DNA from: Phytophthora sp. 'mugwort'
Taxonomy: Eukaryota > Oomycota > Peronosporomycetes > Peronosporales > Peronosporaceae
Assembly (NCBI GenBank): GCA_033558025.1
Contig: JAUCEF010000017.1
Span: forward strand, 3,534,001 to 3,598,000
DNA length: 64,000 bases
Direction: 5' to 3'
The position numbers were made by a program, and so were the translations under genes. Shown one piece after another: positions 1-64,000 of the stretch. Under the pieces are notes generated by a model. The model ran no database searches. It was not told where the DNA came from and was given only the letters and a program-made list of their open reading frames with translations. Each line of letters opens with the position of its first letter. The stretch's first letter is position 1.

Positions 1-1090
1 CTGTATCCTTGAAAACTATCGTGAATTTGTAAGAGCGCTTTTTGCGCCCTTTTGGACCGCCCGTCTTTCTCTATCCTGCATCCGGGTGGATAGTGAGCAG
101 CACTAGTGCCTCTGGAGAGTACCGAGAATTCCTTGAAGGGCGAATCTTGACCTTTTAGGGCGAAGTATCTTGACCTTGTATAATATACTTAGGCAAGGAA
201 CTCGCGAAAGGGTTAAGGTATAGTGAGCCGGATATAAAGAAGCTCAACTGGCTAAGAAGGCCACGCGGCCTCTTCCGCCCGAACCGCGGGGGACTGCATT
301 CTTCTTCTAGCCGCCCTCCCCCCAAACGCCTACGCTTCCGGATATACTGGTAGCACTTGTTGGTCGATTTTGTACAAGCTTTGGAACCGGGGACATACTT
401 AGCCAGTTCTGACAAAAATGACCTTGGACATTTGATTCGTAATTGCTGTTGAGGGCCCTGGTAAGGCATTTAAGGTCTTGGATGGTTACGACGACAGAAA
501 TGCCTTGTAACGTCTATGACAAACTGTTTTATTAGTCGATCTCGGAGAGACTGTTACCGGTGTCGGATCGGCATGCATTGCCCTGTACTAGTACACAATA
601 CAAGTAATCTTCCAGATATTTAGTATTCTTTCACATAGTAATATCGTACTCACATTTGAAATGGAGATTTTGACGGCTCACGTGTTTCCATTATTGTGTT
701 CGGTACTGCCTTCAAAATAAAAAGTATTTTACCAGAAATAATGCCTATTTGCAGTGAGCAATATGGAGATAGAACACTTATGTACCACAATTCTTACCAT
801 GTGCAGCCTCAGCATACTGTACTTAAAATAGCAAAAACAGGGCCAAACCTCTGTTTCGACGAATAAAAAAGACCCGAAAACCCATTTGTTTATAGTCCGA
901 CTGTGATTGGCTACAATACTTTCCATAGTGAACGGCCGGGAAGATTAGACAAGGTCATAACGTTACCGTCAAAATTCCCACTCAGGGATGACCAATTCCA
1001 ACCGGTACGAGTAATATACCAAATCAGTTTGTGAATACTGTTCTCCGATTAATGACACACCACCCAAATACCAACGCCCGCCACGTGCCA
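1..1090. other. No supported gene
   Basis: No frame here looks like a conserved protein. A minus-strand frame of 104 codons (155-469) is open but of unremarkable composition. A TATA-like stretch (ggatataaag, near 230) and GC-rich patches around 265-330 would fit a decayed LTR or other repeat, but no paired copy or clear ends are visible inside the window. Confidence 0.4.
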
Positions 1091-1282
1091 TTCAGCGTTT
1101 GGAGCAGCAGATAGCACGACGAAGCGCCAAAAGCTGATGCCCGCCGACCGCGATCCAAGCCGAAGATCGTCTAAAGCCTATAATCGTTCCACTGGCCACC
1201 GCTATGTAGAATTCGTCGGTCAAGGTTACTGACGTCGGGTGCGAAGCCAGCGCGGGGGCGTGTCCTCTGGACAAGGCCCCGT

Positions 1283-1430
1283 AGCGCCACCTTCCCTCGT
1301 CTTGTGCGTATGTATGTGTGTATGGTGCTGTGTCTCTGTGCTAATCTCCCATGACGGTGCATCTCGGTAGAGGAGCGGCTTTGTCTGAAGGCCGGTTCGA
1401 AACCGGCCATCGACTTTAATTAATTATGCT
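1283..1430 (+). repeat. SINE-like unit, copy 1 (tRNA-derived head)
   Basis: The segment 1353-1414 resembles a tRNA body. Positions 1353-1359 can pair with 1408-1414 in six of seven places allowing one G-U, a D-arm-like TCTC/GGTA/GAGG lies at 1362-1373, and a perfect polymerase III B box (GGTTCGAAACC) sits at 1394-1404 inside a T-arm-like hairpin. The anticodon arm does not fold well, so this is a tRNA-derived repeat and not a tRNA gene. A similar unit follows about 225 bp downstream, with the same TATGTRTG-rich leader and the same TTAATTA/TATG tail. tRNA-derived SINEs are known in Phytophthora infestans. Confidence 0.55.
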
Positions 1431-1470
1431 TATTATTGCTGTGCATTATTGTATGAAGGGATATTATAAC

Positions 1471-1660
1471 GGCCACCCTCCCTCACCCTGTGTATACGTA
1501 TGTGCGTATGGTATCTCCCCCTTGCGCATGCTACTTCTACTGTTCATGGCGCAGCAATGTCTGTGTGGTACCCCCGCGATAGCGTCTCTTGGTGGAGGTG
1601 CGGCTTAGGTTGTAGGCCTGTTCGAAACCGGCCATCATCTTCATTTAACTATGTTTTTTT
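1471..1660 (+). repeat. SINE-like unit, copy 2
   Basis: This is a diverged second copy of the preceding repeat in direct orientation. It has a leader related to that of copy 1 (cacc-ctccctc then GTRTG repeats), a tRNA-like region at 1578-1639, a B-box-like TGTTCGAAACC at 1619-1629, and the same CGAAACCGGCCATC end. Copy 2 has lost more of the acceptor pairing than copy 1. Both copies are followed by TGCATTATTGT(A/G)TGAAG sequence, which is itself reiterated two more times at 1660-1722. Confidence 0.5.
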
Positions 1661-1722
1661 TTGCATTATTGTGTGAAGATTATTGCATGCTGTGCATTAT
1701 TGTATGAAGGTTATTGCATTGG
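1660..1722 (+). repeat. Short direct repeats, TGCATTATTGTRTGAAGRTTATTGCA
   Basis: Two adjacent imperfect copies of a ~26-30 bp unit are visible, and a third copy lies at about 1440-1465 after the first SINE-like unit. They probably belong to the 3' tails of the SINE-like repeats. Confidence 0.5.
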
Positions 1723-2208
1723 ATGCAGGCGAATGAAGACAGGGAGAGCAGAAACATGAGTTGGATCAACTATGGCTCCATTGCCGGCGCGCTCGTTGAA
1801 TTGAGCGATGTGGACATCAAGGTTTCTGGCCTTGTGGGCCTTGCGCAGTGCTTTCAATGTGGTACCAGCTGCAAGTGCTGACGATCCATTTGATTTTAAG
1901 AAAGCGATCGGGTTCTCTTGCGCCTGCTGCCCAACGTTGAGCATCTCACTTTTAGACGCACTGGTCGCTCCATCCAGTGCGAATCCCATCTGTAAGAACA
2001 GCATCATGTTACCTACGGTGTGGCCAAACTCGTACATCGTTGTCGTTTTAGCAGATCGCGAGGCGTGTACACGCGGCTCAGCCGAAAGCCACTCGTACCA
2101 GACTGCCGATAGTGACTGCGAGCCCTTCTGCTTCGGCAAACGGTTTGTAGAATCTGTTGGGCTGTCTGTGTGGCTGCTGGCTGGGTGCAGGGCTGCCGTA
2201 CATTGCAT
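1711..2208 (-). CDS. Unrecognised 165-codon ORF, probably transposon-derived
   Basis: An open frame of 165 codons runs on the minus strand. The first 25 residues are low-complexity and rich in Ser/Thr. A more protein-like block follows: an aromatic WYEW motif, then a predicted helical region (YEFGHTVGNMMLFLQMGF) and an Ala/Lys-rich C-terminal part. The protein has no signal peptide or transmembrane anchor. I do not recognise a named family. It lies directly downstream of, and on the same strand as, a hAT relic, and its overall look suggests the C-terminal piece of a dispersed element protein; that is inference. An overlapping plus-strand frame of 171 codons is judged a shadow. Confidence 0.35.
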   Translation of the reverse strand: MQCTAALHPASSHTDSPTDSTNRLPKQKGSQSLSAVWYEWLSAEPRVHASRSAKTTTMYEFGHTVGNMMLFLQMGFALDGATSASKSEMLNVGQQAQENPIAFLKSNGSSALAAGTTLKALRKAHKARNLDVHIAQFNERAGNGAIVDPTHVSALPVFIRLHPMQ

Positions 2209-2329
2209 TTGTATCTATTGCAAGGGCGTAGGCAAAATAGATTATTTATTCAGTAAGCAAGAGAAGCGAAATAGTTTATTGATGCAATTTGAATTTTTAA
2301 TTGTACGATTATTTATGTACTAATCTTTG

Positions 2330-3950
2330 CGTCCACAGTGCGAGCGTCCCAGAACTCGGCAGTTTCGTGTAGAAACACAAGCATCTCCAGCGTGTAAGGC
2401 TGCACAAATGTCGCTGCTATCCGAACGTGGTACGGGTGACGCTAAAACAATCGTCCGACCACGTTTGACGTCGGATGTATCGATATAACGAAGGCGAACT
2501 CCGGCAGCTGTTCTCCAAGACGTCTTTGCTTTCTGAAGCCGCTCCACGAACGAATCAGAATCTCCGTCTGTTGTTTCATCTTGATCTTGGCTCGCCGGAA
2601 GAGCACGAAACGGCCCCAGTGCAGCCTTCTCCGCGCGGGTCAGGCGGCTGGCTTGGCCTCGTAGCACTCGCACGCATCCGCCCTCGAAATTTGGGCTGTG
2701 CACAATATTAGCTCGTGGTCCTAAAATACAATAAAATAAAACAGGTTATTAGTGAGGACATGATTATTTAACATAACTTACCAAGAAAGTGAGCATAAGC
2801 AGAATTCGTCGCGATGAGGCCGTCGAATCAAACTCGAACGTCAAGAAAATTGACGTCCGATTCTTGCAGAGCTTTCAAGACGGACTCAGCGTCCTTCAGT
2901 ACTCCAAGTAGATCCCGCAGCCGACGCTTACATGCGACTGGTGGCAAATAACCAGATCTTCGTCTTCTGTGTCCAAAAAGGGGAGCAGCTCAAAATAGCG
3001 ATTGAGCATTTCAAAAGTTGAACTCCAGCGCGTAGCCTGGCGAGTGTTTGGCCGTAATTCTGTCTTGAGGCTAAGAGTTTTAGCAGATAAAAGAGTCCAT
3101 TATTTCGAAAGTAGACTCAAAACGTACCCGAGTTTGATGGATTGAGTCTGGCAGCGCAGCTTTATGACTAGAGACTGGACGAAATATAGGTCATCATAAT
3201 AGTCCACTAGTATAGTCATCATGGCTCCGTTTAGCCGGTGGCTTGCGCAGCCCACTAGCGGAACGCCCATCAAGTAGCAAGACGGCGTTTAACGAAGAGG
3301 CACTGCTTCAACCGCTTAACGAAGTCGCGAGCCAGCATCGTTGCCAAAAAACTGGCGACAGTTGTCCGCTGGCAGGTCATCGGACTCATCGTTCACAATC
3401 GGAGCCATGCTCAGCAGAGGACACCGGATGTCGTGGTCGACATCGTACCACGCGAGCACTCCGATGAAGTGTTCCGAGTCGTGACTCTAACCACCCAGGA
3501 TGAGGCCTAATCTGTCCGGCATTTCTGCTGCGATCGCGCATTCTACCGCGCGCGTCGCACCCTCCATGCCACGCCGAACAGCTCAACACAAATTGGCTTT
3601 AAATTTGTGTACCTAAAATTACAAATTGCAAATAGAATATAAGTTAGATAGTATATAAACGTAAAGACGACCAATATTAGCGTACCGACGAGACCGCTTG
3701 TTCTCACAGAAAGATGGAGGCAAGTTAGACTTCACAACCCCCTCCAGCCACCGGAAAAAGTTTGGGCGGAGTGGCGAACATGTGCACGACTGAACCAGTG
3801 TCATCGGGCGTTGCAGCCAGCATCTCCTCGGTGTAGCTGGGGTGCTGGCGCGTGCTGTGCTGCACGAGGTTAATAAACCCCGTGCCGGTGGCACGCTTCC
3901 GGACCGCGCTGCACCGACAGCGGAATTACTGCGCAATTACCTCTTCGTAC
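2330..3950 (-). pseudogene. hAT-type transposase relic
   Basis: Reading down the minus strand across several frames gives the order of a hAT transposase. Near 3.75 kb is an N-terminal segment with FFRWLEGVVKSNLPPSFCEN. Near 3.3-3.55 kb is the RNase-H-like core, including a GCASHRLN-like segment. A C-terminal dimerisation region at 2.33-2.71 kb contains SPNFEGGCVRVL and, after a frame change, a TSDVV..LFSVTRTTFG-like block. At least three frame changes and internal stops separate the parts, so no functional transposase can be made. The family follows from the ordered motifs; exact ends, TIRs and target duplication were not found. The 1711-2208 frame lies just beyond its 3' end. Confidence 0.6.
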
Positions 3951-4418
3951 TGATTGCGTCACAAACGGAAGTAAAATTCGGCAACCTGCCTGTTAGTGAA
4001 GGCGATGGAGCGAGTCACGGAGGTAGCGAACATTGTGGTGTCAGGTGCTGTTTGGAATAGATCTTGAAGTGTGGAGACTAGTTTACTGTTCAAAATTTGA
4101 CTTTTTAACGGAATTGGCGGCCACAAATTATTCCAATAGATTATCGAGTCACTATGGGTAGTCAATAAATATCCGCTTTGTTTCAAATATCGCTCCGAAA
4201 TAGATTATTAGCTCACATCTATTGCAATTATTACCAGCCCATTTTCTTTTTCGGCAGCCCCTTCAGACCAGAGAGTTGTGAGCTGCCGTTCACTGGGAGT
4301 TCTCCGGAAGTTACACTTCCTGTGCACAAGGTGCTGTGTGTCCCATCAATCTTGGTAACATTTATAGTCAACCACGCCTATACTGGTGACTACGCGAAAC
4401 CCCCGAGGCCCTAGCAAC
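3951..4418. other. No supported gene
   Basis: Moderately AT-rich sequence between two transposon relics. A short minus-strand frame at 3959-4186 could be the extreme N-terminus of the hAT relic, but it carries no motif I can name. Confidence 0.3.
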
Positions 4419-5010
4419 ATGGACCGGAATAAGTTTCCCCATCTAAACGACTCACAGTTTGAGTCCGTTCGTAAGATGGCCGGCATCTTTGGCATGAACG
4501 TGTTGCATAGCTTGGCGTAGTCCTCGTAAGCTGAGCAGGTCGAGCGCACGGACGCGTTCGACATGTACCAACAGGGTCTCATCGAGCACGTTCAGAGCAA
4601 CCAGCAGGTTCCGGCCACAGAGCCGAAACTGGTCTACTCCTAGCCGTTGAGGATGAATCTAAACCATACGAGGGGAAGGAAGTGAAACCTTCACTTCTGG
4701 GTGCGAGAAGTAGAGCTTGCAATGGATGCGGTTCTCGTTTCTTTCGAGCATCTACGAGTGGCTTTCGCCTTCTCCAACCTTAGCGGTCGAGCTGAGAGTT
4801 GGGCGTATACGTGTGAAACGACAACGCCTGGATGCTTCGCATCCTGGACTCAGCTGTGAGCAGCTTAGAACCGTGTTCCTTCCGTTGACTACGAGTACCG
4901 CCAGCGGTCACGCTTCCTCTCATGTAAACAGGGAAGACGCGGTCACTACACAGGTGGATCCAAGAGATGCGGGAGCCCACCGCATTCCTCGTGGGAATGT
5001 GGTGTAGCGG
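4419..5010 (+). pseudogene. Ty3/gypsy gag N-terminal half, broken
   Basis: A frame opening at the ATG at 4419 (MDRNKFPHLNDSQF) and continuing across several stops and frame changes has the look of an oomycete Ty3/gypsy Gag. A region reading WVREVELAMDAVL, then SNLSGRAESWAYTC, then an LCEQLRTVFLPL segment, then WIQEMREPTAFLVG are in the order expected of the capsid-like part. The match stops abruptly at about 5000. Its natural continuation (TPLHEHIKVTVF) appears on the opposite strand near 7060, which points to an inversion. At least four in-frame stops or shifts make this a relic. Confidence 0.55.
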
Positions 5011-5700
5011 GATCGGTTAAAATATGATTAAGACCCGATTCGCTTACCAACTGCGCCCAGATACCGATAACGTAGGGGGTTCCCCGATGACCCGTGAATC
5101 AGCTGGATCTGCTCTTTTGGGATTCCGATGGATGCAGCGATGTAAAGCCTTAAACGTCCTGGCGGGACGGGGGTGTGTGTGGAGCAGCGCGGAAGTCTTC
5201 GCTTTGCTGCCGTTATTGGTTCCGATCTGAGGTGGTCGACCTTCGATCGGGGGGCCTAAACTTTAGTCGAGGCCGGGAATGCCGTGTGGCGTTGTTCCTT
5301 TCCTTTTCTTGAGTTGTTTGTCGATTCCTTTAGCGGGATCTTGCGAATTGAAAGTCGAAACGATTGTAGCCCGAGCACAGAATGGCGATCGATTGGAGTA
5401 TGCGCTTGGGCAGAAGTTCGTTACGTGGGGGGGGGGGCGGCATATATACGATACGATCCTCTCACCGCGATGCGAGATCTGCTACCTTTGAACTAGTTGA
5501 CACCTCGGAGGGCCAATATGGTTCCCTTTCTGCGATACTGAAAACCGCCTAAGTCGTTCAATGCAATTTCGGGTCTGGTGGTAGTTTATCATTTTCTTTT
5601 ACTATCTTCCCGTCCTGAACCCTATCTCGTAACTACCTGGCTACCCTGATTCGTGTACCTCTCCAACCACTTAACGCGCACTGGTTCCACATTGCCCATC
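5011..5700. other. No gene seen; lies in proposed inverted segment
   Basis: No convincing coding frame is seen on either strand. An 11-base G run is at 5427-5437. If the inversion proposed for the gypsy relic is right, this stretch was once downstream of gag on the other strand. Confidence 0.35.
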
Positions 5701-5713
5701 TTGAAAATGATTG

Positions 5714-6440
5714 TTGATCGGATCCCGATCGAGCAGATCTCTGATGTCGGAACCTGTATACCGATCGGCTAGATCGCAGATGTCAAAACCCTTATACCCA
5801 TCGGCGAATATCGATCGACCAGATCTGTCAGATCTCGAATGCCGGGTCGATCCGATCTGCCTGATCTCGGACGACGGGTCGTAGCCCGATCAGCGGCTGC
5901 CGGATCGACCAGTTCTTCCAGATCCCGAACGCCAGATCGGACCGATCTGACACATCTCGTATGTCCGAACCTGTATGCCGATCTGCAAGAAATTGTGTAC
6001 CGATCCGATCGAGGGCTAATTTTGATCGATCACGGTCCGCTGAATACCGATCCGAGTCGATCTAGATCGGCTGCGATCTGCATGTCACCGATCGGTCTTG
6101 ATCCACGCCCCTTGACTCCTCCGCCCATGAAGCCCGACGCCGATCCGATCTGGGCCGATCGGGACTAAACGTAGGCCGGTCCGGATGTCGCCGATCGGTC
6201 TTGATCTTCATCCCTTGACCGGATCTGGTCTAAGGTCAGCCATGATCGAGGATCGATCGAGAGTAGCTGTGGATATATAAAGAGTAGATCGGGCACGATC
6301 TGCCAACCGCCAGTAAGTTTCGTCTTTCGCCTGATCTTTGTTCTTTGCGTGATCTCCAACCTGGGTCACCGTCAAATTCGTTTCCACCCCCTTTCAGCTG
6401 TTCTCTGGCTGATCTCCTCCACCTATCTTGCGGATCGGTC
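5714..6440. repeat. GATC-saturated degenerate repeat
   Basis: Counting by eye gives about 40 GATC tetramers in about 730 bp, where roughly three would be expected by chance. They sit in overlapping variants of CCGATC(C/G)GATC, CAGATCT and TTGATC. Spacing is irregular, so this looks like an eroded short-unit tandem array and not a fresh satellite. Several longer phrases recur, for example GCCGATCGGTCTTGATC near 6090 and 6190. A TATA-like ggatatataaagag lies at 6270. Confidence 0.65.
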
Positions 6441-6719
6441 TTGCTGGGTTCACCGCAACAGCCTGGAGGCGCGCGAAATTCTTCGACACCCGGAGTATAT
6501 TAAGCTTCGGAACCGATGGGTATATCCACGTGCTACTAGCAGCCCTATGCTGCTCTTCTTCAATTCGAGAGTGTAAAGACTCTCAGGGGTTAAGTCTCCA
6601 TGGTGCGCGCCACCCGCGCACCCCCCATGAAGGATTAGATCTTCCCTGGTAGGGCGCACCTCCCCTACTGGTGTCCTGTATTCCCTTGTCCATGGGGACG
6701 CGGCCTTTGCCAGCGACCC

Positions 6720-7065
6720 TTTAGCGCGAGGGGCTTGCGAGGGAAAGTTTTCGTTGTCCCCCCGCAGGACAGGCACGTACTATTGGTCCTAGCTTATCAC
6801 AGCTATAGCAGCGAATTTCGTGCTGCTCGGCGAGCCCAACGTCCATGGGAACTGGCCCGCTGGAGGCCCGCGACTTGGTGTCGCCGTCCCTGGCCACGTG
6901 CCGGCGTGCACGCCTGACGTTGATTGTACTCCTCATGGAGGGCGACTTGGGACGCCTTCTCCAGAGTGTTGGCCTGTGCCCGAAATAGCTGGGTGCGGCC
7001 CGGCCTGCCCTTAAGCCGTCCATTGAACACCGTCACCTTTATGTGTTCATGGAGTGGGGTTCCTT
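6720..7065 (-). pseudogene. Ty3/gypsy gag C-terminal half with degenerate zinc knuckle
   Basis: On the minus strand the sequence reads EHIKVTVFNGRLKGRPGRTQ, then RAQANTLEKASQVAL, then PVPMDVGLAEQHEIRCYSC followed by DKLGPIVRACP. This is the C-terminal part of Gag ending in a CCHC zinc knuckle whose histidine has been replaced, so only the three cysteines remain. It is the expected continuation of the plus-strand half at 4419-5010. It ends head-to-head against plus-strand protease sequence at about 7060. The frame changes once between the two blocks. Confidence 0.6.
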
Positions 7066-7420
7066 TGGAGAAGCGTCGAATAGGAATCTCAGACCCGTGG
7101 CAACGAAAGCTGGCCGATGCCTTACGAGAAAGCAAATGCAATGGGACAGCGTCGGTACAACTGGTCGACGGAACGGTGATACAAGATCCATGTAGATCTT
7201 GCTGTGATGATCGAGGACTTCGACAGCGTGGAGCAGTTACTTTCCTAGAGATGGACAAGTATGACCTGATCCTGGGCGTGCACGGGCTCGAGAAACATGA
7301 GCCATGAATCGATTTGGCGGAACAAAGCCATCGGGGCCAGTCGGCCGGCAGTTACTGGCAGAGCATTGGTGAGTCATATTCCCACCTCTGTCAGAAACTG
7401 GGGCGTCCGGAAGGACGCCA
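7066..7420 (+). pseudogene. Ty3/gypsy retropepsin-like fragment
   Basis: The plus-strand frame contains CNGTASVQLVDGTVIQ and, after an apparent shift, the flap/C-terminal signature LEMDKYDLILGVHGLEKHEP ending in a TGA at 7305. In a neighbouring frame the match continues (NKAIGASRPAVTGRALVSHI). The protease D(S/T)G active-site loop is absent, presumably lost at or beyond the proposed breakpoint near 7065. This is a relic of the same element as the two gag halves. Confidence 0.5.
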
Positions 7421-8282
7421 GGATATAGGAGCATCTAATGAAGTTTTGGTAGCCGACGTATTGAGCGACTCCCTAGTAGCGGCGGCAGCAGAAGCTGCAC
7501 CTGGTCGAGTGCAGCAGTCCTTATAGGATTGCTCTCGACCCACGCCGGAATCTAGATCGGCGGCCAAGGCTTCAAGGGTGACGATGCCAGGTGACACCGA
7601 ACAGGTGGGCAACCAAGGTCTATACCAGGTCATCTAGACCAAACGTGGCGAGGAAGACGCACGATGCGCTTCCTGTGTGTGTAACCATGTTCCACACAAG
7701 GTCGCCCAGACCTTAACTGAACAAGAAGCTGCTAGGCGCGCTTTTGTGTGGGTAACTAAGTTCCCCACGAAGCACTTGAGGCTTTATACGTCATCATTGA
7801 GATGTCAACAGACGTGGGTAACGAAGTATCACGTCGCAGTCGCCGTCGACGATATAGTTGACATCGCAAGTCGAGTCTGAAGTCACTTCAGACTGGAGTG
7901 GCTTCAAACGACTTGGAACTCAGGGTCCGAGTTCTTTCTACGCGGCCAGTCGAAGGGTGTTATCACGTCCTCGACGGCGAGACCGACCACCGGGTCAGGG
8001 CAGGCGACATCCCAGTGTTGGCATTCCTCAGCAGCCACAACACGAGGCTCCACCGCCATCCGGAACATGTTCATGACCTGTACTTGAGTGGTGCCCTCAA
8101 CGCTAACATCGTTCAGCACTTGAAGCTGCGTTGGGCCACCTTCATCCATGATCCGGATCGCACGGATGTACTCGATCCAGTATACAAGGCGCCCAACGCT
8201 GGGGGAATCTAGACTGGAAGGTTTTCTTCGTCTGCCACGTGTCTGACAAGCTCAACAGTGTCGCAAGTACCTGAACAAATTT
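7421..8282 (+). other. Possible further retroelement debris, no gene supported
   Basis: Short plus-strand frames (for example 7898-8212, 104 codons, containing LYLSGALNANIVQHL) continue the retroelement orientation. I cannot assign them to a domain. No reverse transcriptase or integrase motif was recognised. Confidence 0.3.
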
Positions 8283-8440
8283 GTCGAGAATATCGGTAAA
8301 CCCTTGATAATACTGAGTCATTTGTCGATAATACCCGAAAGATGGTCGAGAATGTCCATAAAACCTTGATAATCCTGAGTCACTGTCGATACCACCCCAA
8401 AAAACTTGTCGAAATATCAAAAAATCTTGTCGAGTACGTC
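8283..8440. repeat. Imperfect ~62 bp tandem repeat
   Basis: Two adjacent copies (8283-8344 and 8345-8406) share GTCGAGAAT, then AAACCTTGATAAT.CTGAGTCA, then TGTCGATA.CACC, and a partial third copy follows. A minus-strand open frame spans it, but the Tyr/Phe-rich translation looks like a by-product of the repeat. Confidence 0.6.
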
Positions 8441-11170
8441 CGAAAAGCCGTCGTCTGGTATAGCCGAAATAGCTTCGAGTGCCAGTTTCCGAAACGACAT
8501 CAATAAGCAACATGACAGATACGACACGACACGACACAACACACGATCGCTGAGAGACCGAGATCGTTAAAGGGATATCCAAACGGTAAAGGAGCAAGGA
8601 AGGACCATCTGAGACGCCTGGCAAGAAACGAATACTCCGCGCAGACGCTACTCGTCTTTTTTGCCACGGAAGAGGATCTGTTTTCCACGCCGGCCGACCC
8701 GTCTTCAAAATGTGCGACACGTCCTGGAGTTCATAAGAGTTCGAGCCTGAATTGGTTCGTCTCGCCAGATAAAAGGCTATCGAAGGTTTGAAGGTGTCAC
8801 GTATTGACATTATTGTGGAGTGCATCAAGAAAATTCCAGGGTTGGCTGTGGAGCTCAGATCTCGTGGCTTACCCGGTTCATCAAGCGCAATATCCTTGCC
8901 GATTGTGTGGCACGTTATAAAACGACCTCCCAGGCAGTGTCGAGTATACCCGAAACGATAGCCCGGTCGAGTTTACTTGAACGACCAGCGTAAAGAAGAA
9001 TATCGGGTGCAAATACGTTCTTATGGAGATTGATGAATGCGACGAAACGGTTATAACGCCTGTCACCACCAATGCAACGGATAGCCCCCTTATTTCGCAA
9101 AACTACGACTGTTTGCCGTAGGACAGACGATGAGTCGTTCCGCCACTAGGTCACACGAAAAAACTGGATACGATCGAGCCCCAAAGTTGATTAGATGACA
9201 CCGTGATGTAATACTTCATCCGAGAGCACATCACTGCCAACGGCGCAACCTTCAATTTCGACTTCAGCTATTTGGAATTATCCTAAGCGGGTATAAGAAA
9301 AACAGGAGCAGCATAGTGACGAAGGACAACGCGGTATGTGGCATAACGGCACGATTTCGGTACGAAAACTTTCGAATCGTCATTATCCCACCCAGTATGT
9401 ATGCACGATCATTGAAGGTGTATGGTGATGCAAAACCCAGTGCTCGCCATTGAAGGAGTATATAAAACTTATATGCTGCACGTAGACTCGAAGAAGTACT
9501 ACTCAACCCAGGAGACGGGACAATTCTTAGAGGGTATTTCAAGGCGGAGGCGACGAAGAAGTATATCTACGGGCTACGAGCGAGTAACATATGCGGCCAA
9601 GCGCGTACAGACCAACCCGCCATAACGCAACAGCTTTTATTGCTGTATCTTCGTGCTGTACTTCATGGGCGAGGTGAACCGATCGCTCCTTCGCGACCCG
9701 AAGCTTCTGCTCTCCTCAACATTGGCAACATCTGCAGCGTGTAAAAAAAAAAGCTAAAGTTCAACTCCAGCTTGTTGCAAACGCAGTTCAAGAAGCTTTG
9801 CCTCAACGACAAAGCTTTGCAGCAGTAGACAAATATTACCTTGTTCATTCAAACGCGTTAATTCCTCCACCGACTAATTAAAACCCGCTGCGGGGCGATG
9901 GATAGCCCACCGCCCGCCCAACCGAACCACCCAAACCACCCCCTCGAGGATCTCCTGTCGTTGTCCGTCCTGCCGCCCGTCCACGTCGACCGCTCCCTCT
10001 GTCCTCGCCGCTGCTGCCGCCTGTGGTTGAATGAAAGAGTTTAAGAGTGTTAGTGCTTTAGTGTGGCCCACAACCTGTAATGCATAATTTAACTCGGGAT
10101 ATACCATACGTTTGGTACAGGTCGGAGAGGTCCGCCGTCTGATATTTAATGGTATGGTATAATATCCACGCTACCCCAACCACGTCTAATTTATGAATGA
10201 GTCTAACTCGTGAATCCACCAATGAGATCGGATTATTCCTGTAATTTGCCCTATCATTTAGGCTTGTAGAACATTCAACCAATCCGACCATGTCTAGTTG
10301 GATATTATGAGCATATTTACTACTGAGTACAAAGCGTCATATAATTCCATATTCTAATATTACCCCAAAGTTTCCGGCTAGGTCAACAGTAGTTAATTAT
10401 TCACAGTAAGAAGCAGTCTGCAGTATTGGAGTCATGCCCATTGCGTCGTTGGCCCCTGCAACAGCAAGATGGCACGAGTGACGGCGATAAGTTCCTTTAC
10501 AATGTTTCTTGAGGCAAAGAACATGACAAGAAGCTCACGAGAGGCGACGAGACCGGTAAGGTACTTAGAATTATGATAGACAAATACACAAATTCACTAG
10601 CTAGATCGTCAGCCAAGGTTCGTTCGACGAATACATACCTTGCCTACTTCGGCAATGTTACGAACTGGCTGCTGAACAAGTATCCACAGTAGTGGGCAAT
10701 AGTAAAGCCGCAGCGGCAAAAGGTTCTATCTGGGCATGATAAGTACTGAGGCTACCATGAGGACGGTGCTTCGAAAGGAAAGCACCCCGTGCTCCAAGCA
10801 ATACTTAGAAAATATCGTGTGGCTACTTTATACAGCTGTCTCTGTAGACTGCGTTTAACTGGATGCAACTCTACTTGTAATGATGTGGTACGTGTACGGT
10901 CGTAGCTCGGATGCAGAGCAACTGGAGAAGCAGCAGCTCTCAGTACTACCTGGTAAGTCATTTGATTCCCATTCCTATGCATGATGGATGATACTAAGTA
11001 TTGGATGTATTAGGTGCTTTTTTCCCCTCCTGTTTAAGAGAGTGAAGACCGCTTTAGTACAGGGCGTTTCCTTGTTCAAGGACCCCAGCGCTTCCTAACC
11101 AGCCCGCTATTTAAGTTAGTGGAAGCGCTTACCATGCAGACGGCTCCTAGCAAGCGCTTCTTCCCTCAGT
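8441..11170. other. No supported gene
   Basis: Only short open frames without recognisable motifs are present. A (ACGAC)n-like microsatellite lies at about 8520-8540. The block 9930-10025 is rich in CCACC/CCGCC. Nothing here supports an RNA or protein gene. Confidence 0.4.
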
Positions 11171-11176
11171 TCCTGT

Positions 11177-12065
11177 TCAAGAACCGAAACGCAGCCAACA
11201 CGAGCGATGTAGAAGAGCTGAGCCTTGGGAACTGCTTGAGGCAGACGGCAACACGGAGCGTTCGCAAGGAGTGCAGCAGTCCTCAGTCAAGCGAGTTATG
11301 CCTTGTGCATAGGCATACGTGAGCCGATTGTTGGTTAGAGCCAAGCAAACAGCTGGCTGGGTGGTGGCAGGTTGGCTGTTGGTTGCTGGGGTATCTATCT
11401 GTGCGCGCAAGTGTGCCTCGATTGCTAACTGCCGATCTTCAAGCCGTTTGTTCAGCAGTGGGATCTGCTCGAACCGGCGCTTGACGATCTCTAGTACCGC
11501 GGATGACTCGCAGTTGCATTCACGAGGACTAGTTGTTTCCGGAAGGGGGTTTAAGCCAAGCCGTACAGCGGCACTCCAGGCCAGGACCTCTGCTTCCCCG
11601 ATCGACCGTACTGCGGTGGCCTCGCGCAACCTGGCGACAAACGCGCTACCCTTCGCAAACGGCAGCATGACGGGATAGTGCACTATCCACGTCGCTACCA
11701 ACATTCTGCAACAGCTTCATCCAGGTTGAGTGTTGTGTCTGCAAAGGCGATGGTATTCGCGAATAGCACGGCTTCCAGCGCTCTGACACGGTCACGAATG
11801 GGAGATCAAGCGCATGTAGAGACGGGAGCCGAGCACCTACTTTTGGGCTCCACCCGCTTAAAACACGGGCTACGATCGGGTCGGCCTGGGTCGTACCCAG
11901 CATGTATCCGAACGCTTTATTGACAAGATCCACCTGCCAACCCCCACGCTCTATGATCCAGTTCTCGGCGATACTGCCATCGTTGGCGTGCATGGCTGCA
12001 CGGCGGCAGAAGGAGTGCGAAGTGAGTCTCGAGATAAGCCTTATCTGGAGTGTTTCCAAATTAAG
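11177..12065 (-). pseudogene. Tyrosine recombinase (Crypton-like) C-terminal relic
   Basis: The minus-strand frame begins LTSHSFCRRAAMHANDGS and continues with IERGGWQVDLVNKAFGYMLG and VARVLSGW. This matches the end of a tyrosine recombinase catalytic domain: the H-x-x-R box, then a region carrying the nucleophilic tyrosine (KAFGYM). The box here is His-Ser-Phe-Cys, so the second arginine appears changed to cysteine. After one or two frame changes the sequence runs into VATWIVHYPVML and a helical, coiled-coil-like tail (KRRFEQIPLLNKRLEDRQLAI). The upstream half with the first arginine is missing. Cryptons are the likely source given oomycete genomes; a DIRS-type recombinase is the alternative. 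Confidence 0.5.
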
Positions 12066-12204
12066 TAGATATAAGACAGAAATATTTATAGATGATCTCC
12101 TTAATGCGTTTATATACTAACTGTACTTTGCACTTGACAGTACACAGTACACGCTATGTAACTGGTCGTGCGAAGGGTCTGTGGGCAATAGTCTCTTCGC
12201 TTTC

Positions 12205-12635
12205 ATAGTAATAGGGCACCTTTTTAAGATGGCAGAGCGGAGAGATGTCTCGTTCGTGACACCAGCACCGGTGTTGTTGAGCCAGTCGCTGGCGACACGG
12301 TACTGCTTCTTAAGATGTGCAATCTTCTCGCGGGTGTCTTGGCTACAGCGGTGGGTTGCCCACGCCGACCATGAGCTGCAGCCCCTCTTTGCAGAGCGCT
12401 TTCTTCGTCAGCCTGCTGTGTATGTTGCCTCTACACCGCTTCTCATAGTTGACTTTTGTGGTAAGCCAGTCGAGCACAATATGTATGGACGCCTTCCCCT
12501 TTATCTCTACCGTCCTTATCCCAGAGAACGATCTTCTTCTTTGTCGCGCTTTTCTTCATTGTCCCCCATGCGGTCTGAATTTCAGATCATGGTCAGGATG
12601 CCTTGCCGTCCTGACAACGGTTTATAAGGTCCACT
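12205..12635 (-). pseudogene. SANT/Myb-like DNA-binding fragment, transposon-associated
   Basis: Minus-strand reading across two frames gives VLDWLTTKVNYERWRG, then LTKKALCKEGLQLMVG, then KKQYRVASDWLNNTGAGVT. This is a Trp-rich helical pattern like the SANT/Myb-type domains that recur in oomycete mobile-element proteins. It lies on the same strand as, and just upstream of, the tyrosine-recombinase relic, so it may be part of the same element. Stops and shifts break it. I am unsure of the family. Confidence 0.35.
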
Positions 12636-12914
12636 AATTTTCAGCCAATCACAATCTGTAAAACCGGTCTGAGAACCGGTCTGTATGCAACTTTGACACC
12701 CACTTTTGCAATACTTGTAGTGATGTTGGCTACATCACTTAGTGGTGCTTGGGTACACCAGTCGGAAGTGACTTGGCACTCTTTTATGTAGCCCCGCTAC
12801 AGAGCAGTACCGAGCTGCTAGATTGGGCTTGCAACAGTTTTATCAAATCAGCACTAATACTACTCTGTTTCAAATAGTTCGGATACTTCTGCCGTGATCT
12901 TGTTCCAAAAACGT

Positions 12915-13304
12915 TTTTGTACAGGAGAGTGAGTGCTGCGCCCAACTGAAAAAGGAGGGGGTGAAAGTCCCATAAAAGACCATCGGAGGAGAGCGGTTGC
13001 GAGTGGGCTTAGCCACAGCAAATCCGCGTGGGGTGCCCGCGAAGCAAGGCCGCGCGGTATTTGCGGAGGCGGTCCCAGCCCCGAGCTTTCCAGCGAGCCG
13101 GGCACTGTAGCAGGCCGAGCTTTGAATATTTTCCTCGCAGGGGCGCAGCCACTGCCTTTGCGAAGCAAAGCCCAAGACCGCGATGCCATCGGTCCTCGAA
13201 CGGCTAGGGTAAATTGTGATGTGAGATATTCAATACAAAACGGAAGTTTAAACTAAAAGTATGAGGCGGCGAGTTGGGCGCAGCAACGCGTGCATTTGTA
13301 CAAA
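12915..13304. mobile_element. MITE-like element with ~32 bp inverted ends
   Basis: The left end (12915-12946: TTTTGTACA then GTGCTGCGCCCAAC) and the right end (13273-13304: GTTGGGCGCAGCA then TTTGTACAAA) are inverted repeats of one another. The inner 13 bases match exactly, the outer TTTGTACA is shared, and the middle is diverged. The ~390 bp body is clearly more GC-rich than its surroundings and contains no convincing gene, although two frames happen to stay open. Superfamily is unknown; no clear target-site duplication was seen. Confidence 0.5.
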
Positions 13305-14295
13305 TATGATTAGTACCGTAAGTAACGGGCCCAGTGCATCAATCGGGACCAATGCGACAAGAGAGAATATGAGGGTGACACCCCAAATTTAAAGCGTTTT
13401 GTTTGCATATGAAGAAAAGACACAGGGCCCTGAAAATCGCAATAGATCTGGGCTTGAACTCCAGGCAGGGTGCTGATTTGAAGAGCAATGTCAATATATT
13501 TTTGAAACGGAGTGTCACTTAATTCGGACAGACTGGTTGCAGAATCTCGACACAAATCATGGGGCAGAAGAAACGCTGCCGCGTCCTTGTTTTCTTACAT
13601 TTGGATTGGAGGGAACGTTGCCCTGGCCCTCTCATGAGTCATGCCCCATGACCGATGTCATCGCTGCTGCCCTCCTGCGAGAAAACGATTCTCTTACCGA
13701 CCCAGTACATATATACGGCTCGGCTCACTGAAATGCTCGGCTCTGGGCCCGCCGCCGCACGCCCTTCCGTAGGAACGCTCGCAACCGATCTCTTCCGTTG
13801 GGTCTTTTACGTGACTTTCACCCCACGGTATGCGTGATCACATATGGTTACTGTAACCCATGCTACTGTACCGGTACTATACCATAAGTACATGCGTCCG
13901 TTGCAGCTTAACATCGAAAAGGTTCCAAAAAAAATGAAGTAACAAAGCCCTCGCGTTATTCAGTTAACCCTTTGAAAGACCAATCGATTTTCGCCCTTTG
14001 TTGAATAGCCTATATAGATTTACAATTTCTCGCTCCACTTGAACATTGACAACTTGAGCGTCGGCAACTGACCGATCAAGTTTTCCGCTCTTGCGCGCCA
14101 CCAAGTGTTTCCCGCACCATCATCAACAATTTTCTCGCAACGGCTCTCTCGGTGCGAGTCTCCCCATCAAGTGACACCGATTCGGTGTCCAGAGTCCGAA
14201 GGTAGCCATTCGGGCCGAGTTGTACCTCTTCGCACTTCAGTCTCCAATCATCCCTCCAAAACACAAGCCCAGCAACAGTGGCGGCTGTCTAAATC
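13305..14295. other. 5' flank of effector candidate; no gene
   Basis: No conserved coding frame is present. The last 300 bp are the presumed promoter and 5' leader of the plus-strand effector candidate. An initiator-like GCTCCACTTGAACATT lies near 14031 and a weaker TCATCCCT near 14250; neither is a full match to the oomycete initiator consensus TCAYTYYY, so the start site is not assigned. Confidence 0.35.
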
Positions 14296-14820
14296 ATGCG
14301 GGTCCAGTACATCGCGGTGGTGGCTGCCGCCGCTTTGGTTGCGAGCGCTGACGGGCTTCATGTGGTCCCTAATTCGGCCAAGTCCACGTCGCTGAGAATG
14401 CGTGCCGAGGCCCGTTACCAGCCGTACGTGGAAGGCAAGTCGGATCGTTTCCTAATCAGCGAAACCAAGAATGATATTGCGACGAATGGCTACGCGTTTA
14501 CGACGTTGCAAGAAGACGACAATGACATGCTGCAGCAAGACGACGAGAACGAGTACGAAGACGGCAGCGAAAGCTCGTGTTCTGAAGGTTCAAACAGTGA
14601 GGCGCGACGATTTAGGTTTGGGGGGAGGAAGAGAAGGAAGAAAAGATCCCACAAAGAGACGGAAACGCCTACGCCTACGCCTACGCCTACGCCTACGCCT
14701 ACGTCTGCGTCTTCATATTCGCCTACGCCAACGCCGACCTCAACTCCATCGTCAACTACAAAGAGGTCCAACATAATGAAGCGTTTTATGGCCTGGCTTC
14801 AGCGGATGTTTGACGACTAG
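14296..14820 (+). CDS. Secreted RxLR-like effector candidate with basic and TP-repeat tail
   Basis: An intact 174-codon single-exon frame. Residues 1-20 form a clear signal peptide (MRVQYIAVVAAAALVASADG). Residues 31-34 are TSLR and residues 51-54 are RFLI, both in the window where oomycete host-targeting RxLR motifs normally lie; neither is canonical, so it is at best a degenerate RxLR protein. An acidic stretch (residues 73-100) follows. Next come a strongly basic cluster GGRKRRKKRSHK (109-120) that looks like a nuclear localisation signal, a Thr-Pro dipeptide array (about 124-136) encoded by a 6 bp DNA repeat, and a short amphipathic C-terminus. It sits between transposon relics, a common setting for oomycete effectors. 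Function in the host is not inferable from sequence; a secreted protein of other role is possible. Confidence 0.7.
   Translation: MRVQYIAVVAAAALVASADGLHVVPNSAKSTSLRMRAEARYQPYVEGKSDRFLISETKNDIATNGYAFTTLQEDDNDMLQQDDENEYEDGSESSCSEGSNSEARRFRFGGRKRRKKRSHKETETPTPTPTPTPTPTSASSYSPTPTPTSTPSSTTKRSNIMKRFMAWLQRMFDD
14662..14706 (+). repeat. ACGCCT hexanucleotide microsatellite
   Basis: About six tandem copies of ACGCCT encode the Thr-Pro run of the effector candidate. The unit length keeps the frame, so copy-number change would lengthen or shorten the protein without breaking it. Confidence 0.8.
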
Positions 14821-15320
14821 AATACAACTTTCGGATTTAGAATCCAAGTTTTATAACACTTACTACGCGATCTACTAGAAGTATTGTGCACTTCACTCAT
14901 TTTGGCAAAGTGTTACTTGAGGTAATTGCTCCTAGCTGACTAACACTTGAACTATCAATGGTCGATGCGAATTGTTCCATGACGTATGCTGCATAACCTG
15001 TTGTGAGTTCCTTGTAATTTTGGTTCAGCTCTCTGTTCTCAGTCAGAACCAAGTCGCCGGAAGCATGCTCAACGGTGTACCCCCTTCTTGTACCAGTACT
15101 GATGCAGCTTTTGAGAGTGGTTACACCAAGCGTAAGTATGAGACATGTAAGGTTATTACAAGCAATTAAGGTTGCTTAATTAAATTCATAAATATCGCTG
15201 GTAGAATACTTTTCAAACTTACAGGTCTCTTAGGTTCGCACCGTCATCTATAAGTACGCATTACGTATTCTTCCCTCTAAGTACGGGTGCTCAAACCGTC
15301 CATTTCGTAACAAGACAAAC
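14821..15320. other. Intergenic; possible 5' end of the MULE element
   Basis: No gene seen. The motif AAGGTTGCTTAAT at 15168-15180 is an outlying copy of a sequence reiterated inside the MULE introns downstream. Confidence 0.35.
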
Positions 15321-18300
15321 ATGGATCGAGGGCCAAACTATATGTATGTCACGCTTGGTATCGAGAAGGACCATGACAGTGACGAGGATTTAGTTCTGGC
15401 GACGAGGAGAACGCTGAGGAGAAGGACTAGATCGCGTCGCCGGATGAAGCAAATAAGTCAGGTAAGATGTGATTCCCTGGGGTGGCTTGCCCTGCCGCTT
15501 GCATCATGCATCCGTGTGGGATCTATGTATACCCAGTGTGCAAGGGGGGGAACACAGATGGACACAAGAAGAAGGCTGGTACGATGATTCTAAAGTTGCT
15601 TTGTGATATGGTTGTTTTATGAGAAAAAGTCGCTTTATGGTTGCTTTACGGTTATCTTTTTCTGACAAACAGGTGGTTTGTGTATGCTTAAATGTTGCCG
15701 TTTGACAGAGAAGAGGTTAGTAAGAAAAGCGTCAAGTTCAAACCGCAGCAATAATTTCAGTAAGAAGCGGTCTAACGCTTCAAATGGCCGCTGGAACTCA
15801 AGCAAGAAAAAAAAGAAAGCACAGGATTCGGTAACTTGGGAACTGGAGACGAACGAGTCGGAGTCACAAGCTTTAGAGGAGGAAGGATCTGACGAGAGCA
15901 CGTGCGGCAGTCCCCTTGTTTACGACCCAAATTATGAGGAATATAAGCCGCGCAAGCGCACTAGCAACCATCTTGAAGAGCTGTCGACAATGCAAGATGA
16001 GATAGCAGAGATCGAGATCATTGTCGCGGCATTTCCATCCAGAGTCATCAAGAGCTAGGATGAATTTGATACAATAATCGGTGACTACAAGAAGACCAAC
16101 AATCTTCACGTTCGTGTTCGCAGTTCCGAATCAGCGACAGCTTACCCCAGGTATGCGATTTTGGAAATATCGACTGCTTAATTTATTTAATTATATTATT
16201 GGATGCCTTGTTTTCACGCCGACGAAATTCCTTTGATTTTTAAGTGGAGCCACAAGATTTACCGCTGTACACACGGTGTTTCGCAGAGTTCTCGCTCTGC
16301 AAATCAGCGCAATCGCAGAGGGCGATACCGTGGTGCTTGGCGCACTTTACACCGACAGTGATGCAGATGGAGGACAGCACGTTCCAGATCATCATCAGAA
16401 ACGAGGTAAATAAACGCACCTTGCTTTAATCAAAACTGTACTAACATCTTGGTGTTGCTGCTAATAGAATCATACGCACACGCATCTTACAAAACGTACC
16501 ATAGCTACATCGTACCTCATCGCAAAAACAATCCCAATGGACGAGCGAGACGCGAGGATATAAGGACCTTAGCTGATGCCCGTGTTTCTTCCAAGCACAT
16601 TACCAACTTCCTGAACGAACGAATTGGTGAGGGAATGAAATTGCCGTGGGTAAAGTGATTAGAAATAGAGTCGACTTAGTTCTTACTTCTATGTGGTCGT
16701 GTATGATATCGTAGGAGGTTGTAAAATTACACCTCATCAGACCCGTAATCTCATCCGTAATATCATGGGGCAAGATTCAGCGGAGGATCGCCTGAAAGAC
16801 TTGCTATATGCTCTCGTTCAAGTAAAGGTCAGCGATGTCCCTGTCGTCCAAGACCAAATGGACGTAAGATGTGGAATTATCATGCAGACGAAGGTGCAGA
16901 AGATGATGTTCCAGAGGTGCGGCTAAACCTTAGCGATGGATTTCACGCACACACCAACAATTTGGGTACGTGTCGGTTGCCATCTAAAGCAACCATAAGG
17001 TTTGCTTAGAGCAACTTATGGCTTTATAGTAACCTCTCGTTATAATCTGGGTTGACCCTGTTATTCTCTGCCATTTGCAGGAAGTTTGGTAGTCACTACA
17101 GCTACTGGAAGAGGTTTTCCAGTTCTTGACTTCATATGACTCAACCAACAATCTGTGATGATATATACGGTTCTGAACTATTTTAAAGAGAAAAGCGCAG
17201 GATGGCGCACCATTGCGTGTGTGATGATAAACAAGGACTTCTTAGAATGGCGCATGCTCATGAAGTCGTTCCCAGAAGCGAAAGTGCTACTATGTCAGTT
17301 CCACGAGTATTTTTCCACGTTGGAAAAAGGTGATGCAGCGATCTTCGTTTCGTTTGAATGTGGCTCATCGCGATTATCTGCTTACATTGATGACAAAGTT
17401 GCTTTACAGGTAAGTTTCACTTCGGTTTGGTACTAACTTAGGGTCTAACATTTGTTATGTCATGCAATCAGTACAACGGAAGCAGACTATGAAACGAGTT
17501 ATGATGCTTTGAGGCATTACTGTGAAAGCAACAAAAGACCAGCAATATTCACGTACTTCGAAAATAATTGGAATTCGTGTCGAGATATATGGTCTAACTT
17601 CACTCGCGGCATGTTTTACACCGCTGGAAATACAACTACAACAGGATTGAATTCAATTGGAATCAAGTCAAATTGCTGCTTGGACACAAGACTCGAATTG
17701 ACAAGACTATTGCTGGTCTGTTGCAGCACCAATGACAGTTACGCAGCAGATTGTTTCAACAATCGGGCAACACAATTCGATGTCCCGCATACCGAAGACT
17801 GTCACGCGCTTTCTGAGGGGCGCTGCAACTAGATTGTCGTCGGACGTTCTTGCGAAAGTAAAAACAAAGAGTGGGAACGGTTTGTGGCACTCATGGATGA
17901 TAGAAGCTGCGAGCAGATTGGCTCAAGTATTTCCTCTTGGAATGTTCACTGCTGAACCTTAACGTATCTGTGCGATGACGTTGATTGGACATGCACGTGC
18001 CTGTTCTACAGCAATCATCAATTACCGTGCCGCCACATTATGCATCTAGCACGCTCACAGCATAAGTTTAAAGTGCTTCCTGCGATGGCGGTTCACGAAC
18101 GATGGAGTATGTCATTAGCATTGGATATTGAGGAGGAGCTCGCGTCTGCGGCCGATTTGCTACAGCCGATTGTGCAGATGTCAAAGTTAAAGTTGCCGAA
18201 GATAAGGTTGCCCAATGCCGAACAGCCTAATGTTGAAGTAGCGACTTCCACTCCATCCCAGCCACAGAAACAAGTGGTATATGTGCGCCTCCGTCGCAAT

Positions 18301-18350
18301 GAGCGTGCAAATCAAGTCGTGTTGTCCTAAGCAGAAAAATATTCGTACGC
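15321..18350 (+). pseudogene. Mutator-like (MULE) transposase, decayed, with introns
   Basis: In order on the plus strand: an N-terminal basic/acidic region; a FAR1-like block (SRVIKS then stop then DEFDTIIGDYKKTNNL, 16035-16110); the segment ADARVSSKHITNFLNERIG; TPHQTRNLIRNIMG; VVQDQMDVRCGIIMQTKVQK; the first catalytic Asp in AMDFTH (16934-16951); VVTTATGRGFPVLDF; KDFLEWRML and VLLCQFH; and a SWIM zinc finger CTCLFYSNHQLPCRH (about 17990-18035). This is the MULE transposase order. Intron-like gaps with GT..AG ends are seen at 15462-15672, 16406-16467 and 16966-17080. Internal stops, one of them in a Trp-Asp pair of the FAR1 block, and several frame shifts show that it is dead. Confidence 0.7.
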
Positions 18351-19431
18351 AAGGGCAATGCTGGAGCCTCTTCTGGACACCTGTCCAATCTATCAAGTGC
18401 TGATTTCTACCAAGAGCTTGGAGCATGGTAGAAACGGTGGAGATAGGACTACAACGTGGGAAGTCAAACACGAAGAAGACTGAAGCACCTGTAGAAGATG
18501 CCACAGAATTTGAGAATGAATCAGGTTCATGCTCGACAATCGATTTTGCAGATGCCTTGGAAACTTTGAACCTGATGGACGCACTAGAAAGCGACACAGC
18601 TTGCACGGACCCCATTATGAAGGGTAGTAGTGCGTCGGAAGATGAAGTCCCTCCAACTCATCCTACTAAGCCACTACAAGAACGACCGGAGGGCAACTCA
18701 TTATCGCTGAAGTCAGAGTCAAAGTTGGGGACGACTGTGTACGGGCCAACCTTAACTCTAGTATGCAAGCCGCCGCAATCCGCAGATTCAACGATAGCGG
18801 CATCAGCGAAACAGGTTGATATCATCAACGTTCCTAGGCCATCCGGTCGAGGAAAAGTGAGAACAACTGTCAACAGCTAAGGCAAACAAAACTCAGATCA
18901 GGGACAGGCCGACTTGTTGTTCACAAATACCCTAGCAACCTCTCTGTGTCGCTACTGGTGCTGCTAAAATGGGCAAGAAACACATCAAACCTGAAAAATG
19001 TGCTGGATATGCTGGAGACATATCCGGTTCAGCTGGAGGACGCGTACCTTCGATCTTGTTCGATGGAATGCAAGTGGGAAGTTGTGCGACCAAGAGATTA
19101 CATGCACACATTGTCATTCCAGGAGACCTCGCCGTTCAATGCAGGCAGTGATGATAACAGTCAGGAAGGAGCAAGGCAGCCCTGATGAACTAGAGCGCAG
19201 CAAGAAGAAGCAAGGTCTTGTAAACGACCTCGCTGTCACTATTGACCCAAAACGGTGGAAATCTAGCAGGTAAGGTTGCTTTATAGTTAAGGTTGCGGGT
19301 AAGGTGCTTTACCGTTATGGTTGCTTTATCAGATACAAGCCAGTGAGAGGGATATAAGTACGTGGGTAATAATGTCGTTTTTTGTTTTGCTTGTAGGACG
19401 TTATGTGGGTGCGTTGACAGCATTCTAGGAT
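18351..19431 (+). pseudogene. Linker between MULE transposase and Ulp1 domain
   Basis: A frame of 151 codons (18425-18880) is rich in Ser, Thr and acidic residues and ends in a basic RPSGRGKVRTTVNS, reminiscent of the AT-hook-like linkers of such proteins. A second block (18946-19185) reads VLDMLETYPVQLEDAYLRS and CSMECKWEVVRPRDYMHTL. An intron with GT..AG ends lies at 19270-19396. It was probably one continuous coding region with the domains on both sides. Confidence 0.45.
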
Positions 19432-20340
19432 ATGAAGGCCAAGTGCAGATCGTGGATAGAAGACAGAAAAAGGCTAGAGCAGGACTGGAAAAGAGTTGAC
19501 TCAGATGTGGATCTCTTTGCATTCGAAACAAAAACCACCGGACTTTCGGTGGATGCAGTCCGTGTGCGTCACCAAATGCTTGCCAACGAGATTATTTTGA
19601 TGTTCACATCCAGCTGGCTGCGATTTGTGACGCGGTCTAACTCAGTCGTGTTGGATTTGACAACATCGTCGGAAGTCTGTGCCGAGGCTGGTTGAGCGAT
19701 AGTGCCGTCGAGTTTTGTTTGGAAGCCATAGCGGGATCAATGGGACAAAAATGTATGTTGCTTTCGACGTTGGCTGGAGTGGTGGGTTGGCCTTCTACAC
19801 CCACGACACAGATTGCTGATACAAAGTTCATTATTCACCCGGTGCATTTGAGTGGAAACCACTGGGGTCTCCTTATGGTTTGTTCACACGACGAAGCTAC
19901 CAACGCAATTCCCCATGTGCAAGTTTTCATGTACGAGCCTCTTATCGATGATGAGTATCGCGACCAAATGATTGAGATTTGGGAAGGCATACAAAAGAAT
20001 GATGATGACAAATAGAGCGAGTAAACCAAAGGAATTATTGAGTTCGTAAAACGATGACATCAAGCTTCCAAGAATACCCATCAACTGGCTATTCACTCAA
20101 TTCAGTGGGCTTAGGCGCCGCAGCAACTTGACAGCTCCAACTGCGGTGTTCTGGTGGTCGTCCAAGCCCACAGCTATCTTACTGGAAACTTGCGGCTACA
20201 GGAACACAACGTATCCAGTAAGGACGTCAGCGTGTGTGATGCGCTTAAACGTTGTGGATGGCTGTGTGTCATTCGCACGAGTGCTCAATATTTACGTGCG
20301 ATGCAGAAGCAGCTAGTAGGATGTATAAGATGTTCGAAAA
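19432..20340 (+). pseudogene. Ulp1/C48 cysteine-protease domain captured by a MULE
   Basis: Two overlapping frames (19432-19695 and from about 19686) give GWLSDSAVEFCLEAIAG, then FIIHPVHLSGNHWGLLMV with the catalytic His codon at 19860-19862. These are followed by VFMYEPL, where the usual Asp is Glu, and QLDSSNCGVLVV with the nucleophile Cys codon at 20142-20144. This is the SUMO-protease (Ulp1) fold order. The His and Cys lie in the same frame, but four stop codons lie between about 20012 and 20115, so the protease is not made. Its position directly downstream of a MULE transposase on the same strand indicates a transposon-borne copy and not a cellular gene. Confidence 0.65.
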
Positions 20341-20344
20341 CCAA

Positions 20345-21769
20345 CGTTGATTGTCATGAAGGGGCTGCATTAACGTTCAAATACAAAGTGCCGCCTAACT
20401 GTTGCTTGAATAGCTTGTTCGCCAACATTCCGAGAAGAGTAGCAAAAACTAACGTGTCTTCGCAAAACACACAGCCATCTCCATCACCAAATGACTCAGC
20501 CAACTCGCTGCTGTGTTTTTCGCCGTCTTCAATCAGAGCTTGAATCTCTAACTGAGCTGCCATCATCTTCTCCAAGCTAGCGCGCAATGTGCACCAGGTT
20601 ATCCGTTATGCTCGAAAGCTCGGTGCCATTATTTTCTCGTTCATAGCGGCGAAGAGGGAGAATCGTTGCTCTTGCATGCGAGGAGAATGTGATGCCAGAC
20701 TGTGATCGAACTTACTGACATGTCGAAATTTCTGAAAACTGAATGATGTATCCACCACCAGCCATCATGACTGTGTATTTAATTGTAAATTGCATTGTTG
20801 CATCTACGTTTAAAGTTGCTTTTTGTTTTCGAAGGTTGCCGGAACAGTTGCTTTAGCGATAAGGTTGCCATGTTCAGTGTCGTCAAATCGTAAATGGTAA
20901 ACGTTACGGTAACGCCATTCGCAGCTTCTTCCCTTTCGTCGAATCGGTCAACGCCTCTTGAAGTTTATTTTCCATGCAGTTTTGATTCCCTTAACGATAG
21001 AGCTTTGTCATCTTTCGCAAGCAGTGATCGCATAAATTTGTGGTCAGCAGGAGCAGTCGGTGGAGTGGACCTGGTTGCAAGAGGCCACCTTCGAGGCCTA
21101 GGCTTCGTGTGCAACCTTCGCGACGTATATCGCTGCTGCATGCAGCAAGCGTGCCCATAGCACATAGCACGGGTTGGTTGAATTCTCTGTACGAGTAAGA
21201 GGAGTCTGCAATCCCTTGGCAATTTAATATGCGAGATCTGTCATGTCGCCTTGTCTTTCAACACAGGGTCTGGTACACAAGCAAACGGCCGGACATCACC
21301 CGGTTGAACAAAATCTCCTGCATATGACGTCGCGGTTGTGGCCCCCACGCAGCCCTCGAGGCGTTGACGCTTGCTTGTTGTGTTGGAGGCAATAATGCAA
21401 CTTCAACGTTGACCACGGGGTGGCGTCGTATCCGGAATGCACGCTAACGTTGTCAAACTTCCGTGCTGCACTGGAAATTTCATGTCGATATCCTTCAGCT
21501 ACTTGAAGAAAATGATCATCCACGCCTTCGCACTTCCAGAATCTGGTACTTCGAAGTATCATTTTTCTGGCACACTCCATTTAGTGATAATTTGGTATTT
21601 TTGACATCCATTCCGAATTTCTGTCGAAATGTGTATCAATCTCCATGATACGTAAATAGATTCGGGTTGAAAACAACGAGACACGAAAAAACTTAACAGT
21701 AATGTATCACAGGTGTGCGATGATCAAACAAATAAAGTTTTAATTACTGTGTGTAAGAAGCCATGTTCT
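20345..21769. other. No supported gene; 3' flank of giant gene
   Basis: Short frames only. The 21.65-21.77 kb part is AT-rich and is the presumed 3' untranslated region of the minus-strand giant gene. Confidence 0.4.
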
Positions 21770-24700
21770 CTACTTGGGTACAGCGAAGACGAAGTTTCCC
21801 GTGACGACGCTGCCATCTTCCAGCACGACGTGATCCGGACATAGAAGATTCTGCGAGTTTGCTCGAACACAAAAGTCGCTGTTGAGACCTTGACTGTTAA
21901 CAGTCAGAACTCGCACATAGTATGGTTTCCCACTCTCCAGTCCACTGATGATCGCTGACGTACTAGTGACACTAACTTCCGTGGCCAAGGAGAAGTCGCT
22001 CGACGCAGCAGACTGTACCAAATAGCTCTCCAAACTCACACCGCCGGAAACCATATCCAATCCATTCAAAATGGGGCAACTCTGAGGAGCTTGTACCGTT
22101 CCAGCACATGGAATTCCATGAGCTGGTACACGTGGAGGCTGCCACACAACTTGGAGTTGACCGGTTGTAGCAGTGGCGGTCACTATGAGCGAAGTCGGTT
22201 TACCCGGTCGCGTAGTAGCTGGTACCATCGATGCAGGGGATGATGTCTGTGGCGTCCCTTTACCGCCGAGATTTGTGGCGAATACACGGACATAGTAGCG
22301 TGTACCAGGAGTGAGTAGTGTGATAGTATACGAGCGTTGGGTGACGTCGTTGATGACTGCTGTGGTGCTCGCTGCTACTGCTAACGAGTCGAAGGTCGAC
22401 ACAACGTCCCATTGTACTATATAACCCGAAACCGGATCACCGCCGTCGTCAAGAGGAGGCGCCCAACCCACCGTGAGCATCGTCGCACTCGTAACACCCA
22501 GCACCACTCGCGTCGGCGAGCTGGGTCTAGTGTACGGCTGTTGTGACGGTGGCGAAGATACTTGATACTGTCCAAATCCTTGTGAATTCCGAGCTCGAAC
22601 TCGAACGTAGTAGCGCGTCCCTTTTGTCAACGATGAGATAATCCGTCGGTACGGAGCACTCATCCCCGTCGTTAGCTGCACTAGCACCGAACTTGGCGAC
22701 GTGAAGCCTGAGTCCGTGGCGTATTGCACCTCGTATCCAGTGACGGTATCACCGCCGTCTTCATCCGGCGGATTAAAGAGCACCACTAACTCGGACACCG
22801 TCAGCACTGCGAGCGTCACCCCTGTCGGCGCACCCGGCGCCACCATGGGCTTTTGAGGTGCCGCCGCCAGCTTGGGTTCACCAAAGCCGACTTGGTTGTA
22901 CGCAAAGACGCGGACGTAGTACAACTGCCCCTTGTTTAACGCCCCCGATGTCGGAAGCACGTGGCTCCCAGTACAGGTCGACGGCTTGACGCCAGCCCGA
23001 ACGCGGGTAGGAACAACGTCGTACGTACCCGTGCAACCGACGCCGGTGCACGCCAAGTTAACATCTCTTGCTGCCAGTGAGAAATCGTCTCCACCATCGA
23101 GGAAAGTGATTGTCCACGTAAAGCCTCCGCTCGTCGCCATGGTACTGCGCGTGACTTCCACACCGCTGTTCAGCTGCGACAAGTGAGTGAGTTTCAACTG
23201 CATCGAGCCGGACTTTTCAAGCTGTTCGGTAGTACAGACGGTACTGGCACTGGTGCAGAATACCCCCGAAGACGAAGCTGTGACTGAGCCCGCCTCCTCA
23301 CTCGCTCCAGCGACGGCGTTCCATGGGATCGGGTCCGACACCTCGACGATGTTCTTCCGTGTGAGCTCCAGTTTGAAAGATCCGCTTGCTATGGGGTCCG
23401 TCGAGACGGCACTGGTCCTCACAGTCTGTACGAGCCAAACGGTCGGCGTCGGTGCGTTCGGGCACCATTGATCTTCCTGTCCGCGGTCGGTAAACAGCGA
23501 CGAGGCGTCGTACTCTACACGGTACATCCAAATAGGGCTGCCACCGTCGCTGGCTGGAGCTGCCCAGCTTGCCACTAACTGAGTCGAAACCCCTGGATTC
23601 ACATCGACGCTCACGTTTACCGGTGGACCCGGTACTTGTAATGGTGGCGTGATAACTACAGGAGACGACTGTGTACGGGGCCCAAGACCTTGCGGATTTC
23701 TTGCGGAGACCGAGATCAGGTAAGAATTCCCCGGCGTCAGGCCTGGGATCGACCATGTCGTCGTACTGGCGTCCAACGTCTCATAGTAACCGTACTCGAC
23801 TGCTGCTTCGCCTACTGTCGAGAGTTGGTCTATCGTTTGCATGGCTCCTGCTTGTTGTTTTAGGTTCTTTAAGACACTGGGCCACAGTCCTGGACACCCA
23901 CTCGTACCATCAGGTAGACACCCCAACCCGGTCGTATCGACGGCGTTATCCCCGTCCTTAATGAGCACAACCGCTTCCGTGGGTATGATCCTCGAAGCAT
24001 CCACGACCAACGGCATCAGGTTGCCCACAGTCGATTCAAACGTGATAGTCCAGACGTCGCCGAACCACGCGCTCCCACTCAGTAGCATCGTCTCGGACTT
24101 TACCGAGACTACTCCAATGGTAGGCAGAGCTTCTAGCGCCAGCTTCAAGTCTGCTGCACTCACTGTAGCCGACAAGTAATTAGTCCAAGCTGATCCCTTA
24201 TAACTCAGTCGGAAGTAGCCGCTCATAGTTAACGTTGCATGGTACGTGACCAGTACTTGAACCTCCTGTTTCCCTGGGAAAGTATTGGTAGCTGGAACTG
24301 CGATCCCGGACTGCACCTCGAACGTCCGTCCAGTAACATCCGAGCCTCCTGTGATTGTATCTTGCTCATACTGGAGTAGCGGCTGATCACCTGCGTTCAC
24401 GTTCGTATTGTCAAAAGTTATACTCCACTGGTATCCGTGCACTATGTTCACGGCCGTGCGAGACACTTGAATGTGTCCCAGCGGCACATTTGTAGCCGAC
24501 GCGAGACTCATCAGAGCGAAACGCAGGTCCGCAGCAGAGATATCCATAGGCAACGCAGCCGTCGTTAGCCCACCAAACGAGAGCTTAAAGGGGGAACTTG
24601 TGGGCTTAACTGTCCACTTGAGTTCAACCGTCTGGATCTCAGGTCGAGACGCAGAACGCCACCATTCCACCTTGTAGCCCGACACGGCCACGCCTCCATT

Positions 24701-27700
24701 ATCTGCCGGTTGTTGCCACGTCACGGTGGCCGAAGTGATCGGCGTCGCAGCAACCGTTAGTGTGCTGGCTTTGACCGTCGCTGGACCAGTTGGATGCCTC
24801 GTCGGGGTCTGAGACGTCGACGCGATCGTCGCGCGGCTGTATCCTATCGAGTTGACGGTCTTCACCTGCGCGTAATAGCGCGTGCCCGCTGTAAGCCCCG
24901 TCACGTAGTAAATACGTGGTCCACCGACGAAAAGCTCTGGGATTGATCCACTATTAACGGCAACTTCGACCGGGACGCTTCGCCTAGCCGAGTCGAACGT
25001 CGAGACCGTGTCCACATCGATCCAAAAGGCAGAAATCCCCGTGCCGCTTGTCCCTTTCCCGTCGCGCGTGGACGGTTGGATCTGCATTTCCAACGTCGCG
25101 GACGAGAACGGATTGAACAAGACCGACAGCGGCGGGTCTGGCACTCTGTCAGCTGTAGTCGCAGACAGCGGGTAGCTCCATTTCCGATTGTCAGGAGGCT
25201 CCCCACCCATTGCAACCTGCTGCACGGGCACCGAGTTGACTGCCGCGACTCGGACGTAGTACGTCTTTCCGGCCGTGAGACTTGGGATCACGTACCGGAA
25301 GGGCGGTGAGCCCTGAATCACGGCACCCGAGAGGATTTTAACTGGATACGTGTAGTAGTAAAGTGGATAGTTTTGGCCATTGAAACTGGCACAGCCATGA
25401 GCAGAGACAAGTTGAATTGACGTAAGACCTACCACGTCTGCTGTCAATACGCACGAATCGGTGGCGACCGTGAACTTTGAATGGTGAGTCAGCAAATTCG
25501 ACAGATCCATGGAGATCGACAGCACGTCGCCGTTCAGTTGCGTGGCACAACTGGCACAAATTTGCCGGCCGTGTTTGAACGTCGAGACAACGTCCCATTG
25601 TACGAGATAGGAGGAAATATCCTTGTTAAAATCTGGACTCACGTTCGTCGTCCCTAGCAGGGGCGGCGAGAAGAAAACCTCGAGCTCTTGACCGGAGACA
25701 ACGGCGAGATTCACATTGGACGGCGCAGCAGGGACTTGACTGGGTGTAGCCGTGACGAACCCGTCCACTGGTGCAGCTCCCTTTCCATTCGTATTGTAAG
25801 CGTGCACTTCAATGTAGTATTCCTGCCCCATCGTAAGTTTTTTGGAGGTTTGAGTCGCAAGATAGTAGCATTTCGCACAAGAACGACCGGCAATTTCGAC
25901 TATCGCGTCGATCGGATACAGTCTTGGGACTTTAGTGTTCATGTAACTCAATGGCGACGTCACACTCAGCAGATCCACAGTCCACACGTATCCTTTCGTC
26001 CACTCATAAACCGCGATACCTGTCTGTGTAGCTCCACGATACCCCACTTCACGTCCATTCAAATCGCCCAGATACAGCCGTGCCGGGTGCAGTCCAGGAG
26101 AATTCAGGTCTGTACGGACAGTGTACCAGTCGCCACCAATACGAATCTCGTACCCTGGAAGTCCATACGCGGCCGACTCAAACGTGCACGTCTCGCCAGC
26201 ACTACATGTCACAAAGATCTCACCTTCTGTCACGTCGACTTTGCCTGGAAGCGCTTGAAAGGATTTCTCACGGACGACGCCAACCGTTTGAATCGTATCG
26301 AGGTCTTCAAGCGCGTACCGTAGTTGATCAGCACTAGACTCGGCGTTTAACGGGCGCGTGTATTGGCCGTGGTAGCCTACTTGGAACGTTCCACTCATAG
26401 TCAGTGCGTGATCGTCGTTGTACACGCCGTCGATAGAAGCGTCCGTGTTGAGCACAATAGCGGCGTCAGCACCAACGTCTACGCCTTTTGTGATACTCAG
26501 ATTGATATCAGCGTATACTCGATCAAAGACGATCTTGATCTCAGAAGAGGTGGCAGTCTTACACAAGACACTTTGAGCTGCACTCGACACGCTGATACTC
26601 TCCGCTTCGACACCGAAAAGATCAAACAAACTCGTCTCGACGTCCGTCAGCGCGGCGTTAAAGGCCACGTCGGTGTATTCCCCATTGAAGGTGAACCGTA
26701 CCGTGCCCTGCGACGCCGTGCAAGTGAAAACGACCACCTCTTTACGGAAATTGGTCGCCCCCGTCTGGATTCCCACCACGGACGCCACGGAAATATCACT
26801 GGATTTAATCAATGGGAGCGCACCTGGTAACGTCGTGAACGTGAGCTGGAATTCCGCATTCACCGCCAACACCGTCGCAGCCGTCACGGCCGAGATATCG
26901 ATAGAGCCAACACTAGAGAGAGCTTCCAAAGCAGCTTCAAGACCGGCCATCGTGGTGGCACCGGCGGTTGTTCCTGCGGCTACTGCCGTAAGCGTTACGG
27001 TTTCTACGCCGCGGAACTTGAGCGTGAACGTCCCATCAGTGAGGATCGTGAGCTTCTGAACGTCACTGGGCGTAACCTGGAGCTTGTTTTTCGACCACGC
27101 GAGACTCGAAGCACTCGTCATGATACACTGCGTCCGGTACAAAATGTCGGCGTCCGAGATCATCACGTCCGCAGGATTAGCCGTGAACGACGACGACGTA
27201 TCCCATCGAACCTGGTACTTTGTGATAGGACTACCATTATCTGTCGCTGGCGGGTCAAACGAGAGCCACAGCTGGTCCCCCACTGCGTTCGAGCCCTTTG
27301 TGACCTCCTTCGTAAACACCACGGCACCTTCTCCCGTTAAGTCGCTGGCATTCCCTTGAAGAAGTGGTAAATCCCCCGAATTTAAGATATTATCCAGGAA
27401 AGTCACCGTCCAAGAGTATCCTCCTTCCTGATCAGGACCGACTCGCTCAACATTCACACGACCGATGACATCCAGAGCTTCCAGTTTTTCTTGCATGGAT
27501 GAGCCGTCTGCACTTGACTTCACTGCCGTATCGACGGCGTTCCAGTCGATCGATGCGGTTACTACGTTCTGATACGAGAGAGTAAACGTACCACCCACAG
27601 CATTCCCCTTACGTACTTCCTGTACTGAAATTTGGCTTTCCGTTCCAACTAATGAACTCGTGACTCGTAGTGTCGGGACGTCGCCGTTATAGTCCAGGAA

Positions 27701-30700
27701 GGTAATTGTCCACGTGTATCCGAACTGCGGGGACGGCTCCGACTGCTTCACTTGTACCGTCCCCACCCACGCGATCGTCTCTAATGCAGCTTTTACTCTC
27801 TCTGCGTTGGCGTCAAACGGAATCGGTGACGATGATTCAATGAGGAAGCTCCCAGTGAGGACGTTACCATCCGTCAGAGTATTCGTCTCGCATCCTGCGT
27901 GTGCTACTGGACTGAATGTCGCGGGATCCACCGCACAAATGAACTGCGGCAGGTTCCCGTACGAGTCCTGGAATGCCACTGTCCACATGTAACCTCCCTG
28001 TTCGTCTACAATCGACTGTGATACTAGAACGTCTCCAAAAACGGGCAACCGGTTCAGCTCGGCCGTCAGCTGCGCCGCTGTGGCGGACGCGACGTCGACA
28101 AACGTGTTCGCGGCGTTGAATCCGCCAGCGTCCAGGACCGTCGTTTCCACTTTGCCGTCGACGGCCGTCAGCGCGTTTTTGTCGATGGTCTGGAAGGCTG
28201 TACACCCCGTATCCGTAGCTAGCCACACCAGCGAAGGCGTGTCCCCGTATACCCCGTTGCCGTGGAAGAAGATGCGGTACACGAACCCGTTCGGAGCTTT
28301 GTCTGCATCCGTCTCTCGAGCAACATACACATTGTCAATGTTCGGCATGGCTTCCAGTATCGTTTCCATTGTCGAAGCTGAAGCATCAAACGGGATACAA
28401 GCCGACACTTTGTCCATGCCGAGATGGTTGAAGTGCAGCTTGTACGACCCGACCGCCACCGGTTCCGTCGCTGTCACGAGCACTTGTTGCACGGCCGTAT
28501 CTGTCCCCATAGCCGTGTCAGTATTCATGGCCACGTCGCAGTTCACAGCGACGCCACCCGTAGCCACGAACGTTTTGTCGTCACACACGAGTCGCTTCGT
28601 CTCGCCGGCCACGTCGTTCCCGACAAAGGTGATCTGGAACACGTATCCATAGTCGTAATCCTCCGACGCATCGCCGTCCCGCGTGACCACGACATCGTCC
28701 GTGGCAAGCGCCCCACCCACGACCGAAGTTAGCGCTGTTTGGATCGTGACGGCGTCTGCGTCCCACGCGATCGCTCCAGTCTTGGCTCCAAGAGTCTTGA
28801 ACGTGCCCTGGTTCGGCGCATCAGCTGCCACGTCCCTCGTAAAGAGCAACGTGAACGTTCCCGACGTGATCGCTGCTGCCGCCGAGATCGTCACCGTCTG
28901 CACAGTCGGGACACGGAAAGCGAACCGTCCTTGGAGACAGTTTCCTCCCGGACACGCCGACGGCAGCACAAACGTCCGCAAGGTTTGGACTTCCGCGACG
29001 CGAGCGGCCTCCGTCCTGATCTCTTGGATTTCCATGACGTGAGAAGCAGCTAGACGGATCTGTTGGACTTCTCGTTCATAAAGAGCAGGCCCCGACGCGA
29101 CATTCTGCACGCCCGAAGCTGTACTGCTCGGAACGATCGACGCGGGAGACGTGAACGTGCCAATACCGATATCCGACCAGGCCGCACCGTGAGCGAAGTA
29201 CTTGATCCCCGGACGGAGGTTGGACAAGACGTACGCGTTCGACGCCGATCCGGGGACAAAGTCGTCAATGACGTTCATCGTTCCTCCCACAAGTGCCGTC
29301 GTTTGTCTCCCAAGTTTCGGGACATTCCCCAACGCCGACTTGAATTTAATCGTCCAGATAAACCCGTTCACCTTGAAGACTTCCAGTTTCTGCTGTGCGG
29401 TGCTCGAGAGATATCGCGACGCCGTCGACAGGTCATCCTCTAGGGCGAGTGGGATCGAGCTGGCGGTTAAGGTCGCGACGCCGTCCACCCCTTGTCGTAT
29501 CGTAGAGACAATGACGTGAGTTGGTCCAATGTTTGGTGCCGTGGCCGTCACGACCTCGATCGTTTTCTGGTTGGCCCCCACCGTGGCGAGATTGCCAGCC
29601 ACGGACGTCCCGGCGAAGTAAATCGTGTACACGAAGCCGTGCGGGGCTAAATCCGCGGTGGTCCGTCTCGTTACGACGACGTCGCTGGCACCTACAGACA
29701 GCGGATTCAACGCTGTCTGCGCCGTCCTGGTCAGTTCCGTCTGTAGCGCCGTCTCGCTGGCATCCCACGGAATCGGATTCGTGTTCGTACCCAGGACGGT
29801 GAGCGTGTACGTGGCGCCAGACGCGATATTCTGGCTCGGGTTGGAGATAACCAGCTGCAGAACCTCAAACTGCTCGTCCAAAACGCGGAATTGCTGCGAC
29901 ACCGTGTACAAAATGTGTGGCGTGTCCGGTGCCTCGCCGTCGTACGCACTCGTAAGCGCAAATTCTCCTGTAGCTTCGCCCCCGTCTACTGCAGTGGCCA
30001 CCATAACGTTCGTTGCCGGCACCGTCGCTCCGCATGCCGCATTATTCTTCTGTACGACGCCAATCAAAGGGACATTTCCCGTCACAGCTTCCCCGACAAA
30101 CGTGATTCGGTGATGAAAACCTTCAGGCGACTCGAGAATGTTCGTATCCGTGGCAACAAGCACGTCACCAGCAACGCTCGACGTGAGTGTGACCAGTTCC
30201 TGGGCGATCTCGCTAGCCTGTGCCGTAAACAGGAGACAATTGGACTCGACGCCGCCCCGAAACGTGAGCGTAAACGCCCCCGTCGCCGTCCTGTCCGTGA
30301 TCGTCAGTATCTGCACCTCGCTGCTGCCTCCCAACTCGACCATATCAACCGCAACCTTCCGTACGCTCCCGCCCTTAGATTTCCATCCGATTAAACACAC
30401 ATTTTCCGAGGCAATATCCGCCTGTTTGAGCGTCAACGCCGGCACAAACGGAGTCGGTTTGTAGTCTAAAAAGAAGATATCATACGTGTATCCGGCAGCT
30501 CCTTGTTGGACGGTTTCCATCCTCAACGCTGGGTAAATACCCGCCAGAGCTCCAGCTGCACAAGCTCCTGTACCCACATTACCAACTTGCAACTGCGGGA
30601 CGTCACCAAGTACAGCGCTAAAGCCTCCAGTGATGGGACCTTGGAACTGGATGAGGTATTCGTAGCCATATCCCCATTGTGCCTGTCCATCGCCCACCCG

Positions 30701-33700
30701 AGTCACGTTAATATGGTGAATACTGTTCAAAGTATTGACATTGGCGAATCCGTTGAGAGCGGCCTCCAAGTCTACGGCGGACAGTCCGTACTTTAAGCAA
30801 CTGGTCGCACATATCTGGCCATTGAATGTAAATTGTACTTGGAACAGACCCACAGTACTCGTAACTTGAGTATTCGCAGTGAGACGGAGACGCTGAAGCT
30901 CCGTTTGGCTTGTTCCGGTCCCGCTTCGTGTCACCACAACGTCTCCAGTTAGTAAAGTGTCTTCTAGCACCGTCTCCACCTCGCTAGCAGAAGCTCCCCA
31001 TGGGATACAGTCGGATTCCTTTGTACCAAGACCAAGTTTATAAAATCCGGTGGCGTCTTCGACTGTACCAGCGTCCGTGGCGAGTGTAAGTCGCTGGTGC
31101 GGGACTTTCCCTCCATGGGTAACGACCTCAATGTCCACGGTCGTTGTCTCAATCCCGGCACAGTCTAAAGCCTTCAACGTGGCAACGTCACCAGCCACTG
31201 AATCTCCGAAAAAGTAGACGGAATATACGTAGCCCTTGCGTGTGGCGGTCGTCATAGGTCCGACTCGAGACACGACGACGTCCTCAGACTTTGCCGAGCT
31301 GTCGAACGCAAACAAGAGACTGAAAACTGCCGCCTGGACAGTCGTCGCGTCCTCGTTGAATCGAAGACAGGTCGTAGGAGGCTTTGTGAGCCCTCCACGT
31401 GTCATTTCGAGCTTAAAGCTGTCGGCAATGTACGTTGAGCTCCATGTGGCCAACGGTCTCGTGACTGTTAAGGTCTGAACCTCGTGGCCTGAGCGTTGGA
31501 CGTGGTAGTTCAGCCCGTCGATGCGGAGCTGCATCCCTGGGAAAAGCATTTTCGTTGAGCTCACGGTGGTTGCTGTGACGATGGGGGAACGGGCACTTGT
31601 CATCACTCGGGACGTGTCAATTACCCCCGTTAACGGCGCGTCACCGTTCGTACCAGCTAAGTTGCTCGCTGACGTGGCTCCGAACCGGATCCGGTCGGTG
31701 GGCGCAAGGTATTGGCGGATATCGTCGACGCCTGTGATCGTTGCCGTGACGCCGTCTTGAGCGAGCGTTGCCGTCGCTCCTGGGATCTTCTGCGTGAGCA
31801 AGAAGCCGTGCGTGACGTCCACGTGACCGAATAAATCCATGGCTTCGATCCCGAGCTTCACAGCTTCAGCTGACGACGCGTACGGGAGCACTGGCGTCTG
31901 TTTTTCTGTTGTATTAAGTGTAAATGTGCCTCTTGTTGGTGAAGAACCGTCAATATTCGTGTACACGTCGACTGATACACTGGTACCCTGCAGAGAAGAG
32001 CGTGTGGCAGATAATGACGCAACGTCGCCACTACCAGGTGGGAACGTGGAGCCTTCGTAGTCGCCCGTGGCTTGCATGAAACGAATTCTCCAGCGATATC
32101 CGCCCCGCGTCCCCGGTTTAAGAACCGGTTGCTCCTCCCACCCACCGGAACATAACGCGTCGTCGCATCCAGTGCTTGACGACGGGTACTTGAAGCGTTT
32201 GACAGTCACGTGTCCAACTGTGTTCATCTCATTAAGTTTCCGCTGCAGCCGGTCGGGCTCTTCATCAAACAAAATCTCGCGTGGACCATACGACGACGCA
32301 TGGAAATCCAGTAAGAACGAGCCACTGAGTCCTTTCGAGCCGGGTGTCACCTGTGTCACCGTCACTTGGTACTTACTCGAGCCACTCTCGGCAGCAAATA
32401 ACGTCGTAATGTCGGGTAACTCGCCCGCTCCCGGTGGCGTATACGTCGGATTGGCGATGAACCGGACAAGCCACGACATTTCCCCATATTTGCCGTGCAC
32501 AGTTCGTTTGACGTGGACTTTCCGGCCGGCATGAGTCGCCCCCGCTTCCAGCGCGCGCGCCACCATCCGTTCATCGGCATTCCACGGTAATCGAAGCGAA
32601 ATGCCCAGCGCCGTGGCTGCTCCAGCGTTCCCAGCATTCATCGTGGCGCAGATATTTGCCGTGCCTGTGGTCTTAATCTCCACGCTGGTAGCGGTGACGC
32701 TCGTGACGTCGAAGATGCAGCTCGAGAACGTCCCGACGGTGAAACGATCGCCGGGAACAAGGAAATCGTCCAACGTATCTGCCCCGGATTTAATCGCAAA
32801 CGCTGCGACCGTGCATGATGTGCCCGCCGCATTGGAGCAACTCGCACTCATTGTATACCTCGCGGCCATTCCGGCGTCGCCCTGGACGCGAAAGTCCGTA
32901 AAATCGCCACGTAAAATCGCTCCTTCCTTGATCAACGTAGTCGTCAGCACCGAGTTAGCTCCAGTCAGCAACGTCGTATCAAAACCCAGTAGAGGAACGT
33001 CTCCTGGAGCATTACATAGAAGAGAACCAGCAACTTCTTCCAATTGTTCACAAGGAAGAAATGCGTGACTTGCATCTCTGAGGAACGTGACGGTCCATTC
33101 ATAGCCGCCGGTCTTAACGTCCACGCTACTGCGAGAGACGGCGACGTCACCAACGTTCGCCATGCTCTCGAGGATCTCTTCCACCGATGTACCAGTATTC
33201 CCACTCTCTTCCTTGCTGGCCCATGCGTTATGAGCGATCGCAGTGCTGGTTACCACCGAATTGACCGCCATGTGGGCGTACGTCGCCGCGGTGGAGTCGA
33301 TTGAGATGGTGAAAGTGCCACGAAGCGGACCGACTCCAGTAATAAACACACTTGGCACACACCGTTGACTCCCATCGTTCGCACTAGTCGAAAGTCCGTC
33401 CGTGAGACATTGAAGACGGAACGTATGGCCAACATGACGTCCCCACGCTTTCGAGTAGCCTGACTCCCATACGTCCTCCCATGACGCTCGACTGGAACTC
33501 TTCCAATTCCCCAGAACACCATTCGAGTGATCACTGGTTGGGTCTGCCCAGACAGAAGAGTAAAACGTCACAAACCACGTATATCCGCGCACTTGAGGTG
33601 ACGTCGGCGGTCCACGCGTGACAAGAACGCTACTGGGCTTGATCGTGTTCAGTTTGTTGAGCTTTGTCTGCATTTCCGAAGCTTCTGCTGCAAACCCGAT

Positions 33701-36700
33701 CGGCTCCGTCGTCTCGCCGTTAAACGTAAGCTGGAACGTGCCGCCTAATTCGTTCCCTTTTACTGTTTCATACACTCCTGACCGTACGTTCTTGCCGGTT
33801 AATTGCGTTGAGACCGTCTGCAGGAGCCCAATGTCGCCTCCCGTGGACGCGTCCGAGAAGGAAATAGTCCACGTAAAGCCTCGAGCCTGAGTCGCTGCCG
33901 AGCGCATGATTTCAAGACTGGGGATCTTGAGATTAGTCTTCAGAAACGTCTCCAGTGTTGTGTCGCGCACTCGAAGGTCCAGCGCGTCCAGTGAAGTGTC
34001 CACGCCGATCGTACAGGACACAGGAGACGCCACGTCTCCGAGCTTCAGCATGATCGACCCCATCACTTGGTTCCCGTCCCGACTGTGAGCGAAAGGGTTG
34101 AACGGATGCGTCGCGTCCTCGACACTGACCGTCGGGATGGCATTCGTCGGGTCGTGCGTACTAGTAAGTGTTTTGACATTCGTCACGGCGTCGACCGTTC
34201 TCGCTACCATTCGGGGGATATCTCCTCCTCTGCTGGTAAACGTAATCTGCCACGTAAAGCCCCCCGACCACTTGTTCCCCGTAGGTGACGACACTGTCCT
34301 CTTGATGGCCACCGTCCCGAACACTTTCTTGGCATTTTGTGTGACGTCTTCTAGGATTCGTTTCAGATCGGACTCGGACGCATCCCACGGGATATCCGAC
34401 GTGTATTGAGGACTAGGAGACACTAGCGTTGCGTCGGCTTCGCTGACGAGACCAAGCTGGAACGTGCCCGTGATCATGCTCCCAACTTGACCGGCCGTTC
34501 GCCCTACAGTGCACGAGACCGACCCAGCCGCTGTACACGCTAACAGCGGCAACGTACCGGAACGTTTCCGGAACGTCAGTGTATACACCGAGCCCACGAA
34601 CGTCCCATCCACGGCTTCGGCGCGTGCGACGGTCACGGCGTCGATCGCTCCCGTCAACAAACCTCCCACGACGCTGCCACTGGCGATGGTGGTCGCTGTC
34701 GTTTTCAGTGGAATGTCTCTTGAAATCTGCGGAGTTTCGTACAGATCCAGTGATTTCCCCAAGAATTGACTGCAATAGACGCCCACGTCGTTCACAGCGA
34801 CGTCGATCGTCGTGGAGCTCGCCGTCTTCGTTACCAGTCCCGCTTCAAAGGAGCATACACCCGCGAGAAGCTTTGCTCCAGACGCTACATAAGCACTCGA
34901 GCGCAGGTCGTAGGCAACAGCGAACGTCACGCCGTCAAAAGCCGTCACACAACCGGCACAGAGACGAGCTGCGGCGTGGGGCGTACACGGCAAACTGAAG
35001 GTCGTGAGTGCGTACGGATCCGAGTATGATTCGCACGTGTACGTGACCGTGAAAATCGCCAGCGGATCATACGCCACTTCACTTCCCGGCGTTGCTTCCG
35101 TTGCCTGCGTCGGGAGACCTGGCACAGCAGCTCCACTGACGGTCACGGCGGCATCGATCGCGATGACTGGCACATTACCGGCCACTTCTAACCCGGTAAA
35201 TGTAATCGTGTAGACATACGTGAGGTCGGGGCCTGCATTATTCTTCGAGCGCGTCACCTGGACAGCATCAATGTTCGCAAGAGCGATCAACGCGTTCTCC
35301 GCGATCGTTTCGCCGGCTACGTCGTCTTTCAGCGACGGCACGAGGTTGTCCGTACGCTGGTACATTTTCTTCACACAGTGTGTACAAATACTGCTATCGA
35401 ACGAGAAGTAGAGAGTGCCTCCAATGACTGTAGACGGAGAGGCAAACGCCCCCGGGAGAGTGAGCGAGATCGTTTGGATTTCACTCACACGAGCTACGCC
35501 GACTGTCAGCGTCTGTACCTCAAGCACTTCGGGCACGGATGTTCGCACCGCCTGAATCTCGTCCACATCGTCGCCGTCCAGTCGCAGCTCTTGGACTTCA
35601 TTACGATCCGTGGCCGACGTCACGATAGTCTGCACTTCATCCACCACCACGTTGTTTGTCGTCTTAATCACCTGCACTTCGTCCACACCGGTGAACGACG
35701 TCCGTACTACTTGCTCTTCATTCGTCACTTTGACTGTCACGTCGACAAACTGCTCTTCATTGACCACGTCATTCTGCAACACGATCGCCTGCATCTCCCG
35801 AACGATCGGGACGGTGCCACTCGAGCGCTGTCCGCTGGTAAAATCCTCCTGTTCGTCCCACTCAATCTTGTACGACTGGAGACTCGCGCCTCCATCGTAC
35901 AAAGGGTTCGTCCAGTCCGCGGTCACCGACGTTGCAGTCCGTCCCGTCAGTTGAAAACGCTGTGGGGCACTCGGAGTTTGATCCATCATGGTCACTGACG
36001 ACGGAGTGGTAGGACGTGGGGCGCTGGCGCCTTTGGCGTTAAACGCCGTGACTCGAACGCTGTACGTTGAGCCAGCGTCCAGTTCCTCCGACCGTACGCC
36101 AGTCACGGCGTCGTCACCACCAATTACGTACGACCGTTTGGCGCCATCCACTAAGGCAAAGGCAGCAGGCGAGTCAAAAGCTCGAGAATGGTCCCACTCG
36201 ACCATATACTGGCTAATTGGAAGCCCGCCGTCTCCTCCGTAGTCGTCCTTTTCAGTAGACGATGGCTTCCACTCGACCAGAATGGCGTAACTGGACAATA
36301 CCGTGGCCGTCGCCGCCTCTGGTCGACCAGGTGGACGATCCAAAGGTGTGAGACTGCTTGGACTCGACGTCCCGAATTCTCCTTTTCCTTGGTTATTCAC
36401 TGCACAAATACGCACAAAGTATCTCGTGACAGAGGGAACAGGGATATTCAAGTAGAATGGCGCGTCGTCACTCGGTGCAACGTGAAGAATTCCACTGGAC
36501 GGACTGGCGAATGAAGCCGAAGTGTCCCATTGAACCTCGTAAGACGTAATCCTCGCTCCACCGTCGCTAGTAGGGACTTGCCACGTCGCTTTAAGCAATT
36601 TACTTGAAAGCGCAATCAACTCGACACGTTCTGGGGCGAGTGCAGTTGATCGAGGGGTCTGGAATCCAGACGCAAGACTCGTAGCCTTGCCGTACCCTTC

Positions 36701-39700
36701 GCTGTTGTGTGCTCGGACTCGGACGGCGTATTTCTCACCCGTCTTCAATCCTTGGAGAACATAACGTAGTTGGCCCGGTACGGCCACATCTGCCGCGACG
36801 CCAGCGACGCCGTTCCGTTCGCAATACATTAAAGGTTGAACGCCAGCGAGCGTACGTGCAGCGAGTATTCGAGCCCCAGGTCCTTGGAGCTCCGTGCCGT
36901 CGACACTTAAGAGCGAAATGTCCTCCTTAACCTCCGATAGAAACGTGATAACCCAGCTAAACCCGTAGCCGTTGGCACGTCTCGTGACCGCGACAGCTCC
37001 AATCGTGACGAGACTTTCGAGAACCGTCTGCATCTGCAATGCCGAAATATTGTGCGGCATGGGCGGCGTTGTATCGGACAGGCCGTGACTGGCAAACGCA
37101 ACTCGAAACGTCCCACTGATCGGCTGAAGCCCCTTTTGAACCGAGTCGACGACAATCCCAGGATGGTCACCAGTCCAGCTGTCACTTGGAGACACCTGAA
37201 GGAGCTCTTGAGGGCCGACATGACCCGCTAGAAACGTAATCTCCCACTCGTACCCGTACGCGCTCTTGAATACCGGCGTAGGGACCGAGACGTCGAGATT
37301 TCCGTCTAGTTCAAAGGTCGTAGCACCAGCAGCGACTACAGCTGAGATCGTACGTCGTTCTCCCGCGATCCAAAGTATATCGTCCTTCTTGAGCTTACTG
37401 TCGTCTATTGACGACGACGACGACGTGTGAACGGTGGCAATATTGCTCGTCACCGTCACTAACAACCCTCCGACGACTCGAGTCGAGTCTGTTCTTGAAA
37501 CGTGAACCGTTCCAATGGTGGAGAGCCGCTCCAAACGCTCCTTGACTGAGTTCAAACCAACGGCGGCGGCATCCCATCGGATATTCTCCGTCACTTCTCC
37601 ACCGAACGACAATTTAAAGTATCCGTTTAACTTCCCAGAAGCATCAAAGTTCGCGAGCCGCTCGATCTCTGGAAGGCCGGCGCCGGCCGACGTTGTGATG
37701 GTTTGTTGCTCCTGCATGCCTTCTGCACGATACCATTCGACCTTGTACTTGTCGACACTGCACGCTTGTCCACCGACGGCAGACGCGCTCCAAGCCACTG
37801 CTAGCGTTGTCTTATCCACCACAGTGGCAGTAACAGACGGCGGAGGAGGCGGTTGGACGCACGTGACGGCACTGGCGAGCGGGGACGTCGCCGACCCGAA
37901 GCCGTCCGCGTTGTACGCCATCACGTGGGCATAGTATTTGACACCCGATCTCAGACCTGGAAGCGCGAACCGGAACGGGTCCGAACCCGTGACTTTATTT
38001 GCTACACGCACTATAGAGCTCGTACCCGTGACCTGTGAAGCTGCCACGGTCATGGTGAAGATGTTGCCGGCTCCGACCATTTCCTCACCGCGAAGATACG
38101 CAAACGTGACGGACCAAATCGCAGTATGGAGCGCCGCGTTCCGTACGGCCTTGGTGACTTTAATCGAGTACGACGAGCTGGTCGCTTGCAACGCTGCTTG
38201 CATCTCCAATGCCGAAGCACCCACGTCGATCAGGCCCGTCGTCTTGCCATGAAAAGTCAGAGCGAACGAACCAGCTACCGGTGAGACGCCGTCAGTGTAG
38301 ATCTCTTGGACTTCGTGGGTAAAGTCGCCGGTCGCCAGGTCACTGAAGCCCGGGACCCGTTCGAGGACGCGGATGCGAGGGAAATCGCCCGTCAACTGCC
38401 GTCCGTCCGCGACGAGTGGAGCCAAGTCGCCGTGGTTGTGTAGGAATGTGATCTTCCAAGTGTATCCCCACGACACCGGCGTCCGCGTCACCTTAACCGG
38501 GTCGACCGCCACATTGGACGTCTCTGTGATGATAACCAGTGCGTCTGTCATGTCTTCTACTGAGCAGTCGAACGGCAAGGCGGACGTCTTCCGACCGCCC
38601 CACGCTAGCGTAAACGTGCCTCCTACACCCACCGCAGAGCGGTAACTTGTGGTCACTTCCTGTACTTCGACTGTTTCTTGAATAGTGGCCACGCCGTAGT
38701 CACGACTGGAACTCTCGAAATTCGGAGACGAGTCCCATTCGACCCGATACATGGTCACTTTGGCACCTCCGGAATAATACGGCGCCCAGTAGTTCAACGA
38801 GAGCCACGTGGGGCCGTGGAATTCACCCAGAGCGACACCCGTGGGTGGAGTAGGGACCACAGAGGTTACCGTTGTCTCAGTCTGGAAAAACGTAACCGAG
38901 TCGCTTAAACCTCTGGAATTCTGGGCAAAGATACGGAACGCATACGCTTGACTACGGTCGAGGATCAGCGTCTCTTGCTTAGTGACAGCGACGGCATTAT
39001 TGCCTTGAACAGATGCTTGTAAGTTAGCTGTGGCTGGCGTGACTACAAGTAGCGGTAGTTTCTTCATAGGGTACGTCCCCCAGAACGAAATGGTATGAAC
39101 GACAGTGCCGCCGTTCACTGTCGAGACGACACTGACGCCGTCCACGCTGTCCAGCGTCTCCAGTGCGTCCTTGAGGTCATCGTTGAGAGTCGCCCACGGT
39201 AGATTCGTGACGGTCGTACTACCAGCATTTACGACCGTCTCGCCGGCAAAGCTCAAGGTATACGGCGTCGCTATTGCGACGTCATTGACTTCCAGAAGAA
39301 TCGTCTGCGTGGACGCCGGGTTCCCTACATTGACAACATTTTTAGATAAAGACTTGGGGCTCCTGATACCGATTCGAGCGTCTGTGCCGCGCCAATCGTG
39401 GTCTGGAATGACGTCAATAGTGTCGAGGTTTCCATCATATGAACGGAAGACGAGGTCCCATTTCCGTCCATTTGAGACGTGAGACGCACGTGTCCTGGTG
39501 ATCGTCTCTGTGAAGCTTCCTGTTACTTCAATATACCTCGGATCGACCGCAATGACCGAGTATTTCTTCATATCAGCCGACACTGAGGGAAGCCAGAGAT
39601 CGTCTCCAATATCAACAAGGTTCGTCAGGTCTTCGGTTGTCCGGAGTGTATTGTCAAAGATGTATACACTTGGAGCACCAGCCACGACATTTTCACCCGT

Positions 39701-42700
39701 ATACGGTATATCGGTAGTGACTTCTACTCCAGACACGGCAGTGATTGTGAACTTTATGGTATCAATGAAAAAGACGTTATTGACACTAAATCCGTGGTCT
39801 ACTGGGAACACGAAATCGCTTTGTCCTTTTGTAACGGCAATGACTTGCCCAAGATGATGAATTCCTACATATCCAGGCAATATCTTCGTCTGTTTGGTGA
39901 TTAATCCCGCCAGGACTTTATAGTTCTGTGACGCCGTTGTACCAGGAAACGCACTCGTTAAAGTCACATCAGTACAAGACATCGACTGGATAGTATGCGA
40001 CGGGTTTGAGCCGATCTCCAGCATTTCTCCAATAGCGAGAAACCGCGTCGGATCAATTAAAATCCCATCAAGTTGAATATTCGTCAATATTTTACTGCCT
40101 CCTGTGGCGTCGGCGGTGAGTTCTAAAGAATAAACGCCGACATCATCTGTCTTATCACCGAGAGCTACCACTGAATCTGCAATTGTCAGTTTCTGTAGTT
40201 CTTGAACAACTTTCATATGTGTAGCTGAATACCCAATCGCTTCTGTCGTTTCTCCACTTATTGTCAATCGAAACGAGCCACTAATATCATCTTGCTTGGC
40301 ATCCGTGAAGACGGTAACTGTAGGGTAGACGCTTATAACCGCGTTTTGGCCTGTTAACCGCGAGTGTTGAATGAAAATGGCATCCTGAGCGTCTTCTTGC
40401 TCCTGTGTGAACGTCACATGCCACGCCTTCCCGTAGACACCATACTGACTCACACTGACACGAACTGTAGCTGAAGTAGTGATCGATTCGATAGCGTCAC
40501 GCATCTCCGCAGCTCCAGTGTATTGAAATGACAATGGCAAAGTCACTTTACCCATATATGATAAGGTGAAGGAACCTCCGATAATACGTAACGCGTCTGC
40601 GAGGATTGTCTGGATCCTAACTTGTTCCTTAAAGCATGCACCTTCATATTTTATAGTATGAACTTGTCCATATACTGGTAGATTTGCTGGTGTCCAGGGA
40701 TCACAAATACCAGCTCCAAATTCCGAGAGGTCGAACTGCAATGTCGGCCACTGACGTGTGGGATATTGACCCCAGAAACGCACTTGGTAGTCGTGAAAGT
40801 CTAAAATCTTTAACGAACGAGCTTCGTTACTGAAAAACTCACAGGATCCGACAACAGTCACAGAGATCTTCGTGGTTCCTGTTGCTGGCGTGGTATTAAT
40901 GATAAATTCGCATGAATGTCTGGAGAAATCATTCGGGTTCCGACTAACTTGGATAATGGTATTCTCGACTAAAACACCGGTTTCGAGACTGGTGAAGGGA
41001 CTAGCAACCGAGAGTTCGCCGGTGTTATCATAATCCGTCACTTTTGACGTCGCAGAACCCGATAGAACCGCCACTTTGAAGGCACGAACCTCTTCCACAG
41101 TCACTTTGGACACGAGTTCGAGAGCTTCTAACTTCGCTTTCATAGTACTAGGCGTGTCTATATTCCCCAACGTGATACAGTCTGTTGTCTCACTCCCTAA
41201 TTGAAGCTTAAACGTGCCTCCTGTAGCTGTTGTCGGTGCAAACAGTCGAACAACTTGAACCGATGAAGGTGCTCCCACGACGTACGTATCGCACACTTGC
41301 TCGTCACTGTTAACCTCAAAGAATCCATAATGATTAGCAGAGACAGCAGTTTGGCCAGTCTTGATCCCAAATGTCGTTGAAGCCAAGGCTGCACTTGTTG
41401 TGACCGAAGTCAGTGATGAAATGAACTGAAGTCCTGGATATTTCCTATCGATAATATCTCCAACGTCATTGTCGAAAGAAATCGTCCACTCATATCCATA
41501 CGGACCATGTTGAGTCCCCGAGTCGTCAAGCTTAAGTACCCCCGCATTGGCCGTAAAGTCTTGTACTCCATGTCCTGGTTCTACGTCGATTGTCGTACTA
41601 CCTTCAGCGGGCTGCACTCTCACAATGAATCGTTTCCCGCCTACATCAATGCGTTCTCCCTTTGTGAGCATCTCGCATTGAAGAGCAGTCAGTGGAGCCA
41701 TCGTGACGTGGTTATGAGCGGCTGACAAGCTCGTCCCAGAGCCATCCACGACCACATACAGCGCTCGTGTGACGGATACCGGACGTACTGAAGGAAGACT
41801 GTTGAAAGCTCTTTGAAGAGCGCTAGCGGTCGTGTGTACTGACAGCAATGACGTGACGTCGTCTCCATACTGCAAGCGAAAAGTACCCGTGACGTCGTTC
41901 TCGAGCGAACTAAACACGAAAACTCTTTTAGTCGCAACTTTTCCGAATGATTCACCCACTGCATACTCAATTAAGTACTTGGAGACAGGATCTCCATGAT
42001 CTACTGGACTGGAGAGACGAAGCTCCAGTTGGGAACCAGATAGCGGCCACATTCCATTGACACTTGGAGGATCAGGTGACGTCGAGACAGCCGTTAAAAG
42101 AGGTAACGCACCTCGTCCAATCTGCTGCAAATCTGTGGTACTTGTGCTGTACCCATTCTCGTTCCGAGCAAATGCACGCACATAGTACTCTTGACCTGGA
42201 TCCAGTCCTTGGATAATTGTCTCGAAAGCGACATCCACACCTTGTACAACTTCTAAAATCTTGACATTTACTCCCGTACCTTTCAGTAACGAGTCATCAT
42301 CGACTACAAATAATGGCAAGTCTCCAAGATTCGACATAAAAGTGATTGTCCACGTCGCTCCAAAGTCGTCATTTGCTCTTCGAGTCACGTGTAAGCGCCC
42401 AACTGTAGCGAGGTTTTGAAGCTTGGTCCGTACGTCGGCTGCCGTGTCGTCAAAGTTGATCATAGCTCCCCCCACAGACTGGAAACTAACAGCAAACGAG
42501 CCGCTAATATCATCAGCCGTTGCCGTCGTAGAGATCGTCTGCACTTCATTTATCACTCCGCTAACCTCTTGAGAAGCGACAATTGCATTAGCCGCATAAT
42601 CTCCTTGAATCCCCGTCAAAGTTGTCACGAAAGTTTCGTCTCTTATGACCGACGCTGTCACTGTGCAAGTAGAACAGACGGCACCATATACATCCACAAA

Positions 42701-44032
42701 GTTCATAGTCCCTGGCTGCTTATCGACACGAAGGTTTACGTTATCAAGAGATTGGAACGTAACATACCAACGATATCCGTTCGTTCTCGTGGGGCCAATA
42801 CGCGACACGTCAATGGACCCGGCACCTGGTAAAGCACCGAGCGCTCGCTTCATCTCGTTTGCTTCTACGTTCACACTCACCGTCGTCTTTTTCCGCGCGA
42901 ATGCTGTTATATGCAGTGTTGTATCACCAGTCCAAATCGCATCAAGTGTCATACTGTTGGTAGCGATATTCGTTACTTTGAAAACTTTGGCACCGATTTG
43001 AATCTCTTCATCTACTGCAATTTTAAGGCTAAAATCACTCGAGGTGGTGATTAAATTGGAGGTTTTTGTGACTTGAACGTTGCCCAGCGCTGTATCCATC
43101 AGTTCAATTGCAGCATCCGCAGCTCCACGAATATGATAAGAATCTAACGGTAATTCAGAGTCTGTAAACGGAGCGGTGGCGTGTACCGTGAATTCTTCTC
43201 CTTTGATCCGCACTCGGTCTCCTCGATTCACTCGTCCCAGCATTGACGCGCTTGTTTTCACTGTTCTCGTTCCTGGGGCTACGTCGGCTGTAATCCCAGG
43301 GTTGGTATCCACCCAATCTCCTTCAAAACCTATGGATAAATCAAACGTCCCTCCTAGTACTTTCATATCCGAACTGTCGGTCGAGATTATCTCCCACACT
43401 TCTGGATAAAATCCAGATACTCCCGTGGTAACGAGAGCTCCCTCAAATGACAGTACATGACTCGGTGGTCGAGTAGCTTGACATCCCGTCGTGCTCCCCA
43501 TCAATAAGTTCGACTGCTGTCCACTGACGAGATATGCGCCATCAAATGTGATAGTGTAGACGAATCCGTTTTTCGCAGCGCTGTAGAACGACCTCGAGAC
43601 CGCGACGCTGTCCACATTGGGCAGTTGTTCCAGCGCCGTCTCCAACTCCACGTCACTGGCATTCCATGCGATACACGACGTCACTTCAGTGCCTAAACGG
43701 TTTGTGAACGTGGCCTTGTAGCTGCCCGCGAGGATGGGGCCATTGGCCACCACCGAGAACATCTGCACCTCGTCGATGCGTCGTGCTACCTCCACCTTGT
43801 ATCCGAATACGGGCGCCCCATTGACGCCTTCAGGTTTGACATTTAATGGCTTGGAGAATTGCACGCGTATCGACGTGTCGCTCGCGGGTGACACGAACAC
43901 TTTGTCGGGCGGGCCGGGGACGTCTCCTGGGGCGAAAAACTCGGCACTAACCACGACAAGCACCAGCATTACCAGCAACATCCCCAAGCGCATTGTAGAG
44001 ACCCAGAGCCGTCGAAATCGGCCTCGATTCAT
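21770..44032 (-). CDS. Giant secreted fibronectin-III protein with nested repeat modules
   Basis: One intron-free frame of 7420 codons on the minus strand. Residues 14-31 (MRLGMLLVMLVLVVVSAE) form a signal peptide or signal anchor; Met14 is an alternative start giving a more typical leader. About 15 fibronectin type III folds can be recognised by their Pro-rich openings (PGPP, PPSV, TPPTGV), a Y-x-V-x-W strand and a YYVRV.A.N..G close. They cluster at both ends, beginning near residues 38, 650, 1730, 2060, 2465, 2567 and 2688, then 5584, 6100, 6296, 6415, 6799, 7062, 7167 and 7272. Between opening and closing strands many carry inserted ~100-residue modules (GTFTLSFGG..T..I.W.A, then GYxWTITF), about 35 in all. 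No C-terminal membrane anchor was seen, and the protein ends abruptly after FVFAVPK. Two RGD tripeptides occur. An extracellular, adhesive or structural role is inferred only. Confidence 0.85.
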   Translation of the reverse strand: MNRGRFRRLWVSTMRLGMLLVMLVLVVVSAEFFAPGDVPGPPDKVFVSPASDTSIRVQFSKPLNVKPEGVNGAPVFGYKVEVARRIDEVQMFSVVANGPILAGSYKATFTNRLGTEVTSCIAWNASDVELETALEQLPNVDSVAVSRSFYSAAKNGFVYTITFDGAYLVSGQQSNLLMGSTTGCQATRPPSHVLSFEGALVTTGVSGFYPEVWEIISTDSSDMKVLGGTFDLSIGFEGDWVDTNPGITADVAPGTRTVKTSASMLGRVNRGDRVRIKGEEFTVHATAPFTDSELPLDSYHIRGAADAAIELMDTALGNVQVTKTSNLITTSSDFSLKIAVDEEIQIGAKVFKVTNIATNSMTLDAIWTGDTTLHITAFARKKTTVSVNVEANEMKRALGALPGAGSIDVSRIGPTRTNGYRWYVTFQSLDNVNLRVDKQPGTMNFVDVYGAVCSTCTVTASVIRDETFVTTLTGIQGDYAANAIVASQEVSGVINEVQTISTTATADDISGSFAVSFQSVGGAMINFDDTAADVRTKLQNLATVGRLHVTRRANDDFGATWTITFMSNLGDLPLFVVDDDSLLKGTGVNVKILEVVQGVDVAFETIIQGLDPGQEYYVRAFARNENGYSTSTTDLQQIGRGALPLLTAVSTSPDPPSVNGMWPLSGSQLELRLSSPVDHGDPVSKYLIEYAVGESFGKVATKRVFVFSSLENDVTGTFRLQYGDDVTSLLSVHTTASALQRAFNSLPSVRPVSVTRALYVVVDGSGTSLSAAHNHVTMAPLTALQCEMLTKGERIDVGGKRFIVRVQPAEGSTTIDVEPGHGVQDFTANAGVLKLDDSGTQHGPYGYEWTISFDNDVGDIIDRKYPGLQFISSLTSVTTSAALASTTFGIKTGQTAVSANHYGFFEVNSDEQVCDTYVVGAPSSVQVVRLFAPTTATGGTFKLQLGSETTDCITLGNIDTPSTMKAKLEALELVSKVTVEEVRAFKVAVLSGSATSKVTDYDNTGELSVASPFTSLETGVLVENTIIQVSRNPNDFSRHSCEFIINTTPATGTTKISVTVVGSCEFFSNEARSLKILDFHDYQVRFWGQYPTRQWPTLQFDLSEFGAGICDPWTPANLPVYGQVHTIKYEGACFKEQVRIQTILADALRIIGGSFTLSYMGKVTLPLSFQYTGAAEMRDAIESITTSATVRVSVSQYGVYGKAWHVTFTQEQEDAQDAIFIQHSRLTGQNAVISVYPTVTVFTDAKQDDISGSFRLTISGETTEAIGYSATHMKVVQELQKLTIADSVVALGDKTDDVGVYSLELTADATGGSKILTNIQLDGILIDPTRFLAIGEMLEIGSNPSHTIQSMSCTDVTLTSAFPGTTASQNYKVLAGLITKQTKILPGYVGIHHLGQVIAVTKGQSDFVFPVDHGFSVNNVFFIDTIKFTITAVSGVEVTTDIPYTGENVVAGAPSVYIFDNTLRTTEDLTNLVDIGDDLWLPSVSADMKKYSVIAVDPRYIEVTGSFTETITRTRASHVSNGRKWDLVFRSYDGNLDTIDVIPDHDWRGTDARIGIRSPKSLSKNVVNVGNPASTQTILLEVNDVAIATPYTLSFAGETVVNAGSTTVTNLPWATLNDDLKDALETLDSVDGVSVVSTVNGGTVVHTISFWGTYPMKKLPLLVVTPATANLQASVQGNNAVAVTKQETLILDRSQAYAFRIFAQNSRGLSDSVTFFQTETTVTSVVPTPPTGVALGEFHGPTWLSLNYWAPYYSGGAKVTMYRVEWDSSPNFESSSRDYGVATIQETVEVQEVTTSYRSAVGVGGTFTLAWGGRKTSALPFDCSVEDMTDALVIITETSNVAVDPVKVTRTPVSWGYTWKITFLHNHGDLAPLVADGRQLTGDFPRIRVLERVPGFSDLATGDFTHEVQEIYTDGVSPVAGSFALTFHGKTTGLIDVGASALEMQAALQATSSSYSIKVTKAVRNAALHTAIWSVTFAYLRGEEMVGAGNIFTMTVAASQVTGTSSIVRVANKVTGSDPFRFALPGLRSGVKYYAHVMAYNADGFGSATSPLASAVTCVQPPPPPSVTATVVDKTTLAVAWSASAVGGQACSVDKYKVEWYRAEGMQEQQTITTSAGAGLPEIERLANFDASGKLNGYFKLSFGGEVTENIRWDAAAVGLNSVKERLERLSTIGTVHVSRTDSTRVVGGLLVTVTSNIATVHTSSSSSIDDSKLKKDDILWIAGERRTISAVVAAGATTFELDGNLDVSVPTPVFKSAYGYEWEITFLAGHVGPQELLQVSPSDSWTGDHPGIVVDSVQKGLQPISGTFRVAFASHGLSDTTPPMPHNISALQMQTVLESLVTIGAVAVTRRANGYGFSWVITFLSEVKEDISLLSVDGTELQGPGARILAARTLAGVQPLMYCERNGVAGVAADVAVPGQLRYVLQGLKTGEKYAVRVRAHNSEGYGKATSLASGFQTPRSTALAPERVELIALSSKLLKATWQVPTSDGGARITSYEVQWDTSASFASPSSGILHVAPSDDAPFYLNIPVPSVTRYFVRICAVNNQGKGEFGTSSPSSLTPLDRPPGRPEAATATVLSSYAILVEWKPSSTEKDDYGGDGGLPISQYMVEWDHSRAFDSPAAFALVDGAKRSYVIGGDDAVTGVRSEELDAGSTYSVRVTAFNAKGASAPRPTTPSSVTMMDQTPSAPQRFQLTGRTATSVTADWTNPLYDGGASLQSYKIEWDEQEDFTSGQRSSGTVPIVREMQAIVLQNDVVNEEQFVDVTVKVTNEEQVVRTSFTGVDEVQVIKTTNNVVVDEVQTIVTSATDRNEVQELRLDGDDVDEIQAVRTSVPEVLEVQTLTVGVARVSEIQTISLTLPGAFASPSTVIGGTLYFSFDSSICTHCVKKMYQRTDNLVPSLKDDVAGETIAENALIALANIDAVQVTRSKNNAGPDLTYVYTITFTGLEVAGNVPVIAIDAAVTVSGAAVPGLPTQATEATPGSEVAYDPLAIFTVTYTCESYSDPYALTTFSLPCTPHAAARLCAGCVTAFDGVTFAVAYDLRSSAYVASGAKLLAGVCSFEAGLVTKTASSTTIDVAVNDVGVYCSQFLGKSLDLYETPQISRDIPLKTTATTIASGSVVGGLLTGAIDAVTVARAEAVDGTFVGSVYTLTFRKRSGTLPLLACTAAGSVSCTVGRTAGQVGSMITGTFQLGLVSEADATLVSPSPQYTSDIPWDASESDLKRILEDVTQNAKKVFGTVAIKRTVSSPTGNKWSGGFTWQITFTSRGGDIPRMVARTVDAVTNVKTLTSTHDPTNAIPTVSVEDATHPFNPFAHSRDGNQVMGSIMLKLGDVASPVSCTIGVDTSLDALDLRVRDTTLETFLKTNLKIPSLEIMRSAATQARGFTWTISFSDASTGGDIGLLQTVSTQLTGKNVRSGVYETVKGNELGGTFQLTFNGETTEPIGFAAEASEMQTKLNKLNTIKPSSVLVTRGPPTSPQVRGYTWFVTFYSSVWADPTSDHSNGVLGNWKSSSRASWEDVWESGYSKAWGRHVGHTFRLQCLTDGLSTSANDGSQRCVPSVFITGVGPLRGTFTISIDSTAATYAHMAVNSVVTSTAIAHNAWASKEESGNTGTSVEEILESMANVGDVAVSRSSVDVKTGGYEWTVTFLRDASHAFLPCEQLEEVAGSLLCNAPGDVPLLGFDTTLLTGANSVLTTTLIKEGAILRGDFTDFRVQGDAGMAARYTMSASCSNAAGTSCTVAAFAIKSGADTLDDFLVPGDRFTVGTFSSCIFDVTSVTATSVEIKTTGTANICATMNAGNAGAATALGISLRLPWNADERMVARALEAGATHAGRKVHVKRTVHGKYGEMSWLVRFIANPTYTPPGAGELPDITTLFAAESGSSKYQVTVTQVTPGSKGLSGSFLLDFHASSYGPREILFDEEPDRLQRKLNEMNTVGHVTVKRFKYPSSSTGCDDALCSGGWEEQPVLKPGTRGGYRWRIRFMQATGDYEGSTFPPGSGDVASLSATRSSLQGTSVSVDVYTNIDGSSPTRGTFTLNTTEKQTPVLPYASSAEAVKLGIEAMDLFGHVDVTHGFLLTQKIPGATATLAQDGVTATITGVDDIRQYLAPTDRIRFGATSASNLAGTNGDAPLTGVIDTSRVMTSARSPIVTATTVSSTKMLFPGMQLRIDGLNYHVQRSGHEVQTLTVTRPLATWSSTYIADSFKLEMTRGGLTKPPTTCLRFNEDATTVQAAVFSLLFAFDSSAKSEDVVVSRVGPMTTATRKGYVYSVYFFGDSVAGDVATLKALDCAGIETTTVDIEVVTHGGKVPHQRLTLATDAGTVEDATGFYKLGLGTKESDCIPWGASASEVETVLEDTLLTGDVVVTRSGTGTSQTELQRLRLTANTQVTSTVGLFQVQFTFNGQICATSCLKYGLSAVDLEAALNGFANVNTLNSIHHINVTRVGDGQAQWGYGYEYLIQFQGPITGGFSAVLGDVPQLQVGNVGTGACAAGALAGIYPALRMETVQQGAAGYTYDIFFLDYKPTPFVPALTLKQADIASENVCLIGWKSKGGSVRKVAVDMVELGGSSEVQILTITDRTATGAFTLTFRGGVESNCLLFTAQASEIAQELVTLTSSVAGDVLVATDTNILESPEGFHHRITFVGEAVTGNVPLIGVVQKNNAACGATVPATNVMVATAVDGGEATGEFALTSAYDGEAPDTPHILYTVSQQFRVLDEQFEVLQLVISNPSQNIASGATYTLTVLGTNTNPIPWDASETALQTELTRTAQTALNPLSVGASDVVVTRRTTADLAPHGFVYTIYFAGTSVAGNLATVGANQKTIEVVTATAPNIGPTHVIVSTIRQGVDGVATLTASSIPLALEDDLSTASRYLSSTAQQKLEVFKVNGFIWTIKFKSALGNVPKLGRQTTALVGGTMNVIDDFVPGSASNAYVLSNLRPGIKYFAHGAAWSDIGIGTFTSPASIVPSSTASGVQNVASGPALYEREVQQIRLAASHVMEIQEIRTEAARVAEVQTLRTFVLPSACPGGNCLQGRFAFRVPTVQTVTISAAAAITSGTFTLLFTRDVAADAPNQGTFKTLGAKTGAIAWDADAVTIQTALTSVVGGALATDDVVVTRDGDASEDYDYGYVFQITFVGNDVAGETKRLVCDDKTFVATGGVAVNCDVAMNTDTAMGTDTAVQQVLVTATEPVAVGSYKLHFNHLGMDKVSACIPFDASASTMETILEAMPNIDNVYVARETDADKAPNGFVYRIFFHGNGVYGDTPSLVWLATDTGCTAFQTIDKNALTAVDGKVETTVLDAGGFNAANTFVDVASATAAQLTAELNRLPVFGDVLVSQSIVDEQGGYMWTVAFQDSYGNLPQFICAVDPATFSPVAHAGCETNTLTDGNVLTGSFLIESSSPIPFDANAERVKAALETIAWVGTVQVKQSEPSPQFGYTWTITFLDYNGDVPTLRVTSSLVGTESQISVQEVRKGNAVGGTFTLSYQNVVTASIDWNAVDTAVKSSADGSSMQEKLEALDVIGRVNVERVGPDQEGGYSWTVTFLDNILNSGDLPLLQGNASDLTGEGAVVFTKEVTKGSNAVGDQLWLSFDPPATDNGSPITKYQVRWDTSSSFTANPADVMISDADILYRTQCIMTSASSLAWSKNKLQVTPSDVQKLTILTDGTFTLKFRGVETVTLTAVAAGTTAGATTMAGLEAALEALSSVGSIDISAVTAATVLAVNAEFQLTFTTLPGALPLIKSSDISVASVVGIQTGATNFRKEVVVFTCTASQGTVRFTFNGEYTDVAFNAALTDVETSLFDLFGVEAESISVSSAAQSVLCKTATSSEIKIVFDRVYADINLSITKGVDVGADAAIVLNTDASIDGVYNDDHALTMSGTFQVGYHGQYTRPLNAESSADQLRYALEDLDTIQTVGVVREKSFQALPGKVDVTEGEIFVTCSAGETCTFESAAYGLPGYEIRIGGDWYTVRTDLNSPGLHPARLYLGDLNGREVGYRGATQTGIAVYEWTKGYVWTVDLLSVTSPLSYMNTKVPRLYPIDAIVEIAGRSCAKCYYLATQTSKKLTMGQEYYIEVHAYNTNGKGAAPVDGFVTATPSQVPAAPSNVNLAVVSGQELEVFFSPPLLGTTNVSPDFNKDISSYLVQWDVVSTFKHGRQICASCATQLNGDVLSISMDLSNLLTHHSKFTVATDSCVLTADVVGLTSIQLVSAHGCASFNGQNYPLYYYTYPVKILSGAVIQGSPPFRYVIPSLTAGKTYYVRVAAVNSVPVQQVAMGGEPPDNRKWSYPLSATTADRVPDPPLSVLFNPFSSATLEMQIQPSTRDGKGTSGTGISAFWIDVDTVSTFDSARRSVPVEVAVNSGSIPELFVGGPRIYYVTGLTAGTRYYAQVKTVNSIGYSRATIASTSQTPTRHPTGPATVKASTLTVAATPITSATVTWQQPADNGGVAVSGYKVEWWRSASRPEIQTVELKWTVKPTSSPFKLSFGGLTTAALPMDISAADLRFALMSLASATNVPLGHIQVSRTAVNIVHGYQWSITFDNTNVNAGDQPLLQYEQDTITGGSDVTGRTFEVQSGIAVPATNTFPGKQEVQVLVTYHATLTMSGYFRLSYKGSAWTNYLSATVSAADLKLALEALPTIGVVSVKSETMLLSGSAWFGDVWTITFESTVGNLMPLVVDASRIIPTEAVVLIKDGDNAVDTTGLGCLPDGTSGCPGLWPSVLKNLKQQAGAMQTIDQLSTVGEAAVEYGYYETLDASTTTWSIPGLTPGNSYLISVSARNPQGLGPRTQSSPVVITPPLQVPGPPVNVSVDVNPGVSTQLVASWAAPASDGGSPIWMYRVEYDASSLFTDRGQEDQWCPNAPTPTVWLVQTVRTSAVSTDPIASGSFKLELTRKNIVEVSDPIPWNAVAGASEEAGSVTASSSGVFCTSASTVCTTEQLEKSGSMQLKLTHLSQLNSGVEVTRSTMATSGGFTWTITFLDGGDDFSLAARDVNLACTGVGCTGTYDVVPTRVRAGVKPSTCTGSHVLPTSGALNKGQLYYVRVFAYNQVGFGEPKLAAAPQKPMVAPGAPTGVTLAVLTVSELVVLFNPPDEDGGDTVTGYEVQYATDSGFTSPSSVLVQLTTGMSAPYRRIISSLTKGTRYYVRVRARNSQGFGQYQVSSPPSQQPYTRPSSPTRVVLGVTSATMLTVGWAPPLDDGGDPVSGYIVQWDVVSTFDSLAVAASTTAVINDVTQRSYTITLLTPGTRYYVRVFATNLGGKGTPQTSSPASMVPATTRPGKPTSLIVTATATTGQLQVVWQPPRVPAHGIPCAGTVQAPQSCPILNGLDMVSGGVSLESYLVQSAASSDFSLATEVSVTSTSAIISGLESGKPYYVRVLTVNSQGLNSDFCVRANSQNLLCPDHVVLEDGSVVTGNFVFAVPK
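28955..29071 (-). repeat. 13-residue EVQ repeat array 2 in the giant protein
   Basis: Residues 4988 to about 5026 hold three units (EVQQIRLAASHVM, EIQEIRTEAARVA, EVQTLRTFVLPSA) of the same 13-residue type, directly after a fibronectin-like closing strand (KYFAHGAAWSDIG). Confidence 0.75.
35444..35797 (-). repeat. 13-residue EVQ repeat array 1 in the giant protein
   Basis: Residues 2746 to about 2863 are nine tandem units of 13 residues (one of 14). Each begins E-(V/I/M/E)-Q followed by alternating hydrophobic residues, for example EVQTIVTSATDRN and EVQELRLDGDDVD. Each resembles the first strand of the larger ~100-residue module, as if that strand alone had been reiterated. Confidence 0.8.
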
Positions 44033-44073
44033 GTCGTGCTACGTGCTGCGAGTGCGACTTGTGCAGAGCTCGA

Positions 44074-44081
44074 AGGAATGA
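44074..44081 (-). promoter_or_regulatory. Oomycete initiator upstream of the giant gene
   Basis: On the minus strand the sequence TCATTCCT matches the oomycete initiator TCAYTYYY exactly. It lies 42 bases upstream of the start codon, a usual distance for a short oomycete 5' leader. Confidence 0.6.
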
Positions 44082-47000
44082 TACATTTTTGCCCACGAAA
44101 CGTCGCGGGTATCTTTTGACCAAGTCCCTTCGTCAAGTTAGTGTGCCAAAACACCAAATCGCTGGTCGAACGGGTATCGTCGATTTTAACCAATGGAGGG
44201 TGAGTGGCTTGACATCTCCAGTACCATACTTGGGCATCTGTAGCACGAGTCTGAGACAGACAGCAAGGGTATCTGAGACGGACACTGGAACCAACTGGGT
44301 GGACGTTGAGACATGCGAACAATAGACGACGTTAGGAAGCAGGTGAGACTCGCGAATCTGAAATGCTGAAACATTCGTCGAAGGTAAACCGGTATTTATC
44401 GCTGCTGTACCGATTGAACCGGCGTAGTCGAATGCAAACCGGTATGTATCGCTGACAGTATCGATTGAGCCGGTGTGTCTTGTGGTAATAGGGTTTGGTA
44501 CAAGATCTTTGCGACCTCTGACCAATTCTTCACCAACCTCTTTGGTGTTGATGGACATTTCATATTATTTTCATACTTGTTTCGCAATTCTAGGGGTGAG
44601 AAGACAAGCCTTAGAAAGCGTTTTGTTGTTGTTTTCCATATCCGAGACTAAAATCTGTTATCACAGGCGGCCAGAATCTACACTTTAGTGCCTCTCTTTC
44701 AGCATTGTCAATCCTGGCCAAAATTGCCAGAATAGCGCCTTTTTTTGCTCCAGCCTCGAAATCACGAATCACCCTTAACGGTAATTGGTGAATATTAGAT
44801 AGATAGTCTTTGAAATTAACGCGCACGAAGCGGTGATGCGCATGTCAACACCAACCAGTACTGCCTGTACGCATACATCAAGCTCGGACACTCTAGAAGT
44901 CGACTCGCTCATGTTTTAAAAAGTCAGAGCACACAATTGACAACTGAATGTAGACGTATTACCGCGCCAGAACCACCAGAGCGTAAATTTGACCGACAAT
45001 TTTTGTATTAGCTGCTGGTACTCAGCAGTAGATCCTAACACGACATTTAAAGCCATATTTGCCGATTGGATAACTTCTACACCGTGCAGCTTGAAATAGT
45101 CAGTCGCAGAATCACAACGTACTTGTAGAGCTGCAGCATCACACGTAGATCGGCTAAGGTTCTGTGTGGGGATTAGCCCACATGCACCATACCACATGCT
45201 TCCGCCTAGAATATTAGCTCCCCATACATCTTGAAGGCTTTACACACTCTGCAACCGCGCCAGCACGATCAGCCTCTTCAAGACAAATGCAGGTAACAAA
45301 AATTCATCTCGAGCTTGTGAGCTTGCAATCGCCAACCGTAATCATAAATCACGAGCTGCACAGTGCGTCCACGCATTTCAGCAGCATTTCGCTCAGCCTT
45401 TGTAGATTCCATAACCTTTTGTTTAGCCATAGATTTCATGACTCGATTGCGTGCAGCTATATGGTGCGCGTCTACGTACCATTCGCCATCAGTCCGGACC
45501 ACTCTGCAAACCCTGGCTGCTGAACTAATTCCAAACCTTTTGAAACATCTTTTGGAATCATATATCATCAATAACAAGTTCAGCCGAGATGTCACGTGGG
45601 GTAATAGTTGACTTCACCATCGGCCGCAATAGAAGCTGATATAGATGATTTAATATGCTGGGCTGGTTCTGCTGTCGGTTTGGGTGCATCTCCTGATAGA
45701 GATGGCGACGTAATTGGCGACACCGTAGCAGGTGGAGCAACCGTTACTGTTGTGCAGCCTTAGGTATGGTAGTCGTTGGAGTCAGTGACTTGACTTGTGG
45801 CGCAGTTTCTGTAGCCCACTGTGAAGTAGGCCTAGCCGCTAATGTAGTCACTTGTGTAGATCTTATTGGCACGTCCATCGGGATGTACCTTTCAGCGTAG
45901 TGGTCGTACTTGCAGCCGATGTAAATCGAAATGAAAATGCATCGGAACGACTACACAGCTGGCAGGGGGAGACACGTATAAGACTGCACTGACGTGGCGA
46001 TATCCGCGACTGACATGATGCAATGTTGGAACTGATAAACAACCAAAGCTGACAGTCTCTAACCATATTGACTTTCATTATTTACTATGGGCGGAGAGAC
46101 TGACGGTTCGGTCCAACTGCGCTCGGAAATGTTGAATCAAACGAACAAAATCATTCTCTACCTTTAGCGCCACTTTTGTAAAGAACATGCTACCCAACTT
46201 ACACGAAGCCCTAGTGGCTTGGACAGGTTGGTTAAGTACGATAGAACGACAGAGAAGTGGCGTGCTCGCGGAGAGCTGCTGTCCTAGTTGGTTGGTATTA
46301 TGCGCTTTACTCAAAATCCCTTGCACAACAGCAACGCTGGCAACCAGTAGGAGGGGCTGTTGAGGATTAAAACGAACTGATCCCCACAGTTGAAGTTGTA
46401 ATGCAACCTACCGTTGACATGATACTATATGAGAAGCAGAAAAGATTAAACTGAGCTGAAAGCTCTCTCCACGAAAAACAACAATTTATTTATAGGTGAC
46501 ATTTTTGCTGCCTGTTTGTCTATTCCTGCGGGATTGGCCTTCTGCTTTTCTACGAGTAAGGTTTCTTTGTCTGCGCAGGTTGCTGCACACTTTGTTTGAT
46601 GTGAGCGTTTTACCAATTTTATGGTCTCATAACATTTAGAGAAACCACAAATCGTCTGCTGAACAATGACCAATTACAAAGCATTGTAATGAAGCTGAAT
46701 CCAATCACAACAAAGTTGACAATATAATTCCCATTTTATTTATTTCTTCTGGCGGTCCATACGCAGTGGTCCTAAGAAATAATAGGGCTATAAAATATAT
46801 TGCATACAGAATATTTACTAAGTTGTTTAGCTGTAAATCATTGTGCCGGCGTATTCGCACCATCTAAAATATGGTACACAAAATGTTTTTAATCAAATCA
46901 CATGCCTACCCTATTCTTCGATTTCGACCAATCACGGCCGTGACAGCCTACAAACCAGTCATTTTCGAGACTTTCCACCTCACTTGGGTTTCGTAAAGTA

Positions 47001-47089
47001 TTCAAATTTACGTCACTTCAAATTTGGGCCAACCACATGGCTCCATTCGCTTCGATTTCCATTTGGTTAGTACTCAATTTTCTACCTTC
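44082..47089. other. No supported gene
   Basis: Short frames only. A minus-strand stretch at 45278-45740 (for example ERNAAEMRGRTVQLVIYDYG) looks faintly protein-like across two frames but fits no family I know. It is probably repeat debris. Confidence 0.35.
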
Positions 47090-48598
47090 TACCCGTTGCC
47101 CCAACCCAACCCTCTACCACGCTGTCGTCGAACAGCAAGCCTCTCACCAACAAGCTCGTGTGCACCCTCATGTTCATCAAGAAGGCGAGGGAGGATTTCG
47201 AGTGCTCGACTTGCTCGAAAACCTGCAAGAGTGTGCATGGTTATACCAACCTGATAACTCATCTCCGCACCAACCATTCAACCTACCTTGAAGACGCCGC
47301 TTAAGCCGCCAAAGACCACAACGCGCTTCGTCTACGCGAGATCGACTTTCGTCGAGCGTAAGATGACGAGAAAAAGTGCGTCTCTCTCCGATCAGCGAAA
47401 AGACACTGAAGCTGTACCTGATGCGCGTGTTCGAGTCCGAGGCTAGGGTTGCCGAGCTGCACCCTCGTTTGGTATTGTGCTCGACGGATCCACATTCAAT
47501 GGTCGTCACTTCATCGCAATTTTCGCCGTGTTCAACGATCCCGACATGTGCACTGGGAGCTCGGCTCCGACTACTACGAGGACACGGACTACTTCACTCG
47601 GCGCTTTCGACAGCTGGCTTTTTTGCCATCTCGACGTGGAGGAAGACCTTGGGGCTCAAATCCTCTTTGATTTGATTGCTGGCATGCTTTCGCGCTACAA
47701 CAAGCTCTGGGACGCTGTACACTTCATGGATACCGACAACTGCGGCGTGAATCAGTACATCGTCAGTCGTGAAGATGCTATTCCTATAGTTGAATGCGCT
47801 TCACACAGGTTCAACTTGGCTGTCTCCGACTACCTAACTGACTACGAAACGCTGATGTCCAAACACACGTCCTGATGATCAAGCTGCGAGCCATCAAGGG
47901 GCGCACCATTCTTCGCCGGGTAACGGACCTGTCGCCTCTCATGTGCAACGACACCAGGTGGTCTAGTATCCACGCTATGGTTCAGTGCTCAGTAAACTTG
48001 AGCTTGCGCTGAACTCACTGGAACATGGCACCTTTGTTGAGTTTGGAATTCAGCCGGTCTTGCTTCGAAGTGCCGAGTCTGAAAAGACTCGTGCGCTTGA
48101 GAAGGTGCTCGATGATTTCGAGGGGGCCAACAAGACGTTACAGCGCTCAACCTTAACGCTGTCGGGCGCCCGCCATTTGTTCACCCTAGTTATTCAGCGC
48201 TATCCGCAGACCAAGGCTCGCCTCTCATCGACTGCAGCAACACGCCCCTGGAGAGTGGTCTCGTCAAGCAACATCGAAAGTAGGCGCTGAGCGCCGCCAG
48301 CGTGTCGTCTTTCGTCGTGTGGACCAGGCAGATGCCCAGCCATCTCCACCTGCTGACCTGTCATTCGTTCAGCAGACGTCTAAGAAGCGCAAGGTTTCCA
48401 AGCGCTCGATATATGTCGACGCATCGTTGTACATTCCTCTCACGTCTAACGAGTGCGAGAGATTTTTCTCGGGTGCAAAACCTTGTCTACTCAGACTTGC
48501 GAAAGCAAATGGACCCATCTACGCTCGAAATGCTGATGTGTCTAATGTACAACAGGAACGTGTGGGATGTGTACATCGTTGAAGCTGTTCGGTTGTAG
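47090..48598 (+). pseudogene. hAT-type transposase relic with BED finger
   Basis: On the plus strand, in order: a BED-type zinc finger (FECSTCSKTCKSVHGYTNL then THLRTNH, about 47197-47280, with both Cys and both His present); a core segment GSTFNGRHFIAIFAVFNDP; DTDNCGVNQYIVSREDAIP and ECASHRFNLAVSDYL (47.73-47.83 kb); and a C-terminal dimerisation domain (LYIPLTSNECERFFSGAK, then LRKQMDPSTLEMLMCLMY, 48.43-48.55 kb). These are the hallmarks of hAT transposases. Several frame shifts and stops interrupt it, two of them within the dimerisation domain. Terminal repeats and target duplication were not located. It is on the opposite strand to the hAT relic at 2.3-3.95 kb. Confidence 0.7.
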
Positions 48599-50136
48599 GA
48601 AGTGCGCTCAGACATAATGCAACTAATGGCATTATTCATTCTCTGACTTGTTCACTCTTCATTCATATCAATGCGGAATAGTAGCCATCGCTGACCATAC
48701 GCGTGGAAATGGTAGTCGAGACACATGCACATCCACCACGATTGCTCGCAAACCACACGCTTAATGGAAAATATGGGGATACACAAAAGAATTTAAGGCG
48801 CTTATCAATACAGTAAGGTACACCTTAAATCCTGAAGTATTGACGCCCATTTTGCAACGCGCCGCTAGAAGCGTTGATCCTTAGTCGCGTATCGCTTGTT
48901 AATAGTTGCTTATTCATGAATTGCTGCGGTTTTAGAGGATGATCCCGTCTCATCAAGGTGGAGATATGCTGGAGATCGTTGCTACCTGACGATGCAAGCT
49001 TGTCGTGTGATAGATATGTCAACGACGTGACAACTGGAGAAATGCAAGCTTTCATCTCCACCTAAAATAGGTGGGGATCACCTGTAGACGACGATCTCCG
49101 GGTAAGTTATAATGTCGGAAAAGAAGAAAGCCGTAGTCCTCTCCTCGGCGCTCGTTGGCGGAGCGCTTTGGTTGCAGGCAGCAGGAGCGAGGTTGGTAAG
49201 CAGAAGTATAACCTAACGGGTCTACCTATCTAACGCGTCGGCTGATCTCCACTGTTGTTTGAAACGTTCTCCTGTTGACCGTTTCCGGTTAAGCGGCCCG
49301 GTACTCGGTCCATTGCCTGTACATGTGGGTATGCTACAAGCATATCACAGTTAGTGAGACCATGATGTATGTCGACTCCTGCAATATTTCAGCTGACCTT
49401 TGACGTGCACTGCTTCGGTGTAACCCGGAGACCGCCGAGACGCGAAACCTCAGAAGCCAAGCTAGCCCAAGCTGCCATTATTTGTCGGGAGCTTCTTCCT
49501 TCTCGGAATCTATCCCCAGCACTCCGTAGCGCAGCCTCAGCATGGTTCCGCAGCTTTCTCGGTCCACCAAACGCCTAGACATAGACTCTACAGCACCACG
49601 ACCTTGGCGACTCGAGTGCTGATCAGAGCGACTACTATGCTGTGTTCGTCGTTTAGTTTCAGTGTCCGCCCTCCGAAGGCATCTACTCCGCATTGGTTGA
49701 TATCCTGGAGGCAACGGGACCGGAGGTAGCAACAGGGCTGACCAGGGATACACTGGGCTGAGGGTGGCTTGCAGCAGCTCCACCAGCAACATTTCCTGCG
49801 GAGCCAAGTGCAGGCGGGAGTCCCTGCCTTCGCGTACTCATCCTCAACATGGCAGCAGATCCTAAAGTGGGTCAGAGCAACAATTTTTGGCTTTGACGGT
49901 TCTGTATTTGCAATTTAACAAACCTACCATCTGGCTTCAAATATGGAGACGACGCGACCAGCGCACGTGGAGATGAAGATGGAGATATGCTCGAGATATA
50001 CTGGAGATTTCCTCCTGAAGATGACGCGACCAGCCCCTAAGGGCTTGCTAGCTAACCGCATCAACCTGGATGAAGCTAATTCATAATCCTCACTTATTCA
50101 GCTTGCGAGGCCGTACTAACCAGAAGTCCCCATGCT
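48599..50136. other. No supported gene; upstream region of the Fused-like kinase
   Basis: A minus-strand frame (49478-49807) and scattered short frames carry no recognisable domain. Variants of GGAGATATGCT.GAGAT recur near 48957 and 49980, and GACGCGACCAGC recurs at about 49952 and 50020, so there is some repeat content. A 34-codon ATG frame at 49112 beginning MSEKKKAVVLSSALVGGALW has a hydrophobic stretch, but nothing else supports it as a gene. Confidence 0.35.
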
Positions 50137-50144
50137 TCATTTCG
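50137..50144 (+). promoter_or_regulatory. Probable initiator of the Fused-like kinase gene
   Basis: TCATTTCG, within CTTCATTTCGACTGG, matches seven of eight positions of the oomycete initiator TCAYTYYY. It lies about 105 bases before the start codon. Confidence 0.4.
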
Positions 50145-50242
50145 ACTGGTACAAAATCTAGCAAATCTCATGAAACGATCGAAGGAAAAAAATAGAAAAC
50201 AAAAAATCTCCTCCCTAGAGATCATTTGAGCTCTTCACCAAC

Positions 50243-53200
50243 ATGGAAAACTACCACATCTTAGAGCGTATCGGCGAGGGATCCTTCGGGAAGGTCTACC
50301 GGGGCCGTCGCAAGTACTCGGGGCACATCGTGGCGCTCAAGTTTGTGACGAAACAGGGCAAAAGCGCGCGAGATCTCGAAAATCTGCGCCAAGAAGTAGG
50401 TTTCGCATACTAGAAAAACAAATAATATAGACTCGTCGAGGCTAACGTAGCATTATTTTGTATCTAAAAAATGGCAGATCAATATTTTACGACGGCTAAA
50501 CCATTGCAACATCATTGCAATGATGGACTCGTTCGAGACGGAGGGGGAGTTCTGTATGGTGACCGAATATGCTCAAGGAGAGCTGTTCCAAGTCTTGGAG
50601 GATGAGCATAGTCTCCCCGAAAGCGAGATCCAGAAGATCGCCATTCAACTTATTCAGGCCCTGCACGTCCTGCACTCGAACCGTATAATTCATCGAGATA
50701 TGAAGCCCCAGAACATCCTCATCGGTTCAAGGCAGCAAATCAAGTTGTGTGACTTCGGTTTCGCTCGTGCTATCGCTCATGACTCGAGTCTTTTGAGGTC
50801 GATCAAAGGCACACCGCTGTATATGGCTCCGGAGCTGGTGCAGGAGAAGCCATACAACTACACGGTGGATCTGTGGTCCCTCGGCGTCATCTTGTACGAA
50901 CTTGCAGTGGGGAGACCTCCGTTCTACACAGATAGGATTGTGTCGCTCATTCAGATGATCGTCCGGGACGATGTCAAGTACCCGCCCACGATGTCTGCTG
51001 ATTTTCAAAGCTTTCTCAAGGGATTACTGAACAAAGACCCCGCTCAGAGACTCAAATGGCCAGAAATCTTGGAACATCCGTTCGTTCAGGAAACGCCTGA
51101 ACAACTGGAGACGCGACTTCAGCTCGAACGACAAGTTCGTGCTCTACCTCGATTCTTCAAGGTGGACCAGCTGCATCAGTCTCCAAGACGTGAGAGTGAG
51201 GGGAAAGTCAAGCCTAGCGTGGAGCGCTTGCGTTCCTGTGACGAGTGGAAGATATGCGACCCAGAAACCGGCCAGCAGCTATCGAAGGAACTGTTTGGCG
51301 AAGACCAGACGAAGACGAGCGAGCGAACGCTTCCCACCGACGAAAACAACAACTTTGAGCTCTCTGTACCTCATGAACCGTCAATTCCAGTTCATTCCGT
51401 CGTTCTTGAGAGCTTTTTAGCTGTCTGGGATCGGATTTGTCGGGAAATGGATGTAAAACACGTGGATGCGGCGATCACAAGAGCTCCATTGTTCATTAAT
51501 GCTGTCAGCTTGCTACCATCGATTCCTACCCTGGCGTTATCAAACGACATCTTGACAAAGATTGGATCGCTGCTGCATGTCTTGTACCGCTGTTTGGTCC
51601 TTCAGCTGAAGGAGATTGACCACCTGATCGATCTGGGTAGCTTGCTTGACTCGAAAGACAATATCCATCGCTTTCTGACTCGTTTAGTCGAGTCTAGTGG
51701 AATGATGCAAGCCAGTCACGAACTAGTGAGCGACATCATCTACAAGAACGTACGATGTTGCATGATATGCACGACGATCATCAACTTCATCGAAGCTGGC
51801 AATGACTTGGAGGGACAAATAGAATATCGCGAGTTCTGCCAGCGCGACGTCGACGTCATTTCAGTACTGCTGACTTGCAAGAACGAGGCGATTGCTGCTT
51901 CTCATTCAAAAGCGCTGAAATGGCTCGGCTCGATGATCGATCGCTCTCGGAACCTGACGACACTGCTGGAAGTCGTGTATCCGTCGGGAGTGATTCAAAC
52001 CTTGTGCGAAATCCTGCATGCGTCAGGCATTTCACGTTCCCCAGGGGGCAGAATCTCGACACGCGGCCGAGATTTGGGTCTGTACGCTGTCTTCGCGTTG
52101 GCTTCGTTCGTTCACCCTGACGTTAAAAGTTGGAGTCCTCTGCAGCCTTTTCCAGTGCTGACTTTAGTTCGCCAAGATACATTTCCCATGGCGAGTTCCA
52201 GTCTGCGAGATGTCAAACACCTGTACAAGCTTCGTGTCAAAGTTCACGCGGAAGTTGGGTCACAGCTTCTCACGAGCGGGGTCAGTGAACTGCTCGCGTT
52301 ACTGGGCGATGAACTCAACGAGCGCGTGCGTTTAAGGCAAAGTGGCGGTGAGGAGGAAGACGATGTTGGCGAAGAAGACGCTGACCAATCCAGTATCTGT
52401 TGCATTCTGAAGATTCTGATGCACGCGTGTCGGTCTTCGGCACCTCTCTCGAAAAAACTTACGGCGACGAGAATTGTATTCCAGAAGCACCGCGACACGG
52501 ATATTTTCACTATTCTACTCTGGGGGTTTTCATCCGGTGGGCTGCATCAAATTGAGCAGTACTTTACAGTAGAATTACTGTCAGTTATCCTACGTCGTGG
52601 TGTCCTTCCAAAGCGACAGATTTGGCGATGCGCACAGACTTTATTCCCAGTGTTTCAGGCTGCGAGCGACACTGCGTCACTGAGCGCGCTAAGTACGTTT
52701 TTCGCGGAGATTATTGAAACTTCCAACATGGACGAGTCTGCGTTTGGCAGCGACGTGAATCCTGATGAACTAGAACCACAAGATATGGAGCTTTGGAACT
52801 TGGCTGTTCACGGAGCTCTCACCCCACCTTGTTCTGACGCAATTTTCCGCTTATTCGGCAATAACGCAGCAGATGAGGATGGAAACACGGACGTGGATAC
52901 TAAGACACAAATACTCACGAGCTACAAGATTCGAGCGCAGGGCTTGCTGGACTCTGGTATAGTTTTTTTACTGAGAGTGGCGTCAAAAGCTGCAGCACAA
53001 TCACGAGCCCGTGGTGAAGGAGAGAGCGAGGAGATGAACATGTTCATGTCCGCCTTTGAGCATGATCGCGTCTGGGAAGTGTTTGATGCCATGTTGTCAA
53101 CTGGCGGTGCAGATCTTCTCTCCCCGTGGGGGTTATTCTGCTTCCTCAAGCTATTACGCATTGTACGAGAGATGCAATGCAACGAAGCCCAAGTGGAAAT

Positions 53201-54338
53201 GGCAGTGAATGAACATCTTTTACTACATCTAGTGAACCTACTGGAGCTGAAGCACATTGAGTATCTTTTCCACTGGCCAGAGGTCGTTGGTGGAGGAAGC
53301 AACGCCGTGAAAGCGCTTGTGCATGCCACTGTAAAGGTCCTGGGGATTCCGTTTGCGCACAGTGTGTCAGAAGAGCTCCTTGTGGATACACAAGAAATCT
53401 TATATGATGCGAAATGTGTCCAGAAACTTCTTGGCGTTCTTCAGTTTGTTTTTTCGACCAAAGAATTGCATCTAGAAGCATCCGTGCTAGAGTTACCGAT
53501 CAGCTTTTTGTCACGACTCGTGACAAGCTCTACACACTTTGGCTCGCAATTCGTGGAAGCCAATGGGATGCTGGTCATTAGAGAGTGTGGAATGCTCAGT
53601 ACTAACTGCTCGCCTTCCTTGATCATCGACACGCTGCTTATCGTGAGTCAACTGGCCCGGAGCTCCCAGACAAACTACGACTGTATTCAAAAGGCTGATC
53701 TCTTCCCAGCGTTTTACGAGTTAATGCAGCATCCAGAGGCGATGGTGCGAGCGAAGGCGTTGAACTGTATCGGCAACTTATGCCGGCACTCGACACTCTT
53801 TTACCAGTACTTGATCACACCAATCAATGGGAAAACATCCAACACCGTTCTGGCAGGTATGATTCGTGGCTTGTCCGACTCGGATAATTATGTTCGGCGC
53901 TTTGCGTGCTTTGCCATCGGCAATGCAGCCTTCCACAACGGGGATCTGTACGATGCACTGCGTCCTGCGATTCCTCCTCTCGTCCAGAATCTTCACAATG
54001 ACGAGGACAAAACGCGTTCGAATGCTGGTGGCGCGCTTGGGAACCTCGTCCGCAACTCGGATGGACTGTGCCAGGATCTCTGCACGCATGAAGCTCCGTG
54101 GGAGCTCTTCGAGTTGGCTATGACGGAGACTAGCACGGCGTCGAGGCGCATCGTACTCTTTTCACTTGGGAATTTTTGTGTCTATCCTGAATGTTTCAAT
54201 TTCCTCGTTGCAGCGGAGCCGGGGTTTGTTGAAGAGCTGGAGCATCTGTATGATGAAGTGGTCGCTGACGAGGTTTCACGACGAAACATCCGCCGCATCC
54301 TTGCGAAGATTGAGGCGCTGGACGAAGAGGAAGAGTAG
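50243..54338 (+). CDS. Fused/STK36-like serine/threonine kinase
   Basis: Two exons: 50243-50395, an 82 bp intron, then 50478-54338, giving 1337 residues, close to human STK36 (about 1315). The kinase domain spans residues 4 to about 254: glycine loop GEGSFGKV (11-18), catalytic Lys33, C-helix Glu51, HRDMKPQN with Asp125, DFG at 143-145 and APE at 168-170, so all key residues are present. The rest is helical, ending in armadillo/HEAT-like repeats ([47 protein letters not shown]). The start is fixed by [16 protein letters not shown] and the in-frame join to [20 protein letters not shown]. Fused-family kinases act in the central-pair apparatus of motile cilia outside animals' Hedgehog signalling, which suits an organism with flagellated zoospores; this role is inferred from the family. 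Confidence 0.9.
50396..50477 (+). other. 82 bp intron in the Fused-like kinase gene
   Basis: Donor GTAGGT at 50396, branch-point-like CTAAC at 50442-50446, acceptor GGCAG ending at 50477. Removing it joins LRQE to INILRRLNH in phase 0 and restores the kinase C-helix and following strands, which is strong support. Confidence 0.9.
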
Positions 54339-55158
54339 GGCGTGTTCAGATCCCTTGTACATTTTGGATTAATACACGGAACTGGCATCTGTAATAGCGC
54401 GAGTCGAATTGGATTGGCGCTACGACATTGGAGGGTCATGATATGTAGACATCAAGTAATACGTTCTCGATCAAGCTTACATACGAATGAGCACGCAGAG
54501 TTACTAAATGACCTATTAGTGAGGCAATCAAGGGTGCCGGCTTTTCATTATCTTCAGGGTGGGTGTTTTTACCTATTCAAATAAACGTTAACCCCCTGGT
54601 TCCCAATGTCGTATAATACGACATAACGGGATTAACAATAGTAAATGGCTCAATAAAAAAATCAATACTTTAATCAAGTTAAATTTAAAGTATAAGTTAC
54701 TTGAGATTATTTGGAAAAAGTTAGAAACGGGACAGGTACCCAGATACTGGGAGAAGATTGGGATGTGACATCGAGGACAAGCACCGATCACCACTCATTT
54801 GAGATTTTGCCGAATGGTGCGCATCCGGAAGAGTCAACGCGGAAAGGGAGCGGCGGACACAGCGGCCGTCCGCGACGTCGACTTTGGACATTTGTGGCGG
54901 CAGCTGCGTAGTAAAGGGTGAATCATATCACAAGCGAGATAGCGAGCGTGGAAACGAGGGAGGTCGTGCGAGAGGTAGAGGATGCAGCACGTGTAGTTGC
55001 GGCTTTTGATGAGGTGTGCGCCGCTCCAGAAGAAGCAATGGCGAGGCTAATACTGGCTTAGATGACGGCGCGGACGGGGTCCTGGCTGTTTTTGGTTCCA
55101 GCTGGCTGGATGCTACTGTTAGCGAGAAATTTGAAGAGCCAAGTCATGGATTGTTCAC

Positions 55159-57537
55159 TTGCTGACAGATGGAGACGAGAATGCAATGTTGACGCCCCAC
55201 AGTCAGAAGCTGCTGCGGGATTACATTTCATGTCCGAGAAAAGTGGAGCTGAAAGTGGTGAAGACGAAAGGCAGTATCTATAACGCCTACTTCTCGCCTG
55301 ACCCTCAAATTAAAAAAGACGAGAATTCCATTCCAGAGAACGAGAACTTACGTGGGTATATTAGCCTTAGCTCTGGTGGAAGTGATGACAACTTCGACGA
55401 GGAAGATAAGCATATTGTGCGTGGTGACGTTATTGATGACGATGTGCTCTCGGACAGCGACGCCGTCGAGATGGATGAGGCTTTATTCAGTCGCTGCATA
55501 TGGGCACCGCCGACACCACGGCGGCGAAACGTCGAGAAAATGCATTGCGCAAGATGGAGTGGAGTGCTGCGTCCAGTACTTTCGAGGAGGACGTATCTGC
55601 TTTTAATGGGCCTCAAATGGAAGAGGCGAAACTGTGAAGGCTCTGCATGACATTTGCAACTCACCTTTGCTAACATTCTTTTTTATGCCCAAGGCATTAT
55701 GGGTGGACATCAACTTGGAGACAAACCAGTATCGTCAGCAGCAGCTGCCCCTGTGAGCCATAGCTATCCAGTCCAAGCAAGCGCCAAGCCGCCGGGAGAC
55801 GCTGAAGCAGATACGTCGCCGGCCTGGCGCATCTCCTGCATACGGAACGCACGAAATCCTTCGTGTCATCGGCCTACTTGTTACGCGTATGCTCTGCCGG
55901 CAGACAAGACGCATGGCTTCGCACTGGTCCATGGTGGAGGATGGAGGAGTTACTTCAGGAACTTTTGGAAGATTCATGGCGCGTAATCGGTTGCAAGATA
56001 TCTTGCGTGACCTTCATTTGTAGATAACGAGAGTGACCGTGGCCGTGACAAGCTCTGGAAATTCCGGCTGATCGTTAACACGATCCAGAAGCGTTTTTTG
56101 TTCGGGTGGACTCTGCTGGCGGTGTTCTCGTACGACAAGGGCGTACTGCCTTCTACTTCTAAGGCAACACGACACAGATGTTCATGCCGGATAAACCACA
56201 CCGGTAGAGGTCCAAGCTGTTTATGCTGTGCGACTCAAGAACCGCGTATTGCCACAGGTACGTGATTTTTTTTAATATTGTGTCATATGTCATAACTTAC
56301 GGTTTATTGTTGTTTTGCATGCATATTTTATGTCGTTACTTACTAGATTCGACATGTATGCTGGTAATCGTATTCTCAACGAAGTTGGAGACGATGCATT
56401 TCACTTGAAGACTGGTGCGGCATCAGTCGTGCACAATTTAAAAGTTGTTTTGGAGCCACATTATCGGCAATTGTGGCATGCTGTGGTGATCAATCGTTTT
56501 TACTCTTCAATACTGCTGGCTGTGGAACTTTTATCGATGAATGGTTACGTTATTGGAACATTTATGACGAATCGCCTCGGCTACGACAAGAATGTCGTCG
56601 AGAAACGCAAATCGCGCCCTGCGAACATCCCTAGGGTTCTTTCTTTTTCTTGTTCCATCGCCATCCCGACAATGGTCGCAGTTCACTAGTGGGACAGAAA
56701 GCCTATGCACTACTTGTGCATGGGATCTGCAATGACTTCCTCCACTATTGGGAGGAACATCAAGCAAGTTGGCGCTATTACGGTCTCATGTCCGGCTGCG
56801 GTCAACGATTCCCAGCGATGGATGGGCGGAGTTGACGTGCATGATTAAAACCGCTTTCAAAGATACTCGCTACAAACCTCCCCTAAGCTCAAGAAAAATA
56901 CAAAAGTCTATTTTTAGGCTTTGTGGATATTGTTTCGTCAATCCTTATATTCGCACAAAGAGACGACCAAGATTGCTGGTACAGCGGCGATGACTCTAGG
57001 GGAGTGGTTGGAATGCTACAAAACCAACTCCTCCAAGTGAAGGCAGCAGATTTTGTTGGGGTGGTGGCAAACCCACCGAGTACAGTTTGAAGCGCAAGCG
57101 ACAGGCCGTGCGACTCACGCACGTACTGGAGCAGTCAGAGGATTGGGTTACTGTCTCGGAAGTGCAAAATTGGCGCCAACGCTCCTGCAAGTTTGCGCAC
57201 TTTTGCGTACGGAGTAAAAGAAGTCGTTCGCTACTACCTACTTTTGCGGGCGTTGCTCCATCATGATGCCAAGTGGTGGCTATGTAAAAAGATCCGGCGT
57301 GAGTACAAGGGAGTGGCAAAATCATGCTTTGACATTTGGCATGACGACTTTGACAATGGACTCACGATTCCACCCACCTTGGGGATGCGGGTTGTAATGC
57401 GGCGCCCAGGACAGACAGCAGGAAAGAGGAAGAAGTCGCGCCGGGAGCTCGCGTTGAGGAAGACGGTGAGTCAAAGAATGAGAGGGAGTGAAGCGCATCT
57501 ACGAGCGCATGCATATGATGTGTGTGATGCTTTTTAA
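55159..57537 (+). pseudogene. piggyBac transposase, broken
   Basis: Following the plus strand through several frames gives an acidic N-terminus, then ALWVDINLETNQYRQQ, THEILRVIGLLVTRMLC, GGVTSGTFGRFMARNRLQDI, LFGWTLLAVFSYDKGVLPST (first catalytic Asp), MFMPDKPHR then stop then SKLFMLCDSRTAYCHR, VVINRFYSSILLAVELL, TNRLGYDKNVV and GGVDVHD followed by a stop. This is the order of the piggyBac DDE domain. The residue that should be the second catalytic Asp, before RFYSS, reads Asn. At least five stops or shifts are present. A natural end of the transposase is not clear, because the minus-strand pogo-like relic starts at about 57.5 kb. Confidence 0.75.
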
Positions 57538-58726
57538 GATGGCTCGGAGAGGAACAGCGAGTCCGGTCTTCTGCCAGAAGTGCGCAACCGTTGCTGTTAT
57601 CGTTGTATCCCACAGCTCCTGGCTCCATTTCATTGCCTGAAACTGGTCAATTTTGTAATCGGAGCGTCCATCGACGTCCTCGCCAGCATCGAATCGCGCA
57701 ATCGCTCTGTCAATCTGCAGCGAGAGAAACCTGGCCTTAAAGAACGCAATAATTCCCGCATCTGGGGGTTGTAGGTAGGCTGTGGAGTTGGGCGGCAGCT
57801 TCTCGACGGTCACATTCGTCATCATGATGTCCCTCACCGTGCGTGAAGAAACATTATCGACCAGGAGGAGAATATTCCGCCCCGCCGCTCGCATCTCCTT
57901 GTCGAGATCGAGCAGCCACCTCTGGGACACGCCCGAGTTCATCCATGCCTTGTTAGTCTTCCTATAGACGAAGCCGTGCTCCTCCCGCGTCTTCTTACCA
58001 AAGCATCGGGGCTTGACGGCTTGCCCGATGAACAGTGCTGACAACGAATCAGTGCCGTCGGCATTGGTAGTCAGGGCCAGCGTGACCCGCGTCTTATCTT
58101 TCTTGAGGCCAGGAGTCCGGTCCGCACAAATACTGCGTGTCGGTGCCGCTTTGTAGTTTATGCCCGTCTCGTTCATATTATACGTGTCCTTGGGGTCGTA
58201 CAGGTCCGTCAGCTCTTGAAGCGCGCTGGTCCTTCACGCACTGTGTGGTGATCAGCAGATCCGGCCTCCCCATGTCTTGCACGAAAGCGCAATTCGTGCC
58301 TGTTCATGAAGGCTGAGAGCCATCCTACCGATAGGACCACGTTCAGCACGGGGCCGACAACCTGAAACCGCAGTTTCTGTGCCTTTCTATTATAACCTTG
58401 CGATTAAGACACATCCCTTTCTCCTCCGCCTTATCCACCCAATCGGCCAGCTTTGTTTCGAGAGCAGGAGCAGTTACCTTTAGTAGCTTTCGTATCTTAC
58501 CCTTGCCGTAGCCCTCCTTCATTATGGTGCTGTGGTCCTTGAAAATGTTAGAGACAGTGTTGCGGGCCGGTGCCTTCTGCAGGCGAAACGTTTGCTGCGC
58601 CCACTCTGCTAGCTGCGTCTGCGTAAATTCCGGGGCGTCCAAGCTCTTGCGAATGAGGGCGTGCTTGTTGTCGATGGTCATCCACTTGCCCATGCTTCCG
58701 CGTGTCAAGAGCGAGTTTGGTTTCAA
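57499..58726 (-). pseudogene. pogo/Tigger-like (DDE_1) transposase relic, nested
   Basis: The minus strand begins with a CENP-B-type helix-turn-helix region (TQTQLAEWAQQTFRLQKAPA, 58.5-58.7 kb) and a second DNA-binding segment (LADWVDKAEEKGMCLNRKVI). After a frame shift near 58345 comes GWLSAFMNRHELRFRARHGE, and after another near 58210 comes the DDE domain of 225 codons: TYNMNETGINY, LLLVDNVSSRTVRD, AYLQPPDAGIIAFFKARF. The second and third acidic residues are present, but the first, normally Asp in the D-E-T-G motif, reads Asn. It lies inside the ends of a piggyBac-type element on the opposite strand, so it most likely inserted there later. Its own terminal repeats were not identified. Confidence 0.75.
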
Positions 58727-59115
58727 AACTCCCGCGCGCGCGAAAATGCCCTGCTCAATACGATATCTTCTTGTTCAGGATATACACTATTTGAGAACTA
58801 ATGATTTTTAGCGAACAAAATTACAAGGATTACGTGTTTTGCACGGTGTCGAAAGTGATAGTACATTATGTACATGTCTCGTTGATTTTCAGTATGTTTT
58901 TCTGACGTCTTGGGTTCGTCTTGCATGACTTTGTACACATTCAATAGCGAAGGCGTATATTATACGACATTTAGAATAAAACCTCTGGAGAACTTATGAA
59001 GCCATTGTCGGGTGGAAGAGCCGGCACATACAAACTCGCAGTGACATCGTTACGTGGTATAATACATATCACCTATGTGTTCGGAGTCCTTTTTTTCTGG
59101 GAACCAAGGGGTTAG

Positions 59116-61123
59116 TTAAGCTTTAAATATTGTTAATGGCGTCACCGATCGACCGGACGAAATGAGCCCGTGCTGCGGAATGTCCGATCGTACCACTGCG
59201 AGCATTGTATCGCTGGCAGTATCGGTGTTATAGCCGTCTCTACGCCAAGCACCGTGCAAGTATCCCTTCGAGTTAGCAACGGTGAACCCTGGTACTAATC
59301 TGGCCGTTCTGAATTCTCTGACCCAATACTGCGCGTAGTGATGCACATCCAAGACAGAGTTGACGACGACACTGAAGGCGTGGAAGGCAATTAAAAGGAC
59401 ACTTGAACGTTGAGGTGAAGCCATTGATGGCGGAGGGGTGTGCCAATCGCTTGATAGCTGTATTTGTGCACAAAGTGATCGCAGAATGATCGCGAAAATC
59501 TAGCGAATCCAGAAATCCACTCTCGTGGGATGAACCCAACACCCGATTCCTCGGCGTATTTGGAAATTGTATTTTTCGCTCGGAAACGGCCGTTCTGAAC
59601 TTTTGACAGCCAATGTGCGCCCGACTCCGTGTGCTCATCACACACGCGGCGAAGGATCTTCCCAGAGCCATTAATTAATGACGTGGCGTTGGGTTGGCCT
59701 TGGTGAGACGCATGTCGGCGCTGCTGTCGCAAAACAATTCCGTCTTGAGTTTACGTGGCTCTAGCGATACGGTTTCTGTGTGGTTCATCAGAACCCTGAA
59801 CTTCATGCGCAGGTGTGTGTTGTACTGTCATTTTCGTGACCGAGTGGGTTGGCCCCTGGTACAAGATTGCTGCATTGCGTTTGCCTTGGAGCGCTTAACC
59901 GCTGGGTGCCTCGCCAAGCATGGGATGTCGGGCGACAGGAAGCTTTGAGACGGAAAACTGAACGTCGTGGCGAATAGACAATATCGCAGTGCGCTCGGCA
60001 CTGATCGACCGGATCTCAGCTCTGTGATACGACTCGTACTGTATCATATGAGCCGAGTATCAGGCGATATCCGCTGCCAATGCTGCAATACAGGCTGGCC
60101 TTGTTCGCGGCGGTCGCGGACATTAATCTGTAAATTGATGGTCACTTCCATCGTTTGTATAAATGCGCGCCGCTTATTTTTTGGATGCTGTCTGGACAAT
60201 ACGCGGGATCCAATTGGGCGGCTGAGCGTGAAAATTTGAGTTCGCGGTACAGCTGCCTTCTGCAACTCATGTGCCACGGCCTCAATATGCCGTTCTTAAC
60301 AGTAAAACCAGTACCACGCCGTAATCGGCGGTCTCGCACTATGGATTTCACTATGTCCGGAATGGGCATCTTTGCAACATTAAAATGGGCACGAAGTGGA
60401 CGGTTTCCTTTGCAGTGGAAGTAATACATGTAGCAAGAGAAGATGTAATGCTTATTAGTGCTAGACATGCTAGCACAAAGGTAAATAGAGGGTCCCTAAT
60501 GATATCGGCTCACCCCCCAGCGGGATCGCTCGTCATTAAATGATCTCACCTACCTCCGGAGCTGCGATCCGGTGGATTCGCTAATGCCAGGATCCTTGTG
60601 CCTCACTATGAGCTCGTCATGTGAACTCTTTCCAGCTCACCTTCCTGCTGTGATCTCACGCCTATGCATGTAAATGTAGTAGATGTTTTGCCACAATGTA
60701 GCACATCATTGTGTAGTTTCTTCATGCGTCTGCATCGGTGCACGCGTTGCCACAGTCCCAAGCCGTCCAGCCAAGGCTTACACGTCACTAGTCAAACCCC
60801 AAACAATCCGAATCCGCCTAGCATATCTTCGGTGCCATCGCTACAGGCGATTTTTGTATTTATTTTTGCAATAATTTTAGTATAATATTATTGGAATAAA
60901 TAATATATACTTATTTTAGATGCGGTTTGGAAAATGGGTCTTGCAGTGTCCATTTTCTTCTGCATATTCCTTCTTCTCACCTGTTCAGACTCTGCCGTCC
61001 GCTCGCTCTTCCAGCTTCATAAGTCAAGTAAAGGCCCGGGGCACTTAGCAGTTTTCGAGCCTAAAGCTAAAGCGTTCGTTACTGTCGAAACCCACCGCCC
61101 ACCACCTTCACGTTCCGCCATCG
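59116..61123. other. No supported gene; upstream of ANK-FYVE
   Basis: Minus-strand frames of 90-130 codons at 59.1-60.5 kb overlap one another and carry no motif I recognise. The 60880-60920 stretch is strongly AT-rich. An ATG-started frame at 60934-61179 begins with a hydrophobic segment, but most of it lies upstream of the initiator of the next gene and it overlaps that gene out of frame, so it is not called. Confidence 0.4.
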
Positions 61124-61131
61124 TCACTTCT
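61124..61131 (+). promoter_or_regulatory. Oomycete initiator upstream of the ANK-FYVE gene
   Basis: TCACTTCT matches the oomycete initiator TCAYTYYY at every position. It lies 42 bases before the start codon, about the same spacing as at the giant gene. Confidence 0.6.
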
Positions 61132-61165
61132 ACTTCTCTTCACACACGAAAGCACGTACGCCGCC

Positions 61166-62539
61166 ATGCCCGCAGCTGAAGTGGACATCGACGACCTTCG
61201 CGCCGACTACGCGCCGCACTCGCCGGACCTCAAGTACGCGGCTACGGCGCCGGCCAACAGCAGCAGCAATAGCCGGAGCACGAGCAGCGCCGCCAGCTAC
61301 AAGGCCTACTCCATGGGTGACGAGGAGGATATGGACACATACCAACAGCCGCCGGCATCGATGGCCCCCGGTCGCGGCGACTCGCTCGACTATCGCCGCG
61401 TACAGCAGGCCAGTAGCTTCGACGTACAGGAGATGATCAACATGCGCGAAAGCAACTTCCGCGACAGCCTTATGCCGGGCAACGGCTTCGGCGAGCGCGG
61501 CTCCACTCATGATTCGGGCTCTAACAGCGGCGGCCGCCCAACGGAAATGGGCAACGCGCTCATGCGCATGGACGAGAGCTACCGGCGCGCATACAACAAC
61601 AACAACAGCAACAACCAGAGACCGCCGGCCGCGGGTACTACGCCCGATGGCCTGACTCCGCTGCTGCAGGCCGCCAGGGCCGGCGACATCGTGCTCGTGA
61701 ACGCCTTGGTCATCCAGGCCGGCACGGACATCCTCCGGCGCGACCCCATGTTCGGCCAGACGGCGCTGCACTTCGCCATCCGAGGCGGTCATCTGAATGT
61801 GGTTCAGGCGCTGCTCATGCCCCAACTACGCGGCTCCATCGTGAACGTGGCCGACAACCGACGCAACACCGCGCTGCACTTGGCTGCGGCCAAGTCACGC
61901 CGCATGACCAAACTGCTGCTTGAGTGCGGCGCGGACGTCAACTTCTTGAACATGCGCAACCAAACCCCGTTGGGTGTGCATATTTTGACAGTCACCAGGG
62001 ACGACCCCACCATGACGGAGATTCTGCTGCAGCACCGCGCAAACGCTAACGCGCCAGTAGACAAGTCAACGATCCTGCATGTAGCACTGGACAAAGGCCT
62101 GATTCAGATTGCCACGCGCCTTGTGCGCCACGGAGCCCGACTCGATCTCAAGGACGAGTCGGGCAAAACAGTTTTCGACAAGGTGGACAAGCCGCAGCTC
62201 AAGATGCTGATGGTCAAGGTGGCCCACCCACCCGTATGGATACCTGACAATGAGCGGCAAGAATGCATGGAATGCCACAAAAAGTTCGGCAGTCTGGGCT
62301 CACGCAGACACCACTGCCGCATGTGCGGCCGTGTACTGTGCTCCGCCTGCTCGGCGTGCGACTTGCGCGCCAAGCAGCTACCTTTCCCGGCGCGTCGCCG
62401 CGGCAAGAAGAAGAAGGCCGAGAAGGGATCGGCCAACACCCGTGTGTGCAATATGTGCTACGAGATCGGCACGGATGGCGACCTGCAGTCGTGCAAAGAC
62501 GCTGGCTACGGAGCCCGCGCAGACAGCGAGACGGCATAA
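61166..62539 (+). CDS. Ankyrin-repeat and FYVE zinc-finger protein
   Basis: Intact single exon of 457 codons; the start lies in a strong context (GCCGCCATGC). Residues 1-155 are low-complexity and probably disordered, with an Asn run at 144-150. Residues 160-345 contain about five ankyrin repeats (DGLTPLLQAARAGDIVLVN, GQTALHFAIRGGHLNVVQAL, NTALHLAAAKSRRMTKLLLE). Residues 357-435 are a FYVE finger with WIPD (357-360), RRHHCR (380-385) and all eight zinc-binding cysteines (367, 370, 384, 387, 392, 395, 428, 431). FYVE domains bind phosphatidylinositol 3-phosphate on endosomes, so a role in endosomal trafficking or scaffolding is likely. A basic stretch (RRRGKKKKAEK, 410-420) between the third and fourth cysteine pairs lengthens the finger. 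Confidence 0.9.
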   Translation: MPAAEVDIDDLRADYAPHSPDLKYAATAPANSSSNSRSTSSAASYKAYSMGDEEDMDTYQQPPASMAPGRGDSLDYRRVQQASSFDVQEMINMRESNFRDSLMPGNGFGERGSTHDSGSNSGGRPTEMGNALMRMDESYRRAYNNNNSNNQRPPAAGTTPDGLTPLLQAARAGDIVLVNALVIQAGTDILRRDPMFGQTALHFAIRGGHLNVVQALLMPQLRGSIVNVADNRRNTALHLAAAKSRRMTKLLLECGADVNFLNMRNQTPLGVHILTVTRDDPTMTEILLQHRANANAPVDKSTILHVALDKGLIQIATRLVRHGARLDLKDESGKTVFDKVDKPQLKMLMVKVAHPPVWIPDNERQECMECHKKFGSLGSRRHHCRMCGRVLCSACSACDLRAKQLPFPARRRGKKKKAEKGSANTRVCNMCYEIGTDGDLQSCKDAGYGARADSETA

Positions 62540-64000
62540 CCTGGTGCGTCTCTCTCTTTTCCGTGTCTCATGTGCGCTTTCGCCCTCGCTCTCCTTTTTC
62601 TTCGCCTACGCTTTCGGTCCAGAGAATGGCACTGTTATTATAGAGGTAGGCATTTGACACCCGAAGAAGCTCTTCCAGACGTATGGAACACGCAGGGTAC
62701 AAACAGGTAGTACATTTTTTTTCTTCATGTACGAGAAAGTACATAGTATGTCGTATGCGGCACTACACAATGAAAGCATTTTAGTATTCCACAATAACGC
62801 GGACGTCCTAGGTCCAGCAGTGGCCAGCTGTTGTAGATGCTTGACTGCACTCCTCCTCACGGCCAATGACCATCGGCCGTAATATCATTCGAAGTTGACG
62901 AAATGATATCCGCACCACGCAGAAAGTCCCGAGCGCTTTCACTGGGGACTTCCGTTGGGTTCACAGGATCCAATTCCGAGATTTCAATGGTGACATGTCC
63001 TTCCGTTCAAACGACGAATTAATGCCTGTCTGCTGGTCTACGCCGTGGTAAGATCGTCGCACGTGGCGCAATGCTAAGTTCACAACTGCGAAGAGCTGCT
63101 CTAGTAGAGCACAACGGGTGACCCATGTGAGCCCATGTGTAACTGGGTGTGACTGAAAAATAAATGGATTCAAAACCATTAAAATTGTTACTGAAATGTA
63201 TTGTGGTACTTACCGGCCAATTCGGATCATAATGTTTTTTCTTCCTGAAGAGTCTACAAGAAAAAAATGCTATGGATCCAATGGAGAGCCCCGAATGGAG
63301 CTCAACGTCGTAAAGTAGATGCAAAACCTTTTTAAGAGATATATCGCATATCCTCCCTTGTGGTGGGATCCTCCTGAAGACCTGAACTCACAAACAAACG
63401 TGAGTTCAAGTACCGCAAGAACAATCATGAATGGACTTCTCCAACATCCCCAAAACACAACCCTGGCAATACGATGCTCCCATGCGAATACGGTATACCG
63501 GTATTATTAATAAACGTTGCATACCAAATATGTCATGTTGTTGAGAGAAACACTTGCGTATTGGATGCAGAACCATGCTAGCCAATCACAACTCAGCAGC
63601 TCACACACTAATTTTTGTAGAGAGATGCAGTCCAAAGCCAGTATTTCTCCATTTCTGAAATGGTATGGCCGCCACCAATTGGCCGCTATCGTTTGCCTGG
63701 CGGCAAACGGAAGATCGAAGAAGAAGCACGCCCTCCATTCGTACACAACCGGGACAAAGAAGGTAGCACCTCCGACTACATCGCAATATTGGCTTTACTA
63801 CTGTGTCAGCTGTTTTTTTTCCTGAGTTACCATATGCAAAATATTAATACCGACGCGTTTGTTTTGTTCTCGTACTCAACTGGGCTCGTAACTATGTTAT
63901 CATTACGCTGATTGTGCCTTCATATGAGGATAAGATAAGAGAAAGCTCGAGCCGTAGGTTCGGCTACAGTTCGGTCGTCTGACACCGAGCAGGACTTCTG
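62540..64000. other. 3' flank of ANK-FYVE; no firm gene
   Basis: On the minus strand an open stretch from about 63006 to the stop at 62857-62859 reads HVTIEISELDPVNPTEVPSE and ARDFLRGADIISSTSND. It looks like the C-terminal exon of a protein and follows a possible acceptor AG, but no upstream exon can be joined with confidence. The rest is AT-rich with short frames only. An inverted TTACCGG / CGGTATTA-type motif near 63490 was not interpretable. Confidence 0.3.

Follow-up and report, generated by a model that had tools for sequence, protein, structure and literature searches.

Domain insertion usually is a single event in one domain, and single insertions into fibronectin type III (FN3) folds are of a known kind: FnIII-2 of the insulin receptor, with its insert domain, is an FN3 broken by a long insert. 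Titin, a cytoplasmic protein, combines FN3 domains with Ig domains and a kinase and is not known to have arrays of the module described below. Its A-band FN3 tandems (PDB 3lpw, 8bnq and 8g4l) are packed head to tail. Tubular mastigoneme subunits (Tubular mastigoneme protein, OCM5 and OCM6; 9ufe) are chains of 366-723 residues, each with one stretch matching a ~100-residue module. Mycobacteriophages Bxb1 and Patience, compared here for the module alone, also match it in domains of the capsid, tail tube and tail tip (9d93, 9d94, 9d9w, 9d9x and 8giu), the matched stretches being terminal in the chain or arranged one after another. The locus analysed here, from Phytophthora sp. 'mugwort', shares this module with the mastigoneme subunits, but encodes 7420 residues with an FN3 backbone. 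Whereas the insulin receptor has one insert in one FN3, arrays of the folded module interrupt many FN3s of this giant protein.

The window, i.e., the whole stretch of 64,000 nucleotides under analysis, derives from a genome of 86.3 Mb and contains on its minus strand a frame that begins with ATG and runs for 7420 codons with no internal stop (Table 1). Its nearest relatives in the protein database are from oomycetes, and 24 relatives of 7108-7597 residues were found to cover 99-100% of residues 1-5000. The end of the giant falls at about the same position in 16 of 18 relatives, the exceptions being P0037 and P0039. A paralog of 7413 residues (G000:C17:3161305-3183663, hereafter P17) lies on the same contig about 370 kb away and is 69% identical over its length. 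The divergence of the two copies is patchy, with dS of 0.04-0.21 over residues 1-1500, 0.12 over residues 5501-6000 and at least 1.3 elsewhere, which looks like gene conversion across this distance. On this sequence evidence the frame is a real gene, and the intron-free frame of 7420 residues described in the initial annotation is borne out by one open frame in the genome and by the 24 relatives. That it would be a chance or decayed open frame without a protein, or several genes, is extremely improbable: such a reading has against it the near-complete coverage of residues 1-5000 by relatives of similar length, the dN/dS of 0.08-0.32 to the paralog in 13 of 15 bins (bins with finite dS), and the 7479-residue P0039, which is labelled mmetsp, 'type:complete', as from a transcript collection, though its start and end deviate.

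The module, FN3 and a small S domain of ~54 residues were each given a profile built by iteration and seeded on the window protein, which biases the labels towards it; relatives and Pfam's own half matches serve as checks. With these profiles, we read the giant as comprising 15 FN3 domains, nine interrupted and six complete, together with 40 module matches, 35 of which are enclosed by the two halves of an interrupted FN3. Eight interrupted FN3s hold, in order, 3, 6, 2, 2, 16, 3, 2 and 1 modules, while the ninth (opening from 25735) holds a ~70-residue non-module stretch; the five other module matches (residues 5041-5581) are outside any opening-closing pair. Some modules carry the S domain inside them, and the one within the first module of FN3 no. 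4 constitutes a third nesting level. In the relative P0020, the module at 2200-2243 has no S domain, a natural absence which may be a gene-model artefact. Two runs of short strand repeats (E/D-V/I-Q, 13-14 residues each) were also seen, at 35474-35680 and about 28985-29071 (residues 4988-5016); they resemble repeated first strands of the module.

Pfam matches are dominated by FN3, the other models above cut-off being FN3-like or Ig-like folds on FN3 stretches. PF00041 (Fibronectin type III) scores above its gathering threshold (cut-off 25) with 87.6 bits for residues 1-2500, 100.1 for 2301-5000 and 206.1 for 4801-7420, and uninterrupted strands A-G are lacking in nine of the 15 domains. Positions 42-77 of the Pfam fn3 model match window 36680-36784 (25.7 bits), where FN3 no. 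4 closes, and positions 1-42 match 35813-35971 (28.6 bits), where FN3 no. 5 opens, with two complete fn3 matches in between; these half matches provide a check that is independent of our own profiles. For all eight automatically labelled openings the next FN3 element is a closing half, an outcome equalled in none of 20000 rounds in which the FN3 elements were permuted. The opening at residues 652-745 was automatically labelled complete, its alignment having run on into the module, and is read here as an opening. Folds starting near 38850, 37850, 35970, 24790 and 23635 had initially been annotated as an opening, then modules, then a closing strand; we found openings at 38857, 37852, 35977, 24799 and 23635, that order at all five, and four further interrupted folds with openings from 43921, 42079, 27286 and 25735.

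Table 1. Features of the giant gene and its predicted product, in window coordinates.
Feature	Position	Strand	Basis
Whole gene, 7420 aa, about 787 kDa	21770..44032	-	ORF, 69%-identical paralog, relatives
Signal-peptide-like N-terminus, residues 1-30	43943..44032	-	hydropathy, relatives
FN3 no. 1, opening match	43700..43921	-	own FN3 profile
Within FN3 no. 1, three modules (residues 86-599) and two small S domains	42236..43777	-	module and S profiles
FN3 no. 1, closing match	42137..42277	-	own FN3 profile
FN3 no. 2, opening match (extends into first module)	41798..42079	-	profile; several relatives carry the opening label
Six module matches inside FN3 no. 2 (residues 699-1687)	38972..41938	-	module profile, relatives
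FN3 no. 2, weak closing match (13.8 bits)	38900..39040	-	own FN3 profile
FN3 no. 3, opening match	38636..38857	-	profile and model
Two modules within FN3 no. 3, placed in C'-E loop by the model	37982..38674	-	profile and model
FN3 no. 3, closing match	37883..38023	-	profile and model
FN3 no. 4, opening match	37682..37852	-	profile and model
Two modules inside FN3 no. 4; S domain 37304-37435 in first	36839..37717	-	profiles and model
FN3 no. 4, closing match	36680..36778	-	Pfam, profile, model
Two complete FN3 domains	36002..36637	-	Pfam, profile
FN3 no. 5, opening match	35756..35977	-	Pfam, profile
Six short strand repeats (E/D-V/I-Q, residues 2785-2853)	35474..35680	-	sequence reading
Sixteen module matches inside FN3 no. 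5	29264..35488	-	profile, relatives
FN3 no. 5, closing match	29144..29275	-	own FN3 profile
Five modules not enclosed by an opening-closing pair; A-B loop of FN3 no. 6 possible	27290..28912	-	profile, junction sequences
FN3 no. 6, opening match from about strand B	27143..27286	-	own FN3 profile
Three modules inside FN3 no. 6	25907..27067	-	module profile
FN3 no. 6, closing match	25772..25855	-	own FN3 profile
FN3 no. 7, broken by ~70-aa non-module stretch	25229..25735	-	own FN3 profile
Complete FN3	24818..25147	-	own FN3 profile
FN3 no. 8, both halves with two modules between (23939-24643)	23660..24799	-	profiles
FN3 no. 9, both halves with one module between (23009-23440)	22865..23635	-	profiles
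Three complete FN3 domains	21878..22837	-	own FN3 profile

Structural support comes from one well-modelled segment, residues 1718-2464, which consists of two interrupted FN3s. Its AlphaFold2 model aligns 193 of the 195 residues of a titin FN3 pair, from model residue 7 to 745 (Foldseek whole-chain TM-scores being about 0.1), and neighbouring FN3s are joined as in the titin A-band tandems, which are also the best sequence matches. The model supports the packing of opening and closing into one FN3 sandwich with the modules in the C'-E loop, in both domains of this segment; strands from both sides of the modules come together, in agreement with the initial proposal that the modules occupy a loop of the fold. 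We infer that the other interrupted FN3s are built like the modelled pair and that the modules protrude sideways, giving a brush ~15 FN3 beads long as opposed to a string of some 55 domains. A simple tandem would instead make openings and closings separate or circularly permuted small folds, with the modules in line along an ordinary string. A closing half and the next opening half are indeed contiguous over ~100 residues, so that a permuted sandwich is conceivable, and titin profile matches cross this junction; in titin, however, one FN3 ends and another begins there, and likewise in the giant. The alignment of the model over nearly the whole titin pair, a first opening that follows the signal-like start with no preceding closing half, and the complete FN3 domains that sit between interrupted ones all argue further against the tandem, which we regard as very unlikely. 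A repeated domain-in-domain architecture is, by contrast, very probable.

FN3 no. 6 may hold the five modules at residues 5041-5581 in its A-B loop. A conserved VQNVxxGYAL-like stretch precedes them and GDQLWLSFDPP follows, junctions which fit this placement; the AlphaFold2 model of residues 4966-6095 has a pLDDT of about 30 at the FN3 ends.

The element order of the giant can be written nMMMc (n or F) M6 c nMMc nMMc FF n M15-16 c M5 nMMMc nc F nMMc nMc FFF (n, opening; M, module; c, closing; F, complete FN3). A protein search for the arrangement in oomycetes, as the initial annotation had suggested, revealed this order in full-length relatives whose module numbers vary slightly; their identity is about 60-70% in Phytophthora and falls to about 40% in Saprolegnia and Aphanomyces. 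When the order test was applied to 17 more of 96 labelled sequences, at most 8 of 20000 shuffles equalled the observed order in both paralogs and in 12 of 15 relatives; it was weaker in P0052 (Discosporangium), P0053 and P0054 (3587-3762 residues), with 2390, 322 and 130 of 20000 shuffles, respectively. Relatives outside oomycetes come from diatoms, a xanthophyte and a brown alga, and a looser layout, with openings followed by modules and closings, was seen in proteins of Discosporangium, Thalassiosira and Conticribra as well as from unnamed sources. Four of the 93 proteins P0001-P0093 (P0079, P0080, P0088 and P0089) have modules and zero FN3. A frame of 10602 residues on another contig of the genome contains the same domain kinds plus PA14 and filamin domains. 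Public records call some relatives 'Titin'. A titin-like sarcomere role was rejected given the signal-like start and the lack of any kinase family; unlike titin with its Ig domains, the giant has only Ig-like-fold models that overlap FN3 (Ig_Rha78A_N, 28.3 bits, cut-off 27.4).

A profile of 50 modules (from 73 selected, those of P17 left out) matched three 9ufe chains in the PDB, OCM5 (E = 1e-6), Tubular mastigoneme protein (1.2e-6) and OCM6 (4.3e-4), for which an earlier profile of 22 modules had given 1.1e-4, 1.7e-5 and 0.014, respectively; its only other PDB matches at E < 0.001 were two mycobacteriophage proteins. No single Pfam family matched more than two of the 50 members (best E 0.0022, Big_13, one member), three pieces spanning the ORF had zero NCBIfam matches at E <= 0.05, and phmmer with residues 1-2500 and 4801-7420 retrieved no 9ufe chain at E <= 0.01. 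A mastigoneme fragment had zero matches in the giant's own genome, an empty answer which proves nothing by the tool's own statement. Elsewhere in this genome, long frames of 8646, 6895, 3778 and 1966 residues have 23, 5, 6 and 2 module matches, respectively, and zero FN3 matches, and the idea that modules are confined to FN3 was rejected on this account. Given its presence in phages and in these four frames, the kinship of the module with hair subunits says little about function.

Windows of 19 residues with mean hydropathy of at least 1.9 occur in the giant only at starts 9-20, and most of 18 relatives show a hydrophobic start followed by an FFxPxDVPGPP-like motif. N-x-S/T sequons number 10, against a mean of 49.5 and a minimum of 34 in 200 shuffles. 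All 16 FN3-type giants tested have fewer sequons than every shuffle, with D-x-S/T and N-x-A/G/V unreduced, and two relatives of the neighbouring kinase used as controls show no depletion (4 and 6 sequons, small numbers). Among the four module-only frames the 3778-residue one alone is depleted, the 8646- and 6895-residue frames not being so, and sequon lack as a trait of all module proteins was rejected. Judging from sequence, the giant is probably secreted, the signal-like start and the sequon depletion being consistent with the extracellular location initially proposed. Sequon lack, we infer, may reflect selection against glycans on a protein that would pass through the ER and later be tightly packed.

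A FUSED/ULK-like kinase frame with HEAT repeats (50520-54338, plus strand) neighbours the giant, and in Pythium oligandrum and Lagenidium kinase and giant have consecutive locus numbers, so the pair seems kept together. The kinase was used as a control for database coverage in a phylogenetic profile, from the best 120 of its 6238 matches; the searches covered proteins of about 1375 residues and more, names within 90% clusters being hidden and species non-independent. Two such searches did not find the giant in any of the seven non-swimming downy mildews with a kinase among those 120 (Peronospora effusa, P. destructor, P. belbahrii and P. matthiolae, Peronosclerospora sorghi, Hyaloperonospora arabidopsidis and Bremia lactucae). 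It is present in 19 of the 27 other named oomycetes with a kinase among the same best 120 of 6238 (18 for this subfamily only); Pythium insidiosum has a giant of the 10602-residue type only, and the zoosporic Plasmopara halstedii has two giants. The giant was not found in the remaining eight, Phytophthora pseudosyringae, P. nicotianae, P. lilii and P. kernoviae, G. splendens, A. stellatus, Achlya hypogyna and Albugo laibachii, some of which may hide in 90% clusters. The one-sided Fisher probability, kinship ignored, is 0.0012 for 0/7 versus 19/27 and 0.0021 versus 18/27, again for kinases among the best 120 of 6238. As judged against the flagellum-associated genes of oomycetes, on the same 120 matches, the giant was not found in any species that lacks zoospores (0/7), and its presence among the other species extends to 19/27, with no giant found in Albugo. 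Zoospores have been lost in the individual Peronospora species named above and in Peronosclerospora. Zoospore loss in Hyaloperonospora, Bremia and most Peronospora is described in PMC3471859, and that of Bremia also in PMC6570648.

In the mechanism that we propose, the giant would be produced in sporulation and then enter the secretory route, its FN3 beads giving a tough cable and its module loops lateral contacts. That it forms a secreted, comb-shaped scaffold, with a putative structural role on the outside of the zoospore and most likely in connection with flagellar hairs (mastigonemes), seems to us evenly poised; a function as zoospore scaffold, perhaps of those hairs, has slightly less than an even chance. 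Flagellar hairs are favoured because of the kinship of the module with solved hair subunits and the loss pattern. Centric diatom sperm bear hairs. Diatoms as such have lost mastigonemes according to PMC11412368, yet diatom relatives of the giant exist, which counts against a hair scaffold. Albugo laibachii, which keeps zoospores (PMC3471859) and whose kinase is in the database, also speaks against a hair scaffold, as the giant was not found there in the searches described. The main text of that flagellar gene study mentions neither 'fibronectin' nor PITG_01932, the relative P0005, which PMC12905231, the one main text to name it in the open-licence PMC literature searched, records only as too long for a localisation program.

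The giant might instead serve zoospores and cysts as an adhesive or coat. It would then be kept in peripheral vesicles until encystment, when it would be released and form an extracellular matrix that glues cysts or zoospore aggregates. Its absence from the non-swimming mildews, which are not known to form zoospore cysts, would fit this too. Expression of SPRG_03974, the Saprolegnia parasitica relative P0032, is 0.03 in mycelium, 6.66 in sporulating mycelium, 16.44 in cysts and 8.30 in germinated cysts (Table 1 of PMC5771568). The rise on sporulation counts for the proposed zoospore scaffold; the excess in cysts over sporulating mycelium counts against a hair scaffold in that it fits a cyst coat or adhesive equally, and the same source proposes the protein as a possible component of the hair bundles of cysts. 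Seventeen fibronectin-like genes are expressed in P. parasitica zoospores, and anti-fibronectin stains aggregate material, as reported in PMC7409359. An adhesive or coat accords less well with the module's kinship to hair subunits and with the sequon lack, which would be unlike a typical adhesive glycoprotein. Also against it are the algal relatives (diatoms, xanthophyte and brown alga), from organisms that are not known to make oomycete-type cysts. We consider an adhesive or coat possible, at clearly less than an even chance.

FN3 and the module are known kinds of domain; a conserved, repeated FN3 domain-in-domain comb was not found described in the main texts of the open-licence PMC literature searched. 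Here one loop of a common fold appears to have received arrays of a single kind of module, domain after domain, on a plan kept over 7,400 residues across oomycetes, and the comb would offer a natural test of the tolerance for large folded inserts during folding. If the tie to hairs is true, a giant candidate part would be named for the structure that defines stramenopiles, and hairs and phage tails would use the same building module. The most complete account is a comb or bottle-brush of phage-tail-type modules inserted repeatedly into the same loop of successive FN3s, with up to three nesting levels (FN3, module, S domain) and all modules inside FN3s (no. 6 taking the five apparent exceptions into its A-B loop); stramenopiles would have inherited it as the large scaffold of their flagellar hairs and lost it with swimming; as a whole it is tentative and rather unlikely to hold in every part. 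Elsewhere in the window are a DDE_1 transposase-like frame of 225 residues (57499-58176, minus strand) and an ankyrin-repeat and FYVE zinc-finger protein (61166-62539, plus strand).
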